Shown here one piece after another: positions 1-64,000 of a stretch of DNA of 64,000 bases. The DNA is taken from assembly GCA_022652545.1 (NCBI GenBank), contig JALCRM010000001.1, forward strand, positions 186,001 through 250,000, read 5' to 3'. The position numbers and the translations under genes were made by a program. Numbering within the stretch: the stretch's first letter is position 1; every line of letters begins with the position of its first letter. Below the pieces are notes generated by a model. The model was given only the letters and a program-made list of their open reading frames with translations, did no database searches and was not told the origin of the DNA. The DNA is from Lachnospiraceae bacterium (GTDB lineage: Bacteria; Bacillota; Clostridia; Lachnospirales; Lachnospiraceae).

Positions 1-2775
1 GAAACTGGCCGCCGCGTACATGCGGGAGTGGTACATCCACTGGTCGAGCACGGTGAGCGGACGTTCCGGCAGGGCAAGGTGCGAGATCGAGTCCTCGGAC
101 AAAACAGCGATATCGTAGCTGTTGATCATCTCGGGGATGCCGTGATTGATCTCGGGGTCGATGTGATAAGGTCTGCCTGCCAGCACGATGCCATGGATAT
201 GATGTTCTTCCATGTATCGGAGCGTCTCTTCGCCTTTGGCCTGTATATCCCGGCGGCAGGCAGCCATTTCTTCCCAGCCGGCGGCTGCTGCGGCTTTGAC
301 ATCCGCGGCAGGTATGGAGGAAAATTCATTGACGAGCGCTCCGGTCACCGTGTCCAGCGATTCAAAGGACAGGAACGGGTTGCGGAAGTCCACCTGCCCC
401 GAGGTGATCTCATCCATGTTGTTCCGGATGTTTTCCGAATAGGAAGTCACGATCGGGCAGTTGTAGTGGTTGTCGGCGCCCTGCACCTCCTTCCGCTCAT
501 AGAACAGGGCGGGGTAGAAGATGAAGTCGACCTTCTGGTGGATGAGCCATTCCACGTGGCCGTGCGCCAGCTTGGCCGGGTAGCACTCCGATTCGCTGGG
601 AATGGATTCGATGCCCAGTTCGTAAGTGGCGTGTGTGGAAAGCGGGGAAAGCACGACCCGGTAGCCGAGTTTCCGGAAAAACACCGCCCAGAACGGATAA
701 TTCTCATACATGTTGAGGACGCGGGGGATACCGACGGAACCGCGAGGCGCCTTGTCGGCTTCCAGCGGCTCATAGTCGAAGATACGCTTCAGCTTGTATT
801 CGTAGAGGTTCGGAATGCCCTTGGAATTGCGTTCCTTACCCAGGCCGCGTTCGCAGCGGTTGCCGGAGATGTACTGGCGGCCGCCTGTGAAGCGGTTGAT
901 GGTCAGGCGGCAGTTGTTGGTGCAGCCCTTGCACTTGGCCATGGAAGTCTCGAACTGCAGGTCTTCGATCTGCCTGAAGGTGAGCATCGATGTTTTGACA
1001 GGGAAGCCGTTGTTCTCTTCGACAGCCTGGCGGTAGCGCTCGCGTGCGATCAGGGCCGCACCGAACGCGCCCATGATGCCTGCGATATCGGGGCGCACGA
1101 CGTTCGCGCCGGAGATGCTTTCGAAAGCGCGCAGCACGGCGTCGTTATAGAAAGTACCGCCCTGCACGACGATGTTGCGGCCGAGCATGGAGGCATCCGA
1201 GACCTTGATGACCTTGAAAAGCGCGTTTTTAATGACGGAGTAGGAGAGGCCGGCGGAAATATCCGCGACGGAAGCGCCTTCCTTCTGCGCCTGCTTGACT
1301 TTGGAGTTCATAAAGACCGTGCAGCGCGTGCCGAGGTCGATCGGATTTTTGGCAAACAGCGCGGCCTGTGCGAAATCCTGTACGGAAAGATCCAGGGATT
1401 TGGCAAAGGTCTCGAGGAAGGAACCGCAGCCGGAGGAGCAGGCTTCGTTCAGGGTGACCGAATCCACCGCGTGGTTGCGCAGGCGGATGCACTTCATGTC
1501 CTGCCCGCCGATGTCCAGGATACAGTCCACCTCCGGTTCAAAGAAGGAAGCGGCATAGTAGTGGGCGATCGTCTCCACTTCGCCGTAGTCGAGCATGAAG
1601 GCGGCTTTGAGCAGCGCCTCGCCGTAGCCTGTGGAACAGCTGCTGACGACGTGCACGTCTCTGGGGATGATGGAGTCGATCTCGCGGATCGAACGGATGG
1701 CCGTACGCAGCGGCGAGCCGTTGTTATTGTCGTAGAACGAGTAAAGGAGGGAACCGTCTTCTCCGACCAGTGCCAGCTTGGTCGTCGTGGAACCGGCGTC
1801 GATGCCGAGATAGCAGTTGCCGTGATACTTTTTGAGGTCGCCCTTGGTGACCTGGGCCACGGAATGGCGTTTCCTGAATTCCTCATAGTCCGCTTCGGAT
1901 GCGAAAAGAGGCTCCATCCGCGCCACTTCAAAGCGGAATGAGAATTCCTTTGACAGGCGTTCCTCCAGCGAAGGCAGGGAAAGGGCGCCTTCGGGTCCGG
2001 CTGTCATGGCGGAGCCGATGGCCGCGAACAGGTGGGAATTGTCCACTTCGATGGTATGCTCGGCGTCCAGCTTCAGAGTGCGCACGAAAGCTGCCCTGAG
2101 TTCCGGCAGAAAGTGCAGCGGTCCTCCGAGGAAGGCCACGTGGCCGCGGATGGGCTTGCCGCAGGCAAGGCCCGAAATGGTCTGGTTCACGACGGCCTGG
2201 AAGATGGAAGCAGACAGATCTTCCTTGGTGGCGCCGTCGTTGATGAGCGGCTGTATGTCGGATTTGGCAAAAACACCGCAGCGCGCCGCGATCGTATAGA
2301 GGGACTTATAGTCTTTGGCATAGGCGTTGAGTCCTGCCGCGTCGGTCTGCAGGAGCGAAGCCATCTGGTCGATGAAGGAGCCGGTGCCGCCTGCGCAGAT
2401 CCCGTTCATGCGCTGTTCCACATTGCCGGCTTCGAAATAGATGATCTTGGCATCTTCTCCGCCCAGTTCGATGGCGACGTCCGTTTTGGGGGCAATCTCC
2501 TGCAGGGCCGTCGAAACAGCGATAACCTCCTGCGTAAAGGGAATCTGCAGGTAATTTGCCAGCGTAAGGCCGCCCGAGCCGGTGATCACGGGACTGACGG
2601 ATATTTCACCCAGTTCGTCGCAGGCTTCCTTTATCAGGTCGTGGAGTGTAGCGCGGATATCCGCGTGGTGCCGTTTGTAATCGGAGAACAGGAGTTTGTG
2701 GCGGCTGTCCAGGACCGCGATCTTGACGGTGGTGGAGCCGATATCTATACCAAGAGAATAGCTTTCTTCAGACAT
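1..2775 (-). CDS. acyl-CoA dehydratase activase, double BcrAD/BadFG-type ATPase (3'-truncated by window edge)
   Basis: Read on the minus strand from ATG at 2775, this frame stays open to base 1 (925 codons) and continues beyond the window. It is absent from the ORF track, probably because no stop lies inside. Two ASKHA-type ATPase domains are visible. The first begins at residue ~7 (SLGIDIGSTTVK) and has a Cys in CAGGTGSF near residue 127. The second begins near 320 (LGIDAGSTTTKLALVGEDG), with CSSGCGSF near 445. A cysteine cluster CKGCTNNC follows near 613, then a DUF2229-like region (GIPRVLNMYENYPFW). In this family each ATPase domain binds ATP and a shared [4Fe-4S] cluster and activates 2-hydroxyacyl-CoA dehydratase-type radical enzymes. 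The long two-domain form is typical of anaerobic Clostridia, and its client enzyme is unknown here. A TGAGG ribosome site precedes the start. Confidence 0.9.
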   Translation of the reverse strand, partial: MSEESYSLGIDIGSTTVKIAVLDSRHKLLFSDYKRHHADIRATLHDLIKEACDELGEISVSPVITGSGGLTLANYLQIPFTQEVIAVSTALQEIAPKTDVAIELGGEDAKIIYFEAGNVEQRMNGICAGGTGSFIDQMASLLQTDAAGLNAYAKDYKSLYTIAARCGVFAKSDIQPLINDGATKEDLSASIFQAVVNQTISGLACGKPIRGHVAFLGGPLHFLPELRAAFVRTLKLDAEHTIEVDNSHLFAAIGSAMTAGPEGALSLPSLEERLSKEFSFRFEVARMEPLFASEADYEEFRKRHSVAQVTKGDLKKYHGNCYLGIDAGSTTTKLALVGEDGSLLYSFYDNNNGSPLRTAIRSIREIDSIIPRDVHVVSSCSTGYGEALLKAAFMLDYGEVETIAHYYAASFFEPEVDCILDIGGQDMKCIRLRNHAVDSVTLNEACSSGCGSFLETFAKSLDLSVQDFAQAALFAKNPIDLGTRCTVFMNSKVKQAQKEGASVADISAGLSYSVIKNALFKVIKVSDASMLGRNIVVQGGTFYNDAVLRAFESISGANVVRPDIAGIMGAFGAALIARERYRQAVEENNGFPVKTSMLTFRQIEDLQFETSMAKCKGCTNNCRLTINRFTGGRQYISGNRCERGLGKERNSKGIPNLYEYKLKRIFDYEPLEADKAPRGSVGIPRVLNMYENYPFWAVFFRKLGYRVVLSPLSTHATYELGIESIPSESECYPAKLAHGHVEWLIHQKVDFIFYPALFYERKEVQGADNHYNCPIVTSYSENIRNNMDEITSGQVDFRNPFLSFESLDTVTGALVNEFSSIPAADVKAAAAAGWEEMAACRRDIQAKGEETLRYMEEHHIHGIVLAGRPYHIDPEINHGIPEMINSYDIAVLSEDSISHLALPERPLTVLDQWMYHSRMYAAASF

Positions 2776-2792
2776 CCGTTAACCTCAGAATC

Positions 2793-2833
2793 AAAAAAAA
2801 CACAAGATATACATTCTTATATGTTATATATCT
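2793..2833 (-). promoter_or_regulatory. AT-rich hairpin followed by T8 in the activase leader (possible attenuator)
   Basis: Downstream of the predicted start, the minus strand has AGATATA ... TATATCT (2833-2805). A further CAT/ATG pair can form after a bulge. A run of eight T lies at 2800-2793, all before the ATG. The order hairpin then T-tract resembles an intrinsic terminator in a 5' leader. The stem is almost purely A/T, so it may be too weak to terminate. Confidence 0.3.
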
Positions 2834-2853
2834 ACAAGATTACGTGCATAGGG

Positions 2854-2883
2854 ATTATAGAATGTTGTTCTCCCAAAAGTCAA
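2854..2883 (-). promoter_or_regulatory. sigma-A-type promoter of the activase gene
   Basis: On the minus strand TTGACT (2883-2878) and TATAAT (2859-2854) are separated by 18 bases. The start would lie near 2847, giving a leader of about 70 bases before the ATG at 2775. Confidence 0.65.
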
Positions 2884-2923
2884 CGAGACAAGGCACCGCC
2901 AAATATTAAATTACGGTAAAGCA

Positions 2924-2932
2924 TGCTATAAT
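2924..2932 (+). promoter_or_regulatory. extended -10 promoter for the rhomboid-like gene
   Basis: TGCTATAAT is a perfect extended -10 element, with no convincing -35 box. The predicted start is near 2939, about 25 bases before the ATG at 2964. This argues against the longer ORF start at 2931, which lies inside the -10 box. Confidence 0.6.
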
Positions 2933-2963
2933 GCACGTAAACCGAAGAAAGGCAGCAGCTCTG

Positions 2964-3989
2964 ATGGATAAATTCGAACGCAAATATGGAAAGTATGCTA
3001 TAAAAAACCTTTCGCTGGCCCTGATCCTGTGCTACGGGTTCGGCTACCTCATCCAGATCGTCAACAGCGGCTTTCTCAACTGGCTGTCGCTGAATCCGTA
3101 CGCCATTCTGCACGGGCAGATCTGGCGCCTCTTTACGTGGATCATCGTCCCGCCGGACACGTCCAATCTGTTCTTTGTGGCGATCATGCTGTTCTTTTAC
3201 TACAGCATCGGCACCGCGCTGGAAAGGACCTGGGGCACCTGGCAGTACAATGTCTATATTTTTTCGGGCATGTTTTTTACGGTGATCGGCGCTTTCGTGT
3301 TTATGGCGCTGGCCTACCTGTTCCAGGGCAGCATTATCGGCGCCCTCGGCCCCTCCGTCTATTTTCCCGCCATGGCGAAGTACTTCAGCACCTACTATGT
3401 GAACATGTCCATTTTCCTGGCTTATGCCGTGACATACCCTGACATGCAGGTGCTTTTTATGTTCATTATCCCCCTCAAAGTCAAGTATCTCGGCATTCTG
3501 TATGCCGTTTTCATGGTGGTCGAGGTGGTACAGGCGGGGTCCGTCCTGCGCCTGCCGATCGCGATCGCGATCCTGGCTTCCCTCTTCAACTTCTTCCTGC
3601 TCTGGCTGCGGCTGCACCGCAGCAGCCTGGATCCCCAGCAGAGGCGCAGACGGGCGCAGTTCCGGAAGGCGGTACAGAACAGGTCTGCCGGAAATACTGC
3701 CGGCAGCGGCAGACAGGGCGGAGAGCAGACAAAACAGCAGACAGACCGGAGCACAGGGCATTATCACTATCCCGGCGGCGCACTGCACCGCTGCGCCGTG
3801 TGCGGAAGAACGGACATCACAAACCCGGAGCTGGACTTCCGCTACTGCACCAAATGCGAAGGTGACTACGAATACTGCAGCGACCATCTGTTTACGCACA
3901 TTCATGTAAAAAAGGGCGACCGCAGCAGTTTCGATGCACAGGGGCATGTGAAGAACGGCGCGGGAGTCGCAGATGAACAGAATTCCTGA
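2964..3989 (+). CDS. rhomboid-like polytopic membrane protein, probably inactive, with C-terminal zinc-binding region
   Basis: The protein has 341 residues from ATG 2964. GAAAGG lies just upstream, and the alternative start 2931 falls in the promoter. Residues ~15-215 form several hydrophobic segments in a rhomboid-like layout: WRLFTWIIVPP, then ALERTWGTWQYN, then GALGPSVYFP. The expected GxSG serine motif is replaced by GPSV, and I find no catalytic histidine in the last segment, so proteolysis is unlikely. The tail is basic (QRRRRAQFRK), then Q/T-rich. It ends in a cysteine/histidine set, CAVCG ... YCTKC ... YCSDHLFTHIH, resembling a B-box or zinc ribbon. The function is unknown. The gene overlaps the next one by 17 bases, so translation is probably coupled. 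Confidence 0.75.
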   Translation: MDKFERKYGKYAIKNLSLALILCYGFGYLIQIVNSGFLNWLSLNPYAILHGQIWRLFTWIIVPPDTSNLFFVAIMLFFYYSIGTALERTWGTWQYNVYIFSGMFFTVIGAFVFMALAYLFQGSIIGALGPSVYFPAMAKYFSTYYVNMSIFLAYAVTYPDMQVLFMFIIPLKVKYLGILYAVFMVVEVVQAGSVLRLPIAIAILASLFNFFLLWLRLHRSSLDPQQRRRRAQFRKAVQNRSAGNTAGSGRQGGEQTKQQTDRSTGHYHYPGGALHRCAVCGRTDITNPELDFRYCTKCEGDYEYCSDHLFTHIHVKKGDRSSFDAQGHVKNGAGVADEQNS

Positions 3990-5787
3990 GATCATCCACT
4001 ATTTCTGGATCGGCGGCGCCAAAAAGCCGGATCCGGTGCTGCGCTGCATCGCATCCTGGAAAAAATTCTGCCCGGACTGCCGCATTATGGAGTGGAACGA
4101 GCACAATTTTGACTTTACCCGCAATGCATATATGCGGCAGGCCTACGAGGCAAAGCGGTGGGGATTTGCCACCGACTGCGCGCGTCTCGATGTCGTCTAT
4201 GAATACGGCGGGATCTATTTTGACACGGATGTGGAGCTGATCGCCGATCCGTCCCGGCTGTTCGGGGAAGAGGCCTTCATCGGCTTCGAGGACGCCGGAA
4301 ACGGAGAGCTGTACGTCAACACAGGGCAGGGGTTCGGCGCGGCGCCCGGCAATGCCCTGATCGGCAGGGCCAGGGACCTTTACGACAGGCTTTCCTTCGT
4401 GCGGGAAGACGGATCGCTGAATCTGCTCACAACGCCGTATTACACGACCATGACGCTGCGGCAGTACGGACTGGTACAGGAAAACAGGGACCAGGAGCTG
4501 CCCGGCATGAAGGTCTTCGCGACGGATGTGTTTTGTCCGAAGAGCTACGTCACCGGGGAAGTGCACTGCACCGGACGCACGGTATCGATCCACCATTTTG
4601 ACGCTTCCTGGCAGGACAGTTCTGTACGCAGCGCCGCCCTGCACAGACAGAAAGTGCTGACAAAATACGGCCGGAAACTGGGACAGGGCATTCTCGTGGC
4701 GGAAAGCGCGCGAAAGAACTACACGCCTGCGCAGCTTCTGAAGGCAGTGCCGGCTGCCGCGGGCAGGGCAGCAGGGCGGAAGCTCCGGAGCCTTGCGGTG
4801 ACGGTGCCGTTCTACGGCCGTCTGCTGTCGGGAAAAGGAAACGCAGCCGCAGGTCCGGCGCCCGGCTCTTTACCTGCGGAGGAAAACCCGGATGCGGGCT
4901 GCGAAATGTTTTCCCTGGCCTGCCGCAGGCAGCTTGCGCCCCTGCATACCGGTTTTTACATTCCCTGCACCGGAGAAATACAGGAAGCGCAGGGAGACAG
5001 GAAACAGAAGGAAAGCAGGGTCGTCTGCGGAAACGCCTGCTCCGGGGAAGGCCGTCTGTTCGGGATCTGGGCACCCGGGACGGACCTCGCCGCCTGGAAG
5101 GGGTCGGTGCTGATGGGCGCCGGACTGACGGCGGAAGACCTTTATCCCGATGCGGCCCGCAACCGTATGCTGCGCGCCGTGCTTTCAAAGAGCGGGATCC
5201 ATTCGGTGCGCGACCGCGCTGCGGAAAAGATGCTCCGGAGACTGGGCATCCCCAATGTACTGTATACCGGGGACCCGACGCTGTGGGATCTTACGCAGGA
5301 GCAGCTGCAGGCCATTCCCCGGGGGAAAAGCGATACAGCGGTATGTACGCTGTCCGCCGCCTGCCGGGACGTCGAAAAAGACAGGGACATACTGCGGACT
5401 TTGCGGGAAATCTATGCGAAGGTATTTTTCGTACCGCTGTCTTCCGGAGATGAGAAATATTTTGAGACCCTGGGGCAGGAAGGCATTGAGTGTGTGCCGG
5501 CCGGCAGCCCGGAAAGCTCCATCCTTCCGCAGAATGGCAGCTTCGACTGTATCAGCACTTCGTTTTATGCGGCTGTGAGTGCGCTTCGCGGCGGACACCG
5601 CACGCTGTTTATACAGACCGGGAAGAGCTTCGGCCCCGCGGCGGCGGATGCCGGCATGGCGCTCATACGCAGGGAGGATGCACAGTATTACCTTGCGGAC
5701 AGGCTGCGTACGCAGTTTGAAACGAAGATCACGATACCATGGGAAAACATCGGGAAATGGAAGAATCAATTCGGGGGAAAGCCTTGA
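3973..5787 (+). CDS. GT32 glycosyltransferase fused to a pyruvyltransferase-like domain
   Basis: The protein has 604 residues. The N-terminal ~235 residues are a family 32 sugar transferase: IPEIIHYFWIGG at the start, then RLDVVYEYGGIYFDTDVEL with the DxD metal and nucleotide-sugar motif. After a basic A/G/P-rich linker, residues ~310-604 resemble polysaccharide pyruvyl transferases (SVRDRAAEKMLRRLGI followed by YTGDPTLWDL). That half is shorter than a full PPT domain and seems to lack its first sub-domain, so it may be regulatory or an enzyme remnant. A frame-shifted pair is not needed to explain it, since the frame is continuous. GGGAG precedes the ATG. The true pyruvyl transferase follows directly, so the product probably works in the same glycan pathway. 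Confidence 0.8.
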   Translation: MNRIPEIIHYFWIGGAKKPDPVLRCIASWKKFCPDCRIMEWNEHNFDFTRNAYMRQAYEAKRWGFATDCARLDVVYEYGGIYFDTDVELIADPSRLFGEEAFIGFEDAGNGELYVNTGQGFGAAPGNALIGRARDLYDRLSFVREDGSLNLLTTPYYTTMTLRQYGLVQENRDQELPGMKVFATDVFCPKSYVTGEVHCTGRTVSIHHFDASWQDSSVRSAALHRQKVLTKYGRKLGQGILVAESARKNYTPAQLLKAVPAAAGRAAGRKLRSLAVTVPFYGRLLSGKGNAAAGPAPGSLPAEENPDAGCEMFSLACRRQLAPLHTGFYIPCTGEIQEAQGDRKQKESRVVCGNACSGEGRLFGIWAPGTDLAAWKGSVLMGAGLTAEDLYPDAARNRMLRAVLSKSGIHSVRDRAAEKMLRRLGIPNVLYTGDPTLWDLTQEQLQAIPRGKSDTAVCTLSAACRDVEKDRDILRTLREIYAKVFFVPLSSGDEKYFETLGQEGIECVPAGSPESSILPQNGSFDCISTSFYAAVSALRGGHRTLFIQTGKSFGPAAADAGMALIRREDAQYYLADRLRTQFETKITIPWENIGKWKNQFGGKP

Positions 5788-6908
5788 GGATCGGCATTAT
5801 CACCTGGTTTTACTATGAAAACTACGGGACCAGGCTGCAGGCCCTGGCGCTGCAGCACTATCTGCGGGATCTCGGGCATACGGCTGAGCTCATCAACTTT
5901 GTGCCGCCGGAATCCAGGGTGAAGGGATACAGACCCAGGCAGAAACTGTCCGAGAAGATAGACAGCCGCATTCTGCGGAGGTACAGGCAGAAGGCAGCCA
6001 GGGATTTTACGGCACAGATCCGGGAGAAAAGCGAAAAACTGGACGCCTCACTCCGGAGACTGTGCCTGCTTTCCGAGCCGGCAGAGGACGATGAGAGTTT
6101 TATCCGTATCTGCAATTCCTACGATCTGCTCATCTGCGGCAGCGACCAGATCTGGAATCCATACTGGTTCCACCGGTACTATTATGCGGACTTTCCGGAG
6201 ATCCTGACGCCGAAGATCTCGTATTCGCCGAGCATCGGGATAGATGTGACCGATGCGGCACAGGCAGACCGGATCAGGGAGGCAGTCGGAAAATTCGCAG
6301 CGCTTTCGGTGAGGGAAAAAGGCTCGGCTGACTGGCTTTCCTCGCTTACGGGAAGGCCGGTCGCCTGTACGGCAGACCCGGTACTGCTGCTGCGGGCATC
6401 CGAGTGGGATGCCCTCCTGAAACTGGAGGACACGGCGGAAGAACCGTATGCAGCCGTCTATTTCCTGAGTGACAGCAGAAGACACTGGAGGGCGGCGGAG
6501 AAATTCTGCACCGGCAAGGGCCTGAAGGCGGTCGTCATTCCGGCGCAGGGGCGTTCCTATTACGAACGGGGAACGATCGCGGCGGATGCCGGCGTCGAGG
6601 ACTTTGTGAGGATCCTGAGGAACGCGGAATACGTCATCACGGATTCCTATCACGCGTCTCTTTTTTCCGTCATTTATGAAAAACAATTCCGGGTCTTCGA
6701 GCGCTTCCGGCCGGACAGTGAGTCCTCGCAGAACCGGCGCATAGATGATTTTGCGGAAATGTTGGGACTGCAGTCCTGTCTGCTGCGGTACGGGACAGAC
6801 AGTCTTGATTTTGCGGAGCCGATCCCCTACGGGAAGGTCCGCGCGCTGAAGCGGGCCGGGATAGAAGAATCCGTACAGTATCTTCAGAAGGCGGTGCAAT
6901 GCAGATAA
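5784..6908 (+). CDS. polysaccharide pyruvyl transferase family protein
   Basis: The domain begins at RIGIITWFYYENYGTRLQALAL, a typical PPT start. It continues with ICGSDQIWNP, SVREKGSADWLSSLTGRPVACTADPVLLL and ITDSYHASLFSVIY. Family members transfer a pyruvyl ketal from phosphoenolpyruvate to a sugar, usually in cell-wall or capsule glycans. The track starts at 5739, deep inside the previous gene. I prefer TTG at 5784 because GGGGGAAA lies at the right distance and TTGA overlaps the upstream stop, giving 374 residues. The stop overlaps the next gene by ten bases. Confidence 0.87.
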   Translation: MRIGIITWFYYENYGTRLQALALQHYLRDLGHTAELINFVPPESRVKGYRPRQKLSEKIDSRILRRYRQKAARDFTAQIREKSEKLDASLRRLCLLSEPAEDDESFIRICNSYDLLICGSDQIWNPYWFHRYYYADFPEILTPKISYSPSIGIDVTDAAQADRIREAVGKFAALSVREKGSADWLSSLTGRPVACTADPVLLLRASEWDALLKLEDTAEEPYAAVYFLSDSRRHWRAAEKFCTGKGLKAVVIPAQGRSYYERGTIAADAGVEDFVRILRNAEYVITDSYHASLFSVIYEKQFRVFERFRPDSESSQNRRIDDFAEMLGLQSCLLRYGTDSLDFAEPIPYGKVRALKRAGIEESVQYLQKAVQCR

Positions 6909-8065
6909 ATGATGAAAACAGATGCTCAGGCTGCTCAGCCTGCGCGCTTGCCTGTCCTGCCGGATGCATAGAGATGAAACTATCGGAAGAAGGCTTCCTC
7001 AGGCCCTGTATCGACGCCTCAAAGTGCCTGAACTGCGGCCTGTGCCGACGGATCTGCATTTATGGCGGAAACCGGGCAAAGCCGCTCGACAGCGGCACGC
7101 TGTACTCTGCGTATGCGGCAGACAGCGGGCTGCGCGGGAGTTCCTCCTCCGGCGGCGTGGCTGCCGTCATGGCCCGCCAGGCGATCGGAGAAGGAAGCTT
7201 TGTCTGCGGGGCAGTCTACGATCTTGCAGGGCAGTGTCCCAGGCACACGGTCTGTTCGTCCCTGCAGCAGGCCGAGGCACTGCAGGGCTCCAAATATCTT
7301 CAGAGCCGCTGCAGGGAAGGCTTTGCGGAACTGATTGCAAAACTGCGGCAAAACAGCGCGGCAGAGGCCGTTGTGTTCGCGACGCCGTGCCAGGTCGCCG
7401 GCCTGGATGCCGTACTGACGCAGTTCGGACTGCGGCAGCGGGTGATCCTGATCGACAACTTCTGCCACGGGGTCCCCACTTACCTGCTCTGGCAGAGATA
7501 TCTGGAAGAGCTGGAAAGGAACCGGCACATCCCCGCAGAAAGCATTGAAAAGGTCACCTTCCGGGACAAGCGCATTTCCTGGCACCGGTATTACATGCAC
7601 ATATCGGGCGGCGGCAGGAACTACTGCGAACCTACGGCACGGGACAGTTTTCTGTCTGTTTTTACCGGCTATATGGTAAACCAGAGGGAATGCCTGGACT
7701 GCCGCTTCCGCAATGCGTCCGCAGCGGATGTGAGGCTCGGTGATTTCTGGGGCAGGCGATACCGCGGCACCGAAAAAGGATATTCCATGATGCTTGTTTT
7801 GACAGAAGCAGGAAAGAAATTCTGCGACCGGCTGGACGGCATAGAGCGTATGGAAGTGCCTGTGGAGGAGCGGAAGGGACAGCAGCACGAGGACTATCCG
7901 TTCCCGCGTTTTTACGACAGGACGATCGCCATGCTGAAGGCCGGCGAGATGCCGGAACGCATTCTGGAGCTGTATGTGCCGGAACGCAGGCGGAAGCAGA
8001 AACGGCTGCGCTCCTGGTTCAGCACGGATCTTCTGAAATACCTGAAATACAGGAATAAACAATGA
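6899..8065 (+). CDS. FrhB-like iron-sulfur/flavin oxidoreductase (coenzyme F420 hydrogenase beta-subunit family)
   Basis: The protein has 388 residues. Two 4Fe-4S motifs sit at the N-terminus (CSGCSACALACPAGC and CLNCGLCRRIC). Then come SSSGGVAAVMARQAI, FATPCQVAGLDAVL and VRLGDFWG, the usual landmarks of the FrhB N- and C-terminal domains. The F420 name is inherited: no F420 gene is seen and F420 is not expected in this lineage, so a flavin-dependent reduction using ferredoxin is more plausible. The family is repeatedly found next to pyruvyl transferases in polysaccharide loci, as here. Its substrate in that context is unsettled. Confidence 0.85.
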   Translation: MQINDENRCSGCSACALACPAGCIEMKLSEEGFLRPCIDASKCLNCGLCRRICIYGGNRAKPLDSGTLYSAYAADSGLRGSSSSGGVAAVMARQAIGEGSFVCGAVYDLAGQCPRHTVCSSLQQAEALQGSKYLQSRCREGFAELIAKLRQNSAAEAVVFATPCQVAGLDAVLTQFGLRQRVILIDNFCHGVPTYLLWQRYLEELERNRHIPAESIEKVTFRDKRISWHRYYMHISGGGRNYCEPTARDSFLSVFTGYMVNQRECLDCRFRNASAADVRLGDFWGRRYRGTEKGYSMMLVLTEAGKKFCDRLDGIERMEVPVEERKGQQHEDYPFPRFYDRTIAMLKAGEMPERILELYVPERRRKQKRLRSWFSTDLLKYLKYRNKQ

Positions 8066-8120
8066 GCAGGCACCGGCTGCCCATTTCGGAGAATCTGAAG
8101 ATTCTCCTCATGGAGGTATT
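8064..8120 (+). repeat. leader repeat copy 1: GGCACCGGCTGCC plus hairpin plus SD
   Basis: GGCACCGGCTGCCC (8069-8082) is followed by CATTTC. A perfect hairpin GGAGAATC-TGAA-GATTCTCC (8088-8107) and TCATGGAGG come next, just before the ATG at 8121. Closely related leaders occur at 8866-8961, 13864-13896 and 53922-53957. Confidence 0.6.
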
Positions 8121-8864
8121 ATGGACGAAACGAAGAAGGAACAGCTTTTTCTGCAGAAACTCACGGAGGTCATCCGGGAGGCCAAACAGCAGGGCAATAT
8201 GGTGACCCGTGAGGAACTCGATGAGGCCTTTTCCGGACTCAGTCTGGAGGAGGGGCAGATGCAGCAGGTGCGGGACTACCTGCAGGCGGAGAAGATCGGC
8301 ATCGGGCAGCCGGTTCCTGCGGAGGAACTGCTGACGCAGGAAGAGCACGACTACCTCGCTGAATATACCGAAACGGTGAATGCGATCGGACAGCCGGATC
8401 CGTCGGAACTCGAAGCGCTGGAGCTGTCAGCCATGGCCGGGGAGAAAGACGCCCAGGACAGGCTGGCGGAGGTCATGCTGCCGAAGGTCGTGGATATTGC
8501 GAAGCTGTATGCAGGGCAGGGCGTGTTTGTGGAAGACCTGATCGGCACGGGCAACGAGGCGCTGGTGCGCGGCGTAAAAATGCTTGCTCCGCTTGAAAAC
8601 GCCGGGGAAGCCGAGGGCATGCTGGCAAAAATGATCATGAATGCCATGGAGGATCTGGTCGCCGGCAACCTGGATGAGAGCGCAAAGGGTGAGGAAGCGG
8701 TCCGGAAGGTGGAGCGCGTTGCTCAGAAGGCGCATGAACTGGCTGAAACACTGGGCCGGAAGGTGACCGTTGACGAGCTTGCCCGCGAAGGAGAAGTGAC
8801 AAAGGACGAGATCCTGGATGCTGTCCGTTTTTCCGGCACGGCGATCGAAGATCTCGAAAAATAG
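8121..8864 (+). CDS. sigma-70-like protein with regions 1.1, 2 and 3 but no region 4
   Basis: The protein has 247 residues. Residues ~8-65 resemble sigma region 1.1 (GNMVTREELDEAFSGLSLEEGQMQQVRDYL). Residues ~75-180 follow region 2: LTQEEHDYLAEY, AQDRLAEVMLPKVVDIAKLYAGQGVFVEDLIGTGNEAL. The aromatic and basic residues of regions 2.3-2.4 that melt and read the -10 box are not recognisable. Residues ~200-245 match region 3 (AHELAETLGRKVTVDELAREGEVTKDEI). The protein stops there, without region 4. It may bind RNA polymerase without normal promoter recognition, but this is inference. The annotation could equally be a degenerate sigma factor. It has its own SD (GGAGG, 8112-8116) behind a hairpin leader. 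Confidence 0.7.
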   Translation: MDETKKEQLFLQKLTEVIREAKQQGNMVTREELDEAFSGLSLEEGQMQQVRDYLQAEKIGIGQPVPAEELLTQEEHDYLAEYTETVNAIGQPDPSELEALELSAMAGEKDAQDRLAEVMLPKVVDIAKLYAGQGVFVEDLIGTGNEALVRGVKMLAPLENAGEAEGMLAKMIMNAMEDLVAGNLDESAKGEEAVRKVERVAQKAHELAETLGRKVTVDELAREGEVTKDEILDAVRFSGTAIEDLEK

Positions 8865-8865
8865 C

Positions 8866-8961
8866 GCAGCAGCGGTGCCAAAAAGCGGCACCGGCTGCAA
8901 CAGCGGCACGAAGTGTTGCCGATGTTCATTTCGGAGAACCGTTGGTTCTCCTCATGGAGGG
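8866..8961 (+). repeat. leader repeat copy 2: long hairpin, then SD hairpin
   Basis: GCAGCGGTGCC (8869-8879) pairs with GGCACCGGCTGC (8887-8898) around AAAAAGC, with one bulged base. After GATGTTCATTTC a second perfect hairpin GGAGAACC-GTT-GGTTCTCC (8933-8951) and TCATGGAGG follow. The small hairpin differs from copy 1 by a T-A to C-G pair exchange, which keeps the stem. Confidence 0.6.
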
Positions 8962-8965
8962 ATAT

Positions 8966-9403
8966 ATGGAGATCGGTGCAGGGTCGCCTGACAATTCGGA
9001 TTTTAAATATGAGATGAACGATCTTACTGTGTTGTATTACGGTGCCCGTTTTACCTACGGTGAGATCCTGGAAGACAAGGCCACGAACTTTAAGCTCAAA
9101 CATATTCTTTCCGACTATGTCCTGAAGGAAGTGACACCGGACACCACGCTGGAAAGCCATTTTTACTACATGCAGAAAGGATCGGCTTCCTTTCAGCTCT
9201 ATGAGCAGCTGAAGACGAAAGTGCGCATCAGCGAGCCCTGCGAGAGAAAGAAACTGTTCGGCGGGACCGAACAGGTATTCCGGGAACGCATCTGTACGCT
9301 GGAGGAACTGACGTCTGTGCCGCCGGAGGAAAAAGAGCGCAGGGGCATACTGGTCCGGGAGATACAGATCAGCAAACTGGCACTGATGGCCTTCACGCTC
9401 TGA
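8966..9403 (+). CDS. conserved-looking protein of unknown function
   Basis: The protein has 145 residues from ATG 8966. GGAGG lies five bases upstream; the longer track start is a TTG inside the hairpin and is rejected. The sequence is soluble and mixed (ILEDKATNFKLKHILSDYVLKEVTP, FYYMQKGSASFQLYEQLKTKVRI), with no membrane segment, metal motif or repeat that I recognise. It follows the sigma-like gene and shares the same leader element, so the two may be co-regulated. I assign no function. Confidence 0.6.
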   Translation: MEIGAGSPDNSDFKYEMNDLTVLYYGARFTYGEILEDKATNFKLKHILSDYVLKEVTPDTTLESHFYYMQKGSASFQLYEQLKTKVRISEPCERKKLFGGTEQVFRERICTLEELTSVPPEEKERRGILVREIQISKLALMAFTL

Positions 9404-9414
9404 GAAATTCTCAG
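9400..9414 (+). other. short inverted repeat over the stop codon of the unknown gene
   Basis: CTGAGAAATTCTCAG overlaps the stop codon. There is no proper T-tract after it (GGGCATTTT), so it is at best a weak terminator. Confidence 0.25.
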
Positions 9415-9591
9415 GGCATTTTCTGTATGCTGCCGCGGATCGCTGCGGCTTTCGGCTGCACAGGTTGTTTTTACGGCAGGCTCATATTATACTGAAATCC
9501 GGTTCGGAAAATCTTTCCGCTCCCGCGCTTCTGCGGTCCTTCCGCAGCGCGGGCACGGCCTTTGTTCTGATCTGCGGCACATCTTATTTTG

Positions 9592-9620
9592 TTGACAAAG
9601 AGCAGCGTTTGTTCTATGAT
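9592..9620 (+). promoter_or_regulatory. recA promoter
   Basis: TTGACA (9592-9597) and TATGAT (9615-9620) have an exact 17-base spacer. This is close to the consensus for the housekeeping sigma factor. Confidence 0.8.
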
Positions 9621-9633
9621 TTCACTCAGGAAT

Positions 9634-9647
9634 CGAACAAATGTTCT
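9634..9647 (+). promoter_or_regulatory. LexA operator (Gram-positive SOS box)
   Basis: CGAACAAATGTTCT matches the Gram-positive LexA consensus CGAAC-N4-GTTC. It lies just downstream of the expected transcription start, a position where a bound repressor would block recA transcription. This predicts SOS induction. Confidence 0.85.
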
Positions 9648-9684
9648 GCATCGACACGGTCATTCCCACAAGGAGAAAAACAAT

Positions 9685-10773
9685 ATGAGCAATCTGGACC
9701 ATGATGAAAAACTCAAAGCACTTGACGCTGCAGTCATGCAGATCGAAAAGCAGTACGGCAAAGGTTCCATAATGAAACTCGGCGATCCTTCCACGCAGAT
9801 GAACGTCGAAACGATCCCTACCGGTTCCCTGAGCCTGGATATTGCACTGGGGCTCGGCGGCATACCGAAGGGCCGTGTTGTGGAGATCTACGGACCCGAG
9901 TCTTCGGGCAAAACGACACTGTCGCTGCATATGATCGCCGAAGTGCAGAAGAGAGGCGGCATTGCGGGCTTTATAGATGCGGAACACGCACTGGATCCCG
10001 TATATGCCAAAAACATCGGCGTGGATATAGACAATCTGTACATTTCCCAGCCGGACAGCGGCGAGCAGGCACTTGAGATCACGGAGACCATGGTACGCTC
10101 CGGTGCCATCGACATCGTCGTCATCGACTCGGTCGCGGCACTTGTGCCAAAGGCGGAGATCGACGGGGAGATGGGCGATTCCCACGTCGGCTTGCAGGCC
10201 AGGCTGATGTCGCAGGCCCTTCGGAAACTCACCGCCGTCATCAGCAAATCGAACTGTACGGTGATCTTTATCAACCAGCTTCGTGAAAAAGTCGGCATTC
10301 TGTTCGGAAACCCCGAGACAACGACCGGCGGACGTGCACTGAAATTCTATTCTTCCGTAAGGCTGGATGTGCGCAGGATCGAGTCCATCAAACAGAGCGG
10401 AGAAGTCATCGGAAACCGCACGCGTGTAAAGGTCGTGAAGAACAAGATCGCGCCGCCCTTCAAAGAGGCGGAATTTGACATCATGTTCGGCAAGGGCATT
10501 TCCTACACCGGGGATGTACTGGATCTTGCAGCTAATCTTGACATCATCAATAAGAGCGGTGCGTGGTACACCTGCGGCGGGGAGAAGATCGGGCAGGGCC
10601 GTGAGAACGCCAGGCAGTATATGGAAGAGCACCCGGAATTTACTGCAGAGATCGATGCAAAGGTGCGGGAGCACTATGGCCTTGCACCGGCAGCAGAGCC
10701 GGTACAGCCGGCAGCTGCAGCGGATGCTTCCGCAGCGAAGCCAGACAAAAAGGCAGACAAAGCCAAAAACTGA
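9685..10773 (+). CDS. recA: recombinase RecA
   Basis: The protein has 362 residues from ATG 9685, with AAGGAGA upstream; the track start at 9589 overlaps the promoter. It shows the full RecA core: [15 protein letters not shown] near the start, Walker A GPESSGKT at ~70, [30 protein letters not shown], and [10 protein letters not shown] with the L2 region [14 protein letters not shown]. The C-terminus is an A/K/D-rich tail, as in other RecA proteins. RecA forms filaments on single-stranded DNA for recombination and stimulates LexA self-cleavage. recX follows about 100 bases downstream. Confidence 0.98.
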
Positions 10774-10875
10774 TCCATGCCGGGAAAAGACATAGTCGTG
10801 AATGCAGGCACCAGACTCCGTTTGAGGGGGCCTGGCGCCTGTATTACTGTCTGTCGGGGGAAGGAAAAGGGGAAA

Positions 10876-11409
10876 ATGAATCTGAAGGAAAGGATAGACT
10901 CCGCTGCAGATCCGGGAGAACTCAGGAAACTTGCCCTGTACAAATGCGGGGAACTGCTCAAGGGACAGGACTATACGGAACAGAGGTTGCTGCGGAAGCT
11001 GACGGAGAGCGGTTTTCCCGAAGATACGGCCAGAGAGGCAGTCAGTGCCATGGCCGAGGCACACTATATAGACGACCGCAGGTACAGTGAAAACTACGTA
11101 GCCCTGCATCTTCGGGACCGCAGCAGAAAGCGCATCGAACAGGAACTGTATGAAAGGGGCATAGCGGAGGACCTGATCGAAGCAGCGTTCCGGCATGCGG
11201 AATGCGGGGATACCGGAAAAGAAGGAGAAAGCGGAGAAGAGAGCGGCAGTATCGCCGGTATGGAATACCGGCAGATCAGGCGTCTTCTGGATAAGCGGGG
11301 GTTCGATCCCCGTACGGCAACGTGGGAGGAAAGGCAGAAGATCATGGCCTCCCTGTACAGGAAGGGATACCCGCAGGACCTCATCCGCAGGGCGATGGAA
11401 CCGCAGTAA
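10876..11409 (+). CDS. recX: regulatory protein RecX
   Basis: The protein has 177 residues from ATG 10876, preceded by an AAAAGGGG ribosome site; the longer start at 10777 adds a non-conserved extension. RecX hallmarks are helical three-helix repeats: ALYKCGELLKGQDYTEQRLLRKLTESGF, AVSAMAEAHYIDDRRYSENYV and RIEQELYERGIAEDLIEAAF. The last repeat is IMASLYRKGYPQDLIRRAM. An acidic, glycine-rich insertion separates the second and third repeats. RecX binds the RecA filament and modulates it. No promoter is seen between recA and recX, so they are probably co-transcribed under SOS control. Confidence 0.92.
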   Translation: MNLKERIDSAADPGELRKLALYKCGELLKGQDYTEQRLLRKLTESGFPEDTAREAVSAMAEAHYIDDRRYSENYVALHLRDRSRKRIEQELYERGIAEDLIEAAFRHAECGDTGKEGESGEESGSIAGMEYRQIRRLLDKRGFDPRTATWEERQKIMASLYRKGYPQDLIRRAMEPQ

Positions 11410-11433
11410 ACTGGTGCTGATAACGGCTTTTCA

Positions 11434-11442
11434 TGTTAATAT
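11434..11442 (+). promoter_or_regulatory. extended -10 directly before the flippase start (possible leaderless start)
   Basis: TGTTAATAT fits an extended -10 box. Only seven bases separate it from the ATG at 11450, and there is no ribosome-binding sequence between. Transcription would start at or next to the ATG. Confidence 0.4.
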
Positions 11443-11449
11443 GTAAAAC

Positions 11450-12745
11450 ATGAGACTGCGCAGGTTCCTGCTGTGGAATAAAAATATAACGCGCAATGCG
11501 ACGATCTGGAATTTCGCAGGGAATGTGATCCTGTCGTGCCAGTCGGTATTGATGCTTATGATACTGACACGCACGGCAGGCCTTGCTGCATCCGGCATTT
11601 TTACGATCGCCTACGCGGATGCCAATCTCTTTCTGAATATAGGTAAATTCGGCATGCGGACGTACCAGGTCTCGGATGTCGACCGACGGTTCTCCTTCCG
11701 GGATTACATTGCTTCCCGCAGGGTGACGACTGTCCTCATGATGGCCGTGGCTCTGATCTATGTGTTCTGGGCGTCTTTTGCAAATGATTATCCGGCGGAA
11801 AAGACGTCCATCATCATCTGGATGCTTATTTTCAAGGCCCCGGATGCGATCGAGGACGTTTTTTACGGAGAGTACCAGAGAAGAAACCGCCTGGATGTGG
11901 CAGCGAGGTGCATGACAGTGCGGCTTGCCGTTACCACGCTGGTGTTCGGCCTTGCGATCTTCCTGACCAGAGATCTTCTGCAGTCGCTGATCTGTTCCAG
12001 CGCTGTCACCTATGTTCTGCTGTTTCTGCTGCTCTTTATTACCGCGGCTCCTTTTTCGGCACAGAGCAGGCAGAAGTCCGGAACAGGAAACTATAATACC
12101 CTGCTGAAGGAATGCTTTCCCCTGTTTGCGGGAGCTTTTCTTTCCCTCTATATCTGTTTTGCCCCGCGCTATGCGATCGATGCCACACTTTCCGACGATC
12201 TGCAGGCATACTACGGATTCATTTCGATGCCCACATTTGTGATCGGGCTCCTGAACAGCGCTGTTTACAGTCCCTTTCTTTACCGGCTGTCCTGCCAGTG
12301 GAACGACGGCAGGATCGCAAGATTCAGAAAACATATCCTGATGCAGGTGGGGTGTGCCGCTGCGATCACGGCGGTATGTATGGCGGGTGCCTGGTTTATC
12401 GGCGTACCGGTCCTTTCCTGGATCTATGCTTCTGACATTTCCCGGTACAGGCGGGAAATGATGATCCTTCTGCTCGGCGGCGGATTCCTCGGCATTTCCG
12501 ATTTCCTGTGTGCTGTTCTTGTTATCATGCGGAGAATGAGCGCGGTGCTTACCGGATATACGCTGGTAGCCGTACCTGCGTTGCTCTGCACCAATGTGAT
12601 CGTCAGAAAATTCGGGCTTACGGGAGCTTCTTATACGTATCTTGTTCTTATGGCGGCAGTCTGCCTGTGCTTTACGGTGACTCTGCTGTGGGGCATGGAA
12701 GAAAGAATGCGGTCCGGGACTGCTGCGGGAAGGCGCAGGGGTTGA
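11450..12745 (+). CDS. Wzx-like polysaccharide flippase (oligosaccharide translocase)
   Basis: The protein has 431 residues and about a dozen hydrophobic segments over nearly its whole length. The N-terminus (ITRNATIWNFAGNVILSCQSVLMLMILTRTAGLAASGIFTIAYADANLF) is the usual opening of lipopolysaccharide-biosynthesis/Wzx proteins of the MOP superfamily. These move undecaprenyl-linked repeat units to the outer face of the membrane. It opens the large glycan locus immediately after recX. No SD sequence is visible, and a -10-like element sits seven bases upstream. Confidence in the family is good; the exact substrate is unknown. Confidence 0.82.
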   Translation: MRLRRFLLWNKNITRNATIWNFAGNVILSCQSVLMLMILTRTAGLAASGIFTIAYADANLFLNIGKFGMRTYQVSDVDRRFSFRDYIASRRVTTVLMMAVALIYVFWASFANDYPAEKTSIIIWMLIFKAPDAIEDVFYGEYQRRNRLDVAARCMTVRLAVTTLVFGLAIFLTRDLLQSLICSSAVTYVLLFLLLFITAAPFSAQSRQKSGTGNYNTLLKECFPLFAGAFLSLYICFAPRYAIDATLSDDLQAYYGFISMPTFVIGLLNSAVYSPFLYRLSCQWNDGRIARFRKHILMQVGCAAAITAVCMAGAWFIGVPVLSWIYASDISRYRREMMILLLGGGFLGISDFLCAVLVIMRRMSAVLTGYTLVAVPALLCTNVIVRKFGLTGASYTYLVLMAAVCLCFTVTLLWGMEERMRSGTAAGRRRG

Positions 12746-12918
12746 ATGTACTGCAGATGCCGCGGGCTGCAGCTCTTTCACGGAAAAATCCCTGCCGGAC
12801 TGTGAAAAGTATTATGATGTCTTTACGGATACAGCCGTACTGCCGGGTATTCTGACAGCAGCCGCGTTTCAGAACAGCAGTGCGGACCGGTATATCGGCA
12901 AAAGGAGCAAGGGACAGT
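12746..12918 (+). other. intergenic stretch without a recognisable gene
   Basis: No start codon with an SD, no hairpin with a T-tract and no clear promoter were found in these 173 bases. One frame stays open into the epimerase gene but has no credible start. Confidence 0.4.
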
Positions 12919-13863
12919 ATGAATACGATCATGTTCGGGGCGGCAGGATTTATCGGCACAAATCTGGCGCTGCGCCTCGCAGACAGGGACGACGTAAAGC
13001 TTACGCTCGTCGACGCAGACAGGAGCTACTTCTGCCGGGACCTTACAGAGAAGGGAAGCAGGATCACTTTTCTGGAGGGAGACTTCCGGCCGGATACGGA
13101 TTTTGACACTTTTCTGCAGGGACAGGACGTCGTGTTTCACCTGGTCAGCTCCACCTCACCGTCCACGGCCAACAGGGCGATTGCGGATGAACTTACGGCC
13201 AATGTCATTTCGACAGCCGGCATGCTGGATGCCTGTGTGCGCTGCGGGGTGAAGAAAGTGATCTTTTTCTCATCCGGGGGGACAGTGTACGGCAAGGATG
13301 CGCCGTGTCCGATCCGGGAAGACACTCCCACGTACCCGATCTCTTCCTACGGGATCCAGAAAGAGTCGATCGAGAAACTGCTGTATCTGTACAGATATCT
13401 GCACGGACTGGATTACAGAGTGATCCGGCTGGCAAATCCCTACGGCCCTTACCAGAGGCCGAACGGTGTGCTGGGCGTGGTGACAACTTTTGTCTATAAG
13501 GCACTGAAACAGGAAAAGATCACCGTCTACGGGGACGGGTCGGTCGTCAGGGATTTTATCTACATCGACGACGCAGTGCGCGGCGTACTCAATATCGCGG
13601 GGGAGCGGGGACGGTATGACACCTATAATCTCGGCTCCGGGTACGGTACGAGCGTGCGGGAAGTCCTCGAAACAATAGAAAGGGTACTGGGCCTGCCGCT
13701 GCAGGTGGAGTATACGGAAGCCAGGAACGCGGATGTGCCGGTCAATGTCCTCGACACCTCGCGTTACGTGAGTACCTTCGGTGCCTTGAATCCGGTTTCC
13801 CTGGAAGAAGGCATCAGGAAGACGGCCGAATTCCTGAAGCGCGAATACAGGATCGAAGAGTAG
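12919..13863 (+). CDS. NAD-dependent sugar epimerase/dehydratase
   Basis: The protein has 314 residues from ATG 12919, where the dinucleotide-binding motif GAAGFIG sits right at the N-terminus; the track start adds 13 residues before it. The catalytic pair is YGIQK (Tyr-x3-Lys) in [15 protein letters not shown], preceded by [22 protein letters not shown] and [19 protein letters not shown] complete the extended-SDR pattern of GalE/WbpP-like enzymes. It probably interconverts a UDP-sugar. The UDP-glucose dehydrogenase gene next door suggests a UDP-uronate or UDP-hexose 4-epimerase, but the substrate cannot be read from sequence alone. Confidence 0.85.
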
Positions 13864-13896
13864 AGGCAGCGGTGCCAGATGTTCATTACGGAGGAG
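13864..13896 (+). repeat. leader repeat copy 3 (short form)
   Basis: GGCAGCGGTGCCAGATGTTCATTACGGAGGAG joins the two outer parts of copy 2 (GCAGCGGTGCCA and GATGTTCATTTCGGAG) without the hairpins between. It supplies the SD of the UDP-glucose dehydrogenase gene. Confidence 0.5.
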
Positions 13897-13904
13897 TTTG
13901 CTTT

Positions 13905-15137
13905 ATGAAGATAGCAGTTGCAGGAACCGGGTACGTGGGATTGTCGCTGGCGGTGTTGCTTTCGCAGCACAACGAGGTGACTGCGGTGGATATCATTCCC
14001 GAAAAGGTCGATATGATCAATGAAGGAAGATCGCCGATCCATGACGAATACATTGAGAAGTACCTGGCTGAAAAGAAGCTGGACCTGAAGGCAACGACGG
14101 ACGGGGAAGCCGCATACCGCGACGCGGAATACATCATTGTGGCTACGCCTACGAATTACGATGCGAAGAAAAACTTCTTTGATACATCGGCTGTCGAGGC
14201 AGTGATAGCCCTGGTGACGAAGGTCAATCCCCGGGCATATATTGTGATCAAATCCACCATACCGGTCGGATACACGGACAAGATCCGCAAGGCGGCCGGA
14301 AACGAAAACATTCTCTTCAGTCCGGAATTCCTGCGGGAGAGCAAGGCTCTGTACGACAACCTGTATCCGTCCCGCATCATAGTGGGAACGGATCCCGCGG
14401 ACAGCAGGCTCCTGAAAGCGGCGCAGACCTTTGCCGGACTGCTGCAGGAAGGCGCGATCAAGGAGAACATTTCCACACTCTTCATGGGCTTCACCGAAGC
14501 GGAAGCTGTCAAACTGTTTGCCAACACCTATCTGGCACTGCGGATCAGCTATTTCAATGAGCTGGATACTTATGCCGAAATTAAGGGGCTGGATACGCAG
14601 ATGATCATCAAAGGTGTCTGCCTGGATCCACGCATCGGCGACCAGTACAACAACCCTTCCTTCGGCTATGGTGGGTATTGCCTTCCCAAGGATACGAAAC
14701 AGCTGCTTGCCAATTATTCGGATGTGCCGGAGAACCTGATCCAGGCCATTGTGGACAGCAACAGCACGAGAAAGGATTTCATAGCTGACCGCGTACTGGC
14801 AAAGGCCGGGTATTTCACGGATTCAGGGAGCATGGACGAAGGCCGTGAAAAAACCTGCAGGATCGGTGTGTACAGACTGACCATGAAGACCAATTCCGAC
14901 AATTTCCGTCAAAGCTCGATCCAGGGCGTCATGAAAAGGATCAAGGCCAAGGGCGTGAGCGTGATCATCTATGAGCCGACGCTGGAAGACGGCACCACAT
15001 TCTTCGGAAGTCCGGTCGTGAACGACCTTGCGCGTTTTAAGGAAGAGAGCCAGGCGATCATTGCCAACCGGTACGATGCCTGTCTCGATGATGTAAGGGA
15101 TAAGGTGTACACCCGGGATATGTTCGGAAGAGACTGA
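13905..15137 (+). CDS. ugd: UDP-glucose 6-dehydrogenase
   Basis: The protein has 410 residues from ATG 13905, behind GGAGGAG. The N-terminus [21 protein letters not shown] is the NAD-binding fold. [46 protein letters not shown] and the catalytic Cys259 in [15 protein letters not shown] are all present. The enzyme oxidises UDP-glucose to UDP-glucuronate with two NAD. This implies an acidic sugar in the glycan made by the locus. The length and motifs match the shorter Ugd form common in capsule clusters. Confidence 0.93.
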
Positions 15138-15139
15138 GT

Positions 15140-16456
15140 ATGGAAAAGAAAAAGCTCTATCTGCTGACAACGGCATTTCCTTACGGTACGGGAGAAAAAA
15201 CATTTATAGGCCCGGAACTTCCGCATTTGCAGGAAAACTTCCGGGTCACGATCATTTCCGGCGCCACGGAGCGGGATCTGAACGACAAGGCGGACAGGAC
15301 CGGACTGGATCCTGAGATCTCCCTTTTTCACATAGATACCGTCGTCACGCGTCTTCCAGATAAATTATGGGGCGGACTGCGCGCGGCTTTCAGTCCTGTT
15401 TTTCTCGAGGAAGCATTCCATATCATCCGCTCCGGAAAACAGGTGGGCGGGCGTCTGCACTGGGCGCTGGCCTATCTGACAGCGGCCTTCCGGTTCCGGG
15501 ACGGCGTCCTTTCCGCAGGTATTGCGGACGGCAGTGAAGACAGCATATGCTATTCTTACTGGTACGATCTGCACATGCTGGGGATGCTTCTTTCCCGCAG
15601 GCGGTTTCCCCGTATGAAATTCGTTACACGTGCACACGGCGCCGATCTGTATAATGAACGCGCGGAGTACTCCTGGCAGCCTTTCCGCTCTTTCATGGAC
15701 AGACATCTGGACCGCGTTTTCTTTATTTCGGAAGCAGGGCGCAGATACTACATCGATCATTTCACGCACCGCGAAGATCCCCTGCGTTACCGGGTCTGCC
15801 GACTGGGACTTCCGGAGTTCGGAAAAACTGCACCGTCGGGCACGGCACCTTCGGGCGGGACAGAAGCGGAGACGGACAGCCGCAGGAAGAACTCTTTTCT
15901 GCTTGTCAGCTGTTCCACACTGCTTCCCCTGAAGCGCGTGCAGCTCATCGTGGAAGGCCTGGCGCTGCTCCCTCCGGAGCTTTGTATCCGCTGGGTGCAT
16001 TTCGGGGGAGGGCCTGAGGAGGAAGCGCTGCGCAGGCTGGCTGCGGACAGACTCGGCAGCCACAGGAATATAACCTGTACATTTACAGGCGCTGTCCCGA
16101 ATCGTTCCGTAACGGATTTTTACGGAACGGAGCGGCCGGACTGCTTCATTACGACCTCATCCACGGAAGGTATACCTGTTTCCGTGATGGAGGCGGAAGC
16201 TTTTTCCATGTGTGTGATTGCCACGGATGTCGGCGGCATGCGGGAAGCAGTAGACGGGAATGGCATACTGCTGCCTTCCGATCCGTCGCCGGAAGAAGTG
16301 GCGGCAGGAATCGCTGCATTGTACGGCAGGTCCCCTGACGAACGCAGGAAAATGGGAGAGCGGTCGCTTTGCCTGCGGCGGGAAAGATTTGACGCTGCCG
16401 CCAATGCCGCCGCGTTCACGGCGGAACTGCTGGCGCTGGGGCAGAAGGAAAACTGA
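15140..16456 (+). CDS. glycosyltransferase family 4
   Basis: The protein has 438 residues with a GT-B layout. The N-terminal half contains YSYWYDLHMLG and RAHGADLYNE. The C-terminal half has the retaining GT4 signature: LVSCSTLLPLKRVQLIVEGL, then VHFGGGPEEEALRRLA, and ITTSSTEGIPVSVMEAEAFSMCVIATDVGGMREAV with the glutamates that contact the donor. It starts two bases after ugd ends, so it belongs to the same operon. It most likely adds one sugar to the lipid-linked repeat on the cytoplasmic face. Confidence 0.88.
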   Translation: MEKKKLYLLTTAFPYGTGEKTFIGPELPHLQENFRVTIISGATERDLNDKADRTGLDPEISLFHIDTVVTRLPDKLWGGLRAAFSPVFLEEAFHIIRSGKQVGGRLHWALAYLTAAFRFRDGVLSAGIADGSEDSICYSYWYDLHMLGMLLSRRRFPRMKFVTRAHGADLYNERAEYSWQPFRSFMDRHLDRVFFISEAGRRYYIDHFTHREDPLRYRVCRLGLPEFGKTAPSGTAPSGGTEAETDSRRKNSFLLVSCSTLLPLKRVQLIVEGLALLPPELCIRWVHFGGGPEEEALRRLAADRLGSHRNITCTFTGAVPNRSVTDFYGTERPDCFITTSSTEGIPVSVMEAEAFSMCVIATDVGGMREAVDGNGILLPSDPSPEEVAAGIAALYGRSPDERRKMGERSLCLRRERFDAAANAAAFTAELLALGQKEN

Positions 16457-16487
16457 GATCCAGAACAGGTGTGCGGAGCTGAGGCGG

Positions 16488-17564
16488 ATGTCCGGACTGA
16501 TAAGTGTTATAATACCCATTTACAATGCAGAAAAAACACTGGGAGAATGCCTGGACAGTATCCGGGCGCAGGACTTCACGGATATGGAAGTCATCCTTGT
16601 GGACGACGGATCCACAGACGGGTCCGCGGCTCTGTGCGACCGCTGTGCGTGCGAAGATGTGCGTTTTAAGGTGCTGCACAAGCAGAACGGCGGTCTGGTC
16701 AGTGCGAGGAAGGCCGGTATCGCCGCAGCACACGGCGCATACACTGCTTTTGCGGACGCCGACGACTGTCTGTGTCCGGACCGAATCTCTTCGCTCTTCG
16801 AAGCGGCAGGCGGCAGTGCCGATATGGTGCTTGCGGGCTATACGGGATACAGGGAAGGACAGAAGGACGTACCGGACGCGGCCGTTGTGAATGAGGCGGC
16901 TGACGGCAGGTTCGGAAGGGCGGAGATCGAAAGTCTCATACTTCCGTGCATGCTTTGCACGGGACGCGTTTTTCAGCCCGGCGTCATCGCTTCCGTGTGG
17001 ACAAAGCTGTTCCGGACGGAGCTGCTGCGCAGGGCCCTTGCTTCCGCTGACGAAGCCGTGACGATAGGAGAAGACGCTGTCCTTACATACAGGTGTCTCC
17101 TGGAGGCAGATGAGGTCGTGGTGCGGAACGACCTTACGGGTTACCGCTACCGTATCGTACAGACGTCCATGACGCATCACGGAGACCGGCGCTATGCTTT
17201 CCACATGGCGCATCTGTTCCGGAACCTGGAAGATACGCTTTCAGAGGGCCTTGCCTCGCACCCGCAGACAGCGGATGCCATACGCGGAAAAACAGAAGCG
17301 CAGATCCTGCAGTATGAGCTTCATAAGCTTCTGCAGGGCAGTGTTGCGAATGCCGATGCGCTGAGCGGCGGAAACAGATGGCGTACGCTGCGGGAGGTTG
17401 TCCGCTTTTTCGGCGGACTGGGCTCGGATCCGCAGCAGTCTGCCGTCCTTAGGAAAGCCGCTGCCAGGAAAGAACTGTTTGAGGAATGGCAGTCGAAAGC
17501 GGTCGCAGCCCTTGTCGCGCGAAAGACTTTGTCTGCAGCCATTATTGCGATCAGGAAAAAATAA
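16488..17564 (+). CDS. glycosyltransferase family 2
   Basis: The protein has 358 residues from ATG 16488; the track start at 16260 lies inside the previous gene and is rejected. The GT-A fold starts with ISVIIPIYNAEKTLGECLDSIRAQDFTDMEVILVDDGSTDGS. It continues with GGLVSARKAGIAAAHGAYTAFADADD, whose DADD is the metal/donor site. The C-terminal part is helical and variable. Donor and acceptor are unknown. Confidence 0.87.
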   Translation: MSGLISVIIPIYNAEKTLGECLDSIRAQDFTDMEVILVDDGSTDGSAALCDRCACEDVRFKVLHKQNGGLVSARKAGIAAAHGAYTAFADADDCLCPDRISSLFEAAGGSADMVLAGYTGYREGQKDVPDAAVVNEAADGRFGRAEIESLILPCMLCTGRVFQPGVIASVWTKLFRTELLRRALASADEAVTIGEDAVLTYRCLLEADEVVVRNDLTGYRYRIVQTSMTHHGDRRYAFHMAHLFRNLEDTLSEGLASHPQTADAIRGKTEAQILQYELHKLLQGSVANADALSGGNRWRTLREVVRFFGGLGSDPQQSAVLRKAAARKELFEEWQSKAVAALVARKTLSAAIIAIRKK

Positions 17565-17579
17565 CGGAGAAGATTTCCC

Positions 17580-19388
17580 ATGAAGAATTTCAGGAAAAAC
17601 TGGAAGAAGATGATGTATGTTCTGACACCGCAGCAGAAAAAACTCGGTGCGGTGCTGCTGCTCATGTCGTTTGTCGGCGCCCTTTTTGAGATGCTGGGCG
17701 TTTCCGTCATCATTCCGCTCATGGAATCCATGATCACCCCCGAGAATCTGCTCAAAAACAGATACGCACTGATTCTGATCAATCTTTTCCGCGTGCGTTC
17801 GTCTGCGGGCATCGTTATCCTGATGTGCGTATTCGTGTCGCTGATCTATCTTCTTAAGAATCTTTATCTTTCGTTCCTCTCCTGGGTGCGTGCAAGGTAC
17901 GCTTCCAAGGTGATGCGTGAACTTTCCGTCAACGTGATGAGATCCTATATGAGCCGGACCTACCAGTTCTTTCTGCTTACCGGCAAGGGAGATCTTTACC
18001 AGGGGACACAGACGGATCCCAGCGGCGTGTATTCCATCCTGTACGATGCGTTCAGGATCGCGGCGGAGATCCTGACGATACTCTGCATTTTCCTCTACCT
18101 GTTTTATACCGACCCTGTAATGGCACTCAGCCTGCTTGTTCTGGGGTCCCTTTGCGCGGTCATTATGCAGGCCTTTTTCAAGCCGCTCATGCAGAAGCTC
18201 GGAAAAAAATACCGCAGCTACAACACCCGGGTCAATAAATACATGCACCAGTCCTACGAAGGGATCAAGGAGATCCTGGTGACCAGGCGGCAGAATTATT
18301 TTGTCAGGCAGTATGAGGAAAGCTACGCCGGCTACCAGAACGCGTTCGTCGGGCAGACAGTCGCCTCGGAAACGCCGGCCTACATCATAGAAACGGTGTG
18401 TGTGGCCGGGATCATCATGGCGCTCGGTACCCGGATCAACGGGATGGACAATGTGACAAATTACATTCCGGCGCTTTCCGCTTTTGCGTTTGCGGCCTTC
18501 CGTATCATGCCTTCTCTCGGGCGTATCACCGCATCGGGCAACAACCTGATCTATTTCCTTCCCAGCCTGGATGCCGCCTATACCAACCTGCACAGAATGG
18601 CGGAGATCAGGGAGCAGCTTTCCTCGGAGGCGGATGCCGCCTGCGAAAAACAGGTGATGCGGGACAGATTCTGCCGGAGCATCGAAATAGACGGCATTAC
18701 ATGGAAATACGAAAATGCGGACAAGCCGGTCCTGGACGGACTGTCGCTTTCCATTCCGCGCGGCCGGTCCATAGGGATCATCGGAGAGTCCGGGGCAGGA
18801 AAATCCACGCTGATGGATTCCATCCTGGGCCTTTTCCGTCCGCAGGCGGGAGCGATCAGGATAGACGGCATCGACATCCGGAAGGTCCCTGAGGCCTGGT
18901 CCAGGCTGATCGGCTACGTGCCGCAGTCGGCGTATCTCATGGACGATACGGTCCGCAACAACGTGGCCTTCGGGATCGAAGCCGGAAGCATCGATGACGA
19001 AGCGGTATGGGCCGCGCTCAGGGCAGCCCGCATCGACGATTTTATCCGCTCCCTGCCGGACGGCCTGGACACCTCCATCGGCGACCGCGGGGCCCGGCTT
19101 TCCGGCGGACAGAGGCAGAGGATCGCTATCGCGAGGGCTCTGTACCTGGATCCGGACATCCTTATTTTTGACGAGGCGACCTCGGCACTTGACAATGAAA
19201 CGGAAGCGGCAGTCATGGAATCCATCGACGAGCTGCACGGCACGAAGACCCTGATCATCGTGGCACATCGGCTGACCACGGTGGCCGACTGCGACGAGAT
19301 CATGGAGATCGCGGGCGGAAAAGCCATCCGCAGGGACCGTGCGGAAGTCCTGGGCCTGCAGAACGAAGCGGCAGACACCGAAGATTAG
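17580..19388 (+). CDS. ABC-type exporter of the lipid-linked oligosaccharide flippase type
   Basis: The protein has 602 residues. The transmembrane half (~20-320) is followed by an ATPase half with Walker A GESGAGKST (~402), Q-loop YVPQSAYLMDDTV, signature LSGGQRQR, Walker B ILIFDEATSALD and H-loop VAHRL. Fused TMD-NBD exporters such as PglK flip lipid-linked oligosaccharides. The opening FVGALFEMLGVSVIIPLMESM resembles that group. It is a paralogue of the ABC gene at 40865 and sits directly behind a GT2. A GGAGAAG ribosome site precedes ATG 17580. A polysaccharide or peptide exporter role is the alternative. Confidence 0.85.
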   Translation: MKNFRKNWKKMMYVLTPQQKKLGAVLLLMSFVGALFEMLGVSVIIPLMESMITPENLLKNRYALILINLFRVRSSAGIVILMCVFVSLIYLLKNLYLSFLSWVRARYASKVMRELSVNVMRSYMSRTYQFFLLTGKGDLYQGTQTDPSGVYSILYDAFRIAAEILTILCIFLYLFYTDPVMALSLLVLGSLCAVIMQAFFKPLMQKLGKKYRSYNTRVNKYMHQSYEGIKEILVTRRQNYFVRQYEESYAGYQNAFVGQTVASETPAYIIETVCVAGIIMALGTRINGMDNVTNYIPALSAFAFAAFRIMPSLGRITASGNNLIYFLPSLDAAYTNLHRMAEIREQLSSEADAACEKQVMRDRFCRSIEIDGITWKYENADKPVLDGLSLSIPRGRSIGIIGESGAGKSTLMDSILGLFRPQAGAIRIDGIDIRKVPEAWSRLIGYVPQSAYLMDDTVRNNVAFGIEAGSIDDEAVWAALRAARIDDFIRSLPDGLDTSIGDRGARLSGGQRQRIAIARALYLDPDILIFDEATSALDNETEAAVMESIDELHGTKTLIIVAHRLTTVADCDEIMEIAGGKAIRRDRAEVLGLQNEAADTED

Positions 19389-19400
19389 CAGCAGGCGGCA

Positions 19401-19429
19401 ATGACGCTGTGCCCTGTTTGCGATATAAT
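19401..19429 (+). promoter_or_regulatory. possible internal promoter
   Basis: TATAAT (19424-19429) lies 17 bases after ATGACG, which shares four of six positions with TTGACA. It could start a transcript at the GT2/DUF2304 pair. Confidence 0.4.
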
Positions 19430-19468
19430 ACAGAGAACCTGGCACACGAGCACAGGGGGAGGAAAAGG

Positions 19469-20164
19469 ATGCAGGATAAGATCCTCGTCATGATCCCGGC
19501 TTACAACGAATATCTGAACCTGCCGCAGGTGATCTCCGAACTGCAGGAAAAATGTCCCGGATACGATTATGTCATCGTCAATGACGGTTCTACGGACAGT
19601 ACCCGGAAACTGTGCAACAGCAGGCACTACAATGTCCTGGACCTGCCTGTGAACCTGGGACTTGCGGGAGCGGTGCGCGCCGGGATGAAGTACGCCAATT
19701 ACTACGGGTACGACTATGCCGTGCAAATCGACGGCGACGGGCAGCACTGCCCGGAGTACATTGCGGAGATGATCGCCCGCATGAAAGAAACGGGTTCGGA
19801 CATCGTCATCGGCTCGCGTTTCAAAACACAGAAAAAGCCGTTCACCATGCGGATGCTCGGCAGTCATATGATCTCCGGTGCGCTCTGGCTGACCACCGGG
19901 GGCAAAAGGATCAGCGATGTGACAAGCGGCATGCGGCTGTTCAGCAAAAAAATGATCAGGCGGTTCGACTACGGGATGAATTACCGCCCGGAGCCCGATA
20001 CACTGGCCTATCTGCTCAACCACGGCGTGAAGATCGAGGAAGTGCAGGTGAGCATGCGGGAACGGATATCGGGCAGGAGCTATCTTGGTTTTTTCAGTTC
20101 CATAGGCTACATGGTCCATGTGCTGTTCAATATTTTCGTGGTACAGTGGTTCAGAGAGGGATGA
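19469..20164 (+). CDS. GT2 family, dolichol/polyprenyl-phosphate sugar synthase-like
   Basis: The protein has 231 residues from ATG 19469, behind GGGGAGGAAAAGG. ILVMIPAYNEYLNLPQVISELQ, YVIVNDGSTDSTRKL, NLGLAGAVRAGMKYA and VQIDGDGQHCPEYI match the DPM1-like subgroup of GT2, which transfers a sugar to a polyprenyl phosphate. There are no C-terminal transmembrane helices of the GtrB kind. The small DUF2304 membrane protein encoded next may anchor it. That pairing recurs in bacterial glycan clusters, but the role of DUF2304 remains inferred. Confidence 0.85.
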   Translation: MQDKILVMIPAYNEYLNLPQVISELQEKCPGYDYVIVNDGSTDSTRKLCNSRHYNVLDLPVNLGLAGAVRAGMKYANYYGYDYAVQIDGDGQHCPEYIAEMIARMKETGSDIVIGSRFKTQKKPFTMRMLGSHMISGALWLTTGGKRISDVTSGMRLFSKKMIRRFDYGMNYRPEPDTLAYLLNHGVKIEEVQVSMRERISGRSYLGFFSSIGYMVHVLFNIFVVQWFREG

Positions 20165-20218
20165 TACCGCAGCTGCGGATCTTTCCCTGCAGGCGCAGAC
20201 ACTGCGGCAGAGGTGGAT

Positions 20219-20647
20219 ATGACAGTCGTATTACGGGTTCTTCTGCTTTTGGCATCGCTGTTTACCGCATTCATGATCATGCGGAAAATACGCAAGTGCC
20301 GGATCAAACAGGAAGATACACTGTTCTGGATCGTTTTTTCCGTGATGCTTGCGCTCCTGGGCATCTTTCCGGGGATCTCGTACAGTATGGGCGCGCTGCT
20401 GGGGATACATTCCCCGGCCAATTTCGTATACCTTGTGATCATCGCGCTTCTCGTGGAGAAGCTTCTGTCTGTTTCCATTCAGGTGTCCATGCTGGAAAGC
20501 AAGGTGGAAGTGCTTTCCGCTGAGCTTGCGATCCGCTGCAAGGACCTGCAGGATCACGCTGCGCCGTCTTCTGAAAAGGAGCCTGCAGCGGATTCCGTAC
20601 CCGGCGGGACAGAAGACAGGGACCAGGAGAAAGACGGGGAAAAATAG
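20219..20647 (+). CDS. DUF2304 family small membrane protein
   Basis: The protein has 142 residues. It has an N-terminal transmembrane helix, a short basic loop (MRKIRKCRIKQEDTLFWIVFSV), two more hydrophobic segments (GIFPGISYSMGALLGI, FVYLVIIALLVEKLLSVSIQVSMLE), and a coiled-coil-like then acidic tail. This order is characteristic of DUF2304. The start may be GTG 20213 or ATG 20219; I list the ATG. It follows the polyprenyl-phosphate sugar synthase-like gene and probably acts as its membrane partner. Confidence 0.72.
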   Translation: MTVVLRVLLLLASLFTAFMIMRKIRKCRIKQEDTLFWIVFSVMLALLGIFPGISYSMGALLGIHSPANFVYLVIIALLVEKLLSVSIQVSMLESKVEVLSAELAIRCKDLQDHAAPSSEKEPAADSVPGGTEDRDQEKDGEK

Positions 20648-20666
20648 GACGGAGAGGACCGGATCG

Positions 20667-21521
20667 ATGCAGCAGAGTCAGGCACACAAGACGAAATATG
20701 CGGCGGCAGATCTGACCTTTGCGATCTGCGCCTACAAAGAGAGTCCCTGGCTGGAGGACTGCATCCTGTCCGTCAGAAAAAACGACCCGTCCGTCCATGT
20801 CCTGATCGCAACGTCCACGCCCAACGACTTGATCCGCGGGCTCGCGGAGAAATACCGGATCCCGCTGCATGTTAATGTGGCTTCCGGAGAGGGCGGCATA
20901 GCCGCGGACTGGAATTACTGCTACAGCTGCGCGGAAACGCGCCTCGTGACCATCACGCACCAGGACGATGTGTATGCACCGGCCTATGCGGAACGCGTCA
21001 CGGCCTATCTTGACAGGGCGGCGGCGCCGCTGATCGCCTTCACAGATTATTCGGAGATCCGGGAAAGCGGAACGGTCACGGACAGCCGGATGCTGCGCGT
21101 CAAACGCAGGATGCTGAGACCGCTGACACGGCCGGAAGCCTGGTCTGCAGTCAAAACAAGGCGCCGCATTCTTTCCTTCGGGAACCCCGTCTGCTGTCCT
21201 TCTGTCACCTATGTAAAGGAAGCTCTTCCGGAGATGCCGTTTGCCCCGGGATACCGCAGCAATATCGACTGGCAGGCCTGGGAAAAATTTTCGCGCATGG
21301 AGGGAGATTTTGTCTACTGCCCGGAGATCCTGATGTCTCACAGGATCCATGAGGGGTCGGCAACTTCCGAGATCATTGCGGACCACGACAGGACGAAGGA
21401 AGACCTGGATATGCTGCGCCGCTTCTGGCCGGAGCCGGCAGCGCGGTTCCTGGAACTGTTTTATCGTGCCGGGGAGAGGCAGAATGCCGCCGGACCGCAC
21501 ACGAAGGGCGGCGGACAATGA
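20667..21521 (+). CDS. glycosyltransferase family 2
   Basis: The protein has 284 residues from ATG 20667. TFAICAYKESPWLEDCILSVRKNDPSVHVLIATSTPN is a GT-A opening. ITHQDDVYAPAYAERV has the acidic donor/metal site in a less common form (HQDD). The middle contains GNPVCCPSVTYVK, typical of inner-core type GT2 proteins. The stop overlaps the fucosyltransferase start (ATGA), so the two are translated together. Confidence 0.8.
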   Translation: MQQSQAHKTKYAAADLTFAICAYKESPWLEDCILSVRKNDPSVHVLIATSTPNDLIRGLAEKYRIPLHVNVASGEGGIAADWNYCYSCAETRLVTITHQDDVYAPAYAERVTAYLDRAAAPLIAFTDYSEIRESGTVTDSRMLRVKRRMLRPLTRPEAWSAVKTRRRILSFGNPVCCPSVTYVKEALPEMPFAPGYRSNIDWQAWEKFSRMEGDFVYCPEILMSHRIHEGSATSEIIADHDRTKEDLDMLRRFWPEPAARFLELFYRAGERQNAAGPHTKGGGQ

Positions 21522-22396
21522 TCAGGGTGAACGTCACGGGAGGACTGGGCAATCAGATCTTCTGCTACTGCTGTGCGCGGGCCCTGCAGGAGGAGACCGG
21601 GCAGGAGATCGAGCTGAACACCTGGGAACTGAACAGATACGAATCCTTCCGGGAGTTCAGCCTTTCGGATTTCCGGCTGAAGGAGCCGGTCCGCATCTCG
21701 GACAGCGAACTGCCTTGGTATGCCCATCGGCGCAGCCTGCGCGGGGCACTGCTCCGCAGGATCTCGCCCGAACTCATGAAGAGCAGCGGGATACGGCACA
21801 ATTCCCACATCTGGTATCAGCTTTCCTATACGGAATTTCCCGCTCCCGACCCGGAAAAGGACATCTGTCTCGGCGGCTACTGGCAGTCTGAAAAATATTT
21901 TTCCGGATGTCTTCCGGCGCTGCGCAGCGAACTGCAGCTCACCGATGCCGCGAGGGACGCGTTCCCGAAGGATGCCGCAGCCCTGGAGAGACAGATCCTG
22001 GACAGCAGGTCCGTCTGTATTCATGTGCGGCGCGGCGATTATATGAAACTGGGGTACGGCGTCTGCGGAACGGCCTATTACCGGGAAGCAATGCGCCGGA
22101 TGGAAGAGAATGCGGAAGACATCACGTATTTTGTCTTTTCGGACGACCCGGCCTGGGCAAGGGAAAACATCGTACCCGGCCGTACGACGGTTTATGCCGC
22201 GGTACACCGCCCGTCCTGCGACCTGTATCTGATGAGCCGCTGCCACGATTTCATTCTGGCCAACAGCTCCTTCAGCTGGTGGGCGCAGGAACTGAACCCC
22301 TGCAGCGGCAGGCGCGTGATCGCGCCGGCAAAATGGCATACGAAGCTGGCTGTCAGGGACATCTGGAAGGAAGACTGGGAGAAGATCGACGTATGA
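21518..22396 (+). CDS. alpha-1,2-fucosyltransferase-like protein (GT11)
   Basis: The protein has 292 residues. The GT11 hallmarks are the start IRVNVTGGLGNQIFCYCCARAL, then SVCIHVRRGDYMKLG at ~165-179 (the HxRRGDY motif that binds GDP-fucose), and DFILANSSFSWWAQELN near the C-terminus. These enzymes add fucose in alpha-1,2 linkage, often to galactose. No gene for GDP-fucose synthesis is in the window, apart from the mannose-1-phosphate guanylyltransferase that could feed such a route. ATGA overlaps link it to the genes on both sides. Confidence 0.9.
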   Translation: MIRVNVTGGLGNQIFCYCCARALQEETGQEIELNTWELNRYESFREFSLSDFRLKEPVRISDSELPWYAHRRSLRGALLRRISPELMKSSGIRHNSHIWYQLSYTEFPAPDPEKDICLGGYWQSEKYFSGCLPALRSELQLTDAARDAFPKDAAALERQILDSRSVCIHVRRGDYMKLGYGVCGTAYYREAMRRMEENAEDITYFVFSDDPAWARENIVPGRTTVYAAVHRPSCDLYLMSRCHDFILANSSFSWWAQELNPCSGRRVIAPAKWHTKLAVRDIWKEDWEKIDV

Positions 22397-23439
22397 GCAC
22401 TGAGATTTCCCTGATCATTGATATTTACAACGGCATGCATTATCTGCGCCCCTGCCTGGATTCTGCGCTCCGTCAGTTTTTCGACGGCTATGAGATCCTC
22501 CTTGTGGACGACGGCTCCACGGATGGCTCGGGGGCTCTGGCGGATGAATACTGCGCTGCCCACCCCGAAAGGATCCGGGTCATCCACCAGGAGAACAGGG
22601 GACTTGCAGGCTCCCGCAACACGGGGATCCGGGAGGCCGCGGGAAAATACATAGCATTTGTCGACCAGGACGACGAGCTGGAGCCGGATTATCTCGACAG
22701 GCTGCACAGCGCGGCGGCCGGGCAGGATGAACCGGCTTACGTCGTCTGCGGCTACACCAGGATCGACGGAAACGGGAAAGCGGTCGACGAGAGAAACGTC
22801 CTCAACTGGACGGAAAAACTGGACGACGGGAGAGAGCATGTTTTCACCTATACGGCATGGGGAAGGCTGTACAACAGAGATTTTCTCCTGCGCAGCGGAC
22901 TCTGGTTCATAGAAGGCGAAGGGTTCGAGGACGGGCCGTTCAACATCTATGTGAATACAGCTGCTCCGAAGACGACGGCGCTCGGATATATGGGGTACCG
23001 CTACCGCGTGAATGAGACCTCCACCATGGCGATGGTGAAAAAAACGGGGATGCACGACAACGACAAGGTCATGAAGATCCCTTACCGGGGGCTGGAGAAC
23101 ACGATCTGCCTGCTTCGCAAAAACTTCGGAAACAGGTATGATGACATTCTCTGCTATGAGATCGTGCGCAACCTTACGGGGCTGCTGTTCCTGACGGCGG
23201 AGACGAGCTCGGAAGCAGAGATCAGGAAGGCGGCAGATTTTTCGGGAACGCTGCTGCGGAAGTATTTCGGCGATATCCGCGACAACCCCTACCTTGCGAT
23301 CGGACGTCTGAAAAAGTTTCCTCTGCCGTACAGGATCTCCGTGGCCTGGTTTGCCGGAGCCTACCGCAGAAAGAGGATCTTTGCCTACGCCATGTTCTAC
23401 AGACGCTTCCGTTTCCTCGGACGGCTGAAAAAGGCCTGA
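22393..23439 (+). CDS. glycosyltransferase family 2
   Basis: The protein has 348 residues from ATG 22393; the long track start at 21907 is a shadow inside the fucosyltransferase gene. ISLIIDIYNGMHYLRPCLDSALRQFFDGYEILLVDDGSTDGSG, then GLAGSRNTGIREAAGKYIAFVDQDDELEPDYL, gives the GT-A fold with DQDD at the metal site. The remainder is predicted helical and basic at the end (FRFLGRLKKA), perhaps for membrane contact. Confidence 0.87.
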   Translation: MSTEISLIIDIYNGMHYLRPCLDSALRQFFDGYEILLVDDGSTDGSGALADEYCAAHPERIRVIHQENRGLAGSRNTGIREAAGKYIAFVDQDDELEPDYLDRLHSAAAGQDEPAYVVCGYTRIDGNGKAVDERNVLNWTEKLDDGREHVFTYTAWGRLYNRDFLLRSGLWFIEGEGFEDGPFNIYVNTAAPKTTALGYMGYRYRVNETSTMAMVKKTGMHDNDKVMKIPYRGLENTICLLRKNFGNRYDDILCYEIVRNLTGLLFLTAETSSEAEIRKAADFSGTLLRKYFGDIRDNPYLAIGRLKKFPLPYRISVAWFAGAYRRKRIFAYAMFYRRFRFLGRLKKA

Positions 23440-23458
23440 GCGGAAGGAGAGGACGGAA

Positions 23459-24640
23459 ATGGATCAGAACGGGAAAGCACGGAAAAAACTGCTTTATCTC
23501 TGCACCTATGACCTGACGGTACCGACGTCCATCGGGGTGAGCAAAAAGATCCGCGCGCAGAGGCGCGTGTTTTCGTCGTACTTTGAGGTGTCCTACACCT
23601 GTTTTGAAAACGGCCGTTTTGTGATCAGAAACGAGGAAGGGGTCCAGCAGGACCTCGGGAAACCGGGATTTCCGGGCCGGGTACAGGCGGTCGGAAGACT
23701 CGCGGACTACTGCCGGCTGCCGGGAAACTGTCCGGATCTGATGTACTTCCGGTACACGCAGTCGGACCCGAACGTGCTGCGCTTTCTGAAGCTTCTGCAG
23801 GAGAGGGGCAGTACGGCGCTGCTAGAGATCCCGACCTGGCCGTATGAAAAGGAGTACTGCGACAACTTCCCCGATTATATGAGCCTGCAGATCGACAGGC
23901 TCTGCCGGGGACAGCTGAAAAAATACGTCCATGTCATCTATTCCTACGGGGCAGTCCCGGACCGGATCTTCGGCATTCCGACCTGCACACTGCAGAACGG
24001 CATCGATCTGGAGGACCTGCCGGAAAGAGTGCCGGTACCGCACGGGGAGACGGTCTCGCTGATCGCGGTCGCTGTTTTTGCAGACTGGCACGGCTATGAC
24101 AGGTTTCTTGCCGGCATGGGGGAATATTACCGGAACGGCGGCAGCAGGGATATCCACCTGGACCTTGTGGGCGGCGGACCTGCGCTGGAAGGCTACAGGG
24201 AGCTCGTCAGCAGGGAAAAGCTGGAGGAGCACGTGACATTTCAGGGCTTTCGTTCGGGCCGGGAACTGGACAGGCTCTACGACAGGGCCGATATCGCGGT
24301 TTCCACGCTGGGCTGTCACCGCAAGGGTATATACGGCTCGATCAGCAGCCTGAAGGACAGAGAGTACGGCGCCAAGGGACTTCCTGTCATTACGTCGACG
24401 GAGATCGATATTTTTCCGTCGGCTCAGTATGACTTCATCCTGAAGGTGCCGGACAACGATTCGCCGGTAGCCATGAAAGAGGTTCTGGCGTTTGCGGACC
24501 GCATGAAGGAGCAGAAGGATCTGTCCGGCAGGATCCGGGCTCTGACGGCGGAAAAGAGTGACATCGGTATTACGATGCAGCCGGTCATCAGGGAATTTCT
24601 GGGAAATGAGCAGGGAAAGGCGGAAAAATCATGCATGTGA
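23459..24640 (+). CDS. glycosyltransferase family 4-like
   Basis: The protein has 393 residues. The N-terminal half is divergent (KLLYLCTYDLTVPTSIGVSKKIRAQRRVF). The C-terminal half shows a GT-B donor domain: QNGIDLEDLPERV, LIAVAVFADWHGYDRFL, LDLVGGGPALEGYRELV, VTFQGFRSGRELDRLYDRADIAVSTLG. The end YGAKGLPVITSTEID replaces the classical EAMA motif. A ribosome site GGAAGGAGAGGACGG precedes it. It overlaps manC by ten bases. Confidence 0.8.
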   Translation: MDQNGKARKKLLYLCTYDLTVPTSIGVSKKIRAQRRVFSSYFEVSYTCFENGRFVIRNEEGVQQDLGKPGFPGRVQAVGRLADYCRLPGNCPDLMYFRYTQSDPNVLRFLKLLQERGSTALLEIPTWPYEKEYCDNFPDYMSLQIDRLCRGQLKKYVHVIYSYGAVPDRIFGIPTCTLQNGIDLEDLPERVPVPHGETVSLIAVAVFADWHGYDRFLAGMGEYYRNGGSRDIHLDLVGGGPALEGYRELVSREKLEEHVTFQGFRSGRELDRLYDRADIAVSTLGCHRKGIYGSISSLKDREYGAKGLPVITSTEIDIFPSAQYDFILKVPDNDSPVAMKEVLAFADRMKEQKDLSGRIRALTAEKSDIGITMQPVIREFLGNEQGKAEKSCM

Positions 24641-25962
24641 TCTTATTGTCAGGAGGCTCGGGGAAACGTCTGTGGCCGCTGTCCAATGACATACGTTCCA
24701 AACAGTTCATCAAGATCTTCAGAAAAGAGGACGGCACCTACGAGTCCATGGTACAGCGCATGTACCGCGGGATCACGCAGCAGGACCCCGACGCGACGGT
24801 CACCATAGCAACTTCCCGCGCGCAGGCCTCCACGATCCGGAACCAGCTCGATGACAGGGCCGGTATTTCCATTGAGCCCTGCAGGCGCGATACGTTCCCT
24901 GCCATCGTGCTCGCGGCGGCCTATCTGCACGACGTCTGCGGCGTGCCGGAGGAGGATCCCGTCGTGATCTGCCCGGTCGACCCGTACGTGAAGGAAGATT
25001 ATTTTGCCATGCTGAAGGAACTCAGCAATATGGCGGCAGAAGACGATACGAACCTGGTGCTCATGGGAATAGAGCCCACGTATCCGAGCGCCAAATACGG
25101 CTACATCATTCCCGAGGACAAGGAGGAGAAGAGCCGCGTAAAGGCATTCAAGGAAAAACCTGACGAGGAAACGGCAAAAACATATATAGAAAAGGGCGCA
25201 CTCTGGAACGGAGGCGTCTTTGCCTGCAGGCTCGGGTATCTCCTCGAAAAGACGAAAGAGATCCTGGGGATGTCCGGATACTCCGGACTGTTTGAGAAAT
25301 ACAGCGAACTGGAGAAGATCAGTTTCGACTATGCCGTGGTCGAAAAGGAGCCGCGCATCGAAGTGCTGCGCTTCGGGGGACAGTGGAAGGACCTCGGCAC
25401 CTGGAATACCCTGACGGAAGCCATGCAGGAGCCGGTGATCGGCAAGGGCATGATGGATGAAAGCTGCAGCAATGTGCATATCGTGAACGAGATGGACGTC
25501 CCGGTCCTGGCGATGGGGCTGCACGATGTCATCATTTCCGCAAGTCCGGAAGGGGTGCTCGTCTCCGACAAGCACGCTTCCAGCTATATCAAGCCCTTTG
25601 TGGACGGGATCGACCAGCAGATCATGTTTGCGGAGAAGTCCTGGGGCAGTTTCCGGGTACTGGACGTGGAAGAGGGGAGCCTGACCATCAAGGTCACGCT
25701 GAATGCCGGACACGGCATGCATTACCACAGCCACGAGCACAGGGACGAGGTATGGACGGTGCTTTCGGGCTCCGGCGAGGCCGTACTGGACGGCAGCAGG
25801 CGCAGCATAACGGTCGGCGATGTCCTGGTCATGAAAGCGGGCTGCCGGCACACAGTCAGCACGGAGTCCGGCCTCACCATGATCGAGGTGCAGATTGGCA
25901 GTGCGATCAGCGTCAACGACAAGCAGAAATGGCCGCTGGAAACAAACGGAGGTATCCATTGA
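24631..25962 (+). CDS. manC: mannose-1-phosphate guanylyltransferase
   Basis: The protein has 443 residues. The nucleotidyltransferase signature LLSGGSGKRLWPLSNDIRSKQF opens the protein. EPCRRDTFPAIVLAA, VCPVDPYV-like ICPVDPYVKEDYF, and the binding region FKEKPDEETAKTYIEKGALWNGGVFA follow. Residues from ~355 form a cupin-like half (GHGMHYHSHEHRDEVWTVLSGSGEAVLDG), which in dual-function ManC proteins is the mannose-6-phosphate isomerase half. It makes GDP-mannose from mannose-1-phosphate and GTP. GDP-mannose is a donor itself and the precursor of GDP-fucose. Confidence 0.92.
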   Translation: MHVILLSGGSGKRLWPLSNDIRSKQFIKIFRKEDGTYESMVQRMYRGITQQDPDATVTIATSRAQASTIRNQLDDRAGISIEPCRRDTFPAIVLAAAYLHDVCGVPEEDPVVICPVDPYVKEDYFAMLKELSNMAAEDDTNLVLMGIEPTYPSAKYGYIIPEDKEEKSRVKAFKEKPDEETAKTYIEKGALWNGGVFACRLGYLLEKTKEILGMSGYSGLFEKYSELEKISFDYAVVEKEPRIEVLRFGGQWKDLGTWNTLTEAMQEPVIGKGMMDESCSNVHIVNEMDVPVLAMGLHDVIISASPEGVLVSDKHASSYIKPFVDGIDQQIMFAEKSWGSFRVLDVEEGSLTIKVTLNAGHGMHYHSHEHRDEVWTVLSGSGEAVLDGSRRSITVGDVLVMKAGCRHTVSTESGLTMIEVQIGSAISVNDKQKWPLETNGGIH

Positions 25963-27701
25963 TCATTGATGCACTCAACTGGGCCTGGATGGCGCTGGCC
26001 TGCTTTCTCACAGGAAAAGCGCTGCTCCTGCTGTTTTCAGGGCTGACGGGATACCGTTTCCGCGGTATGGATGCTGCCCTTGCCGCCGGCACGGTCGCGC
26101 TTACGGTGTACAGCGAAATCTTCAGCCTTTTCGGAGGCGTGGGAACAGCGGCGGGTCTGCTGCTTGCAGCGCTGCTCGTGCTCTGTGCCGCCGTGCTTCT
26201 GCGTACGGGAACGAAAGAAACGCGGAGAACGGACACAAAGGCCTTCTTCGGCGCCGTCCGCACCCTTCCGGTTCCGGCAGCCGCGGTCATTCTTCTGCTG
26301 TTTTTCTGGTTCCTTGCAAGGTCGGCCATGACGCCGTCCACCTATGACGATTACCTCTATCATGCGCAGGCCCTGGAATGGATCGAAAAATACGGGGCTG
26401 TCCCGGGACTGGGCAACCTGCACAGCCGTTTTGCCTACAACAGCGCCTTTCTGTGCCTGCAGGCTCTTTTTTCCTGGAGGGACCTTACGGGACAGAGCCT
26501 GCACACAGTCAACTCCTTTTACGCCTTTCTGCTGTCTGTCTTTTGTGTTTCCGGTTTCCGCTTCTTTTCGGCGGGGCACACGCTGCCGGCGTATGTTCCC
26601 ACCCGCTCCGAACTGCTGCGCGGCTGCGCACTGGTCTGGCTGTTCAGCGATCCGACGGCTCTGACGGGGCTGGACACGGATCCCCTCGCGATGATGGCAG
26701 TTCTGTATCTCTTCATCAGGTGGTCCGACCTGCTCGAACAGGGAGAAAAGGACGCTGCTCCGTACGGGCTCCTTTCGGTGCTCGCGGTGTCTGCCTGTAC
26801 CATGAAGCTTTCCGCGGCGCCCCTGCTGCTTTTCAGCCTGTATCCGCTGGTTCTGTTCCTCAGGGCCCGCAGGGCAAAACAGATCGTTCCCTGTCTTCTT
26901 TCAGGCGCCGCCGTCGCCGCGCCTTACCTCATCCGCAATGTGATCCTGTCCGGGTATCTTCTGTATCCTTACGCGGGACTCGATCTGTTCCGTGTGGACT
27001 GGAAGATGCCGCTTTCCGTCGTGACGAATGACCGGCAGGGCATCGTGATCTGGGCAAGGTCCCTGAACAGCCTGTTCGCACAGGGAAAAACATGGGCCGA
27101 GGTGCTGGCGATGCCGCTGCGCAGCTGGTTCCCCGTCTGGTTCCGGAGTCTTTCCCATACGCAGGAACTGCTGTTTGCGGCTGCGGTCTGCATGACCGTG
27201 CTCTGGGCGGTGCGCATGCTTCTGTTTCTGCTGCGCAGGGTGCTGCATATACCGCACAGTGCACTTCCCGGCAGCGATGACTTTCTCTGGGGTATGGCAG
27301 CTGCCTGTTTTCTGTTCTGGTTCTTTACGGCGCCTCTGATCCGCTACGGCAGTCTGTACCTCTGCATAGTGACCGCCTGCGGTGCCGGGGTGTATAATAA
27401 ACACCTGAAACGCGGCGTATTCCTGCTATGGCTGCTGCTGTTTACCCTGGAGATCTCGGGGCTTCCGGCGGGCGCCGTGTTCCGGCCGGAAGATTACGGT
27501 GTCCTGGAGGATACGGCGGTCACTGCGAACGAAGTGACAGACGGAAACGATGCGGACGCCGCGGTGACTGTTTATACGCCCGTGGACGGAGACCGGACTG
27601 ACTATGCCCATTTCCCGTCTTCGCCGTCCGCCTCGGACCTGCAGCATCTGAGACTGCGGGGCCCGGACATCAGGGACGGTTTCAGATCGAATGCCGAATA
27701 G
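25959..27701 (+). CDS. LIC_10190-like polytopic membrane protein, putative GT-C glycosyltransferase (paralogue 1)
   Basis: The protein has 580 residues from TTG 25959, with GGAGG six bases upstream and TTGA overlapping the manC stop. It has many transmembrane segments. Its conserved blocks are ALTVYSEIFSLFGGVGTA, TYDDYLYHAQALEWIEKYGAVPGLGNLHSRFAYNSAF and LDLFRVDWKMP. The last blocks are RSWFPVWF and TAPLIRYGSLYL. The same blocks occur in the protein encoded at 48745. The acidic DD just after a membrane segment in the first extracytoplasmic loop fits a GT-C fold using a lipid-phosphate sugar. That activity is inferred, not shown. Confidence 0.75.
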   Translation: MIIDALNWAWMALACFLTGKALLLLFSGLTGYRFRGMDAALAAGTVALTVYSEIFSLFGGVGTAAGLLLAALLVLCAAVLLRTGTKETRRTDTKAFFGAVRTLPVPAAAVILLLFFWFLARSAMTPSTYDDYLYHAQALEWIEKYGAVPGLGNLHSRFAYNSAFLCLQALFSWRDLTGQSLHTVNSFYAFLLSVFCVSGFRFFSAGHTLPAYVPTRSELLRGCALVWLFSDPTALTGLDTDPLAMMAVLYLFIRWSDLLEQGEKDAAPYGLLSVLAVSACTMKLSAAPLLLFSLYPLVLFLRARRAKQIVPCLLSGAAVAAPYLIRNVILSGYLLYPYAGLDLFRVDWKMPLSVVTNDRQGIVIWARSLNSLFAQGKTWAEVLAMPLRSWFPVWFRSLSHTQELLFAAAVCMTVLWAVRMLLFLLRRVLHIPHSALPGSDDFLWGMAAACFLFWFFTAPLIRYGSLYLCIVTACGAGVYNKHLKRGVFLLWLLLFTLEISGLPAGAVFRPEDYGVLEDTAVTANEVTDGNDADAAVTVYTPVDGDRTDYAHFPSSPSASDLQHLRLRGPDIRDGFRSNAE

Positions 27702-27717
27702 GCGGAATGCGCCCAAG

Positions 27718-29196
27718 ATGGATAGAAAGTGGGATCTGCGCAAAACATCATATCTTGCGGTCGTCCTGTTTCTGATCAGCCTGATTCCGGTTCTGCTTGT
27801 TTTGCCCTGCGTCTATCCCCAGGCTGACGATTTCAGTTACGGACGGGAGATCTATGCGGTCTGGAGATCCGGACATTCCGCGTGGAGTGTGTTTTTACAG
27901 GCCTTTGCGACAGTGAAGCGCTACTATACGACCTGGCAGGGGACCTATACTTCGATCTTCCTGATGGCACTTATGCCGGCTTCCTTTTCAATGGCGGCCT
28001 ATCATGCGGTGCCGCTCGTTATGATCGCCCTGCTGACCGTGTCACTGTACTGCCTGCTGCGGGAGCTGCTGTCCGGATGGTTCGAAATGCCCGGATGGTT
28101 CGTCTGCGGGGTGACTGCCGTCCTGGCTTTTGCCATGATCCAGGGCATGCCTGACAAAACGGAGGCATTTACCTGGTACAACGCAGCCATACACTACACA
28201 GGCATGGAATCCCTGTGGATGTTTTACATGGCCTCGCTCTTTGCCGCGATGCGAAAGAACAGGGCGGGGCGGAAGACGGCGCCGGTCCTGCTGAGCTGTG
28301 CGCTTGCTTTTCTTGCGGCGGGCGGCAATAATATCACGGTGCTCTTTGCTCTTCTGGCAGATGCGCTGCTGCTGATTTTTCTGTTGATCTTCAGAAAACG
28401 GTACGGACAGTATTTCCGGCCGGCATTGCCGTCCGCGGTGTGCCTGGCCGCCGGCGCAGCCGCAAATTTTCTCGCACCCGGCAATATGCAGCGGCTGTTA
28501 TATTCGGGAGGCAACGACTGCAGCGCGCCGCTGACGGTCCTGCGCGCTCTTGAGACGGGAGCCCTGAAAGCGGTACGGTGGTGCGACGGGCTCACAGTCA
28601 TGACCGTTGTACTGCTGCTGCCTTTTGTATGGTACCTTGTGCGGACCCCGCAGATACGCAGGTACCGGTTCCCGCTGCCGGGGCTCGTCGCCTTTTTCAG
28701 CTGGGGCCTGTATTCCGCACAGTTTGCACCGGATATTTTCGTGAACGGGAGTGCCGGGATCCTGCGCACGCAGAATGCGATGCGCATCAACTATTTTCTG
28801 CTCCTGTTCCTGAATACTGTCTATTTATCGGGCTGGATCCTCAGGATCTCCGGGGAAAATGCCGGCAGCCGGAAGACAGAGGAGAGGATCGTACAAAGGC
28901 CCGGCAGATTCTATGCGGCTGCGCTGCCGTGTTTTGCCGTCGTTCTTGCGGTCCAGATGGCCATGAATCCGACCTGCTTCACCTCCTCAGCGGCGGCTGT
29001 CGATCTTCTGAACGGCACTGCCGTTCGGTATGCGGAGACGATCCGGTACGATCTGGCGATCCTGGAAGGCAGCGACCGGGAGGTCATGCTCAGGAAGCCG
29101 GACTGCCAGCCTTCGATCCTTTACACGGAGGAAGCCGACGAGTGGAGGGCCGGGACTCAGAAATACTACGGAAAGGACAATGTATCCTGGCGGTGA
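27718..29196 (+). CDS. DUF6056-like membrane protein, putative GT-C glycosyltransferase
   Basis: The protein has 492 residues from ATG 27718, behind GGCGG; ATG 27691 is a possible alternative that overlaps the previous gene. A cytoplasmic basic start and one helix lead to a loop with PQADDFSYGREIY, an acidic motif as in GT-C enzymes. Next are YYTTWQGTYTSIFLMAL and GMPDKTEAFTWYNAAIHYTG before further helices. The soluble tail carries little. The proteins of this family are frequent in surface-glycan loci but are uncharacterised. Confidence 0.7.
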   Translation: MDRKWDLRKTSYLAVVLFLISLIPVLLVLPCVYPQADDFSYGREIYAVWRSGHSAWSVFLQAFATVKRYYTTWQGTYTSIFLMALMPASFSMAAYHAVPLVMIALLTVSLYCLLRELLSGWFEMPGWFVCGVTAVLAFAMIQGMPDKTEAFTWYNAAIHYTGMESLWMFYMASLFAAMRKNRAGRKTAPVLLSCALAFLAAGGNNITVLFALLADALLLIFLLIFRKRYGQYFRPALPSAVCLAAGAAANFLAPGNMQRLLYSGGNDCSAPLTVLRALETGALKAVRWCDGLTVMTVVLLLPFVWYLVRTPQIRRYRFPLPGLVAFFSWGLYSAQFAPDIFVNGSAGILRTQNAMRINYFLLLFLNTVYLSGWILRISGENAGSRKTEERIVQRPGRFYAAALPCFAVVLAVQMAMNPTCFTSSAAAVDLLNGTAVRYAETIRYDLAILEGSDREVMLRKPDCQPSILYTEEADEWRAGTQKYYGKDNVSWR

Positions 29197-29238
29197 ACGG
29201 ACAGACCGCCGCGGATAAAGGAAACGACCGGGGAAAGC

Positions 29239-31266
29239 ATGGGAAGATCCTCTGCAGGACGTATTTTCATCGCGGTATGGTGCGGCACGGCGCTGTTTAT
29301 GGCGCTGTACTGGATCGTGCGCCTTTCCGGCGTCACCTGCTATGACGAAAAAGTCCTGGAGAGCAGCGAAATTACCGCGGACGGCGGCTATCTCTATACG
29401 GCCGGCATGAACGGGATCAGCGAGATGGCTTTCTGCCTCGACGAGCAGGATCCTGGCGGGGAGAATTACCAGTATCCGGACGAACTGTACCAGAGCGTCG
29501 GGATCACCGTCAGCAGCGAGGACGGGGAACGGATATCCCAGAATCTTTTCATCGGGCAGAATCTGCGCCCCTTTGCTTTCACGGACAGGGTGAAGCTTGA
29601 GAAGGAGATCCGCCTCGAACAGGGACAGCGGTACCTTGTGGAGGCAACTGTCGGCGGAGAGCGGACGGAAGCGCTTACGGTTGTCCTGTACGGGAACGGA
29701 CACTCGACACTGCCGATGTATCTCGCTGTCTGTGCGGCGGTCCTGCTCCTGCTGGCCATGGTCTTTGCCTTCCTGGCGGGCCGGAGCGAAAAACATTTTA
29801 TCCTGCGCTTTATTCTGCTGGGCCTGTATTTCAGCTTTCTTTCGGAGTGCGTCATGGTGCCGCTGTGCGTCCCGGATGAACCCACGCACTTTATGGATGT
29901 CTACAGCATTTCCAACCGGATCACGGACAGGCTGGGACTGGAAAGCCGGATCTCAGGCTCGCCGGAACCGCTCGATGTGACCGGCGAAGGAGATTCCCTG
30001 AACATTACGGAGAGCGGCCTGACAAGACTCAGGACGAACATGGATCTGCAGGACACCTGGAATTTCTGGACCGACTGGTCGTACGGGAACGTCACGGGAA
30101 GAGTGAGCGACTGCAGGTTCCAGTACCGCCCGTGGCAGCTGCACAATACGCGCATCTCCTATGTGATACCGGCGGCGGCGCTGACGGCGGCGCGCTTTGC
30201 ACATGCCCCCTGGCAGGTCATTCTGCTGGCCGGCCGGATGGCGAATGCGCTGCTTTTCATTCTGGCTGCTGCGCTCTCCATGCGGATCTGTCCTTCCTTC
30301 CGATATCCGGCTGCAGCGGTCGCGCTGCTGCCTTCCGTATCGTTCCTGGCATCGTCTTTTTCCTACGACGTGTGGAACCTGGCTTTTGTGCTCCTGTTTT
30401 TCAGCGTCTGCATGCGCTGCAGGGAGAGCGCGGAGGGAGTGCGCTTCCGCGATCTGGCGGCCATGGTGGTCTGCCTCGCGCTGTTCCTGCCCGTGAAGTT
30501 CATCTACTTTACGCTGCTGGGAAGCGTCCTTCTCATCCCGCGCAGGCAGTGGAAGGACAAAAGAGTGGTGCGGGGATCCGCGGCAGTCATACTGGCGGCC
30601 GCGGCATTCCTTGCGGTCACGCGCGGCCAGGAAGTGCTGTCCTATCTGACCACGGGCATGATGGATACGCGCGGACAGGCGGAGGGCGCACAGTCCTATA
30701 CGGTGTCCTATGCGCTGCAGGCGCCGCGGCATACGGCCGGTCTTTTCTTCAATACGCTCTGCAGCGGCTTTGACAGGAATCTGGTCAAGTGCCTGGACGG
30801 AGAGTTTTTCAGCAACTATCTGCCGGATCTTCTGACAGCCGCGCTGCTGCTGCCGTTCACCCTGCTCATGGCCCTGCAGGAAAAACCGCAGGAGGTGGGC
30901 AGGAGAGAGCGTGCCGTTTCAACTGTGATCCTGCTTTCCGGCTGGTTCGTGACGCTTGCGGCCATGCTCTTCCTTTTCAACAATGTCTCGGACGACAGGG
31001 ATGCCGTGATCGAGGGCCTGCAGGGCAGGTATTTCCTGCCTTATCTGCTCTTTCTGCCCATGCTCCTGAACAGCGGCAGGCTCAGCGGACTGCGGGACCG
31101 TATCCTTTCACGCGTCGGGAGTGCGGGCACGGACGGCGGGACTGCCGGGGATGTACCGGACGACCCCGCAGGACGCCTGCAGCGCTTTCTTCTTTGCGGC
31201 GTCGCCGTGGCTTCGACGATGATCCTGCTGGCAAAATTCATACTGCTGTACGAGGGCAGATCATAA
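29239..31266 (+). CDS. DUF2142-like membrane protein, putative GT-C glycosyltransferase
   Basis: The protein has 675 residues. One N-terminal helix is followed by an extracytoplasmic ~130-residue domain, predicted beta-rich (LYTAGMNGISEMAFCLDEQ to TVVLYGNGHS), then a long polytopic part. The DUF2142 marker is VPLCVPDEPTHFMDVYSIS, with the acid-proline-histidine motif after a helix. FNTLCSGFDRNLVKC and LQGRYFLPYLLFLPML mark the end of the membrane part. It resembles the gene at 42603 in overall plan. The function is inferred as transfer of a sugar from a lipid phosphate. Confidence 0.75.
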   Translation: MGRSSAGRIFIAVWCGTALFMALYWIVRLSGVTCYDEKVLESSEITADGGYLYTAGMNGISEMAFCLDEQDPGGENYQYPDELYQSVGITVSSEDGERISQNLFIGQNLRPFAFTDRVKLEKEIRLEQGQRYLVEATVGGERTEALTVVLYGNGHSTLPMYLAVCAAVLLLLAMVFAFLAGRSEKHFILRFILLGLYFSFLSECVMVPLCVPDEPTHFMDVYSISNRITDRLGLESRISGSPEPLDVTGEGDSLNITESGLTRLRTNMDLQDTWNFWTDWSYGNVTGRVSDCRFQYRPWQLHNTRISYVIPAAALTAARFAHAPWQVILLAGRMANALLFILAAALSMRICPSFRYPAAAVALLPSVSFLASSFSYDVWNLAFVLLFFSVCMRCRESAEGVRFRDLAAMVVCLALFLPVKFIYFTLLGSVLLIPRRQWKDKRVVRGSAAVILAAAAFLAVTRGQEVLSYLTTGMMDTRGQAEGAQSYTVSYALQAPRHTAGLFFNTLCSGFDRNLVKCLDGEFFSNYLPDLLTAALLLPFTLLMALQEKPQEVGRRERAVSTVILLSGWFVTLAAMLFLFNNVSDDRDAVIEGLQGRYFLPYLLFLPMLLNSGRLSGLRDRILSRVGSAGTDGGTAGDVPDDPAGRLQRFLLCGVAVASTMILLAKFILLYEGRS

Positions 31267-31291
31267 ACGCGGGATGACCGCGGAACAGGCA

Positions 31292-31310
31292 GTCCCGGAG
31301 ATGCCGGGAC
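31292..31310 (+). other. hairpin in the 29239/31330 intergenic gap
   Basis: GTCCCGG-AGATG-CCGGGAC is a perfect 7-bp stem without a following T-run. It may stabilise or punctuate the mRNA and is not a convincing terminator. Confidence 0.35.
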
Positions 31311-31329
31311 GGCGGAAGGAAACCGTAGG

Positions 31330-33012
31330 ATGGGAGCAGGCAGCATAGCAAAACAGAAGGAAACAGCGGAAGAGGGGGTGCTCAGCGTCTCCGAATATAT
31401 CTATCTGCTGTTTCTGGCCGTGTTTCTTTTTACAAAGGGAGTGGGTCTGTATGAAGGGCAGCGCACCTACAGCGTCCTGATCGCCGTCGGCCTGCTGCTG
31501 TATATCCTGAAACTGCTCACGACGCGTTTTTCCGTCTTCGAATGTGCCTGGGCAGCCGCCTTCATGCTGCTTTCCGTGCTGGTCGAGCGGAATTCCGGTG
31601 AAAAGGGCCTGTTTCTCTATTTCCTGATCCTGACCGGCATGAAGGGCGTCTCCACAAAAAGAGCCTTCCGCACAGGGACCGCCGTGCTCACGTTTTCCTT
31701 CCTTCTGGGAACGCTGCTGACGGTCACAGGCCTCAGGCCGGAGGTCCTGCTGCTCCATTACAGGAAGGGAATCGGCAATATGGTGCGCCATTCCCTGGCT
31801 TTTCCGCATCCGAACGTCCTGCATATCTCCTATATGGTGATCGCCGCATTCTGGCTCTATATGGCAGGAGTGCGCAGCCGGCGCGGCACGTGGACGGCAG
31901 CGCTCCTCGTCCTTCTCGGGAACCTGTATATTTTCCTGTATTCCTTCAGCTTCACCGGCTTTCTCGGCACGACGGTCTTCGTCATGTTTTATCTGCTTCT
32001 GAGCCTGCGCCCGCAGCCCGGCAAAGCCGGAAAAGTGCTGCTGCAGCTGGTGTTCCCGGCCTGTGCGCTGTTTTCCGTGGCGGGTCCGGTCCTGATAAAA
32101 GGCAGGGCATTCGACATCATCAATTCCCTCGTCAATACGAGGTATCACCTGTCCTACCTGTACCTGACGCAGGCGCCGCACACGCTGTTCGGGACACGGT
32201 TCCGTTTCGACGATTACCACATCACGCTGGATTCCTCCTATACACTGGCGTTTGTCTATTACGGCATCGTTCCCTTTGCGCTTCTGTGCATCCTGTTCTG
32301 CCTGACGATCCGGGATGCCCTGCTCGGCGGCCGGAGGATCGAACTGGCGATCCTTCTCGGCGTATCGGTGGCGGGGATCACGGAGCCTTTTCTGTTCAAC
32401 GAGAGCATACGGAACCCGGCCTATATTTTCATAGGTGCGTATCTGTACCGCCGTTCGGAGGAAGTGCAGGCAAAACTTCCGGCATTCTGGCAGAGGGAGT
32501 TCCGGATCCTGAAAGCGGGGGAGAGGACGGTCCCCCCGGCGGCTGATGCGGCCGGCTTCCTTTCCGCCCGGTTCGGGTGCATCGCCGGGGAATGGAAGAG
32601 AAAAAAGACCGGATATGCGGCCCTTTTCCTGCTTACGGCACTGGCGGTCATGCTGGTCTACAGGTTCTGTGTGAAAATGCCGGAAAAACTGTATGTGGAC
32701 CGGAACATCGTGTACCGGAGCGAGACCGTCAGGGAGGAATATCTCTCTGCGGAAGAGGTGCGGGCGCTCCGCGAAAAGGGCGACTTTGTGCTGCAGTGGC
32801 CGGGACCGGACAGTCCCATGGTCGCATACGAAGGCAGAACGGCCGGCATCGAATACTGGCGCAGGGACCTGAACGCGGGCGTGCGCGGCGGAATGGCAGC
32901 AGCCGTTCTGGCGGCGATTCTTATTCTGCAGTTCAACTGCTATAATAGGACAGGATCAAAAGAGGGGAGAGCCGGCGGACGGAGACGGACGCACGGCGGA
33001 AGGAAGAAATGA
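31330..33012 (+). CDS. O-antigen polymerase (Wzy)-like membrane protein
   Basis: The protein has 560 residues. Roughly ten hydrophobic segments run to ~residue 380. A central stretch RHSLAFPHPNVLHISYMVIAAFWLYMAG and a large loop GRAFDIINSLVNTRYHLSYLYLTQAPHTLFGTRFRFDDYHITLDSSYTLAFVYYGIVPF are the Wzy/O-antigen-ligase style landmarks. Unusually, a ~130-residue soluble part with a further helix pair follows at the C-terminus, ending in a basic tail. A Wzy polymerase would join repeat units outside the membrane. It is the only such candidate in this locus. Confidence 0.75.
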   Translation: MGAGSIAKQKETAEEGVLSVSEYIYLLFLAVFLFTKGVGLYEGQRTYSVLIAVGLLLYILKLLTTRFSVFECAWAAAFMLLSVLVERNSGEKGLFLYFLILTGMKGVSTKRAFRTGTAVLTFSFLLGTLLTVTGLRPEVLLLHYRKGIGNMVRHSLAFPHPNVLHISYMVIAAFWLYMAGVRSRRGTWTAALLVLLGNLYIFLYSFSFTGFLGTTVFVMFYLLLSLRPQPGKAGKVLLQLVFPACALFSVAGPVLIKGRAFDIINSLVNTRYHLSYLYLTQAPHTLFGTRFRFDDYHITLDSSYTLAFVYYGIVPFALLCILFCLTIRDALLGGRRIELAILLGVSVAGITEPFLFNESIRNPAYIFIGAYLYRRSEEVQAKLPAFWQREFRILKAGERTVPPAADAAGFLSARFGCIAGEWKRKKTGYAALFLLTALAVMLVYRFCVKMPEKLYVDRNIVYRSETVREEYLSAEEVRALREKGDFVLQWPGPDSPMVAYEGRTAGIEYWRRDLNAGVRGGMAAAVLAAILILQFNCYNRTGSKEGRAGGRRRTHGGRKK

Positions 33013-34454
33013 AGAAACAGGTCGGTAGCGGCGGCATAACGGTGCTGCTGCGGGAAGAATACCGGAAACTGAAAGAGGTCACGGGTACCGGCGGGGTCCT
33101 TTGCATAGCCCTGATCCTGCTCTGGTGCTTCCTGACGATGTACTATGCCGACATCACGGTCACATGCAGGTTCGGCCTGACCTTTCTGGACTCCCTGTTC
33201 GACGGGAAGCCGTTCAGTTTCTATGCAAATGCACTGTCCTCGGGCATAGCGCCGGAAGGGGCGGTCTACGACATCGGCATCTATGTGATCTTCGGGATCT
33301 TCGGCCTGCCGGTCTGGATCCTGGAGAAACTGGCGGGCGTGAGTGCGCTTTCGGTCGGCAGTCTTCTGTGGTTCAAGCTGCTGGTGCTGCTTTTCCTTCT
33401 CGACTGCGTGCACAGCGTGGCAAAACTCGGGCGGGAGATCGGGCTGTCCGAACGGAATGCCACGGCAGCAGCCGTGCTGGCGCTGCTCTCCGCAAATATG
33501 TTTTTCCCGACCATGGTCGCGGCGCAGTACGATGTCCTGCCGCTGTGCTTCATGCTGCGGGGCATGGAGCTCTGGATGAAGCACGACCGGCGCTGGCTGC
33601 TCCTGTTTGCGGTCTCGATGACCATGAAGCCGATGACGGCGCTGACCCTTCTGCTGCTCGTGCTGCTGCGTGAAAAAAATGTCCTGCGCATCCTGCTGCA
33701 GATGCTGGAGGGCTGTTCTCTGATGCTGCTCTGCAAGCTGCTCAGTTCCGTCAACCCGGCATACGGACAGAGCTCCGGTCTGTTTCTGAAGCAGAACCTG
33801 CCGCAGATCCTGGGGGCCGGCATACAGGGCGGGGACGGCAGCATTTCCCTGTTCGTACTGTGCACGGCCGCGGTCTGGCTGGCCGCCTATTTTCACGAGG
33901 GCACCGGGGACGACCGCGCGGAGAACAGGCATATGCTGCTCCTCGGCTACTGCATGTGGCTGTCGTTTGCCCTGTTCGGGCATATGCTGCCCTACTGGGC
34001 AGTCTACATCGTGCCTTTTGCGATCCTCACCGCGTTCACCTGCGGGAAGAGGACGGACGGGGCACTGCTGGCTGACATGGCCGGAGAGGCGGCCCTGACG
34101 GGAGTCTGGGTCATGCAGTATTCCTGGGTGTACGGGGGCGACACTACGTACAGCTACCTGCTCCTGAAAAATTTCTGCGGCAAAGTCCTGGCAGGAGGAG
34201 ACGGCGTCAAAGTGGACGGGCTCCTGCGCAGAATGCACATGGAGAAGCTGCAGCCCGGCGTGTATGCCGCTGCCGCCGCATGCCTGCTCTCTACAGCTGC
34301 CGTGGCTTTTCTGCAGCAGCGAAGGGCCGGAAACGCGGCGGGCGAAACACAGGAGGAGCCTGACAGGTGGCAGATCCGCGGGCGGCTCCTGCTTCTGTTC
34401 CTGTGGATACTGCTCACGCTGGCGGCACTTGTTTTGACAAACAGGGGATATTGA
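33009..34454 (+). CDS. polytopic membrane protein, putative GT-C mannosyltransferase-like
   Basis: The protein has 481 residues; its ATGA overlaps the stop of the previous gene. Hydrophobic segments cover most of it. The stretch ANMFFPTMVAAQYDVLPLCFMLRGMELWMKHDRRWLLLFAVSMTMKPMTALTLLLLVLL, with QYD before a helix and MKP after, is typical of GT-C enzymes related to GT87/ALG-type transferases. The first loop carries acidic residues (TFLDSLFDGKPFSFY). It probably uses a polyprenyl-phosphate sugar from the GT2 protein encoded directly downstream. Confidence 0.7.
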   Translation: MKKQVGSGGITVLLREEYRKLKEVTGTGGVLCIALILLWCFLTMYYADITVTCRFGLTFLDSLFDGKPFSFYANALSSGIAPEGAVYDIGIYVIFGIFGLPVWILEKLAGVSALSVGSLLWFKLLVLLFLLDCVHSVAKLGREIGLSERNATAAAVLALLSANMFFPTMVAAQYDVLPLCFMLRGMELWMKHDRRWLLLFAVSMTMKPMTALTLLLLVLLREKNVLRILLQMLEGCSLMLLCKLLSSVNPAYGQSSGLFLKQNLPQILGAGIQGGDGSISLFVLCTAAVWLAAYFHEGTGDDRAENRHMLLLGYCMWLSFALFGHMLPYWAVYIVPFAILTAFTCGKRTDGALLADMAGEAALTGVWVMQYSWVYGGDTTYSYLLLKNFCGKVLAGGDGVKVDGLLRRMHMEKLQPGVYAAAAACLLSTAAVAFLQQRRAGNAAGETQEEPDRWQIRGRLLLLFLWILLTLAALVLTNRGY

Positions 34455-34464
34455 GGGCGAAGAA

Positions 34465-35439
34465 GTGAAAAGGAAGAAGATCAGCGTCATAGTACCGTGC
34501 TACAACGATGAAAAGAGTGTGGTCAGCCTCTGCGCGACCGTGAGGGAAATGTTCGGCGGACCGCTCAAAGACTACGATTACGACATCATCTATGCGGATG
34601 ACGATTCCGCGGACGGCACGCGGGCAAAGGTGCGGGAGCTCTGCGCGGCGGACAGGCATGTGCGGGCCGTCTTCAACATGGCCAACTTCGGCTTTTCGAG
34701 AAATGTTTTTTCCGCACTGCAGGAATCGGACGGCGATGCGGCCTTCCTTGTTTTCGGAGACCTGCAGGACCCGCCGGAGCTGCTGCCGGAATTTGTCAGG
34801 AAGTGGGAAGCGGGCAGCAAGGTCGTCGTCGGGCGCAAGATCGCCAGTGACGAGAGCCATATCATGAACTGGTGGAGAAACTGCTACTACAGGGTCATAC
34901 GGGCGCTGTCGGAGAAGCCGCAGATCGAGGAATTCAACGGTTACGGACTGTACGACCGCCGGTTTATCGAAGTCCTGCGCAACATCGGCGACGTGCAGCC
35001 GTATCTGAAGACTGTGGTGTCCGAGTACGCGCCGGACTGCGCATCGGTGGAGTACCGTCACCATAAGTCGGGGCGCGGCCGCTCCAATTTCAATTTTTAC
35101 AAAAACTATGACTTCGCCATGGAGGGCATCACCTCCTCCACCAAGAAGCTGCTGCGGGCCTCCACTTACCTCGGGGCAGGGTTAGGCATCATCAGCGTGA
35201 TCTACGCACTGTATGTCCTTATCCGGAAGCTGACGAGCTGGAATACCTACCCGGCAGGCCTCGCTTCAATCATGATCGGCGTCTTTATCCTGGGGTCCGC
35301 GGAACTTTTCTTCATCGGGATACTGGGGGAGTACGTGCTCAGCATCAACACCCGCACCATGCGCAAGCCCCGCGTCATCGTGGACGAGCGCATCGGCTTC
35401 GACGAGGAGCCGGAAAAGACGGACGATGGAGGACATTAA
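34465..35439 (+). CDS. GtrB/ArnC-like polyprenyl-phosphate glycosyltransferase (GT2 with two C-terminal helices)
   Basis: The protein has 324 residues, starting at GTG 34465 after GAGGGCGAAG. ISVIVPCYNDEKSVVSLCATV, YADDDSADGTRAKV, FGFSRNVFSALQES and VFGDLQDPPELLPEFV give the GT2 core with its QDPP motif. A charged amphipathic region and two C-terminal membrane helices (~230-310) end in ISINTRTMRKPRVIVDERIGF-type sequence, as in GtrB and ArnC. The enzyme should attach a sugar to undecaprenyl phosphate at the inner face. The neighbouring GT-C gene is the natural consumer. Confidence 0.88.
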   Translation: MKRKKISVIVPCYNDEKSVVSLCATVREMFGGPLKDYDYDIIYADDDSADGTRAKVRELCAADRHVRAVFNMANFGFSRNVFSALQESDGDAAFLVFGDLQDPPELLPEFVRKWEAGSKVVVGRKIASDESHIMNWWRNCYYRVIRALSEKPQIEEFNGYGLYDRRFIEVLRNIGDVQPYLKTVVSEYAPDCASVEYRHHKSGRGRSNFNFYKNYDFAMEGITSSTKKLLRASTYLGAGLGIISVIYALYVLIRKLTSWNTYPAGLASIMIGVFILGSAELFFIGILGEYVLSINTRTMRKPRVIVDERIGFDEEPEKTDDGGH

Positions 35440-36367
35440 GCAGATCGTCAAGAGCATACCCGGACTCGGCAGCGCCGTTTCCTCTCTGAAATGGCGCGAG
35501 CGCAGGGTCTCGTACGGGCCGGAAAATCCGGACCGCACTTTTTATGTGATCAGGCGGCATGCCGAACACGGGGGACTTTTCTCCTTCGTGTCGACGAACC
35601 TGGGAGCGGTGGAGGAAGCGGTCTCCAAAGGCTATACGCCGGTGATCGACATGATGAACAGCCCGAATCCCATGCTGCGGCCGGACGAAGTCGGCCGCGT
35701 CAACGCCTGGGAGGACTATTTCCTGCAGCCGTGCGGCTTTTCCCTGCAGGACATCGCCAGGTCAAAACACGTGATCCTGGGCAGCATAGAGCCTCCCGCG
35801 CGTTTTCCGGACTACGATATGATGGAAGATCCGGCAGAGCTGGCAGGATGGCAGCAGAGCGCACACAGGTACCTGAAGCTGCAGCCGGCACTGAAGCAGC
35901 AGGCGGACCGCTGGTATGCCGATACCTTCGGCGGAAGCCGGGTCCTCGGCGTACTGTGCCGCGGGACCGATTACGTGCAGAAAAAGCCTTACCGCCACCC
36001 GGTACAGCCGGATACGGAAAGCGTGATCGAAAAGTGCCGCGAGGTGATGGCAGCGCAGAAGTGCGAATCTGTCTATCTCGCCACGGAAGACGAGGAGATC
36101 TGGGAACGTTTCGGGGAAGCCTTCGGCGACATTGTACACAGCTTCCAGAAGCACCGGTTCCGTACGCAGCAGGGACAGAACATCAACGATGTGGGCAACG
36201 GGATACTCGGACCCAGGGAGCGGAATACGGAGTATCTGATCTCCGTCGCGGTACTGTCGGACTGCACCTGTCTCACCGCAGGCGCGGCGAGCGGGACCTA
36301 CGGCGCGCTGCTCCTCACGAAGGGCTATGAATATCAGTATGTCTTCTGCCTCGGCAGATACCTGTAG
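35426..36367 (+). CDS. fucosyltransferase-fold protein (O-FucT/GT23-like)
   Basis: The protein has 313 residues and no membrane segment. VLGVLCRGTDYVQKKPYRHPVQPDTESVIEKCREVM, then CESVYLATEDEEIWERFGEAFGD and LTAGAASGTYGALLLTKGYEYQYVFCLG, follow the GDP-binding half of GT23/O-fucosyltransferase-type proteins (the R-G-T-D-Y block, then the ATED block). The N-terminal half is divergent. Assignment to a GDP-sugar transferase is reasonable; fucose specificity is a guess strengthened by the GT10 gene two genes on. It overlaps the previous gene by 14 bases. Confidence 0.6.
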   Translation: MEDIKQIVKSIPGLGSAVSSLKWRERRVSYGPENPDRTFYVIRRHAEHGGLFSFVSTNLGAVEEAVSKGYTPVIDMMNSPNPMLRPDEVGRVNAWEDYFLQPCGFSLQDIARSKHVILGSIEPPARFPDYDMMEDPAELAGWQQSAHRYLKLQPALKQQADRWYADTFGGSRVLGVLCRGTDYVQKKPYRHPVQPDTESVIEKCREVMAAQKCESVYLATEDEEIWERFGEAFGDIVHSFQKHRFRTQQGQNINDVGNGILGPRERNTEYLISVAVLSDCTCLTAGAASGTYGALLLTKGYEYQYVFCLGRYL

Positions 36368-36376
36368 GAGCGGCGC

Positions 36377-37591
36377 ATGGTGAACGCGATCTATCTGACA
36401 TCCAGGATCTATCCGATGAACAACGGAGGCACTCTGCACGACTACGGAAACTGCACCTTTCTTTCCGGTCTGCTGCGCCTGACCGTTTTTTCCTGTCTCG
36501 ATCCGTCCGCCGACCGGGCCGCGGCGCAGGCACGCTTCAGGGACGAACCGTTTGCCTCGGAGTTCTGCACCCGTCCGGACCGCGCGCATTCCATGGAGTA
36601 TGTCCGTGCGAGGCTCCGTCTCATCGAGCCGGTCGACACCGACCTGTACCGGAGGATCGAACAGCTTGCGGAGAGGGAACGCACGGGGATCGTCTTTTTT
36701 ACGCTGAAGATGAGCCTGTATGCGGAAAAACTGAAGGCGGCGCACCCGGCCCTGCACCTGATCTGCATCTCACACAACAGCGAGTACGTCAACATACGGG
36801 ACGATCTGAAAAAATACGATACATCGCGCGGAACGGGGCGCCTCAGGCACTTCTCCAAAATGCTGCGGGCACGGTTCTTCGAAGCGCAGGAGAAAAAGGC
36901 ACTTTCGGAATCCGATTTCGTGTTCAGCATATCGGAGAACGACAGCAGGCGCCTTTCCTCCCACTACGGGATCCCCGCCGCCCGCTTTGTCACCTGCAAG
37001 CCGATGATCCGCTTCCACAGCCCGAGGGGAGACGCCGATTCAAGGACATACCGCCACAGCCTGCTCATCGTCGGCAACATGAACTGGTATCCTACAGCTG
37101 CCGGTGCCGTGCGCTTTGCAAAGGAGATCTTCCCTGCACTGCTTGCGGAGGATCCGCAGCTGCGCCTGTACATCGTGGGCGCAAACCCGGCGCCGGAAGT
37201 GCAGGCGCTTGCGGGCGGCGGGGCAGACAGCCCGGTCATCGTCACGGGCTTCGTGCAGGACGTCGACGAATATTATGAGAAATGCGATATTGCCGTGGTG
37301 CCTGTCCTTACCGGGACCGGTGCCAAGATCAAGGTGCTGGAAGCGCTGGGAAAACATATCCCGGCGGTGCTTACCGCTTATGCGGCGGAGGACTATCCCG
37401 GGTCGGAGACCTGCGCGCACGTCGCCCCGGCCTTTGCGGATCTGCTCCCGCAGACCCTTTCCCTGATGCGGGAGGAAGCGGAGCGCATACGCACGGAAAG
37501 AGCGGAAGAGCAGTACTACAGGGAGTATATGTCTGACAGCGCGTCGGTGCGCGCCTGTATCAGGCGGATCACAGAGGCGGCCGATGAGTGA
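36377..37591 (+). CDS. glycosyltransferase family 4-like
   Basis: The protein has 404 residues, preceded by AGGAG. N-terminal AIYLTSRIYPMNNGGTLHDYG resembles the acceptor domain of GT4 enzymes. The donor domain has LLIVGNMNWYPTAAGAVRFAKEI, LRLYIVGANPAPEVQALA, VTGFVQDVDEYYEKCDIAVVPVLTGTGAKIKVLEALGKHIPAVLT, in which KVLEALG is the EX7E-type donor loop. It overlaps the GT10 gene by eight bases. The donor is unknown. Confidence 0.86.
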   Translation: MVNAIYLTSRIYPMNNGGTLHDYGNCTFLSGLLRLTVFSCLDPSADRAAAQARFRDEPFASEFCTRPDRAHSMEYVRARLRLIEPVDTDLYRRIEQLAERERTGIVFFTLKMSLYAEKLKAAHPALHLICISHNSEYVNIRDDLKKYDTSRGTGRLRHFSKMLRARFFEAQEKKALSESDFVFSISENDSRRLSSHYGIPAARFVTCKPMIRFHSPRGDADSRTYRHSLLIVGNMNWYPTAAGAVRFAKEIFPALLAEDPQLRLYIVGANPAPEVQALAGGGADSPVIVTGFVQDVDEYYEKCDIAVVPVLTGTGAKIKVLEALGKHIPAVLTAYAAEDYPGSETCAHVAPAFADLLPQTLSLMREEAERIRTERAEEQYYREYMSDSASVRACIRRITEAADE

Positions 37592-38588
37592 ACTGACCGA
37601 ATACATGAAGGCCTGCAAGAGGATCCTGCAGCAGGACAGGCCGAAACAGCCTGCGGAGTGGGACGGCATCTCCTATGTCAACTGGTGGGACGGGGCAGCG
37701 GAGGAAATGTGGTTCTCGCGCTTCCTTTCGCACCGGCTGCCGGACCGCACGAAAAATGTGCGCTTTTACAGTGTATTCGGCCCGAGAAGGCGCCTGCACG
37801 ACGGCTTCCGCGGGGCCAGGATCTTTTATTCCGGAGAGAATGTGGAGCCGGGGCGCCTCTGCAAGAATGTGCGCATGAACAGAAGGAGCGCGCTGTATTT
37901 TTACGGCCACAGGGTCAGGACCTACGGCGACTATGCGCTGCCGCTCATGGATCTCTCCCTTGGATTCGGACACCGGACGGAGGACAATTACCTTCGCTTT
38001 CCGGAGTGGATCCCTTTCACGTTTGAACCGGAAAGCGGTCCCCGGGAGGTCAGGGAGCGCGTGGCGCAGATCAACGCTGCCATGCCCCGCAGCGACGCCG
38101 CGGGGGCCCTGCTCCTTGCAAGCCACGACGATTTCGGGACCCGGACCAGCATCGCCGACGGCCTGACCGGCATCCTCGACATTACCTACGGCGGGAAATT
38201 CCGCAACAATTCGAATGCCCTGAAAACGCGGTTTGAAGACGACAAGCTGCGCTATCTCCGCACGTTCCGCTTCAATATCTGCCCGGAGAACACCGACACG
38301 GAGGGATACTGCACGGAAAAACTGTTCGATTCCTTCCGCACCGGCACGATACCTGTCTACAACGGTTCGCACAACGATCCGGAGCCGGGACTCGTCAACA
38401 GGGATGCGGTGGTCTTCTGGGATTTTGACGGAGACAATGCGGAAAGCATCCGCCTCATCAGGGAACTGGATGCTGACGACAGGAAAAGAGAGCGGTTTCT
38501 GAAACAAACGCGCCTTACGGACGCGGCAGCCGACTATGTCTGTGAGGAACTGGAACAGCTGAAGGAAAGGATAAGGGCGCTCACATGA
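37584..38588 (+). CDS. GT10 family alpha-1,3-fucosyltransferase-like protein
   Basis: The protein has 334 residues. The signature block FRFNICPENTDTEGYCTEKLFDSFRTGTIPVYNGSHNDPE (~229-268) is the conserved alpha-1,3/4-fucosyltransferase motif that binds GDP-fucose. Upstream are FYSGENVEPG and KNNSNALKTRF-like FRNNSNALKTRFEDDKLRYL, also family features. There is no membrane anchor. With the GT11 gene at 21518, this suggests a fucosylated glycan with both alpha-1,2 and alpha-1,3 branches. ATGA overlaps the next gene. Confidence 0.88.
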   Translation: MSELTEYMKACKRILQQDRPKQPAEWDGISYVNWWDGAAEEMWFSRFLSHRLPDRTKNVRFYSVFGPRRRLHDGFRGARIFYSGENVEPGRLCKNVRMNRRSALYFYGHRVRTYGDYALPLMDLSLGFGHRTEDNYLRFPEWIPFTFEPESGPREVRERVAQINAAMPRSDAAGALLLASHDDFGTRTSIADGLTGILDITYGGKFRNNSNALKTRFEDDKLRYLRTFRFNICPENTDTEGYCTEKLFDSFRTGTIPVYNGSHNDPEPGLVNRDAVVFWDFDGDNAESIRLIRELDADDRKRERFLKQTRLTDAAADYVCEELEQLKERIRALT

Positions 38589-39742
38589 AAATACTGATCG
38601 TGCGCACTTTCCCCGGCAGACTGGATCCGAAGGCCTACAACGTGCAGGAGACGGGACTTGCAAAAGCCCTTGTGCGCGCAGGGCACAGCTGCGGCATCGT
38701 GTTTTACAACGGGCGCTCCCCCTCGGAAGAAGAGAGGATGCCCGAAGGCTATACGGTGTACCGGATGCAGGGCCGCAATTTTCTGAAGAACGGTATCATG
38801 CCCGGGATCGACGAACTCTGCAGGGATTACGATGTGGTCCAGGTGCATGAGTACGACCAGATCCAGAGCTGGCGTCTCTATGCGGGCCGCAGCGGCATAC
38901 CCGCCGTCATTTACCACGGGCCTTACTACGATGCGTTCAACAGGGGATACAACCTTAAATGCGCGGCTTTCGACAGGCTGTACCTGCCGCGCGGCAGGAA
39001 AGGCTGGCAAAACACGCCCTGTCTGGCCAAGAGTCCGCAGGCGGCGGACTTCCTGCGCACGAAGGGTTTCCGGAACGTCGTGCCGGTCGGCGTGGGACTG
39101 GACACTTCTCCGTTCGGAACGGAAGGGACCGCGCTGCGTGCGCCCCGCGGTTCCGGGACTGTCGAGATCCTGTATGCGGGAAAGATAGAAGCGCGCAGGA
39201 ACACGCTTTTTCTCGCGGAAGTGCTGAAAAAGGTCGCGGCAGGAAGCCGGGACGTGCACTTTACGATCGTCGGGAAGGGAGAGGGAAAGTACGCGGAAGA
39301 AGCCGGGGAGGCACTGCGTCCTCTCGAGGAGAAAGGTGTCCTTACGCGTCGCGCTTCGGTGCCGCAGGAAGAAATGGGCGCGCTTTACCGCAGTACGGAT
39401 ATTTTCCTTTTTCCGTCAAACTACGAGATCTTCGGAATGGTGCTGCTGGAGGCGATGTATTTCGGCTGCGCCGTCGTTTCAAGCTGCAACGGAGGCGCGT
39501 CGACGCTGATCGGGGACGGCGGGAACGGCATCGTGCTGAAGGATTTCGATGCTGCCGTGTGGGCGGAGCAGGTGCTGGCGCTGGCGGCGGACCCGGAAAG
39601 AAGGAATGCGATGTCGGCGGCCGCGCAGGCTGAGATCAGGGAACATTTCACATGGGATGCCCTGGCGCCTGTTTTTCTTGAGACTTACCGCGAAGCAGCC
39701 GGCGGTAAAGCTCCAGATGCCGGTCCGTCATCTCCTCGATAG
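38585..39742 (+). CDS. glycosyltransferase family 4
   Basis: The protein has 385 residues. MKILIVRTFPGRLDPKAYNVQETGLAKALVRAGHSC and VQVHEYDQI form the acceptor side. ILYAGKIEARRNTLFLAEVL, HFTIVGKGEGKYAEEAG and FLFPSNYEIFGMVLLEAMYFGCAVVSSCNGGASTLIGDGGNG give the donor side with the EX7E motif (EIFGMVLLE). Its last 95 bases overlap, tail to tail, the end of the minus-strand GT4 gene. It is the last gene of the left half of the locus. Confidence 0.9.
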   Translation: MKILIVRTFPGRLDPKAYNVQETGLAKALVRAGHSCGIVFYNGRSPSEEERMPEGYTVYRMQGRNFLKNGIMPGIDELCRDYDVVQVHEYDQIQSWRLYAGRSGIPAVIYHGPYYDAFNRGYNLKCAAFDRLYLPRGRKGWQNTPCLAKSPQAADFLRTKGFRNVVPVGVGLDTSPFGTEGTALRAPRGSGTVEILYAGKIEARRNTLFLAEVLKKVAAGSRDVHFTIVGKGEGKYAEEAGEALRPLEEKGVLTRRASVPQEEMGALYRSTDIFLFPSNYEIFGMVLLEAMYFGCAVVSSCNGGASTLIGDGGNGIVLKDFDAAVWAEQVLALAADPERRNAMSAAAQAEIREHFTWDALAPVFLETYREAAGGKAPDAGPSSPR

Positions 39743-40793
39743 AATAACGCGCGCGGACATATGCGGAGATCTGCCGGCGGTCGTAGCTTTCATAGCCGGA
39801 GATCATGCGGTCCAGGCAGTCCGCAAGGCTCTGCGGGTCTCCGGCCTTAAAGAGCAGGCCGAGGCCGGGGGCGGAGAGGATCTCAGCCGGGCCTTCGAGG
39901 TCGGAGGCAATGCAGGGGAGCCCTGTCGCCAGAGCTTCCACCAGCGCGATGCCGAAGCCTTCGTAGCGGGAGGGCAGCACAAAAATATCCGCCGCGGCGA
40001 GGAAAGCTCCGATATCGTCCACGCTGCCGAGAAAATGCACGCGGTCTTCCAGATGTTTTGACCGGACGCTTTCCTGCAGGGAACGGAAGGCCTCTTCCTG
40101 CCCTTTGGCCGCGGCACCCGCAAAGTCACAGCGCAGGGCCGGGTACCTTTCGGCCAGCAGGGCGATCGCATCGAGCAGGACGTCCTGTCCTTTTTTTTTC
40201 GGGAAAACACGGGCCACGTTTACGACCCGGATGGCATCCCGCTCGCGCAGAGGCGGCCGGGAGGGACGATCGCAATATTGGAATTTATGCGTGTTTATGG
40301 CATTATATATGGTAATGACGCGGGCCGGATCCATGTGTCTTGTCAGGATCTCCGTCCGCACCGATTCCGAGATCGCGATCGTCTCGGAGCAGAGCCGGTT
40401 GGCGAGGAAGATCTTGGCCCCGGAATAAGAGGAATAATTGCCGCTGTCGTGCACCGTGTTGAGGATGGCAAGGCGCGGATGGAAGAGCTTCGCGGTGAGG
40501 GAAAACAGCACGCAGTTGATGCCCTGGCAGTGCAGGATGTCGATGCGGTATCTGCCGACAGCGTCGGAAAGCGCCTTCATCGTGCGGGGGGAGAACTTCG
40601 AGCCTGCCGCGCGGCGTAGCCGCAGAACCGTCACCTCCGGGGAAAGCCGGGATAACAGGGACTCCGTGATGTCGTCGTTGATGACACACAGGTAAATGTG
40701 CTGCCCCCGTCCTGCCATACAGGCGGAGAGGTCGATCAGAAGGCGCTCTATGCCTCCCGTATTGAAGGAAAAGATCAGATACATGATATTCAT
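39648..40793 (-). CDS. glycosyltransferase family 4, the only minus-strand gene in the glycan locus
   Basis: The protein has 381 residues. MNIMYLIFSFNTGGIERLLIDLSACMAGRGQHIYLC is a textbook GT4 opening (GGxER). AISESVRTEIL, VNVARVFPKKKGQDVLLDAIALLAERYPALRCDFAG, and FVLPSRYEGFGIALVEALATGLPCIASDLEGPAEIL (EX7E as EGFGIALVE) complete it. ATG 40793 is seven bases downstream of a TAAAAT -10-like element, and no SD is visible, so the message may be leaderless. ATG 40784 is an alternative start. It faces the upstream GT4 gene tail to tail. Confidence 0.9.
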   Translation of the reverse strand: MNIMYLIFSFNTGGIERLLIDLSACMAGRGQHIYLCVINDDITESLLSRLSPEVTVLRLRRAAGSKFSPRTMKALSDAVGRYRIDILHCQGINCVLFSLTAKLFHPRLAILNTVHDSGNYSSYSGAKIFLANRLCSETIAISESVRTEILTRHMDPARVITIYNAINTHKFQYCDRPSRPPLRERDAIRVVNVARVFPKKKGQDVLLDAIALLAERYPALRCDFAGAAAKGQEEAFRSLQESVRSKHLEDRVHFLGSVDDIGAFLAAADIFVLPSRYEGFGIALVEALATGLPCIASDLEGPAEILSAPGLGLLFKAGDPQSLADCLDRMISGYESYDRRQISAYVRARYSIEEMTDRHLELYRRLLRGKSQEKQAPGHPM

Positions 40794-40821
40794 GAGGTTT
40801 ATTTTACTACCTGGATATGCC

Positions 40822-40836
40822 CCGGCACAATGCCGG
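40822..40836. other. palindrome in the divergent gap
   Basis: CCGGCA-CAA-TGCCGG sits between the divergent starts at 40793 and 40865. It could be an operator or an RNA hairpin in the ABC-transporter leader. Confidence 0.35.
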
Positions 40837-40864
40837 CTGTAATGCAGGCGGAGCGGAGAGTGCG

Positions 40865-42610
40865 ATGGACGAGCTCAGGAAGCTGAATTATATTTTCACA
40901 AAGAAGCAGAAGCAGGAGAGCCTGCGGCTGTTTTTCATCATCGTCATCGGGACGGTGTTCGAACTGCTCGGCGTTTCCACGGTCATGCCGGTCATCAACG
41001 CGATCACGGATCCGCAGAAGCTGCTGCAGAAGCCTATGTACAGAGCCGTCTACGACGGCCTGGGACTGAAAAACACGACGCAGCTCATCCTCCTGCTGAT
41101 CGGCCTCCTGATCGCCGTCTATCTCATCAAGAACTTCTACCTGATCTTCATGTACCGCCAGCAGTATAAATACATCTACTCCAACATGCGCATGCTTTCG
41201 ACCAAGATGATGCGCTGCTACCTCGACCAGCCGTACAGCTTCCACACCCGCAAGAACAGCTCCGAACTGCTGCGCAACATCAACCAGGACACCGCGGACT
41301 TTTTCGGCACGATACAGGCGTTTGTCCTGCTCTTTACCGAGAGTCTCGTCGTGGCGGTGCTGGTCATCTACCTTGCGATCAAGGACAAATCGATCACGGC
41401 GGCAGTGGGCGTCATCATGCTCATCCTGATCCTGCTTTTCCGGAAGACCTATAAGACGAGGCTGCTGAAGATGGGCGAGAAGAACCGCCACTACGAAGCA
41501 GAGGTCAACAAGTGGGTACAGCAGGCCTTCGGCGGGATCAAGGAAGTGAAGGTCATGAACAAGGAAGACTTCTTTTATGACCGCTATGACGCGGCTTACC
41601 AGGGCAGGGTGCGCAGCGAATACACCTACCACACCATGACCACGCTGCCGAAGCCGGTCATCGAAGCCGCCTGCATGTGTTCGCTCCTTGGGGCGATCGC
41701 GATCAAGCTGATGCGGGGCGTGGATCCCACCTATTTTGTGCCGACCATTTCGATCTTTGCCGTGGCGGCCTACCGGCTGCTGCCTTCCTTCAACCGCATC
41801 ACCGAATACATGGGGACGATCGCCTACCAGAAGCCGGCCATCAATGCGATCTACAAGGACCTGAAGGAGATCGACGAGCTCAACGCCCGGAAAAAGGAAG
41901 AGGGCGCGGATGACGGGCAGAAGCTGTCGCTGAATGCGTGTATCCGCATCAGCCATCTTTCCTTCCACTATCCGGACTCGGAAAAAAAGATCCTCGACGA
42001 TGTTTCCTTTGACATTCCCAAAAATATTTCGGTGGCGTTCATCGGCAAGTCGGGCGCCGGCAAGACCACCCTGGCCGACCTGATCATGGGCGTGCTGGAT
42101 CCCACGGGAGGCGAGATCCTGGCGGACGGCACGCCGATCCTGGCCCATCTGCGCGCGTGGCACCATACGATCGGCTATATCCCGCAGAACATTTACCTGA
42201 TGGACGACACGATCGCGAACAACATCACGTTCGGCGTTCCGAGCGGTGACGTGGATGAAAAGAAGCTGCGGCGCGCCGTTGAAAGGGCACAGCTGTCCGA
42301 CTTCATCAGGGAACTGCCGGATGGCCTGGAAACGCCGGTGGGAGAGCGCGGTGTGCGTCTCTCCGGCGGGCAGAGGCAGCGTATCGCGATCGCGCGGGCA
42401 CTTTACAATGAGCCGGATGTCCTCATCCTCGACGAAGCCACCAGCGCACTCGACAACGAGACGGAGAAAGCGGTCATGGACGCCATCGATGCGCTGCACG
42501 GCGAAATGACGCTGATCATCATTGCCCACCGGCTCTCCACGATCCAGAACTGCGATGTGATCTATACGATAGGCGACGGCAGGGCAGTACCGGGGAAAGC
42601 AGATGCGTAA
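40865..42610 (+). CDS. ABC-type exporter of the lipid-linked oligosaccharide flippase type (paralogue 2)
   Basis: The protein has 581 residues from ATG 40865, with GGAGAG upstream. GTVFELLGVSTVMPVINAITDPQKLLQ parallels the start of the protein at 17580. The ATPase half holds GKSGAGKTT (~395), YIPQNIYLMDDTI, VRLSGGQRQR, LILDEATSALDNETE and IAHRLSTIQ. The whole architecture is a half-size exporter acting as a homodimer. It heads the right half of the glycan locus, followed by a GT-C-like gene with an eight-base overlap. Translocation of a second type of lipid-linked glycan is a fair hypothesis. Confidence 0.85.
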   Translation: MDELRKLNYIFTKKQKQESLRLFFIIVIGTVFELLGVSTVMPVINAITDPQKLLQKPMYRAVYDGLGLKNTTQLILLLIGLLIAVYLIKNFYLIFMYRQQYKYIYSNMRMLSTKMMRCYLDQPYSFHTRKNSSELLRNINQDTADFFGTIQAFVLLFTESLVVAVLVIYLAIKDKSITAAVGVIMLILILLFRKTYKTRLLKMGEKNRHYEAEVNKWVQQAFGGIKEVKVMNKEDFFYDRYDAAYQGRVRSEYTYHTMTTLPKPVIEAACMCSLLGAIAIKLMRGVDPTYFVPTISIFAVAAYRLLPSFNRITEYMGTIAYQKPAINAIYKDLKEIDELNARKKEEGADDGQKLSLNACIRISHLSFHYPDSEKKILDDVSFDIPKNISVAFIGKSGAGKTTLADLIMGVLDPTGGEILADGTPILAHLRAWHHTIGYIPQNIYLMDDTIANNITFGVPSGDVDEKKLRRAVERAQLSDFIRELPDGLETPVGERGVRLSGGQRQRIAIARALYNEPDVLILDEATSALDNETEKAVMDAIDALHGEMTLIIIAHRLSTIQNCDVIYTIGDGRAVPGKADA

Positions 42611-44543
42611 AAAGGCAGGATACATTTCGGCAGCCATCCTTCTTACCGTATTCGTGCTGCTGTGGTTCGGACGTGCGTGGAAAGGCGGGACGGGCTATGC
42701 GGTGACGGCCGTGGAAACGGAAGACCGCACGTTTACGGCCACCTTTGACACGCTGTACAGGATCAGTGTCTGCAGCGGCGACGTTTCCCTGTACGGACAA
42801 AACAGGACCGCAGACCTTACGGTCGTGATCAGGGACAGCGGAGGAAAGCCCTGCGGCACGCTGCAAAGCAGCGGCGCAGCCATTCACGCGGACGGATATT
42901 CTGACCCGGACCAGACCGGTTTCCGGGGTTTTCCGGTGCAGCTGGAAGCAGGCGGGCAGTACACGCTCGAGTGCACCGTGACGGATGACAGCGGCATCGA
43001 CGCCGGGGAGCTGACTTTCCTGCTGTACGGCAGGCAGGCGGACCGTTCGGCAGCGGGACGGGCGCTTATGGCGGCCGCGGCCCTTCTGCTCCTTGGCTGT
43101 ATGTTTTTCATGTACAGAGAAGCGCCGGGCCGGAGCGGAGCTGACGGATACCGCACCGCCGCGGTACTTTTCACGCCGGTCTTTTTCCTGCTTCTGCTGC
43201 TGTACCTGCCATCTGTGCCGATGTTTACGGCACCGCAGGAACGCAGCGCCTTTGCGCAGGAATATGCGCTGTCGAACGCTTTTACGGGGCGGCCTGTTTC
43301 GGATACGGACGGTCTTGTCTATGTAGACGAGAGCGGGATACGCTTTAACGATTCCTTCAGCTACGGCCTGCCGCTGGACCGGTTCTGGTTCAGCGGGGGA
43401 GGAAGTGTACGTATGCCGGACAGGGTGAGTGCCCTGTACAGCCTGCTCACGGGCACGGATCCGGTGACGGATCTGCTCTGCGTGCCCGGCGCGCTGCTCC
43501 TCTCGCTGCTGCGGCTGCTGAAGGCTCCCTACCAGGCGATGATGCTTTCCGTACGCATATTGCATGCAGTCCTCACCTGGATGATCGCGTGTTTTGCCAT
43601 CCGTACCTGCCTGAAAGCGGGCAGGCCCCGTGCCGCGATGTTTGCGGAAGGCATGTTCCTGCTACCTTCGGTGATGACAGGCGCACTTTCCTATACCGGG
43701 TCGGGGATCCTGCTGGCCCTGTGTACGCTGTATGCAGCCTGCTGTCTGCAGGCCGTGCAGCAGGGCAATGCGGAGGCCTGCGCGGCGCTGCCTGCGGCCG
43801 GACGCCGGTATGCCCGGACGGCGATCCTGCTGCTTGCGGCAGCCGTTTTCGTCCGCTATGACCTGGCGGTGCTGCTGCCGCTGTTCCTCGCGATCCCGGA
43901 CGGATGTTCCGTGAAAGGCGGGAGAGCGGAGAAAAAACTGTCCGCAGCGGCGGTCTGCGCTGAGGCTGCAGTCCTTTTTCTGTACAGACAGGGCCGGCTT
44001 GCCGGGCTCCCTGCTTCGGCAGGCGGCAGCCTCTGTAGGGGCGGCTTGAAGCAATGGGGGAAAGCTGTCCTGAATACGCTGTTTATGCGCGGAGATGTCT
44101 GGTTCCGCGGAAGTGTCGTAAACGCCTTTTTCATTGACTCCCGGGAGAGGATACTGACGGTCGTCATCCTGCTTTTCCTGCTGCTGTATCTGCGCAGCCG
44201 TGTGGGTACCGGCAGCAGGTGCCGTAAGGTCGCCGGCGGTTGCCGGGGCAGCGGAAGCCGGCAGACCGGCGGGTATACGGGAAAATTAGCGGCGGCGGCC
44301 GCCGGAGGGGTTCTGCTCCTTCTTACGGAGACGGTCTTTTCTTCGCAGGGCGGCGCGGAGGGAACGCTGATCCGGGGGATCACGGGAGCGGACTTCCTGC
44401 CGTATCTGCTGCTGCCTTTCGGAGCGGGAAGGCTGCCGGAAGCAGGCGGCGGCACAGCGTCCGGTGCGCCGGACGGAACAGATCGGATCCTCGGTGTCAT
44501 CGCTGTGCTTTCGGCCGTTACAGCCCTGTACCAACTGACATAG
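42603..44543 (+). CDS. DUF2142-like polytopic membrane protein, putative GT-C
   Basis: The protein has 646 residues. An N-terminal helix is followed by an extracytoplasmic domain, predicted beta-rich (TFDTLYRISVCSGDVSLYGQNRTADLTVVIRDSGGKP to LTFLLYGRQ), and then by many membrane segments. This matches the plan of the 29239 protein. The usual PDEPxH block is replaced here by PMFTAPQERSAFAQEYALSNAF, so the key acid residue may be the Glu of PQER, or the protein may be inactive. A long hydrophilic insertion rich in G/R/S lies near residue 545. The function is inferred only. Confidence 0.62.
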   Translation: MRKKAGYISAAILLTVFVLLWFGRAWKGGTGYAVTAVETEDRTFTATFDTLYRISVCSGDVSLYGQNRTADLTVVIRDSGGKPCGTLQSSGAAIHADGYSDPDQTGFRGFPVQLEAGGQYTLECTVTDDSGIDAGELTFLLYGRQADRSAAGRALMAAAALLLLGCMFFMYREAPGRSGADGYRTAAVLFTPVFFLLLLLYLPSVPMFTAPQERSAFAQEYALSNAFTGRPVSDTDGLVYVDESGIRFNDSFSYGLPLDRFWFSGGGSVRMPDRVSALYSLLTGTDPVTDLLCVPGALLLSLLRLLKAPYQAMMLSVRILHAVLTWMIACFAIRTCLKAGRPRAAMFAEGMFLLPSVMTGALSYTGSGILLALCTLYAACCLQAVQQGNAEACAALPAAGRRYARTAILLLAAAVFVRYDLAVLLPLFLAIPDGCSVKGGRAEKKLSAAAVCAEAAVLFLYRQGRLAGLPASAGGSLCRGGLKQWGKAVLNTLFMRGDVWFRGSVVNAFFIDSRERILTVVILLFLLLYLRSRVGTGSRCRKVAGGCRGSGSRQTGGYTGKLAAAAAGGVLLLLTETVFSSQGGAEGTLIRGITGADFLPYLLLPFGAGRLPEAGGGTASGAPDGTDRILGVIAVLSAVTALYQLT

Positions 44544-44561
44544 CCAGGTCCGGGCAGGACA

Positions 44562-44570
44562 TGCTATAAT
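44562..44570 (+). promoter_or_regulatory. extended -10 promoter inside the glycan locus
   Basis: TGCTATAAT is a perfect extended -10. No good -35 is visible. It would start a transcript about 80 bases before ATG 44660, covering the last five genes of the locus. Confidence 0.55.
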
Positions 44571-44659
44571 CGTTCGGATGCCGTACGTTGTGCACAGTGT
44601 CTTTGGCCGGGTGCGGTCCGGGGGAACGGAAGGCCTGCCCGCGGAGGAAACGAAGAGTC

Positions 44660-45604
44660 ATGGACAAAGAACAGAAGTTTGTTTCCGTAGTTGCGTACAT
44701 GCGCAATACCGGTGACGGCGCCGCAGTGTTTCTCGACACTGTGATGGGTGCCTGCTCTGCCATGTTCGAAAAATGCGAACTGGTGCTGATCGACGACTGC
44801 TCCGACGACGGTTCGGCCGAAGCGGTGCGTGAATACTGCAGGACACATTCCACTCCCTACATGGTGAGCATCCTGAAGACCAGCTGCCCGCAGGGCCTCG
44901 AATCCTCGATGAACGCGGGAAGGGATATCGCGATCGGGGATTACGTGTATGAATTTGACGACATGTTTGTCGACTATCCGGCGGACGTGATCGAAAAGGC
45001 CTACCGCAAGTGCCTGGAAGGCTGCGATATCGTTTCCGTGATGAGCGATGCAAAACAGCATGCCACCTCGAAGTGGTTCTACAATCTGTTCAACCTGGCC
45101 AACCGCACCAGGGAGAAGATCGGTCCGTCCACGCTGCGCCTGCTTTCAAGGCGCGCCATCAACCGCGTCAAGTCAATGGGGACCTACATTCCGTACCGCA
45201 AGGCGGTCTATGTAAACAGCGGCCTGTCCGTTGCGCAGATCGTCTATCACAGCACGCTGAAGGACAGCAGGTTCACGGTGCACAGCCACCGCGGGGAACG
45301 GGCGGGACTTGCGGTGGATTCCTTCATCTATTTTACGGATGTCATGGAAAAGTTTTCGCTGGTGCTCAGTTTTGTCTTCTTCGGTCTGGTGCTGGCGGTG
45401 ATCGTCTACATTTTCGTGTCGCTGTTCACCGACAAGAACCTGATCTCAGGCTGGGTCTCCACCATGGGCTTTCTCTCCCTGGGATTCCTGGGCGTTTTTG
45501 CGCTGCTGACCATCGTGCTGCGCTATCTGTCCGTCCTCGTGAATCTTGTTTTCCGTCAGAAACGGTATCTGGTCGAGAGCGTGGAAAAAATATCCGGCGA
45601 TTGA
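44660..45604 (+). CDS. GT2 family membrane-anchored glycosyltransferase
   Basis: The protein has 314 residues from ATG 44660, behind GGAGGA. VSVVAYMRNTGDGAAVFLDTVMGACSAMFEKCELVLIDDCSDDGSAEAV is a GT2 start. The metal/donor site reads EFDDMFVDYP, a divergent form of the usual D-x-D. After ~residue 235 there are two strong membrane helices (LVLSFVFFGLVLAVIVYIFVSLF, MGFLSLGFLGVFALLTIVLRYLSVL), as in GtrB-type polyprenyl-phosphate sugar synthases. The substrate is not predictable. Confidence 0.78.
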   Translation: MDKEQKFVSVVAYMRNTGDGAAVFLDTVMGACSAMFEKCELVLIDDCSDDGSAEAVREYCRTHSTPYMVSILKTSCPQGLESSMNAGRDIAIGDYVYEFDDMFVDYPADVIEKAYRKCLEGCDIVSVMSDAKQHATSKWFYNLFNLANRTREKIGPSTLRLLSRRAINRVKSMGTYIPYRKAVYVNSGLSVAQIVYHSTLKDSRFTVHSHRGERAGLAVDSFIYFTDVMEKFSLVLSFVFFGLVLAVIVYIFVSLFTDKNLISGWVSTMGFLSLGFLGVFALLTIVLRYLSVLVNLVFRQKRYLVESVEKISGD

Positions 45605-45629
45605 AAAGCCGGATGCAGGCAGGTGCAAA

Positions 45630-46808
45630 TTGTCCGACAGCAGGAGATATGACAGGATCATCATAGGCGCGGGGCTCTACGGCATGTATGCGGCAAGGCT
45701 CTGCGGCGCGCGCGGAGAGAAGGTGCTGGTGCTCGAGTACGATCCGCAGCCCTTCATGCGCGCGACAACGGTGAACCAGGCCCGCGTGCACATGGGATAC
45801 CATTACCCGCGCAGCCTGACTACCGCGTGCAAGTCGGCAGGCTACTACCGGCGTTTCCATGAAGATTTTCCCTTTGCGATCTTTGACAGCTTCGAGCAGA
45901 TCTATGCGACCAGTGCGCAGTTTTCCTGGACGGATGCGGCCGAGTTCCGCAGCTTCTGCAAAGCCGCCGGGATACGCTGCGACGAAGTTGCCGCAGGACG
46001 TTTCTTCCGGCCGGGCATGTGCGACGGCGCATTCCTGACGGAGGAGGACACCTACGATGCCGCTGCGCTGCGGGATTATTTCGTGGACGAGACCGGGAGG
46101 ATGCCCAACGTGGAGATCGTATTCGGCGCACGCCTTTCCGTGATCCTGCAGGGGAGCACCGAGTACACGCTGCGGTATTCCGTCGCCGGGGACGCGGAGC
46201 CGGAAAGAGTATACGAGGCGGCTTCGCCCTTTGTCCTGAATGCCGGCTATGCCTCCGTCAACCAGATCCTTTCGAGGGTGCACACTGGGGAGCGGGGGGA
46301 CGCGGACGACAATTTCAGCCGGTTCGCGATCAAGTACGAGCTTTGCGAGATCATTCTGTGCAAAGCGTCCGATAACCTGAAAAAATACGGGATCACCGTC
46401 ATGGACGGACCGTTCTTCTCCATCATGCCGTTCGGTCTCACCGGTCTCCATTCCCTGACCAGCGTGACCTTTACGCCGCATGCCACCTGCCCCGACTCTC
46501 CGCCGGTGTTTGCCTGCCAGGAAGGGACGGACTGCAGTCCGGAGCAGCTCGGCAACTGTACGGAGTGCCCGCACAGGCCCGTGTCGGCGTGGCCGTACAT
46601 GAGCCATCTGGCGGACAAGTATCTGCGCCCGGAGTACAGCTACGGGTATACCGGTTCGCTGTATTCGATGAAGCCGATCCTGCGCAGCTCGGAGGTGGAC
46701 GATTCCAGACCCACGGCGATCCGTGTGAACAGCAGAAAGCCCGGATTCGTCAGCGTTCTGTCCGGGAAGATCGACACGGTCTACGACCTGGATGAATTCC
46801 TGCAATGA
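45630..46808 (+). CDS. FAD-dependent oxidoreductase of the D-amino-acid-oxidase type
   Basis: The protein has 392 residues from TTG 45630. No ATG or GTG exists near, and an earlier start would overlap the previous gene. YDRIIIGAGLYGMYAARLCGARGEKVLVLEYD is the FAD-binding motif at the very N-terminus. Next are ATTVNQARVHMGYHYPRS and FVLNAGYASVNQIL. A cysteine-rich patch CQEGTDCSPEQLGNCTECPHRP near residue 315 is unusual and could bind a metal. Its place among GT2 and aminotransferase genes suggests oxidation of a sugar or sugar nucleotide, but no direct evidence is available. Confidence 0.72.
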   Translation: MSDSRRYDRIIIGAGLYGMYAARLCGARGEKVLVLEYDPQPFMRATTVNQARVHMGYHYPRSLTTACKSAGYYRRFHEDFPFAIFDSFEQIYATSAQFSWTDAAEFRSFCKAAGIRCDEVAAGRFFRPGMCDGAFLTEEDTYDAAALRDYFVDETGRMPNVEIVFGARLSVILQGSTEYTLRYSVAGDAEPERVYEAASPFVLNAGYASVNQILSRVHTGERGDADDNFSRFAIKYELCEIILCKASDNLKKYGITVMDGPFFSIMPFGLTGLHSLTSVTFTPHATCPDSPPVFACQEGTDCSPEQLGNCTECPHRPVSAWPYMSHLADKYLRPEYSYGYTGSLYSMKPILRSSEVDDSRPTAIRVNSRKPGFVSVLSGKIDTVYDLDEFLQ

Positions 46809-46847
46809 GAGCCGGCTGCGGACAGCAGCGTAGGAAAGGAAATCTGC

Positions 46848-47594
46848 ATGACGACGGAAATTCTGTTTCCTGTTTTGAATGAACATTTGCGCCTGGAGAA
46901 GGGGATCCGCAGGACAGTGGAGTATATACGGGACCATGTCGATGCGGAAAGGTACCCGTGCAGGCTGACGATCGTGGACAACGGCTCGGACGATGACACG
47001 CCGGAGATCGGGAAACGGCTTGAAGCGGAGTTCCCGGAGGTGCATTACCTCGGCATCAGGGAGCGCGGAGTCGGGATCGCGTTCCGCACAGGCGTGGAAC
47101 AGAGCACGGCAGACATCGTGGGCTACATGGACATCGATCTTTCCACCGATATCCGCAACCTCGGAAAGACAATCGAGCTGTTTGATGCGAGGCCGGAGAT
47201 CGACTATGTGAATGCTTCGCGCTTCGGGAGCGGCGCAGAGACCACAGGGCGGAAATGGTACCGGAAGATCACCTCCAGGGGACTGCTTTTCCTTCTCCGC
47301 ACGCAGCTGAAAATGAGATCCTCCGATGCGATCGCCGGCTTTACCTTCCTGCGCAGGGAGAAGGCCCTGCAGCTCGTCAGGGAATGCTACAGCGACAACG
47401 GCTGGTTCTATATGATCGAGTTCCTGCTGCGCGCGGAGCGGGACGGCATGCGGATCCTGGACATGCCCGTGGACTGGACCGAGGATTACGATACGACCGT
47501 GCATGTCTGGAAAACGATACGCAATTACATGAAAAACATAGCGCGCCTGCGCAGGACCTTTTCGGAAGAGGACAGGCAGGGGAAAAAACACTGA
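46848..47594 (+). CDS. GT2 family, polyprenyl-phosphate sugar synthase-like
   Basis: The protein has 248 residues. TEILFPVLNEHLRLEKGIRRTVEYI, LTIVDNGSDDDTPEIG, VGIAFRTGVEQSTADIVGYMDIDLSTDIRNL and IAGFTFLRREKALQLV follow the DPM1-like subgroup. The donor site is DIDLS. There is no C-terminal membrane anchor. A GGAAAGG site precedes it. It probably loads a lipid phosphate for the GT-C protein encoded at 48745, two genes on. Confidence 0.82.
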   Translation: MTTEILFPVLNEHLRLEKGIRRTVEYIRDHVDAERYPCRLTIVDNGSDDDTPEIGKRLEAEFPEVHYLGIRERGVGIAFRTGVEQSTADIVGYMDIDLSTDIRNLGKTIELFDARPEIDYVNASRFGSGAETTGRKWYRKITSRGLLFLLRTQLKMRSSDAIAGFTFLRREKALQLVRECYSDNGWFYMIEFLLRAERDGMRILDMPVDWTEDYDTTVHVWKTIRNYMKNIARLRRTFSEEDRQGKKH

Positions 47595-47618
47595 AAGTGC
47601 GCCGGGGAAGGAGAAGTT

Positions 47619-48710
47619 TTGCTTAAGAGAGTTGATCTGACAAGAGATTTTGCAAGGCACAGGGAAGAATATATGGCGGCCATTACGAAGGTCTGTGAGG
47701 AGACAGCCTTTTCCGGCGGCAGATACGCGGACCGTTTCGAGGAAGAACTTGCCGGATATCTGGGCGTCCGGGCTGCTTCGTGCGTGAACAACGGAACGAG
47801 CGCGCTGCACCTGGCCATGCTTGCGCTGGGCGTCGGCCCCGGAGACGAGGTCATCGTACCGGCCAACACCTATATCGCGACAGCCTGGGGCGTCAGCTAT
47901 ACCGGCGCGGTACCGGTGTTTACGGACTGTACGGCGGACACCTGGGAAATAGACCCGGACGGGATCGAAGCGAAGATCACGCCCCGTACGAAGGGCATCA
48001 TCGGCGTACATCTTTACGGACAGCCGTTCGATTTTGCGAGGGTAAAGGAGATCGCGGACAGGCACGGGCTGTTTGTCGTCGAAGACTGCGCGCAGGCGAT
48101 CGCAGCGGAATTTGAAGGGAAAAAAGTGGGAGGGCTCGGAGACATCGGATGCTTCAGCTTTTACCCGGGCAAAAACCTCTATGCCTTCGGGGAAGGCGGT
48201 GCGGTCACTTCCAATGACCGGGCTGCCATTGACCGGATCAATGTCATCAAGAACCAGGGGTGCCGGGTGAGATACTACCACGAGACGCTCGGATACAATT
48301 ACAGGATGGAAGGGATACAGGGGGCTGTCCTCAGCGTATCGATGAAGTACCTGGAGGGCTGGACGGCAAGAAGACAGCAGATCGGCCGGCGCTATCTTCA
48401 GGAGATCCGCAACCCCGGGATCGTCATGCAGGCACACCCTGCCAACACGACGCCCGTATTCCATCTTTTTGAGATCGAAACGCCGGATCCGGAAGGCCTG
48501 ATCGCCTACATGAAGGAACACGACGTGGAATGCAACCGCCACTATCCGGTCCCCTGCCATCTGCAGCAGGCGTATGCCGCTCTCGGAGGACGGAAAGGGG
48601 ACTGCCCGAATGCCGAAAAACTCGCCTCGCAGTGTGTTTCCCTTCCGCTGTTTCCGGAAATGACGGATGAGGAAGCAGAATACGTGATCGATCTTTGCAA
48701 CCGGTACTGA
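47619..48710 (+). CDS. DegT/DnrJ/EryC1/StrS-type sugar aminotransferase
   Basis: The protein has 363 residues from TTG 47619, five bases after AAGGAG. The fold-type I PLP enzyme motifs are complete: NNGTSALHLAMLALGVGPGDEVIVPANTYIATAWGV, FVVEDCAQAIAAEFEGKKVGGLGD and FSFYPGKNLYAFGEGGAV with Lys185 as the Schiff-base lysine. These enzymes aminate keto-sugar nucleotides (often dTDP- or UDP-linked 3- or 4-keto sugars). No keto-sugar-forming dehydratase is in the window other than perhaps the SDR at 12919, so its substrate comes from elsewhere or remains unknown. Confidence 0.9.
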   Translation: MLKRVDLTRDFARHREEYMAAITKVCEETAFSGGRYADRFEEELAGYLGVRAASCVNNGTSALHLAMLALGVGPGDEVIVPANTYIATAWGVSYTGAVPVFTDCTADTWEIDPDGIEAKITPRTKGIIGVHLYGQPFDFARVKEIADRHGLFVVEDCAQAIAAEFEGKKVGGLGDIGCFSFYPGKNLYAFGEGGAVTSNDRAAIDRINVIKNQGCRVRYYHETLGYNYRMEGIQGAVLSVSMKYLEGWTARRQQIGRRYLQEIRNPGIVMQAHPANTTPVFHLFEIETPDPEGLIAYMKEHDVECNRHYPVPCHLQQAYAALGGRKGDCPNAEKLASQCVSLPLFPEMTDEEAEYVIDLCNRY

Positions 48711-48744
48711 TACAGCGCAGGAAGGGGACGCAGGAGGGCAGTTT

Positions 48745-50472
48745 ATGCTGGTCGTGATCCTCAGCTGGGCGTATATGCTGTTCCTGTGCCTGATCGCAGG
48801 CACAGGGCTGCAGGCTGTCTTCAGGCATACCGGACTTGCGTCCCGCAGCAGGGCAGCCGGCCTTACACAGACGGCCGTAACAGGGGCGGCCGCACTCACC
48901 GTATATGCCGAATACTACAGTATTTTCGGCGGCGTGAATACGGCAGCACATGTCGTCATGCTCGCCGTGCTGGCTTTTCCTGCTGTTTTATGCCGCAGGG
49001 AATTGCGCCGGCTGTTTCCGGAACTGCGAAGGATCTTTTTCTCAGGGGAAGGGATCCTGCAGACTGCTCTTATTCTGGTCATCGCTTTTTACTGCTCCCG
49101 GGGTCCTTTTCACACGGACACGGGGATCTACCATGCGCAGGCCATCCGTATCATCGAGGAGTACGGTCTGCTCAAGGGCATGGGAAACCTGCAGGAACAC
49201 TTTGCCTACAACAGCAGTTACCTGGCTTTTGCGGCCCTGTTCACGATGAGCCGTATCCTGCCGGCAGCGCTGCATACGACGACGGGCTTTTTTGCCGCAC
49301 TCGTTTCCTGCCAGGCGCTGCACAGACTCCTGCACCTGCGCCGTCACCGCAGCCGTCTGCAGGCAGCCGCAGCGGCTGCCGCGCTGCTTTATCTGTTCAC
49401 GGATATCACGGGAAGCGTTTCGCCTGCCACGGATTACGGCACGATGTATTTTCTGCTCTATCTTTTCGGAGCCTGGATCGCCTGCGCGGAAGAGGGCGGC
49501 TCTGCGGAAGAAGGGGAGGCGAAGCTCCTGCGCTGCGGGCAGCTTTCCGTGCTTGCGCTGTTTTGCGTATCTCTCAAGCTTTCGGCGGCCTGCGCGGTGC
49601 TCCTTGCCCTGTATCCGCTGGCAGGCCTGCTGCGGCGAAAGAAAGGCCGGCATGTATTGCTGTCTGCTGCGGAGGGGGCAGTCTGTATTCTGCCGTTTCT
49701 GGTCCGTAATGTCCTCATATCAGGCTGGCTTTTCTATCCGGTGGAACAGATCGATCTCTTCCGCGTAGTCTGGAAGGTCCCCGCGGAATACCTGAGGACG
49801 GACGCCGCCCAGATCAAGGCCTGGGGGCGCTGTCTGTACGATGTGGAAAAACTCGGAGAGCCGCTGCAGCAGTGGCTTCCGGTCTGGTACCACGGACAGC
49901 AGAGCTATGAACAGATGCTGATAAAGACCCAGTTCATCGGCGGCGCCGCGCTGCTTTTTGTCCTGTGCAGGCGTCTGCGGCGCAGGCAGGTAAGGCCGGC
50001 GATTGCGCTGTATTTCATAACGCTGGCGGCAGGGATCGCATTCTGGTTCCTGACAGCACCCTTTATCCGCTACGGCCTGGCATTCCTGCTGCTTTTTCCG
50101 CTGTGCGCCCTGGGGGAGGCGGCGGAGGAACTGGAAAAGGCCGCGGGTGCCGGACACAGGAAAGCCGGCCTTCTTTCGGAAGGCGCGCTGTGTGTGCTCT
50201 GTCTGTGCTGTTTTGCAGGGTGGATCGTAAATTATGCCGGCGACGATCTGAAATTCATCCGTGAAAATGCAGGGGCGGGATACTATGTGCTGCAGGAGCC
50301 CTTTGAGGATTCGGAAACGGCGAGCGAGGAGAGGAACGGGTGCCGGATCTATTATTCGGTGAAGGGTACGGTAAACTCCTATTACCATTGCCCTTCCACC
50401 TGCTACCGATCCATGCTGGAGCGGACGGAACTGATCGGAAACACGATAGAAAGCGGGTTCCGGGCCAGGTGA
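48745..50472 (+). CDS. LIC_10190-like polytopic membrane protein, putative GT-C glycosyltransferase (paralogue 2)
   Basis: The protein has 575 residues, behind GCAGGAGGG. It shares ordered blocks with the 25959 protein: ALTVYAEYYSIFGGVNTA, DTGIYHAQAIRIIEEYGLLKGMGNLQEHFAYNSSY, IDLFRVVWKVP, WLPVWYHG, TAPFIRYGLAFLL. In this copy the acidic pair is DTG rather than DDY. It is the last gene of the glycan locus before rny. Many hydrophobic segments and a short C-terminal soluble tail (YYSVKGTVNSYYHCPSTCYRS) are visible. The activity is inferred. Confidence 0.75.
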   Translation: MLVVILSWAYMLFLCLIAGTGLQAVFRHTGLASRSRAAGLTQTAVTGAAALTVYAEYYSIFGGVNTAAHVVMLAVLAFPAVLCRRELRRLFPELRRIFFSGEGILQTALILVIAFYCSRGPFHTDTGIYHAQAIRIIEEYGLLKGMGNLQEHFAYNSSYLAFAALFTMSRILPAALHTTTGFFAALVSCQALHRLLHLRRHRSRLQAAAAAAALLYLFTDITGSVSPATDYGTMYFLLYLFGAWIACAEEGGSAEEGEAKLLRCGQLSVLALFCVSLKLSAACAVLLALYPLAGLLRRKKGRHVLLSAAEGAVCILPFLVRNVLISGWLFYPVEQIDLFRVVWKVPAEYLRTDAAQIKAWGRCLYDVEKLGEPLQQWLPVWYHGQQSYEQMLIKTQFIGGAALLFVLCRRLRRRQVRPAIALYFITLAAGIAFWFLTAPFIRYGLAFLLLFPLCALGEAAEELEKAAGAGHRKAGLLSEGALCVLCLCCFAGWIVNYAGDDLKFIRENAGAGYYVLQEPFEDSETASEERNGCRIYYSVKGTVNSYYHCPSTCYRSMLERTELIGNTIESGFRAR

Positions 50473-50512
50473 CTGCCGGTCGGAAACCGTCCGGAAGACG
50501 TTTGCGGAAAGC

Positions 50513-50529
50513 CTGCAGACCATCTGCAG
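50513..50529 (+). other. hairpin between the glycan locus and rny
   Basis: CTGCAGA-CCA-TCTGCAG is a perfect 7-bp stem. No T-tract follows, so it is not a classical terminator, although it lies where one would be expected. Confidence 0.35.
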
Positions 50530-50545
50530 ACCGCGTAAACGTTTA

Positions 50546-50574
50546 TTGACACCGTGCACATTTGCCTATAAAAT
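50546..50574 (+). promoter_or_regulatory. rny promoter
   Basis: TTGACA (50546-50551) and TAAAAT (50569-50574) have a 17-base spacer. Transcription would start near 50581, ahead of the strong AAGGAGGTG ribosome site. Confidence 0.75.
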
Positions 50575-50623
50575 AAAGAAGTTATAGTTTGCCTACAATT
50601 TCATAAGGAGGTGCTCCTGTATC

Positions 50624-52171
50624 ATGTTGGGAATCATCATTGCGGTGATTGTCTCCCTCGTGATCGCAGTGCCGGCTACTTACGCAGTGACGTCGAGCTA
50701 TCGGAAGAAACAGGCCGAAGCAAAGATCGGAAGTGCGGAAGAGAAGGCAAGGGCTATCATCGATGAAGCACTTTCTGCTGCTGAGACCAAAAAGCGTGAA
50801 GCACTGCTCGAAGTCAAGGAAGAATCCATCAAGACCAGGAATGATCTTGAGAAAGAGATCCGGGACAGAAGAGCGGAAGTACAGCGCAATGAACGCAGGA
50901 TTCAGCAGAAGGAAGAGACAGTCGACAGAAAGTCCGACGCTCTGGAACGCAAGGAACAGGGCCTGATCACACGGGAAGAATCTCTGCAGAAACAGAAAGA
51001 TGAAATCACCACTCTCAACGAGCAGAAAGTACAGGAACTCGAACGGATTTCCGGACTGACCTCCGAACAGGCAAAGGAATACCTTTTAAAAACTGTTGAG
51101 GAAGATGTAAAGCACGATTCCGCTGTCATGATCAAGGAAATGGAAGCGGAAGCCAAGGAAGAAGCCGACAAGAAGGCGAGAGAGCTTGTTATCAATGCCA
51201 TACAGAGATGTGCGGCCGATAACGTAGCCGAAGCCACGATCTCCGTCGTGCAGCTTCCGAACGACGAAATGAAGGGAAGGATCATCGGCAGAGAGGGCCG
51301 CAACATCAGGACCCTGGAGACGATGACCGGCGTCGACCTTATCATCGACGATACACCCGAAGCCGTCGTGATCTCCGGTTTTGATCCGATCCGCCGCGAG
51401 GTGGCAAGGATCGCGCTGGAAAAACTGATCGTGGACGGGCGTATTCATCCGGCCAGGATCGAAGAGATGGTCGAGAAAGCCAAAAAGGAAGTTGACGCCA
51501 GGATCAAAGAAGAAGGCGAAGCGGCTACTCTCGAGGTCGGTGTACACGGTATCCATCCTGAACTTGTCAAACTTCTCGGACGCATGCATTTCCGTACCAG
51601 CTACGGGCAGAATGCATTGAAGCATTCCATTGAGGTAGCACAGCTTTCCGGCCTCCTTGCAGGGGAATTGGGCCTGGATGTGCGCATGGCGAAAAGGGCA
51701 GGTCTCTTGCATGACATAGGCAAGGCCGTGGACCATGAAATGGAAGGCTCGCACGTACAGCTCGGCGCTGAACTCTGCCGTAAGTACAAGGAATCGCCCA
51801 TTGTCATCAATGCGGTCGAATCCCACCACGGCGACGTCGAACCGAACAATCTGATCTCCTGCCTTGTACAGGCGTCGGATACCATCTCGGCAGCACGGCC
51901 GGGTGCGAGAAGAGAAACACTGGAGGCCTACACCACCAGACTCAAACAGCTTGAAGATATAACCAACAGTTTTAAAGGGGTTGCCAGTTCCTTTGCTATT
52001 CAGGCAGGACGGGAAGTTCGTGTAATGGTAGTTCCTGACCAGATCAGTGATGCTGATATGGTGCTGCTCGCCCGTGATATTTCCAAAAAGATCGAAGCGG
52101 AAATGGAATATCCGGGGCAGATCAAAGTCAATGTCATACGTGAATCGCGCGTGACGGACTACGCAAAATGA
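50624..52171 (+). CDS. rny: ribonuclease Y
   Basis: The protein has 515 residues. One N-terminal membrane helix ([20 protein letters not shown]) precedes a long coiled coil (~25-190). A KH domain follows ([33 protein letters not shown]), then an HD domain ([44 protein letters not shown], with HD in LLHDIGK). The length is typical for the family. RNase Y is a membrane-anchored endonuclease that initiates mRNA decay in Firmicutes. It has its own promoter and a strong terminator. It is normally found right after recA/recX in many Clostridia. Confidence 0.97.
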
Positions 52172-52196
52172 TCTTCAGATAAACAAAGACAAGAGG

Positions 52197-52232
52197 CGGC
52201 CATATCCCGAAGAAGGGTATGGCCGTTTTTTT
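52197..52232 (+). terminator. intrinsic terminator of rny
   Basis: CGGCCATATCCC and GGGTATGGCCG form an 11-pair stem with one bulged base around GAAGAA. Seven T follow directly (52226-52232). Confidence 0.92.
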
Positions 52233-52278
52233 GTCTTCCCGGTGTCCGTATGGAGACTGTCGGAACCGGCAGGGAGCG

Positions 52279-52287
52279 TGTTATAAT
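52279..52287 (+). promoter_or_regulatory. extended -10 promoter of the second glycan cluster
   Basis: TGTTATAAT is an extended -10. It lies between the rny terminator and the next gene. The expected start (~52294) rules out the ATGs at 52250-52289 and favours GTG 52322. Confidence 0.55.
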
Positions 52288-52321
52288 GATGTCCGGTCCG
52301 GCGCACGGAGGAAACGGCAGG

Positions 52322-53911
52322 GTGCACAGAAAAGGCAGATTCGATAAGAAAAGACTGCTCCTTTCGGCGGGGGTGTTTTCCCTGCTTTTCATGGTGTACT
52401 CGTTTTTCCTGAACTTTTCCATGATCTCCGACCATATTTCCATGTACTACAAGGATCCCGGGATCTCGAAGGCTTCCTTCATATCCAGCTTTGCGGGCGG
52501 CAGGATCGGCAATTACGCTCTGCAGCTTTGCAGATATTTCTTCGCACTGTTCCACGTGTCAAAATATGAAAATCAGCTCGTACTGCAGCTGCTCCTTCTG
52601 ATACTGCTGACCTGCACCCTTATGAAACTGGAAAAAATGACGTCGCGGTACTTCGGCGGCAGATACTCCGAAACGGTACAGCTCCTGCTTCTGTCGATCT
52701 GTTTTGTCAATCCGTATTTCGTGGAGACTTTTCACTATGTTGCCTGGGAACTGGGTGCCGCGCTGTTCATCTGTGTCTGTGCGGGCAGTTGTTTCGAAAA
52801 GAAAAAGTACCTGTGCAGCGCCCTGCTTCTGCTGCTTGTGATCTCCATATACCAGAGCTATGCGGAACTGTATCTGATCTTCGGCATCCTGCTCGTATTC
52901 CTGCGCGAAAACGGGAAACCCACCAAAGCGTTTTTCCGCTCTCAGCTGCAGCTCCTGCTGATCACGGTCGCAGCAGCCCTTGCCGATATTCTTCCGATCA
53001 AGGCCGCGGTGTACTTCGGCATGATCGGAGAAGAAGTCAAGCCGGTGAACATGCAGGGGGGTCTCTGGAACAGACTGTACAATGCAGCTGCCTGCTACAA
53101 GATCATGTCGGTGGACGGCTTCGGATATTTCCCGAAATGGATGCTGTTTTTTGTAACGGCAGCGCTTTTCCTGGCGGGGCTGGCCTTTATGCTGAAACGC
53201 AGGGCTTCCGTACCGGAACTGCTGCTGTTTGCCGCAGTCAGCGGGATACAGCAGTTTCTGACCATAGCCATTTACCTGATCTCGGGCTCCTGGGTGACCG
53301 GCAGGACCGGGTGGCCGTATTTTGCCGCCATGGCGGCTTCCTTCCTTCTGGCGCTTTTTGAGATACAGAAGACAGCGGCGGAATGCGCAGGACAGGGCGC
53401 GGCGGCACGGAAAGACGTGACCCTGCCGGATGCCGGGACGGCCGAAGACGGGAAGAGAGGGCTGTGGAGCGGAAGCAACTTTGTCTTTGCCGTTTTCCTG
53501 CTGCTTGCCTTCTTTGACCTGTATGTGACGGAGACAGTGGAAACAGACAGCTATATCGCCAATAAGCTGGATGAGCTGGAACTCTCCGAGGTCGAAGCGG
53601 AGATCCGGAATTATGAAAAACAGAGCGGCACGGAAGTAACGGAGGTGTCTGCCCGCAGAACGCCGGACAGCATGTATTATTCACCGCTTCTCAATCTCCA
53701 TTCGGTAGCGACTACCTCCAACATAACCATGCTGTATAATGCATGGTCGGACGTGGAGGCCCTGAATTATTTCGAGGGAGAGTCCTACGCGGAATTTGAA
53801 ATGACAGACGCCGATTACAGCCGGCTGTTCGGGGACCGTACCTGGAAGACATTCATACCGGAAGAACAGCTGGTATTTGAAGGCAGCCGGCTCTACTGGG
53901 CGATATACTGA
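52322..53911 (+). CDS. GtrII/Glucos_trans_II-like polytopic glycosyltransferase
   Basis: The protein has 529 residues from GTG 52322, behind GGAGGAAA at eight bases; the longer ORF starts before the promoter. A basic N-terminus leads to membrane segments spread over ~400 residues. The first loop reads ISDHISMYYKDPGISKASFISSFAGGRIGNYALQLC. WELGAALFICVCAG and IYQSYAELYLIFGILLVFL follow, resembling Glucos_trans_II (O-antigen glucosyl modification) proteins. The C-terminal ~130 residues are soluble and probably outside. The GtrB-like gene follows, so the two form a Gtr-like pair. Confidence 0.68.
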   Translation: MHRKGRFDKKRLLLSAGVFSLLFMVYSFFLNFSMISDHISMYYKDPGISKASFISSFAGGRIGNYALQLCRYFFALFHVSKYENQLVLQLLLLILLTCTLMKLEKMTSRYFGGRYSETVQLLLLSICFVNPYFVETFHYVAWELGAALFICVCAGSCFEKKKYLCSALLLLLVISIYQSYAELYLIFGILLVFLRENGKPTKAFFRSQLQLLLITVAAALADILPIKAAVYFGMIGEEVKPVNMQGGLWNRLYNAAACYKIMSVDGFGYFPKWMLFFVTAALFLAGLAFMLKRRASVPELLLFAAVSGIQQFLTIAIYLISGSWVTGRTGWPYFAAMAASFLLALFEIQKTAAECAGQGAAARKDVTLPDAGTAEDGKRGLWSGSNFVFAVFLLLAFFDLYVTETVETDSYIANKLDELELSEVEAEIRNYEKQSGTEVTEVSARRTPDSMYYSPLLNLHSVATTSNITMLYNAWSDVEALNYFEGESYAEFEMTDADYSRLFGDRTWKTFIPEEQLVFEGSRLYWAIY

Positions 53912-53921
53912 GAGATGCGGG

Positions 53922-53957
53922 GCGGTGACAAAGCACCGGCTGCCCGCATTCGGAGGA
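53922..53957 (+). repeat. leader repeat copy 4
   Basis: GCGGTGACAAAGCACCGGCTGCCCGCATTCGGAGGA matches parts of copies 1 and 2 (GCACCGGCTGCCC, then CATT-CGGAG). It supplies the SD of the GT2 gene at 53964. The small SD hairpin is missing. Confidence 0.5.
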
Positions 53958-53963
53958 ACACCA

Positions 53964-54917
53964 ATGGAAGGCAAGAAGAAAACGATCGATATCGTGATCC
54001 CCTGCAGCAATGAGCAGGAGTGCGTGCGTCTGATCCATGACAGGGTGCAGTCTGTTTTCTGCAGCCGGCTCACCGGCTATGAATGGCGGATCCTGTTTAT
54101 CGATGACGGCAGCAGCGACAATACGCTGGAGGAGATCAGGAAGCTGGCAGGTTCCGACCCTGCGCATGTCTTTTATATTTCGTTCACCCGGCATTTCGGG
54201 AAGGAAGCGGCTGTCTATGCGGGACTTGAGCACAGCACAGGCGAATATACGGCGGTCATGGACTGCGACCTGCAGCATCCGCCGGAGATGCTGGCAGAAA
54301 TGGCGGAGGCTCTCGAAAAGGAAGATTACGACTGCGCTGCGGCACAGAGAACGCAGAAGATCGGCAGACCGAGCATACAGCGTTTTATATCGGACGTATA
54401 CTATCACATGATCAACTGGGTGACCGGTCTTAACTTTGTGCCGGGGATGACCGACTACCGCCTGATGAAGCGCCGCGTCGTGGAATCAGTACTGGAACTG
54501 CAGGAAAGAGAGAGGTTTCTGAAAGGCATCTATGCCTGGGTAGGATTCCGGACCAAGTGGATCGCATACGAAAATGTCGAACGGGCTGCCGGCAAGTCCA
54601 GCTGGTCCTTCAAAGGCCTCTGGAACTATGCAAAGAGCGGTTTCATGGCCTATGCGACAACGCCTCTCCGGGGCGTCGTCTGGCTCGGCATGGTGGGAGT
54701 CGCGGTATCTGTCGTGTACGGGATCACAGTCCTTGTCGATTCTCTTTCCGGTCTGCGGGCGTGGCAGGATACGACTACGATCATTCTGCTGCTCCTGTTC
54801 TTCGGCAGCGTGATCGTTACGATCCTCGGCATCATCGGGGAATATCTGGCCAGGATCTACATGGAAGTCAAGAAACGGCCGATCTATATCGGGAAAGAGA
54901 CGAATATCGGAAAATGA
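53964..54917 (+). CDS. GtrB-like polyprenyl-phosphate glycosyltransferase
   Basis: The protein has 317 residues from ATG 53964, with GGAGGA upstream. IDIVIPCSNEQECVRLIHDRV, LFIDDGSSDNTLEEI, FTRHFGKEAAVYAGLEHSTGEYTAVMDCDLQHPPEMLAEM and GMTDYRLMKRRVVESVLEL are all GtrB landmarks. Two C-terminal helices (~235-300) anchor it, and the end ARIYMEVKKRPIYIGKETNI is characteristic. It should form undecaprenyl-phosphate-sugar for the upstream GtrII-like protein. No GtrA flippase gene is adjacent. Confidence 0.92.
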   Translation: MEGKKKTIDIVIPCSNEQECVRLIHDRVQSVFCSRLTGYEWRILFIDDGSSDNTLEEIRKLAGSDPAHVFYISFTRHFGKEAAVYAGLEHSTGEYTAVMDCDLQHPPEMLAEMAEALEKEDYDCAAAQRTQKIGRPSIQRFISDVYYHMINWVTGLNFVPGMTDYRLMKRRVVESVLELQERERFLKGIYAWVGFRTKWIAYENVERAAGKSSWSFKGLWNYAKSGFMAYATTPLRGVVWLGMVGVAVSVVYGITVLVDSLSGLRAWQDTTTIILLLLFFGSVIVTILGIIGEYLARIYMEVKKRPIYIGKETNIGK

Positions 54918-56068
54918 AAAAAAACATACTCGCACTTTCCTGGAGGGATATCCGTTCCCCAAAGATGGGCGGGGCGGAAGTGCTGTCCCACGGGATGCTG
55001 AAAAGGCTGGATCCGGACCGGTATGAGATCACGCACCTTTCGGCTGCCTGCAAAGGTGCTCCTGCGGAGGAGATCATCGACGGCATCCGGTATATCCGAA
55101 GGGGCGGTATTTTGACCGTGATCTGGCACGCCTTCCGCTATTACCGCCGTAACAGGGACCATATCGACTACGTGATCGACGAGTGCAATACACACCGCTT
55201 TTTCACCCCCTTCTATGTGCCGCGCAGCAGGCGTGTACTGTTCATTCATCAGCTGACAAGAGAGATCTGGTTCGTAAACTGCCCCTTCCTTCCGGCCCTG
55301 CTCGGCTATCTTGCAGAGACGCCGATGCTGAAGATCTACCGCAGGAATATGACGGTGACGGTATCGGAATCCACGAAGCAGGACCTGATCGGCATAGGCT
55401 TTTCGCCGGAGCGCATTCAGATCCTGCACAACGGTATTGACGACGGCATCCGGAAGTATATGGAGGAGGAGATCCCCGAGGAAAAGGCCCCCGTGTTCAT
55501 CTACATCGGCAGGTATGCCGCCTACAAGGGAATAGACATCTGTCTGTCCGCTTTTGCGGCTGCCGGAAGGTCACTGCCCGGTGCGCGCCTCTGGATGGCA
55601 GGCAAAGTGGACATGGACTACTTTGAAAAACATCTGAAGCCTGTATGTGAGAAGGAAGGCCTCACGTGGGCTTTCTCTCCGGAGCCGTCGGACAGCGATG
55701 TCACGCTGCTCGGCTATGTCAGCGAGGAGGACAAATACCGCCTGATGAAAAGGGCTCATCTGCTGCTGTTTCCGTCCCTCCGGGAAGGCTGGGGCATTAT
55801 CGTCACGGAGGCGGCTCTTCTCGGAACGCCCAGTCTGGTGTATGATGCACCGGGGGCCAGGGATGCCGTGGACCACGGAAGGGCAGGATACCTTTGCGGG
55901 GAAAGAAATGCCGCTTGCTTTGCGCAGAAAATGATTGCTTCCGTGACGGATCTGCCGGAATATGAAGAGATGAAGGCTGCGGCATGTGCTTTTTCAAAAG
56001 ACAGACTCTGGGGAAGCCCGGTCCAGCAGCAGGAAATCAGGGAACTGGAGGAACGGGTCTTTCCCTGA
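54914..56068 (+). CDS. glycosyltransferase family 4
   Basis: The protein has 384 residues from ATG 54914; its ATGA overlaps the GtrB stop, and the longer track start is a shadow. NILALSWRDIRSPKMGGAEVLSHGMLKRL is the acceptor side, with GGAE. VTVSESTKQDLIGIGFSPERIQILHNGID, IYIGRYAAYKGIDICLSAFAAA and LLLFPSLREGWGIIVTEAALLGTPSLVYDAPGARDAV (EX7E: EGWGIIVTE) form the donor side. It is a cytoplasmic enzyme adding one sugar, probably to the acceptor of the same small cluster. Confidence 0.92.
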   Translation: MKKNILALSWRDIRSPKMGGAEVLSHGMLKRLDPDRYEITHLSAACKGAPAEEIIDGIRYIRRGGILTVIWHAFRYYRRNRDHIDYVIDECNTHRFFTPFYVPRSRRVLFIHQLTREIWFVNCPFLPALLGYLAETPMLKIYRRNMTVTVSESTKQDLIGIGFSPERIQILHNGIDDGIRKYMEEEIPEEKAPVFIYIGRYAAYKGIDICLSAFAAAGRSLPGARLWMAGKVDMDYFEKHLKPVCEKEGLTWAFSPEPSDSDVTLLGYVSEEDKYRLMKRAHLLLFPSLREGWGIIVTEAALLGTPSLVYDAPGARDAVDHGRAGYLCGERNAACFAQKMIASVTDLPEYEEMKAAACAFSKDRLWGSPVQQQEIRELEERVFP

Positions 56069-56101
56069 TACGATACGGAAAGCGTTCCGCGAGGTAGCCG
56101 T

Positions 56102-57655
56102 ATGTCTTTTACGACTTTTGCATTTGCTTTGTTTCTGGCGGCTTTTTATCTGCTCTATTTTCTGCTGCCTTCAAAGATCAGATGGGTGGTGCTGATTCCC
56201 GCGAACCTGATCTTTTATTGTGCGGCCGGCGTGAAGGAACTCCCGTTCATGCTGGCGGCAGCGGTCCTTTCGTACATCGCGGGGCGTTTCCTGCAGCGCG
56301 TCCAGGACCGCTATGCGGCGGAGAGAGAAAAACACAGGGGAACAGAGGCGGCGGCGGCCAGAAAACAGCTGAAGCAGGCGAAAGAGCGGCGCAGCCGCTT
56401 CATCCTGATCGCCGTCCTCATCCCGGTCATGGGGATCTGGGCCTTTTTTAAGGCCGACAGGACAGGCTCATTCACGGCGCCCTTTGCCATTTCCTACTAC
56501 ACGTTTATTGCGGTATCCTACTGCGCTGACGTTTTCCGCGGCAGGCACCGCTGCGAGACAAATTTTCTGAAGTTCTTTGCTTTTCTCACCTTTTTCCCGC
56601 AGATGGTGGAAGGCCCGATCAGCCGCTATGAAACCGTGGGAAAGGCCATCACGGAGCCGCACGGCTTTTCCTTTGACAGATTCGGGGAAGGCGTTGTGCG
56701 CGCCATGTGGGGCTATATCAAAAAGATGGTACTGGCAGACCGTCTCTGGAAGATCATTGCCTATGTCTACGGACTCGCCGACCCGACAGGTCCGCAGGTG
56801 CTCATGATCGTGCTGCTGCTTCCGCTGCAGCAGTTTGCCGATTTTTCAGGCTGCATGGATATCGCGCTCGGTTTTGCCCATGCCATGGGCATCGATCTGC
56901 AGGAGAACTTCCGGCAGCCGATCTTTTCCAGGTCGATCGAAGAGGTGTGGAGGCGCTGGCATATCACGCTGGGCGCTTTCTGCAGGGACTACATCTTTTA
57001 TCCGGTCTCGCTCCTGAAACCGCTGGCCAGGGCGTCCAAGAAGCTTTCCGTAAAGCATCCGAAGGCCGGCAGACTGCTTCCGGTCCTCGTTTCCCTTACG
57101 GCTGTCTGGACGTTCATGGGGCTCTGGCACGGATTTGCGTGGAAATACCTGATCTGGGGCTGGATGAACCTGTTTTTCATAGCCGGCGGAAATATTTTCA
57201 AGGAGCAGTATGCGCATCTGCGGACGGTTTTCCGCGTGCGTCAGGATTCACCCGCGTACAGTCTGTTTGCGATCGCCCGTACCTACCTGCTGTTCGGTTT
57301 CATGGAGCTTGTGTCTGACGGCAGCAGTGCAGGCTCGGCGCTGCACTTTCTGCGCCGGATGTTTTCGGCCTCCGGGTGGCATGCCGGGGATACGGCCGGC
57401 GAGGCACCGGTCCTTGTTGGAACGGCGCTGCAGGCAGGGCTCGGGATACCGGATCTCTGGATCATTGCCGTGTTTACGGCGCTGTGCCTTGCGGCAGAGA
57501 TCTGCAAGGAGCGCGGGAAACCGCCGCTGGCCCGCTTTTCCGGGTTGCCGGCCCTTCCGAGATGTCTGCTGGATACCGCGATGCTTTTCTGCATCCTGAT
57601 GCTGGCGCTCACGGCTTCCGAGGCGGGTACCGGTTTTGCATACGCCAGGTTCTGA
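56102..57655 (+). CDS. MBOAT-family membrane O-acyltransferase (DltB/AlgI-like)
   Basis: The protein has 517 residues. Many membrane segments are present. FFPQMVEGPISRYETVGKAI, PLQQFADFSGCMDIALGFAHAMGIDLQENFRQPIFSRSIEEVWRRWHITLGAFCRDYIFYPV and WTFMGLWHGFAWKYLIWG (His343) are the three conserved blocks of the family. AlgI and DltB transfer an acyl group across the membrane to a polysaccharide or teichoic acid. Together with the SGNH-like partner directly downstream, this predicts O-acylation (for example acetylation) of a surface glycan. Confidence 0.92.
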   Translation: MSFTTFAFALFLAAFYLLYFLLPSKIRWVVLIPANLIFYCAAGVKELPFMLAAAVLSYIAGRFLQRVQDRYAAEREKHRGTEAAAARKQLKQAKERRSRFILIAVLIPVMGIWAFFKADRTGSFTAPFAISYYTFIAVSYCADVFRGRHRCETNFLKFFAFLTFFPQMVEGPISRYETVGKAITEPHGFSFDRFGEGVVRAMWGYIKKMVLADRLWKIIAYVYGLADPTGPQVLMIVLLLPLQQFADFSGCMDIALGFAHAMGIDLQENFRQPIFSRSIEEVWRRWHITLGAFCRDYIFYPVSLLKPLARASKKLSVKHPKAGRLLPVLVSLTAVWTFMGLWHGFAWKYLIWGWMNLFFIAGGNIFKEQYAHLRTVFRVRQDSPAYSLFAIARTYLLFGFMELVSDGSSAGSALHFLRRMFSASGWHAGDTAGEAPVLVGTALQAGLGIPDLWIIAVFTALCLAAEICKERGKPPLARFSGLPALPRCLLDTAMLFCILMLALTASEAGTGFAYARF

Positions 57656-57669
57656 AAGAAAACGGGAAT

Positions 57670-59112
57670 ATGAGAAAATTTTTTGCAAAACATAAAAATC
57701 TGACCAGGGTCCTGCTGCTCGTTCTCATACTGTGTCTGACCGAGACCGTCTTTGAATTCTTTCTGGTCCCGAGGAGAACGGACAGGGAAGAGAGAGAGAA
57801 TGCGATCCGCATCAATGCAGAGAGAGGACTTACTCCGGATACGCTGCTGCTTGGCAATTCGACGGCGTCCTTTGCCCTGCGTCCGGAAGTCTTCGATACA
57901 GAGCTTCACGGCACGGACTTTACGCTGAACCTTTCGAGCGGCCTGCGGAGTCTGCGCGGCATGTACTATTCGCTGCTCGATATGACCGCAAGGTACGACA
58001 TAAAGACAGTGGTCATCAGTGTGGAGTATCTGCAGGTCATGGAACAGGCCATGTCCCCGGAAGCAGAGCTGCTGGTCATCGATGAAATGAAGGATCCGCG
58101 GTCGATCACGGAGGATATCCGCGATACCTTTACGGTGGAACAGCTGCCGTTCCTGCTGAAAAGTTTCCGCTACCGCACGAATATGCATGCGGCGGGAAAG
58201 ATCGCGGGGGAAAAGATCGCGCAGTTTTCGGCCCGGGACAGTGAAGCCGGCGCAGCCGATAAACCGGCAGCGGCCGATAAGCCGGAGGCGACCGATAAGC
58301 CGGCGGCCGATAAACCGGCAGCGGCCCCGAAGGCCGCAGGTTCCGAAAAAAAGGAAGCTGCAGCGCCGAAGAAGGTCTGGCTTGACAACGGAAAGGTGGG
58401 GTTTGTAGTCAATCTGCCCTGGAAGGCCGACATGAAAATGACGTCTTATCTCGACAGGATGCTGGACCTGTGCAGGAAAAAAGGTATAGAGGTGTACCTC
58501 GTCAGCACGCCGCTGACGATGACGGCACTCGTCAATGCCGGGGACTGTGAACTGGCTCACGATGTCGTGCAGAAGGAGGCGGACAGGTACGGCGTTCCTT
58601 ACTTTGACATGAACCTGATCCGTGACAGACAGCAGAAATTCCCGAACATTTACATGACGGATTCCGAGCATCTCAACATGGACGGCGCCAAAAAGTGCAC
58701 CGGCATGCTGTGCAGTGCCATCCACTATTATCGCAAGGAAAAAAGTGACGGCGGGCTGCTCTACACCGGATACGGGGAAGCGAGGGCTGCTCTGAAGGGC
58801 ATTCTCGGCGTGGATTTCGACACGGAGCCGACGGATGATGAAAAGGACCCCGACGCCAGACTCATCCGTGCGGACTGTGCGACGGCGGGAGATACGGAGA
58901 CGGAGTACAAATACACGGTGCAGGCTGCCGGAAGCAAGTCGGAGACACTGCTGCAGGATTATTCCGCAAAGGCCACCTGTCCGCTGCCCGGGAAATATTC
59001 GGACGTGGACGAAACGCTGACCGTCTATGTGCGGAAAAAAGGCGATACGGAACCTGTCTGCTTCCGCTCCAAAAAGATCAATGAAGAGACCTGGAAAGAC
59101 GATGCACACTGA
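57670..59112 (+). CDS. AlgX/DltD-like SGNH protein, partner of the MBOAT acyltransferase
   Basis: The protein has 480 residues from ATG 57670; the longer track start lies inside the MBOAT gene. One N-terminal signal-anchor helix (LTRVLLLVLILCLTETVFEFFLV) is followed by an extracytoplasmic SGNH-like domain. Block I is TLLLGNSTASFAL (Ser nucleophile) and block V is TDSEHLNMDGAKKC (Asp and His). VYLVSTPLTMTALVNAG lies between. A lysine/proline/alanine repeat (~195-235) interrupts the domain. A C-terminal ~100-residue extension is unassigned. Such proteins usually accept or place the acyl group delivered by MBOAT. Confidence 0.82.
   Translation: MRKFFAKHKNLTRVLLLVLILCLTETVFEFFLVPRRTDREERENAIRINAERGLTPDTLLLGNSTASFALRPEVFDTELHGTDFTLNLSSGLRSLRGMYYSLLDMTARYDIKTVVISVEYLQVMEQAMSPEAELLVIDEMKDPRSITEDIRDTFTVEQLPFLLKSFRYRTNMHAAGKIAGEKIAQFSARDSEAGAADKPAAADKPEATDKPAADKPAAAPKAAGSEKKEAAAPKKVWLDNGKVGFVVNLPWKADMKMTSYLDRMLDLCRKKGIEVYLVSTPLTMTALVNAGDCELAHDVVQKEADRYGVPYFDMNLIRDRQQKFPNIYMTDSEHLNMDGAKKCTGMLCSAIHYYRKEKSDGGLLYTGYGEARAALKGILGVDFDTEPTDDEKDPDARLIRADCATAGDTETEYKYTVQAAGSKSETLLQDYSAKATCPLPGKYSDVDETLTVYVRKKGDTEPVCFRSKKINEETWKDDAH
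58258..58326 (+). repeat. in-frame tandem repeat coding for (A)DKPxA units
   Basis: There are four units of GATAARCCGG-containing sequence, of 18, 18, 15 and 18 bases. The first and last units are identical. They encode DKPAAADKPEATDKPAADKPAA, a flexible linker within the SGNH protein. Slippage could change its length without breaking the frame. Confidence 0.85.
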
Positions 59113-59172
59113 CGGTCCGGGCGTGCGGGGACAGCGGCGTACGGCAGAAGCGGACAAGGAGCCTGTTTTCTC

Positions 59173-59201
59173 TTGATTCGGGAAGCAGGTTGTTGTATTA
59201 T
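59173..59201 (+). promoter_or_regulatory. promoter of the aminotransferase gene
   Basis: TTGATT (59173-59178) and TATTAT (59196-59201) have a 17-base spacer. Confidence 0.6.
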
Positions 59202-59212
59202 ATTTTCCGTCG

Positions 59213-59236
59213 TGATTGTATTCGTGGATACAATCA
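59213..59236. promoter_or_regulatory. 24-base palindrome, probable operator
   Basis: TGATTGTAT-TCGTGG-ATACAATCA has perfect nine-base arms. It begins about five bases after the predicted transcription start. That position and symmetry fit a repressor site; an RNA hairpin is the alternative. Confidence 0.6.
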
Positions 59237-59285
59237 TCCAGTCTTGTAAATAACGGGAACACACTCTGATCAGGAGGAAAGGATC

Positions 59286-60485
59286 ATGTCGCTCGAACTT
59301 TCAGAAAAAGCCAGGGAAGTCAAACCTTCGTCCACCCTCGCGATATCCGCAAAGGCAAAACAGATGCAGGCGGATGGCATCGACGTCGTCGGCTTCGGCG
59401 CCGGGGAACCGGATTTCACAACGCCGAAAAATATCTGCGATGCCGCAGAGAAAGCGATCGAAGAAGGTTTTACAAAGTATACGCCGGCATCAGGGACCAA
59501 TGAACTGAAGCAGGCAGTCTCCGAAAAATTCCGGAAATTCAACGGCCTTACCTATAAGCCTTCGCAGATCGTCATCAGCAACGGGGGCAAACACGCGCTG
59601 ACCAATATTTTTACGGTGCTTGTCAATCCCGGTGACGAAGTGATCATTCCGGCGCCTTACTGGCTGAGCTATCCCGAGATGGTCAAGCTGGCGGGCGGCG
59701 TGCCGGTCTTTGTATACGGCGCAAAGGACAATGGCTTCAAGCCTACCGCACAGCAGATCGAAGCGGCGGTGACCGACAGGACGAAGGCACTTGTCCTGAA
59801 CACGCCGAACAATCCTACCGGCATGATCTACACGAAAGAGGAACTGGAGGCGATCGCCGAGGTCGCCGTCAGCAGGGATTTCTATGTCATCGCGGATGAG
59901 ATGTATGAACAGCTCGTCTACTGCGGAAAACAGCATGTCAGCATTGCCGGTCTCGGCAGCGCGATCTATGAACGTACGATCACATGCTCCGGACTTTCGA
60001 AGAGCTATGCCATGACGGGGTGGCGCGTCGGCTACATCGGGGCACCGGAAAAGATCGCAAAGCTGATAGGTGCCGTGCAGTCCCACCAGACCTCCAATGT
60101 GTGTTCGATCGCTCAGAAGGCGGCCGTCGAGGCACTGAACGGGCCGCAGGATTCCGTCGAAGCCATGCGGAAGGAATTTGACGCGCGCAGGCAGCACATG
60201 GCGGACAGGCTCGCCGGGATACCGGATGCGGACTTCCTGGTACCGGAGGGTGCTTTCTATTTCTTTGTGGGACTGGGCAGTGCCCTGAAGAAGAGCTATA
60301 AGGGAGAAACGGTCGGTACGGCCGCGAGGCTTGCGGAGATCATGCTGAACGATTTTCACGTTGTTGTCGTGCCCTGTGCCGATTTCGGCTTCCCGGACTA
60401 TGTGAGGCTTTCCTATGCGACCAGCATGGAGGTCATCGACAAGGGACTGGACCGCATTGCCGCCTGCCTGAAAGCTCTCGGCTGA
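59286..60485 (+). CDS. class I/II aminotransferase, aspartate aminotransferase-like
   Basis: The protein has 399 residues, with AGGAGG upstream. PSSTLAISAKAKQMQADGIDVVGFGAGEPDF, YTPASGTNELKQAV, NTPNNPTGMIYTKEEL, IADEMYEQLVY and SGLSKSYAMTGWRVGY (Lys239 binds PLP) mark the AspC branch (subgroup I-gamma) common in Firmicutes. It most likely transfers amino groups between aspartate and 2-oxoglutarate, although related enzymes also use other substrates. It stands alone between its own promoter and a hairpin terminator. Confidence 0.93.
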   Translation: MSLELSEKAREVKPSSTLAISAKAKQMQADGIDVVGFGAGEPDFTTPKNICDAAEKAIEEGFTKYTPASGTNELKQAVSEKFRKFNGLTYKPSQIVISNGGKHALTNIFTVLVNPGDEVIIPAPYWLSYPEMVKLAGGVPVFVYGAKDNGFKPTAQQIEAAVTDRTKALVLNTPNNPTGMIYTKEELEAIAEVAVSRDFYVIADEMYEQLVYCGKQHVSIAGLGSAIYERTITCSGLSKSYAMTGWRVGYIGAPEKIAKLIGAVQSHQTSNVCSIAQKAAVEALNGPQDSVEAMRKEFDARRQHMADRLAGIPDADFLVPEGAFYFFVGLGSALKKSYKGETVGTAARLAEIMLNDFHVVVVPCADFGFPDYVRLSYATSMEVIDKGLDRIAACLKALG

Positions 60486-60523
60486 AGGCAATCCGGACAC
60501 TGAAAGAGATGGATTCTCAAAGG

Positions 60524-60556
60524 AACGGGGACGCGTAAGGCGTCCCTGTTTGATTT
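60524..60556 (+). terminator. probable terminator after the aminotransferase gene
   Basis: AACGGGGACGC-GTAAG-GCGTCCCTGTT forms a stem of 11 pairs, including one G-T. The following TGATTT is a short T-rich tail, so termination may be partial. Confidence 0.6.
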
Positions 60557-60591
60557 CCGCGGGCAATGAGCCAAGGTCATGCCGGCATGAT

Positions 60592-60620
60592 TTGGAAAAC
60601 TGCATGAAATGGTGTAGTAT
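60592..60620 (+). promoter_or_regulatory. promoter of the NUDIX gene
   Basis: TTGGAA (60592-60597) and TAGTAT (60615-60620) are separated by 17 bases. Confidence 0.55.
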
Positions 60621-60683
60621 GTTTTTATGCTTTTTGCGAAGCAGAATACAAAGGTATCGGGAAAGTATACGGAAGGAGCCTGC

Positions 60684-61232
60684 ATGGCTGACGGGAAATA
60701 TGAACGGCTGTCGCGCAAATTGGTACGCAAAGGGATCGTGATCGATGAATACATCGATACGATGTCCATTCCCAACGGCATGGTGGAAGAGTGGGATTTC
60801 ATCGACCACAAGGGTGCCGCTGCCGTTGTACCCGTTCTGGATGACGGCAGGATCCTGATGGTGAACCAGTACCGCAACGCACTGGAGCGCATGACGGTCG
60901 AACTGCCTGCCGGAGGTCTGAAGACCCGGGAAGAGCCGATGAAGGAAGCGGCTGCCAGGGAACTGGAGGAGGAGACCGGCTACCGCTGTGACGACAGGGA
61001 TCTGACCTTCCTTATCAGTGTGCGTACCACGGTGGCTTTCTGCAATGAACACATCGAGATCTATCTGGCCAGGAATCTGAAGCCCGGCCGGCAGAATCTG
61101 GATCCGGATGAGTTTCTGAACGTAAAGGCGTACACAGTGGAAGAACTGAAGGACATGATCTTTGCGGGCAGGCTGGAAGACGGGAAGACGATCGCCGGCA
61201 TCATGTGCTACGTGGAAAAATATCTGAGATGA
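60684..61232 (+). CDS. NUDIX hydrolase, ADP-ribose pyrophosphatase-like
   Basis: The protein has 182 residues from ATG 60684, five bases after GGAAGGAG; the longer start at 60627 lacks an SD. The NUDIX box is complete: GLKTREEPMKEAAARELEEETGY (G-x5-E-x7-REL-x-EE-x-G). EEWDFIDHKGAAAVVPVLDDGRILMVNQYR upstream is typical of ADP-ribose pyrophosphatases. The enzyme would split ADP-ribose or a related nucleotide sugar to AMP and a sugar phosphate. It is followed at once by DAHP synthase. Confidence 0.92.
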   Translation: MADGKYERLSRKLVRKGIVIDEYIDTMSIPNGMVEEWDFIDHKGAAAVVPVLDDGRILMVNQYRNALERMTVELPAGGLKTREEPMKEAAARELEEETGYRCDDRDLTFLISVRTTVAFCNEHIEIYLARNLKPGRQNLDPDEFLNVKAYTVEELKDMIFAGRLEDGKTIAGIMCYVEKYLR

Positions 61233-61247
61233 CAGGGAGAACCGTAC

Positions 61248-62279
61248 ATGTCTTTTAAATATATCCAGGAGCTGCCTTCTCCGGCGGAGATCCAGTCCGA
61301 GATCCCCATGCCGGAGGAACTGAAAAAACTGAAGGCTGCCAGAGACAGGTCGATCAGCGCCGTGCTGACGGGAAAGAGCGAGAAGTTCCTGCTGATCATC
61401 GGCCCGTGTTCCGCGGACAACGAAGAGGCAGTGTGCGAATACGTTTCCAGGCTGGCAAAGGTCAATGAAAACGTGAAGGACAGGCTGATTCTGATACCGC
61501 GCGTCTATACGAACAAGCCCCGCACTACCGGCGAAGGCTACAAGGGCATCGCCTCCCAGCCGGACCCGGAGGGCAAAACAGATCCCAGGGCCGGCCTCAT
61601 CGCCATGCGTCGCATGCATATCCACGCGATCGCCGTTTCCGGTCTGACGCCTGCGGATGAAATGCTCTATCCGGACAACTGGGGCTATGTAGAGGACATC
61701 CTGTCCTATGTCGCGATCGGGGCGCGTTCCGTCGAAGACCAGCAGCACCGGCTGACCGTGAGCGGCTTCGATGTGGCGGCGGGCATGAAAAATCCCACGA
61801 GCGGAGACCTTTCGGTCATGCTGAACTCTGTCTACGCGGCGCAGCATCCGCACGGCTTCGTGCACCGGGGGTGGGCAGTCGAGACGACGGGCAACCCGCT
61901 GGCGCACACGGTCCTGCGAGGGTCGGTCAACGCATACGGGCGGAGTTTTCCGAATTACCACTACGAGGACCTGTTCCATCTTTACGAGCTCTATGAGGAA
62001 CGGAACCTGGTGAACCCGGCCTGTGTCGTCGACACCAACCACAACAACTCCGGGAAACAGTTCAGGCAGCAGATCCGCATTGCCAACGAGGTCCTCCGCA
62101 GCCGGCAGCAGAGCCCGGAAATACACAGCCTTGTAAAAGGCCTTATGATCGAAAGCTACCTGGCCGAGGGCTGCCAGAAGATCGGGGAAGGGCATACATA
62201 CGGGAAGTCCATCACGGATCCATGCCTGGGATGGGAAGATACGGAACGGCTGATCTATGATATTGCGGAACACTGCTGA
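61248..62279 (+). CDS. 3-deoxy-7-phosphoheptulonate (DAHP) synthase, class I
   Basis: The protein has 343 residues. IIGPCSADNEEAVCEY, PRVYTNKPRTTGEGYKG, SVEDQQHRLTVSGFDVAAGMKNPTSGD and VDTNHNNSGK follow the AroF/G/H pattern; GPCS, KPRT and DxNH provide the phosphoenolpyruvate and metal ligands. The enzyme condenses phosphoenolpyruvate with erythrose 4-phosphate in the first step of aromatic amino acid synthesis. The start ATG 61248 follows AGGGAGAA by a few bases. The feedback specificity (Phe, Tyr or Trp) cannot be read from sequence. Confidence 0.95.
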   Translation: MSFKYIQELPSPAEIQSEIPMPEELKKLKAARDRSISAVLTGKSEKFLLIIGPCSADNEEAVCEYVSRLAKVNENVKDRLILIPRVYTNKPRTTGEGYKGIASQPDPEGKTDPRAGLIAMRRMHIHAIAVSGLTPADEMLYPDNWGYVEDILSYVAIGARSVEDQQHRLTVSGFDVAAGMKNPTSGDLSVMLNSVYAAQHPHGFVHRGWAVETTGNPLAHTVLRGSVNAYGRSFPNYHYEDLFHLYELYEERNLVNPACVVDTNHNNSGKQFRQQIRIANEVLRSRQQSPEIHSLVKGLMIESYLAEGCQKIGEGHTYGKSITDPCLGWEDTERLIYDIAEHC

Positions 62280-62315
62280 CAGGGAAAATATCAGATATCG
62301 GGAGGGGACTCTGCT

Positions 62316-63761
62316 ATGAAGAAGATTCTATTTGCCGCATCGGAAAGCGTACCTTTTATCAAAACAGGAGGCCTGGCGGATGTAGTGGGCTCCCTGCCCA
62401 AGGAACTGGATCCTGCGTTCTATGATGTGCGCGTCATCCTGCCCAAGTATTCCTGCATGAAGCAGGCCGTCAAGGACAGAATGCAGTTTGTTACCAGCTT
62501 CTATATGGATTTCAACTGGAAGAATGAATACGTAGGTCTGCTGACGGCGAAGGAAGGGAACGTCACCTTCTACTTTATCGACAATGAGTACTATTTCAGC
62601 GGGGACAAGGTCTATACGGACAGCCCGGTGTGGGAGATCGAGCGGTACGCGTATTTTTCAAAGGCGGTCCTTTCCGCGCTGCCTGTGCTGGATTTCCGCC
62701 CGGATCTGATCCACTGCCACGACTGGCAGACAGGACTCATCCCGGTCTACCTGAAGGAAAGATTCGCTTCCAATCCGTTTTTTGGCGGTATCAAAACAGT
62801 CATGACGATCCATAACCTGAAATTCCAGGGCGTGTGGGATGTCAAAACAGTAGCGGGCATCACGGGACTGTCAGCCTCCTATTTCACCCCGGACAAACTG
62901 GAATTCCACCGCGACGCGGATCTCCTGAAGGGAGGTCTTGTCTATGCGGACGCGATCACCACTGTGAGCCCGACCTATGCCGAAGAGATCAAGACACCGT
63001 TCTACGGCGAAGGCCTGGACGGTCTGATGAATGCACGTGCAAACAGCCTGCGGGGCATCCTGAACGGGATCGACTACGATACATTCAATCCGTCGGGCGA
63101 CAGATATATCACACACCCGTACGATGCCATCAGTTTCCGCAAGGAAAAAGTAAAGAACAAGCGGGATCTGCAGCAGCAGCTGGGCCTGGAGGAGGACGAC
63201 AAGGTCATGATGATCGGCATGGTCTCGCGTCTTACCGACCAGAAGGGCTTCGACCTGATCTCCTATGTTATGGATGAACTTTGCCAGGACGCCGTTCAGA
63301 TCGTCGTGCTCGGCACCGGCGAAGAACGGTATGAGAACATGTTCCGGCACTTTGACTGGAAGTACAACAGCAGAGTGAGCGCCAACATCTGTTATTCCGA
63401 AGAACTGTCCCACCGCATCTATGCTTCTTCGGATGTTTTCCTGATGCCGTCCCTGTTCGAGCCCTGCGGGCTCAGCCAGCTGATGGCGCTGCGTTACGGC
63501 ACGATCCCGGTAGTGCGGGAGACGGGCGGGCTCAAGGATACGGTCGAACCCTACAACGAATTCCAGGGCACCGGCACCGGCTTCAGTTTTACCAACTACA
63601 ACGCGCATGAGATGCTGCGTACGATACGCTATGCGGAACGTGTTTTCTACGACCGCAAGCGGGAGTGGAACAAGATGATCGACCGTGCCATGGCGGCGGA
63701 TTTTTCGTGGAAGAGATCTGCTGAAAAGTATCAGGAGATGTATGACTGGCTCATCGGCTGA
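62316..63761 (+). CDS. glgA: glycogen synthase, ADP-glucose-dependent
   Basis: The protein has 481 residues, with GGGAGGGGA upstream. KTGGLADVVGSLP near residue 16 is the ADP-glucose binding motif. IHCHDWQTGLIPVYLK, FTIHNLKFQG-like MTIHNLKFQGVW, and MVSRLTDQKGFDLISYVM precede the donor motif LMPSLFEPCGLSQLMALRYGTIPVVRETGGLKDTV. The enzyme adds alpha-1,4-glucosyl units from ADP-glucose. The other glycogen genes are not in the window. It overlaps the next gene by 20 bases. Confidence 0.96.
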   Translation: MKKILFAASESVPFIKTGGLADVVGSLPKELDPAFYDVRVILPKYSCMKQAVKDRMQFVTSFYMDFNWKNEYVGLLTAKEGNVTFYFIDNEYYFSGDKVYTDSPVWEIERYAYFSKAVLSALPVLDFRPDLIHCHDWQTGLIPVYLKERFASNPFFGGIKTVMTIHNLKFQGVWDVKTVAGITGLSASYFTPDKLEFHRDADLLKGGLVYADAITTVSPTYAEEIKTPFYGEGLDGLMNARANSLRGILNGIDYDTFNPSGDRYITHPYDAISFRKEKVKNKRDLQQQLGLEEDDKVMMIGMVSRLTDQKGFDLISYVMDELCQDAVQIVVLGTGEERYENMFRHFDWKYNSRVSANICYSEELSHRIYASSDVFLMPSLFEPCGLSQLMALRYGTIPVVRETGGLKDTVEPYNEFQGTGTGFSFTNYNAHEMLRTIRYAERVFYDRKREWNKMIDRAMAADFSWKRSAEKYQEMYDWLIG

Positions 63762-64000
63762 GCAAGACGCTTCGGGCAAAAACCATATTATCGTCCAGGC
63801 CGGTATACTGGCAGCGGCGAGTATCATAGTGCGTATCATAGGTCTGCTGTACCAGGCGCCGCTGACAGCCATTATCGGTGACGAAGGCAACGGCTACTAT
63901 AGCTATGCCTATAACATCTATACGATCGTGCTGCTGATCTCTTCCTACAGCATTCCCTCGGCGATCTCCAAGATCATGTCGCGGAAACTGGCGCTGGGAG
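63742..64000 (+). CDS. polysaccharide/lipid II-type flippase, SpoVB-like (5' part only)
   Basis: Eighty-six codons are visible before the window ends. The start is ATG 63742, overlapping the glgA stop, with AGGAG upstream. MTGSSAEQDASGKNHIIVQAGILAAASIIVRIIGLLYQAPLTAIIGDEGNGYYSYAYNIYTIVLLISSYSIPSAISKIMSRKLAL is the standard start of the MOP-superfamily oligosaccharide flippases related to SpoVB and MurJ. SpoVB-like proteins move peptidoglycan precursors, sometimes in sporulation. The exact role is open because most of the protein is missing. Confidence 0.85.
   Translation, partial: MTGSSAEQDASGKNHIIVQAGILAAASIIVRIIGLLYQAPLTAIIGDEGNGYYSYAYNIYTIVLLISSYSIPSAISKIMSRKLALG

Follow-up and report, generated by a model that had tools for sequence, protein, structure and literature searches.

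The window (the whole 64,000-nucleotide stretch of DNA analyzed here) contains three consecutive genes encoding a GT32 glycosyltransferase fused to a degenerate pyruvyl transferase tail, a complete pyruvyl transferase and an FrhB-type iron-sulfur protein. The best explanation as a whole, which we put forward tentatively and as something just short of probable, is that of a coupled unit with a dead tail, an active transferase and the FrhB-type protein as a redox partner. The three open reading frames (ORFs) lie on the plus strand at positions 3973 to 8065 and overlap at their ends, and the ORFs together with their Pfam matches confirmed the composition that a first-pass annotation had proposed for this segment (Table 1). 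The fusion (ORF 3973 to 5787, 604 amino acids) starts 17 nt inside the gene of a membrane protein, which matched no Pfam family above the cut-off and whose gene is likely to open the coupled set, and the FrhB gene starts ten bases ahead of the end of the pyruvyl transferase gene. Given these overlaps (17 nt, a TTGA stop/start overlap and ten bases), the gene set reads as one translationally coupled surface-polysaccharide unit.

Table 1. Features of the unit and of the gene preceding it (window coordinates).
Feature	Coordinates	Strand	Evidence
Multi-pass membrane protein, zinc-ribbon-like CxxC region at the C terminus	2931..3989	+	ORF, overlap with the fusion
GT32 glycosyltransferase half, fusion residues 1-290	3973..4842	+	PF04488, E 4e-12; 52% identity to the G030 fusion in this part
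Degenerate PF04230 (polysaccharide pyruvyl transferase) tail, fusion residues 301-604	4873..5787	+	PF04230, 35.6 bits
Complete PF04230 pyruvyl transferase, 374 aa	5784..6908	+	PF04230, 119 bits, profile 1-277/280
FrhB-type Fe-S oxidoreductase, 388 aa	6899..8065	+	PF04432, E 6e-16; Fer4_7, E 1e-7

The source genome (2.67 Mb in 27 contigs, 81% complete) probably belongs to the Lachnospiraceae (hereafter, the family), judging from its nearest named relatives, which are Clostridia and include Butyrivibrio fibrisolvens. It has four PF04230 matches, two being the genes of the unit, and one match to PF04432. The genes recA and recX (window 8121-11409) separate the three genes from the main polysaccharide cluster, which encodes glycosyltransferases, a UDP-glucose-type dehydrogenase, an NAD-dependent epimerase and ABC transporters. 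A member of the GT11 fucosyltransferase family (window 21518-22393; E 9e-35) and a GT10 protein with FucT_N (window 37584-38585; E 1e-9) are also found in this cluster, and from these two families its surface glycan is likely fucosylated.

An inherited glycosyltransferase fusion with a changed tail

The first half of the fusion matched Gly_transf_sug (PF04488, GT32) at residues 20 to 100 with 47.2 bits (cut-off, 23) and contains a DXD-type motif, GGIYFDTD, with the DTD at residues 84 to 86; it would add a sugar to the glycan. Across 299 genomes of the family, we found one full-length counterpart, a 608-amino-acid protein from another genus (genome G030) with 43% identity over fusion residues 1 to 600. 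No further full fusions appeared among 62 genomes of the genus. This full-length ortholog rules out an assembly join, and the protein is almost certainly an inherited GT32/pyruvyl transferase fusion common to another genus. A frameshift masking an intact tail was also discarded, as tblastn of the G030 protein over positions 3901 to 6000 gave one continuous match in frame +1 (residues 1 to 607), the strongest out-of-frame match (E 0.004) falling within the GT32 half.

Members of the tail family were detected in 13 genomes out of the 397 examined from the bacterial family, and most of them were whole proteins of ca. 325 to 430 amino acids. In G144, a GT32 gene is followed directly by a standalone gene of the tail family, that is, the split form, and in G005 and G383 tail family members are fused to GT4 glycosyltransferases. 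Other PF04230 proteins are located behind GT2 domains (G170, G053 and G087), so that the fusion of a glycosyltransferase and a pyruvyl transferase domain is a recurrent design involving GT32, GT4 and GT2. These GT2 and GT4 fusions resemble the window protein in having a glycosyltransferase in front of a PF04230 domain; in the GT2 group, however, the PF04230 domains are complete, whereas the window fusion combines a GT32 partner with a degenerate tail. The GT4 fusion of G383 (L071:1498-3948:-; G383:C1 near 3537116-3538063) is a second, separate changed tail behind a glycosyltransferase, with the motifs HSVCD and GARFH, 12 conserved positions lost and an open frame. One genome (G181) has a standalone intact tail family gene and a relative of the downstream enzyme in one cluster (L186:1314-2300:- and 3700-4872:-), with no FrhB gene within the 14 kb read. 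Viral contigs contained one relative of the tail and none of the other two proteins of the unit.

The first-pass annotation had described the second half of the fusion as incomplete. The domain does lack its first strand and has lost motifs, although residues ca. 305 to 604 align with whole standalone proteins. PF04230 was matched at residues 379 to 490 (E 1e-8; cut-off, 25.3 bits; profile positions 98 to 210 of 280), the tail scored 360.8 bits against a subfamily profile built with the tail sequence included, and the G030 tail covered the full PF04230 profile (1 to 280 of 280). In an alignment with 14 relatives, 47 positions were conserved in 90% or more of these proteins, and the window tail departed from 17 of the 47. 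A single difference was counted in the G030 tail and 1 to 12 in the other relatives, the maximum corresponding to the GT4 fusion of G383. The losses cluster in the N-terminal GDEII region, in GTRLHAG (replaced by STSFYAA) and in DNR (replaced by GKS), while the 30 positions retained lie outside the active site and include HSVRD, TGxPTxW and the C-terminal W-K-QF.

In CsaB, R148, H308 and K328 bind phosphoenolpyruvate (PEP) and R306 is predicted to do so; the H308A, R148K and R148Q mutations abolished activity, and H308S left some (PMC10435577). By our reading of the alignments, the tail retains the equivalent of the PEP-binding R148 (HSVRD, residues 410 to 414) and lacks the Arg-x-His of the PEP site (R306 and H308 equivalents), with RLH changed to SFY. 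The histidine lost in the tail is retained by all of the other 81 PF04230 proteins in a sample from the family. With both equivalents lost and the histidine universal in this sample, the tail is very probably a pseudoenzyme, predicted to be catalytically dead and to have lost PEP binding, although the partial activity of H308S CsaB means that the loss of the histidine alone is no absolute proof. The idea that the second half is a PF04230 domain behaving as a fused, noncatalytic accessory domain thus agrees with both the Pfam match and the lost catalytic motifs, and would add a case of a pyruvyl transferase domain made noncatalytic after its fusion to a glycosyltransferase.

Structure prediction of the tail, suggested beforehand as a check, was of limited help. 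The AlphaFold models obtained from two-row alignments were of low confidence (pLDDT of 49.7 and 41.3), that of the tail averaging 49.7 and reaching 60 to 82 over much of the C-terminal half. Using this low-pLDDT tail model, the best Foldseek matches in the PDB were UDP-GlcNAc 2-epimerases (E of ca. 7e-5, TM of ca. 0.4), with a GT-B-like two-domain fold, and the PF04230 protein Pvg1p has been described as GT-B-like (PMC4872226). The model is consistent with the PF04230 assignment and with a pyruvyl transferase fold, the GT-B-like matches not being independent proof of it. Sequence searches of the PDB with the tail or with the profile of its subfamily found no relatives.

Phylogenetically, the window tail was sister to the G030 tail (support of 0.995) on a branch six times longer (1.57 versus 0.25). 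Its frame is open, with a coding-like GC content by codon position. When neutral drift of the G030 tail was simulated to 60 to 37% identity, a mean of five to seven stop codons appeared and almost no stop-free runs were obtained. Drift to the observed divergence would thus have left five to seven stops, and the frame is held by selection, which may act on the protein tail itself or on translational coupling with the following gene. The tail might simply be decaying, with its frame kept only so that ribosomes reach the stop codon and start the next gene at TTGA. This stop/start overlap, the further overlaps with neighboring genes, the long branch and the 17 lost positions all fit such a process. 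Yet keeping a frame for coupling needs merely the absence of stops, and here 30 of the 47 conserved positions persist outside the active site; the strongly changed tail of the G383 fusion, of the GT4 type, also has an open frame. We therefore regard simple decay as unlikely. In our preferred reading, the tail of this lineage would no longer transfer pyruvate and would be kept as a folded, noncatalytic tail, perhaps because it binds the acceptor, docks a partner or couples translation to that of the next gene.

The downstream pyruvyl transferase and the origin of the tail

The gene located downstream from the fusion matched nearly the complete PF04230 profile (E 4e-34). An alternative start at ATG 5739 would give 389 amino acids, but TTG 5784 is likely the better one, judging from its context: it forms the TTGA overlap with the stop codon (TGA) of the fusion and is preceded by GGGGGA. 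From this TTG the enzyme begins RIGIITWFYYENYG, and its relative L058 starts MKIATVTWITYNNYG. The catalytic residues are retained (the Arg of SVRE, the His of TDSYH and the Lys of YEK), which makes it very likely an active, PEP-dependent pyruvyl transferase. It would act on the same glycan that the GT32 half serves.

The first-pass annotation had favored a duplication of this gene, one copy having become the fused accessory domain. The two are both PF04230 proteins and adjoin each other, but a tree built from 95 PF04230 domains placed them in separate, well-supported clades, which argues against a local duplication. The tail subfamily (TGCPTMW ... GTRLH) was monophyletic with a support of 0.997, and the downstream enzyme belonged to another clade (support of 0.999). 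Direct similarity is near zero (BLASTP E of 0.07; hhalign probability of 0.7% between the downstream enzyme and the tail subfamily built without the window tail), and the closest relative of the tail is that of the G030 fusion, so we consider this origin extremely improbable.

The nearest neighbor of the downstream enzyme in the tree is from G050, where PF04230 and PF04432 matched frames of equal length (772 amino acids). In the 14-leaf clade around the enzyme, 11 of the 13 other members are FrhB paired, within a sample of paired and unpaired PF04230 genes chosen in about equal numbers. A motif signature of the paired enzymes (S/T-x-H versus R-x-H) was discarded, as S/T occupied the R306 position in 28 of 40 paired and 22 of 41 unpaired enzymes, and no single residue distinguished these two sets of 40 and 41. 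Nitroreductase was also discarded as a partner of the unpaired PF04230 genes, since it did not rank within the 25 most frequent families of 68 of their neighbors. Five of these 68 neighbors matched PF02776 (thiamine-pyrophosphate enzyme N-terminal domain), which was unexpected there.

Pairing of PF04230 and FrhB-type genes

PF04432 was present in 65 of 200 family genomes, with 85 matches listed above the cut-off used. At least 61 of these 85 had a PF04230 gene on the same strand within 5 kb, so that those without one were at most ca. 28% among the matches listed. At least 38 had it within 1 kb, with PF04230 on the 5' side in at least 34 of them. In several genomes, the matches to both families fell in ORFs of the same length, and a single protein bearing both domains was confirmed (L090). 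Adjacent genes in reversed order were found in a Bacteroides finegoldii plasmid and a pair with a split transferase in a Pseudobutyrivibrio plasmid, and in Butyrivibrio fibrisolvens 16/4 the FrhB gene adjoins a PF04230 transferase; the latter is split over two frames (L190:6281-7386:- and L190:5201-6202:-). In G030, a PF04230 gene is located downstream from the fusion, followed further on by an FrhB-type fragment. This fragment (L036:2703-3167:-) comprises the C-terminal 155 amino acids, is apparently a remnant and lies next to a hexapeptide transferase. The pair is thus widespread, also in Bacteroides, and common in the family. Full-text literature searches for both families together retrieved no paper describing it. 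The control genomes of Escherichia coli and Bacillus subtilis contain PF04230 without PF04432, which indicates that ordinary ketals need no FrhB.

The third gene of the unit matched PF04432 (FrhB_FdhB_C) with 59 bits, Fer4 domains and, more weakly, PF04422. Its product has two N-terminal CxxCxxCxxxC [4Fe-4S] motifs, with their eight cysteines all retained, FrhB_N and FrhB_C domains and four more invariant cysteines. Among 42 relatives, 24 positions show at least 90% conservation; the window protein has retained every one of them, including 12 cysteines, and is thus probably functional. Why it should accompany pyruvylation in an organism without evident F420 had been raised as a puzzle. CofD (PF01933), required for F420 synthesis, had no match in the 81%-complete genome and adjacency to PF04230 is the rule in the family, so F420 need not be involved. 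The domain name and family membership would fit a true F420-dependent enzyme, with the cofactor synthesized by the cell or imported, but the lack of a CofD match and a score of 20 bits against the model of the F420 dehydrogenase FpoF (cut-off, 475) make this highly improbable.

A possible lactyl ether and comparison with known systems

PF04230 enzymes use PEP. In the MurA/MurB pair, enolpyruvyl is transferred by the first enzyme and then reduced to a lactyl ether by the second, a flavoenzyme. By analogy, the FrhB-type protein could be the redox partner of the pyruvyl transferase, carrying electrons, probably from ferredoxin, via its Fe-S clusters and a flavin. These electrons would reduce an enolpyruvyl or oxocarbenium intermediate, and the pair would give a 1-carboxyethyl (lactyl) ether rather than a pyruvyl ketal, a proposal that we consider possible but doubtful. 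The two products would differ in the mass added to the acceptor (+72.02 Da for a lactyl ether, +70.01 Da for a ketal), and an ether-linked lactyl group has NMR signals near 1.4 ppm (CH3), 4.4 ppm (CH) and 78 ppm (C2) (PMC9912281). A serious contender, itself somewhat less than probable, is that the 374-amino-acid enzyme makes an ordinary pyruvate ketal and FrhB performs an unrelated step of the glycan pathway, e.g., the reduction of a sugar intermediate. The PF04230 enzymes of known product, CsaB and Pvg1p, do make ketals (PMC10435577, PMC4872226), and some FrhB genes had no listed PF04230 nearby. Against it, the adjacency, the usual 5' position of PF04230 and the one-chain fusions in several genera argue for a common reaction.

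In its widest form, which we regard as unlikely, the lactyl ether proposal would make PF04230 plus an FrhB-type or nitroreductase carrier a second, MurA/MurB-independent route to lactyl ethers, which would yield the 1-carboxyethyl sugars of capsules and exopolysaccharides in gut and rumen anaerobes, with the fused tail as a pseudoenzyme that helps to recruit the pair. If true, the pair would be a genetic basis for a set of acidic sugars that chemists have described for decades, and capsule chemistry could be predicted from genomes. The logic proposed to be common to MurA/MurB is the transfer of a PEP-derived enolpyruvyl onto a sugar followed by flavin-dependent reduction to a lactyl ether; the protein families, however, are unrelated to PF04230 and FrhB, and the lactyl product here is hypothetical.

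The 374-amino-acid enzyme and the tail share PF04230 membership with CsaB and Pvg1p. The PEP-binding Arg and His (and a Lys) of CsaB are kept in the enzyme, whereas the tail has lost the Arg-x-His, and both fall far below the cut-off of the CsaB equivalog TIGR03609 (28 and 27 bits, respectively, versus 213). CsaB and Pvg1p act without a redox partner, while the window enzyme adjoins an FrhB gene. The FrhB-type protein shares two [4Fe-4S] motifs, FrhB_N and FrhB_C with the FrhB/FpoF/FdhB family (PF04432, PF04422), but it is not an FpoF or Frh ortholog; its gene adjoins that of a pyruvyl transferase close to a polysaccharide locus, and no CofD was found in the genome.

Among Klebsiella capsules, type K66 has a lactyl ether. 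Type K22 contains 4-O-[(S)-1-carboxyethyl]-GlcA (glucuronic acid), acetylation being the sole difference between K37 and K22 (PMC3857182). Of 46 nonpyruvylated capsule types, only four (K8, K22, K37 and K66) have pyruvyltransferase genes, and few cps loci of any type contain a gene for a nitroreductase (n = 2) or a coenzyme F420 hydrogenase (n = 1) (PMC4616057). The match in number between three rare redox genes and three lactyl types (K22, K37 and K66) is suggestive only; two other papers on Klebsiella loci make no mention of the nitroreductase or F420 hydrogenase genes. Within the same bacterial family as the window, the EPS of Butyrivibrio fibrisolvens 49 contains 4-O-(1-carboxyethyl)-galactose, according to the title of a reference cited in PMC6723465. 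The K22, K37 and K66 loci thus have pyruvyltransferase genes despite capsules reported without pyruvylation, and K22 and K37 at least have 4-O-(1-carboxyethyl)-GlcA in the capsule, a situation comparable to that of the window, with its PF04230 gene beside FrhB, although in Klebsiella a nitroreductase gene may take the place of the FrhB-type gene seen here.

Follow-up and report, generated by a model that had tools for sequence, protein, structure and literature searches.

A probable surface-polysaccharide island between recX and rny in a Lachnospiraceae genome, with several putative lipid-linked sugar donor and GT-C transferase sets

The principle of multi-component transmembrane glycosylation is already documented, by the lactococcal Csd/Wps and the Listeria Gtl/Gtt systems. 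For the lactococcal Rha-CWPS, two reports give three-component systems, CsdA/B, CsdC/D and CsdE/F with CflA, together with WpsA/B/G/H/I/J, and three synthase/GT-C pairs in L. lactis (PMC8035078, PMC10821137). Because the mechanism is thus well known in Firmicutes, the remark in an earlier note on the DNA studied here, that little of such a system is described in Clostridia, holds for that class only. We analysed 64,000 nt (the window) of Lachnospiraceae bacterium GCA_022652545.1, contig JALCRM010000001.1, positions 186,001-250,000 of the forward strand. A 39-kb block of the window most likely makes a surface sugar coat and adds to it, beyond the membrane, several sugars that are each readied on a lipid carrier of their own.

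The housekeeping genes recX (10777-11409) and rny (50624-52171), side by side in nearly all relatives, bound this block (Table 1). The recA-rny gap, measured by HMM where both genes lay on one contig, ranged from 0.84 to 1.63 kb among 43 of the 46 congeners and was 4.1, 4.1 and 7.9 kb in the remaining three, compared with 40.1 kb in this genome. G+C content was 58.2% in the island, 54.8% in recA-recX and 52.2% in rny. An assembly artefact is an unlikely source of the island, since its ends run into recX and rny on a single contig and in the usual order. The three other enlarged gaps carried an ABC transporter set (one genome) or a different 488-aa gene (two genomes) and did not support recX-rny as a glycan-gene hot spot in the genus. 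Glycan parts elsewhere may be missed in this draft assembly of 81% completeness; priming PGTs are located on other contigs. The earlier note had overlooked the 31330 polymerase-like gene, whose homologues occur in two congener glycan loci, as well as the PglK-like ABC flippase candidates at 17580 and 40817 and the synthase/GT-C pair at 53964/52250.

Table 1 Features of the glycan island and its flank (window coordinates)
Feature	Position	Strand	Assignment	Evidence or remarks
Glycan island	11450..50472	+	surface-glycan genes	39 kb, 29 genes, all + strand
Wzx_11	11450..12745	+	Wzx/MOP-type flippase candidate	431 aa, 11 TM; hydropathy and context
ABC1	17580..19388	+	PglK-like ABC flippase candidate	best NCBIfam model PglK, 9e-91, under cut-off
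GT2_19	19469..20164	+	polyprenyl-P-sugar synthase type	DGD motif, one C-terminal TM
ManC	24631..25962	+	GDP-mannose pyrophosphorylase/isomerase type	PF00483 8e-30, PF01050 2e-8
LIC_25	25959..27701	+	LIC_10190-family GT-C	NF047510 1e-74, 251 bits
GTC_27	27718..29196	+	DUF6056-related GT-C candidate	invariant D37-D38
DUF2142_29	29239..31266	+	membrane protein with N-terminal extracytoplasmic domain	PF09913 5e-29
	31330..33012	+	Wzy-like polymerase candidate	12 TM; putative, from hydropathy
GTC_33	33009..34454	+	GT-C partner of GtrB_34	AF2 pLDDT 77.5, pTM 0.83
GtrB_34	34465..35439	+	GtrB-type polyprenyl-P-sugar synthase	motif FGDLQD, two C-terminal TM
ABC2	40817..42610	+	PglK-like ABC flippase candidate	PglK model 5.5e-113, under cut-off
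GTC_42	42603..44543	+	degenerate DUF2142 paralogue	hhalign to DUF2142_29 group 99.9%, 1e-31
GT2_44	44660..45604	+	GtrB/ArnC type	E98-F99-D100 replaces DxD; two C-terminal TM
FAD_45	45660..46808	+	FAD-dependent oxidoreductase	PF01266/PF13450; family without solved relative
GT2_46	46848..47594	+	DPMS type	DID motif, no TM
DegT_47	47619..48710	+	sugar aminotransferase	PF01041 2e-117
LIC_48	48745..50472	+	LIC_10190-family GT-C	NF047510 4e-82, 276 bits
GtrII_52	52250..53911	+	GtrII-type GT-C	PF14264 6.5e-12; downstream of rny
GtrB_53	53964..54917	+	GtrB/PgfS-type synthase, neighbour of GtrII	two C-terminal TM

The GT2 proteins at 19469, 34465, 44660 and 46848 all passed PF00535 (4/4), and the best PDB match of each was a polyprenyl-phosphate-sugar synthase: DPMS for GT2_19 (7e-13) and GT2_46 (4e-11), GtrB sll0501 for GtrB_34 (5e-38) and GtrB/ArnC for GT2_44 (3e-8). 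By sequence, 4/4 also correspond to the GT-A fold synthase that, in multi-component transmembrane glycosylation, loads a sugar on C55-P (PMC8035078), with an altered motif in 44660. The altered EFD was at least 90% conserved across 33 GT2_44 homologues, and the FGDLQD motif of GtrB_34 was kept in three homologues. GtrB_53 matched NF047588 (1.7e-81) below its cut-off.

Among the membrane proteins, both LIC_10190-family members score above the curated NF047510 cut-off of 100 bits; they are 33% identical to each other, with key residues common to both, and D125 is invariant. The LIC_10190 profile gave no useful sequence match in the PDB, and only fold comparison gave one: for the AF2 model of LIC_48 (pLDDT 93.3, pTM 0.94), the best 11 PDB matches by Foldseek were GT-C enzymes only (EmbA/B, AglB, AftA, ALG9, ALG3 and ArnT). 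The GTC_33 model, built on six sequences only, matched ALG6 (probability 1.00), ArnT (0.98) and ALG3 (0.97), and D48 is invariant in this protein. The Foldseek E-values reached only 1e-3 to 1e-2. GTC_33 adjoins a GtrB_34 homologue in congeners L138, L139 and L140, with 53-68% identity between the synthases. In the alignment of GTC_27, 7 of 9 members matched PF19528/DUF6056 (best 1.5e-20), the 27718 protein itself having no match, and the profile of this DUF6056-like group found no useful sequence match in the PDB. The predicted LIC_48 fold gives a widespread Lachnospiraceae membrane family of unknown function (523 LIC_10190 relatives in one genome scan) a function class, GT-C. LIC_10190 genes often stand alone, and their neighbours in the top Butyrivibrio loci are housekeeping genes; a constant position beside a polyprenyl-P-sugar synthase was not supported, as a GT2 lay within 3.5 kb in few of 80 loci.

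The 29239 protein scored 101.8 bits against PF09913 (gathering score 30.1), carries the conserved PDExxH as VPDEPTH, and may be a polymerase/ligase or a GT-C transferase. Its paralogue at 42603, a homologue of which lies beside DUF2142 in L051, L053 and L139, had no Pfam match and fell outside DUF2142 (PF09913) by gathering score and motifs: PDExxH is degraded to PQERSA and SYSYD to SYTGS. With these motifs lost, the acidic GT-C loop is not conserved in 42603, which is probably not a catalytic GT-C.

These results bear out the earlier note in part, and its gene content for the most part. All its open reading frames are present on the + strand with the starts it gave, those at 19469 and 44660 being internal ATGs of 19409-20164 and 44588-45604, and its four GT2 proteins do resemble polyprenyl-phosphate-sugar synthases. 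It had further proposed six GT-C proteins with acidic first loops. A GT-C assignment is supported for five (25959, 27718, 29239, 33009 and 48745), and 42603, its motif lost and its acidic loop not conserved, drops out; D125 of the NF047510 proteins follows several helices and lies outside the literal first loop. Structure prediction, which it had suggested as a check, agreed with a GT-C fold for 48745 and 33009. The same two proteins, and not 42603, have the 8-13 TM segments and acidic extracytoplasmic motif by which PMC8035078 defines GT-C components.

In lactococci, DUF2142 proteins have been given a polymerase or ligase role, WpsI/WpsJ being inferred by way of them (PMC12599335), and six dedicated single-sugar branches therefore cannot be read off this locus. 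Taken further, most of the membrane proteins could be polymerases or ligases, with DUF2142 and perhaps LIC_10190 proteins joining or polymerising oligosaccharide blocks on polyprenyl phosphate, as put forward for WpsI/WpsJ, and only one or two branches added outside. WpsJ is indeed termed a GT-C that moves a whole side chain in PMC10821137, and block-building glycosyltransferases (GT4, GT10, GT11, NodZ-like and GT2_20/21) share the island with the two PglK-like flippases. Such a scheme would, however, leave several polyprenyl-P-sugar-type synthases superfluous and would not account for GTC_33/GtrB_34 as a conserved donor/transferase pair, and we consider it unlikely, though a serious contender.

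GT2_44, FAD_45, GT2_46 and DegT_47 form a cassette that is a probable amino-sugar donor set. The closest solved relatives of DegT_47 are QdtB (3frk, 5e-88) and 2oga (2e-86), which we take to be DesV, and these point to C3 amination. FAD_45 has clustered conserved cysteines (Cys324/330/338/341, numbered from ORF start 45546); as a single sequence it had no match in the PDB, and its profile matched chiefly over the N-terminal FAD-binding stretch. FAD_45 and GT2_44 occurred together in 25/25 non-self Clostridia loci inspected, often accompanied by GT2_46 and DegT_47; they were directly adjacent in 23, and 6 loci came from further families within the class. In a 298-genome panel, all 8 other GT2_46 genomes belonged to the 24 FAD_45 genomes (hypergeometric P 5e-10, kinship not corrected for). 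The cassette marks a conserved FAD/GT2 pair in Clostridia. Literature searches on LIC_10190, on GtrB with an FAD oxidoreductase and on FAD/aminotransferase/undecaprenyl found no account of it, and this conserved donor-making gene set looks new.

The GT-C beside the cassette varies between loci (LIC_10190, DUF6056, DUF6020, DUF6044 or PMT_2), and one locus, L209, has no large polytopic gene close by. This would be expected if the cassette supplied an ordinary cytoplasmic step with an amino sugar, either nucleotide-activated or lipid-linked, and the GT-C genes were unrelated neighbours in a crowded locus. We regard this too as improbable: at most cassette loci a gene with 8-12 TM segments lies no more than 4 kb away, and GT2_44 and GT2_46 both resemble polyprenyl-P-sugar synthases. 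A bolder proposal, which we put forward as speculation with the chances clearly against it, is that the four proteins constitute an undescribed pathway in several Clostridia families, in which a sugar would be oxidised and then aminated on polyprenyl phosphate. Carrying the EFD motif and two membrane helices, GT2_44 would be a specialised synthase or would dock the FAD enzyme, and GT-Cs of varying type would draw on the lipid-linked amino sugar as their donor.

We favour, with reasonable though far from full confidence, a surface-polysaccharide island in which a lipid-linked glycan is built in the cytoplasm, flipped, and decorated or linked outside by multi-component transmembrane glycosylation. 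GT2 synthases would load single sugars onto polyprenyl phosphate, and GT-C enzymes would pass these on to the polymer, either during its growth or once it is complete. Three or more donor/GT-C sets can be discerned, namely GtrB_34/GTC_33, the cassette plus LIC_48 and, a short way beyond the island, GtrB_53/GtrII_52. The likeliest product of FAD_45 and the QdtB-like DegT_47 is a C3-amino sugar, which GT2_44 or GT2_46 would put on lipid. Flipping could fall to an unlinked GtrA or to the PglK/Wzx-like proteins of the island. The 64-kb window, island included, has no GtrA; a stand-alone GtrA lies 14 kb beyond it (C1:264014) and a second, sharing its reading frame with a GT2, on contig C11. Family searches gave no match for Wzx_11, and ABC1 and ABC2 reached 305 and 378 bits against an NCBIfam equivalog cut-off of 1000, which makes them PglK-like and not assigned PglK; ABC2 copies occur at 56-66% identity in congener glycan loci. 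The analysis shows the site of insertion, the conserved gene neighbourhoods and the assignments to families and folds; the donors, step order, acceptor and flippase-donor matching we infer. The repertoire does exceed one Gtr set, as previously proposed, with several synthases and GT-C proteins at a single glycan locus and synthase/GT-C neighbours conserved in relatives; the multi-branch glycosylation with dedicated donors, also proposed, is supported in part. A gut-type Clostridia lineage may extend lactococcal-style decoration outside the membrane, and such sugars would shape the surface met by phages and host.

Glycosylation of surface proteins or an S-layer via lipid-linked donors, as in archaeal systems of the AglJ type or by streptococcal PgfS/PgfM, is very unlikely. 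Three GT2 proteins do have PgfS as their best NCBIfam model, below cut-off (1.7e-20 for GT2_44), and GT2_19 matches the AglJ model and the PpgS model (NF058614, 2e-25, below cut-off), but no STT3/PglB oligosaccharyltransferase family match was found among the scanned window proteins, and UDP-glucose dehydrogenase, Wzx-like and polymerase-like genes indicate polysaccharide.

Compared with known systems, the island shares with the Streptococcus PgfS-PgfM pathway GT2 synthases nearest the PgfS model and polytopic partners, and differs in scores under the equivalog cut-off and a polysaccharide-type neighbourhood. As in Gtr O-antigen glucosylation (GtrA/GtrB/Gtr-type GT-C), GtrB_53 stands beside GtrII_52 and GtrB_34 goes with GTC_33, whereas the missing GtrA gene in the window and the Firmicutes host set it apart. 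A DegT-class aminotransferase, an ArnC-type synthase and ArnT-like GT-C folds recall lipid-linked aminoarabinose transfer by ArnC/ArnT, but the aminotransferase is nearer QdtB/DesV than ArnB, and an FAD oxidoreductase stands where ArnA would carry out the oxidation. The mycobacterial DPA pathway (DprE1/DprE2, Emb; PMC11127046) likewise ties a redox step to a polyprenyl-phosphate-linked sugar, as may be the case here, and Emb-type GT-C folds are the top structural matches of LIC_48; FAD_45 differs in that its FAD site is DAO-like and its cysteines are clustered, and a lipid-linked sugar is only its putative substrate. Relative to the lactococcal Rha-CWPS, the sets here lie mostly in one recX-rny island, with LIC_10190 and DUF6056-type GT-Cs, PglK-like ABC proteins, three fucosyltransferase-type families and an FAD/aminotransferase cassette that the excerpts of PMC8035078 and PMC10821137 do not mention; the two have in common several GT2 synthases and GT-Cs, an unlinked GtrA-type flippase and DUF2142 proteins.

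The nearest solved structures of the four GT2 proteins 34465, 46848, 19469 and 44660 (genes are named by start position) were all polyprenyl-phosphate-sugar synthases, in agreement with the function predicted for them from sequence in the earlier note. The clearest was 34465, which matched GtrB (5e-38) over its full length and carries two C-terminal helices; 46848 and 19469 resembled DPMS. The alignment of 44660 to GtrB and ArnC likewise spanned its length, with E98-F99-D100 replacing DxD, and since at least 90% of the 33 homologues compared share this EFD motif, the site is altered rather than decaying. GT2 ORFs at 20526 and 21907 matched general GT2 Pfam models only.

Six membrane proteins had been proposed as GT-C-like, and structure prediction was consistent with that fold for 48745 and 33009. 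An AlphaFold2 model of 48745 built from an alignment of 57 relatives (pLDDT 93.3, pTM 0.94) gave GT-C enzymes as its top eleven PDB matches in Foldseek (EmbA/EmbB, AglB, AftA, ALG9, ALG3 and ArnT), with AftB and PglB lower in the list; E-values were modest (2e-3 to 3e-2), with probabilities of 0.99-1.00 and no rival fold at that level. Together with 25959, which the prediction would cover by kinship, 48745 belongs to the LIC_10190 family of unknown function (NF047510), in whose motif HxDTxxYHxQ D125 is invariant; within the literature searched, its predicted GT-C assignment is new. The model of 33009, from a six-sequence alignment only (pLDDT 77.5, pTM 0.83), matched ALG6, ArnT and ALG3 (Foldseek probabilities 1.00, 0.98 and 0.97), and D48 is invariant. 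The 27718 group, with DUF6056 matches in seven of nine members and an invariant D37-D38 pair, is likely GT-C. The proposal was not supported for 42603, which is related to the DUF2142 protein 29239 and lacks the conserved motif; it is better seen as a putative non-catalytic partner. Relatives in three congeners (L051, L053, L139) have also lost the motif and each adjoins an intact DUF2142 gene, perhaps as a catalytic/non-catalytic pair; in the window the two lie 11 kb apart. A 12-TM protein, 31330, may be a polymerase.

All main window genes lie on the + strand of a draft genome of 2.67 Mb (27 contigs, 81% complete; window G000:C1:186001-250000).

Coordinates of the glycan island, its flanking genes and its fucosyltransferase-type genes
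Feature	Position	Strand	Remark
recA + recX	9589-11409	+	upstream of island
Glycan-type genes (n=29)	11450-50472	+	island, after recA/recX
Fucosyltransferase-type, GT11	21518-22396	+	family match
Fucosyltransferase-type, NodZ-like	35426-36367	+	weak match
Fucosyltransferase-type, GT10	37584-38588	+	family match
rny	from 50624	+	downstream of island

Measured between two HMM matches, the recA-rny gap was 40.1 kb here and 0.84-1.63 kb in 43 of 46 congeners with both genes on one contig; unrelated genes fill the other three (4.1, 4.1 and 7.9 kb). The recX-rny location is new as far as the searched literature shows. The island has a G+C of 58.2%, versus 54.8% for recA-recX and 52.2% for rny. No transposase or integrase families were seen among the scanned window proteins, and the window search found no tRNA or Rfam families. 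The sole intra-island gap above 400 bp (39743-40816, 1,074 bp) carries terminator-like hairpins, so two transcription units are likely. Upstream of recA, the interval 3973-8065 encodes polysaccharide pyruvyl transferases together with an FrhB-like protein. Two long ORFs (28-1941 and 2032-2919) are of odd composition and without Pfam match, and are possibly not real genes. In a second glycan group just past rny (52250-59112), GtrII, GtrB and GT4 are joined by MBOAT together with a GDSL/DltD-like protein, a content that suggests O-acylation; its GtrB, a fifth synthase (53964), adjoins the GtrII-type GT-C at 52250.

GTC_33 (33009) adjoins a homologue of GtrB_34 (34465) in three congeners (L138, L139, L140; synthase identity 53-68%). 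FAD_45 (45660) and GT2_44 (44660) lay within 2.7 kb in all 25 non-self loci with fetched context, six from other families of the class, and were directly adjacent in 23; the pair with its EFD motif is new within the literature searched. Apart from this genome, eight in a 298-genome family panel have GT2_46 (46848), and all of them belong to the 24 that carry FAD_45 (P about 5e-10, too small a value because related genomes are not independent). DegT_47 (47619) adjoins GT2_46 in 13 non-self loci. The closest solved aminotransferases to DegT_47 are QdtB and DesV, whose families aminate C3-keto sugars, so an amino-sugar donor is our best guess for the FAD/DegT cassette. FAD_45 has four clustered conserved cysteines, and in PDB searches only its FAD-binding stretch had a solved relative; its substrate may be a nucleotide sugar or a lipid-linked one. 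LIC_10190 proteins join the cassette at several loci (L080, L081, L082, L084, L124, L133); other loci instead carry DUF6056, DUF6020, DUF6044, PMT_2 or unclassified polytopic proteins.

Nearly all named relatives of the window's LIC_10190 protein are from Lachnospiraceae, so the placement in Clostridia is right. Many such genes, mainly in Butyrivibrio, have housekeeping surroundings; at L058-L076 this neighbourhood is conserved and outside any glycan cluster, which suggests an additional conserved role. In another Lachnospiraceae genome (L110:9707-18600), recA-recX has a LIC_10190 gene on its upstream side, about 5 kb away.

In the mechanism we propose, cytoplasmic GTs would assemble a lipid-linked unit (ManC, UGDH, epimerase, GT4, GT10, GT11 and NodZ-like genes; priming PGT genes are on other contigs), which Wzx- or PglK-like proteins would flip. 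Single sugars would be loaded separately on polyprenyl phosphate by the GT2 synthases, turned over by GtrA or another flippase, and added by GT-C enzymes. One GtrA is stand-alone, 14 kb past the window, and one is in a single frame with a GT2. Three different fucosyltransferase-type families share the island, with ManC at 24631 and GMD elsewhere in the genome; the product is possibly a fucosylated, host-like glycan. We hold multi-component glycosylation outside the membrane to be somewhat favoured as the general mechanism, and are much less confident of any single donor or acceptor.

The earlier note was mostly right on gene content, and its multi-branch glycosylation outside the membrane, though plausible, goes further than the evidence does. 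The likeness to lactococci and Listeria lies in the principle of several GT2/GT-C pairs acting extracytoplasmically, which is not new, being documented there (PMC8035078, PMC10821137); according to the former, one GtrA-type protein serves several pairs in Listeria and Lactococcus. Lactococcal DUF2142 proteins are treated as polymerase or ligase candidates (PMC12599335).
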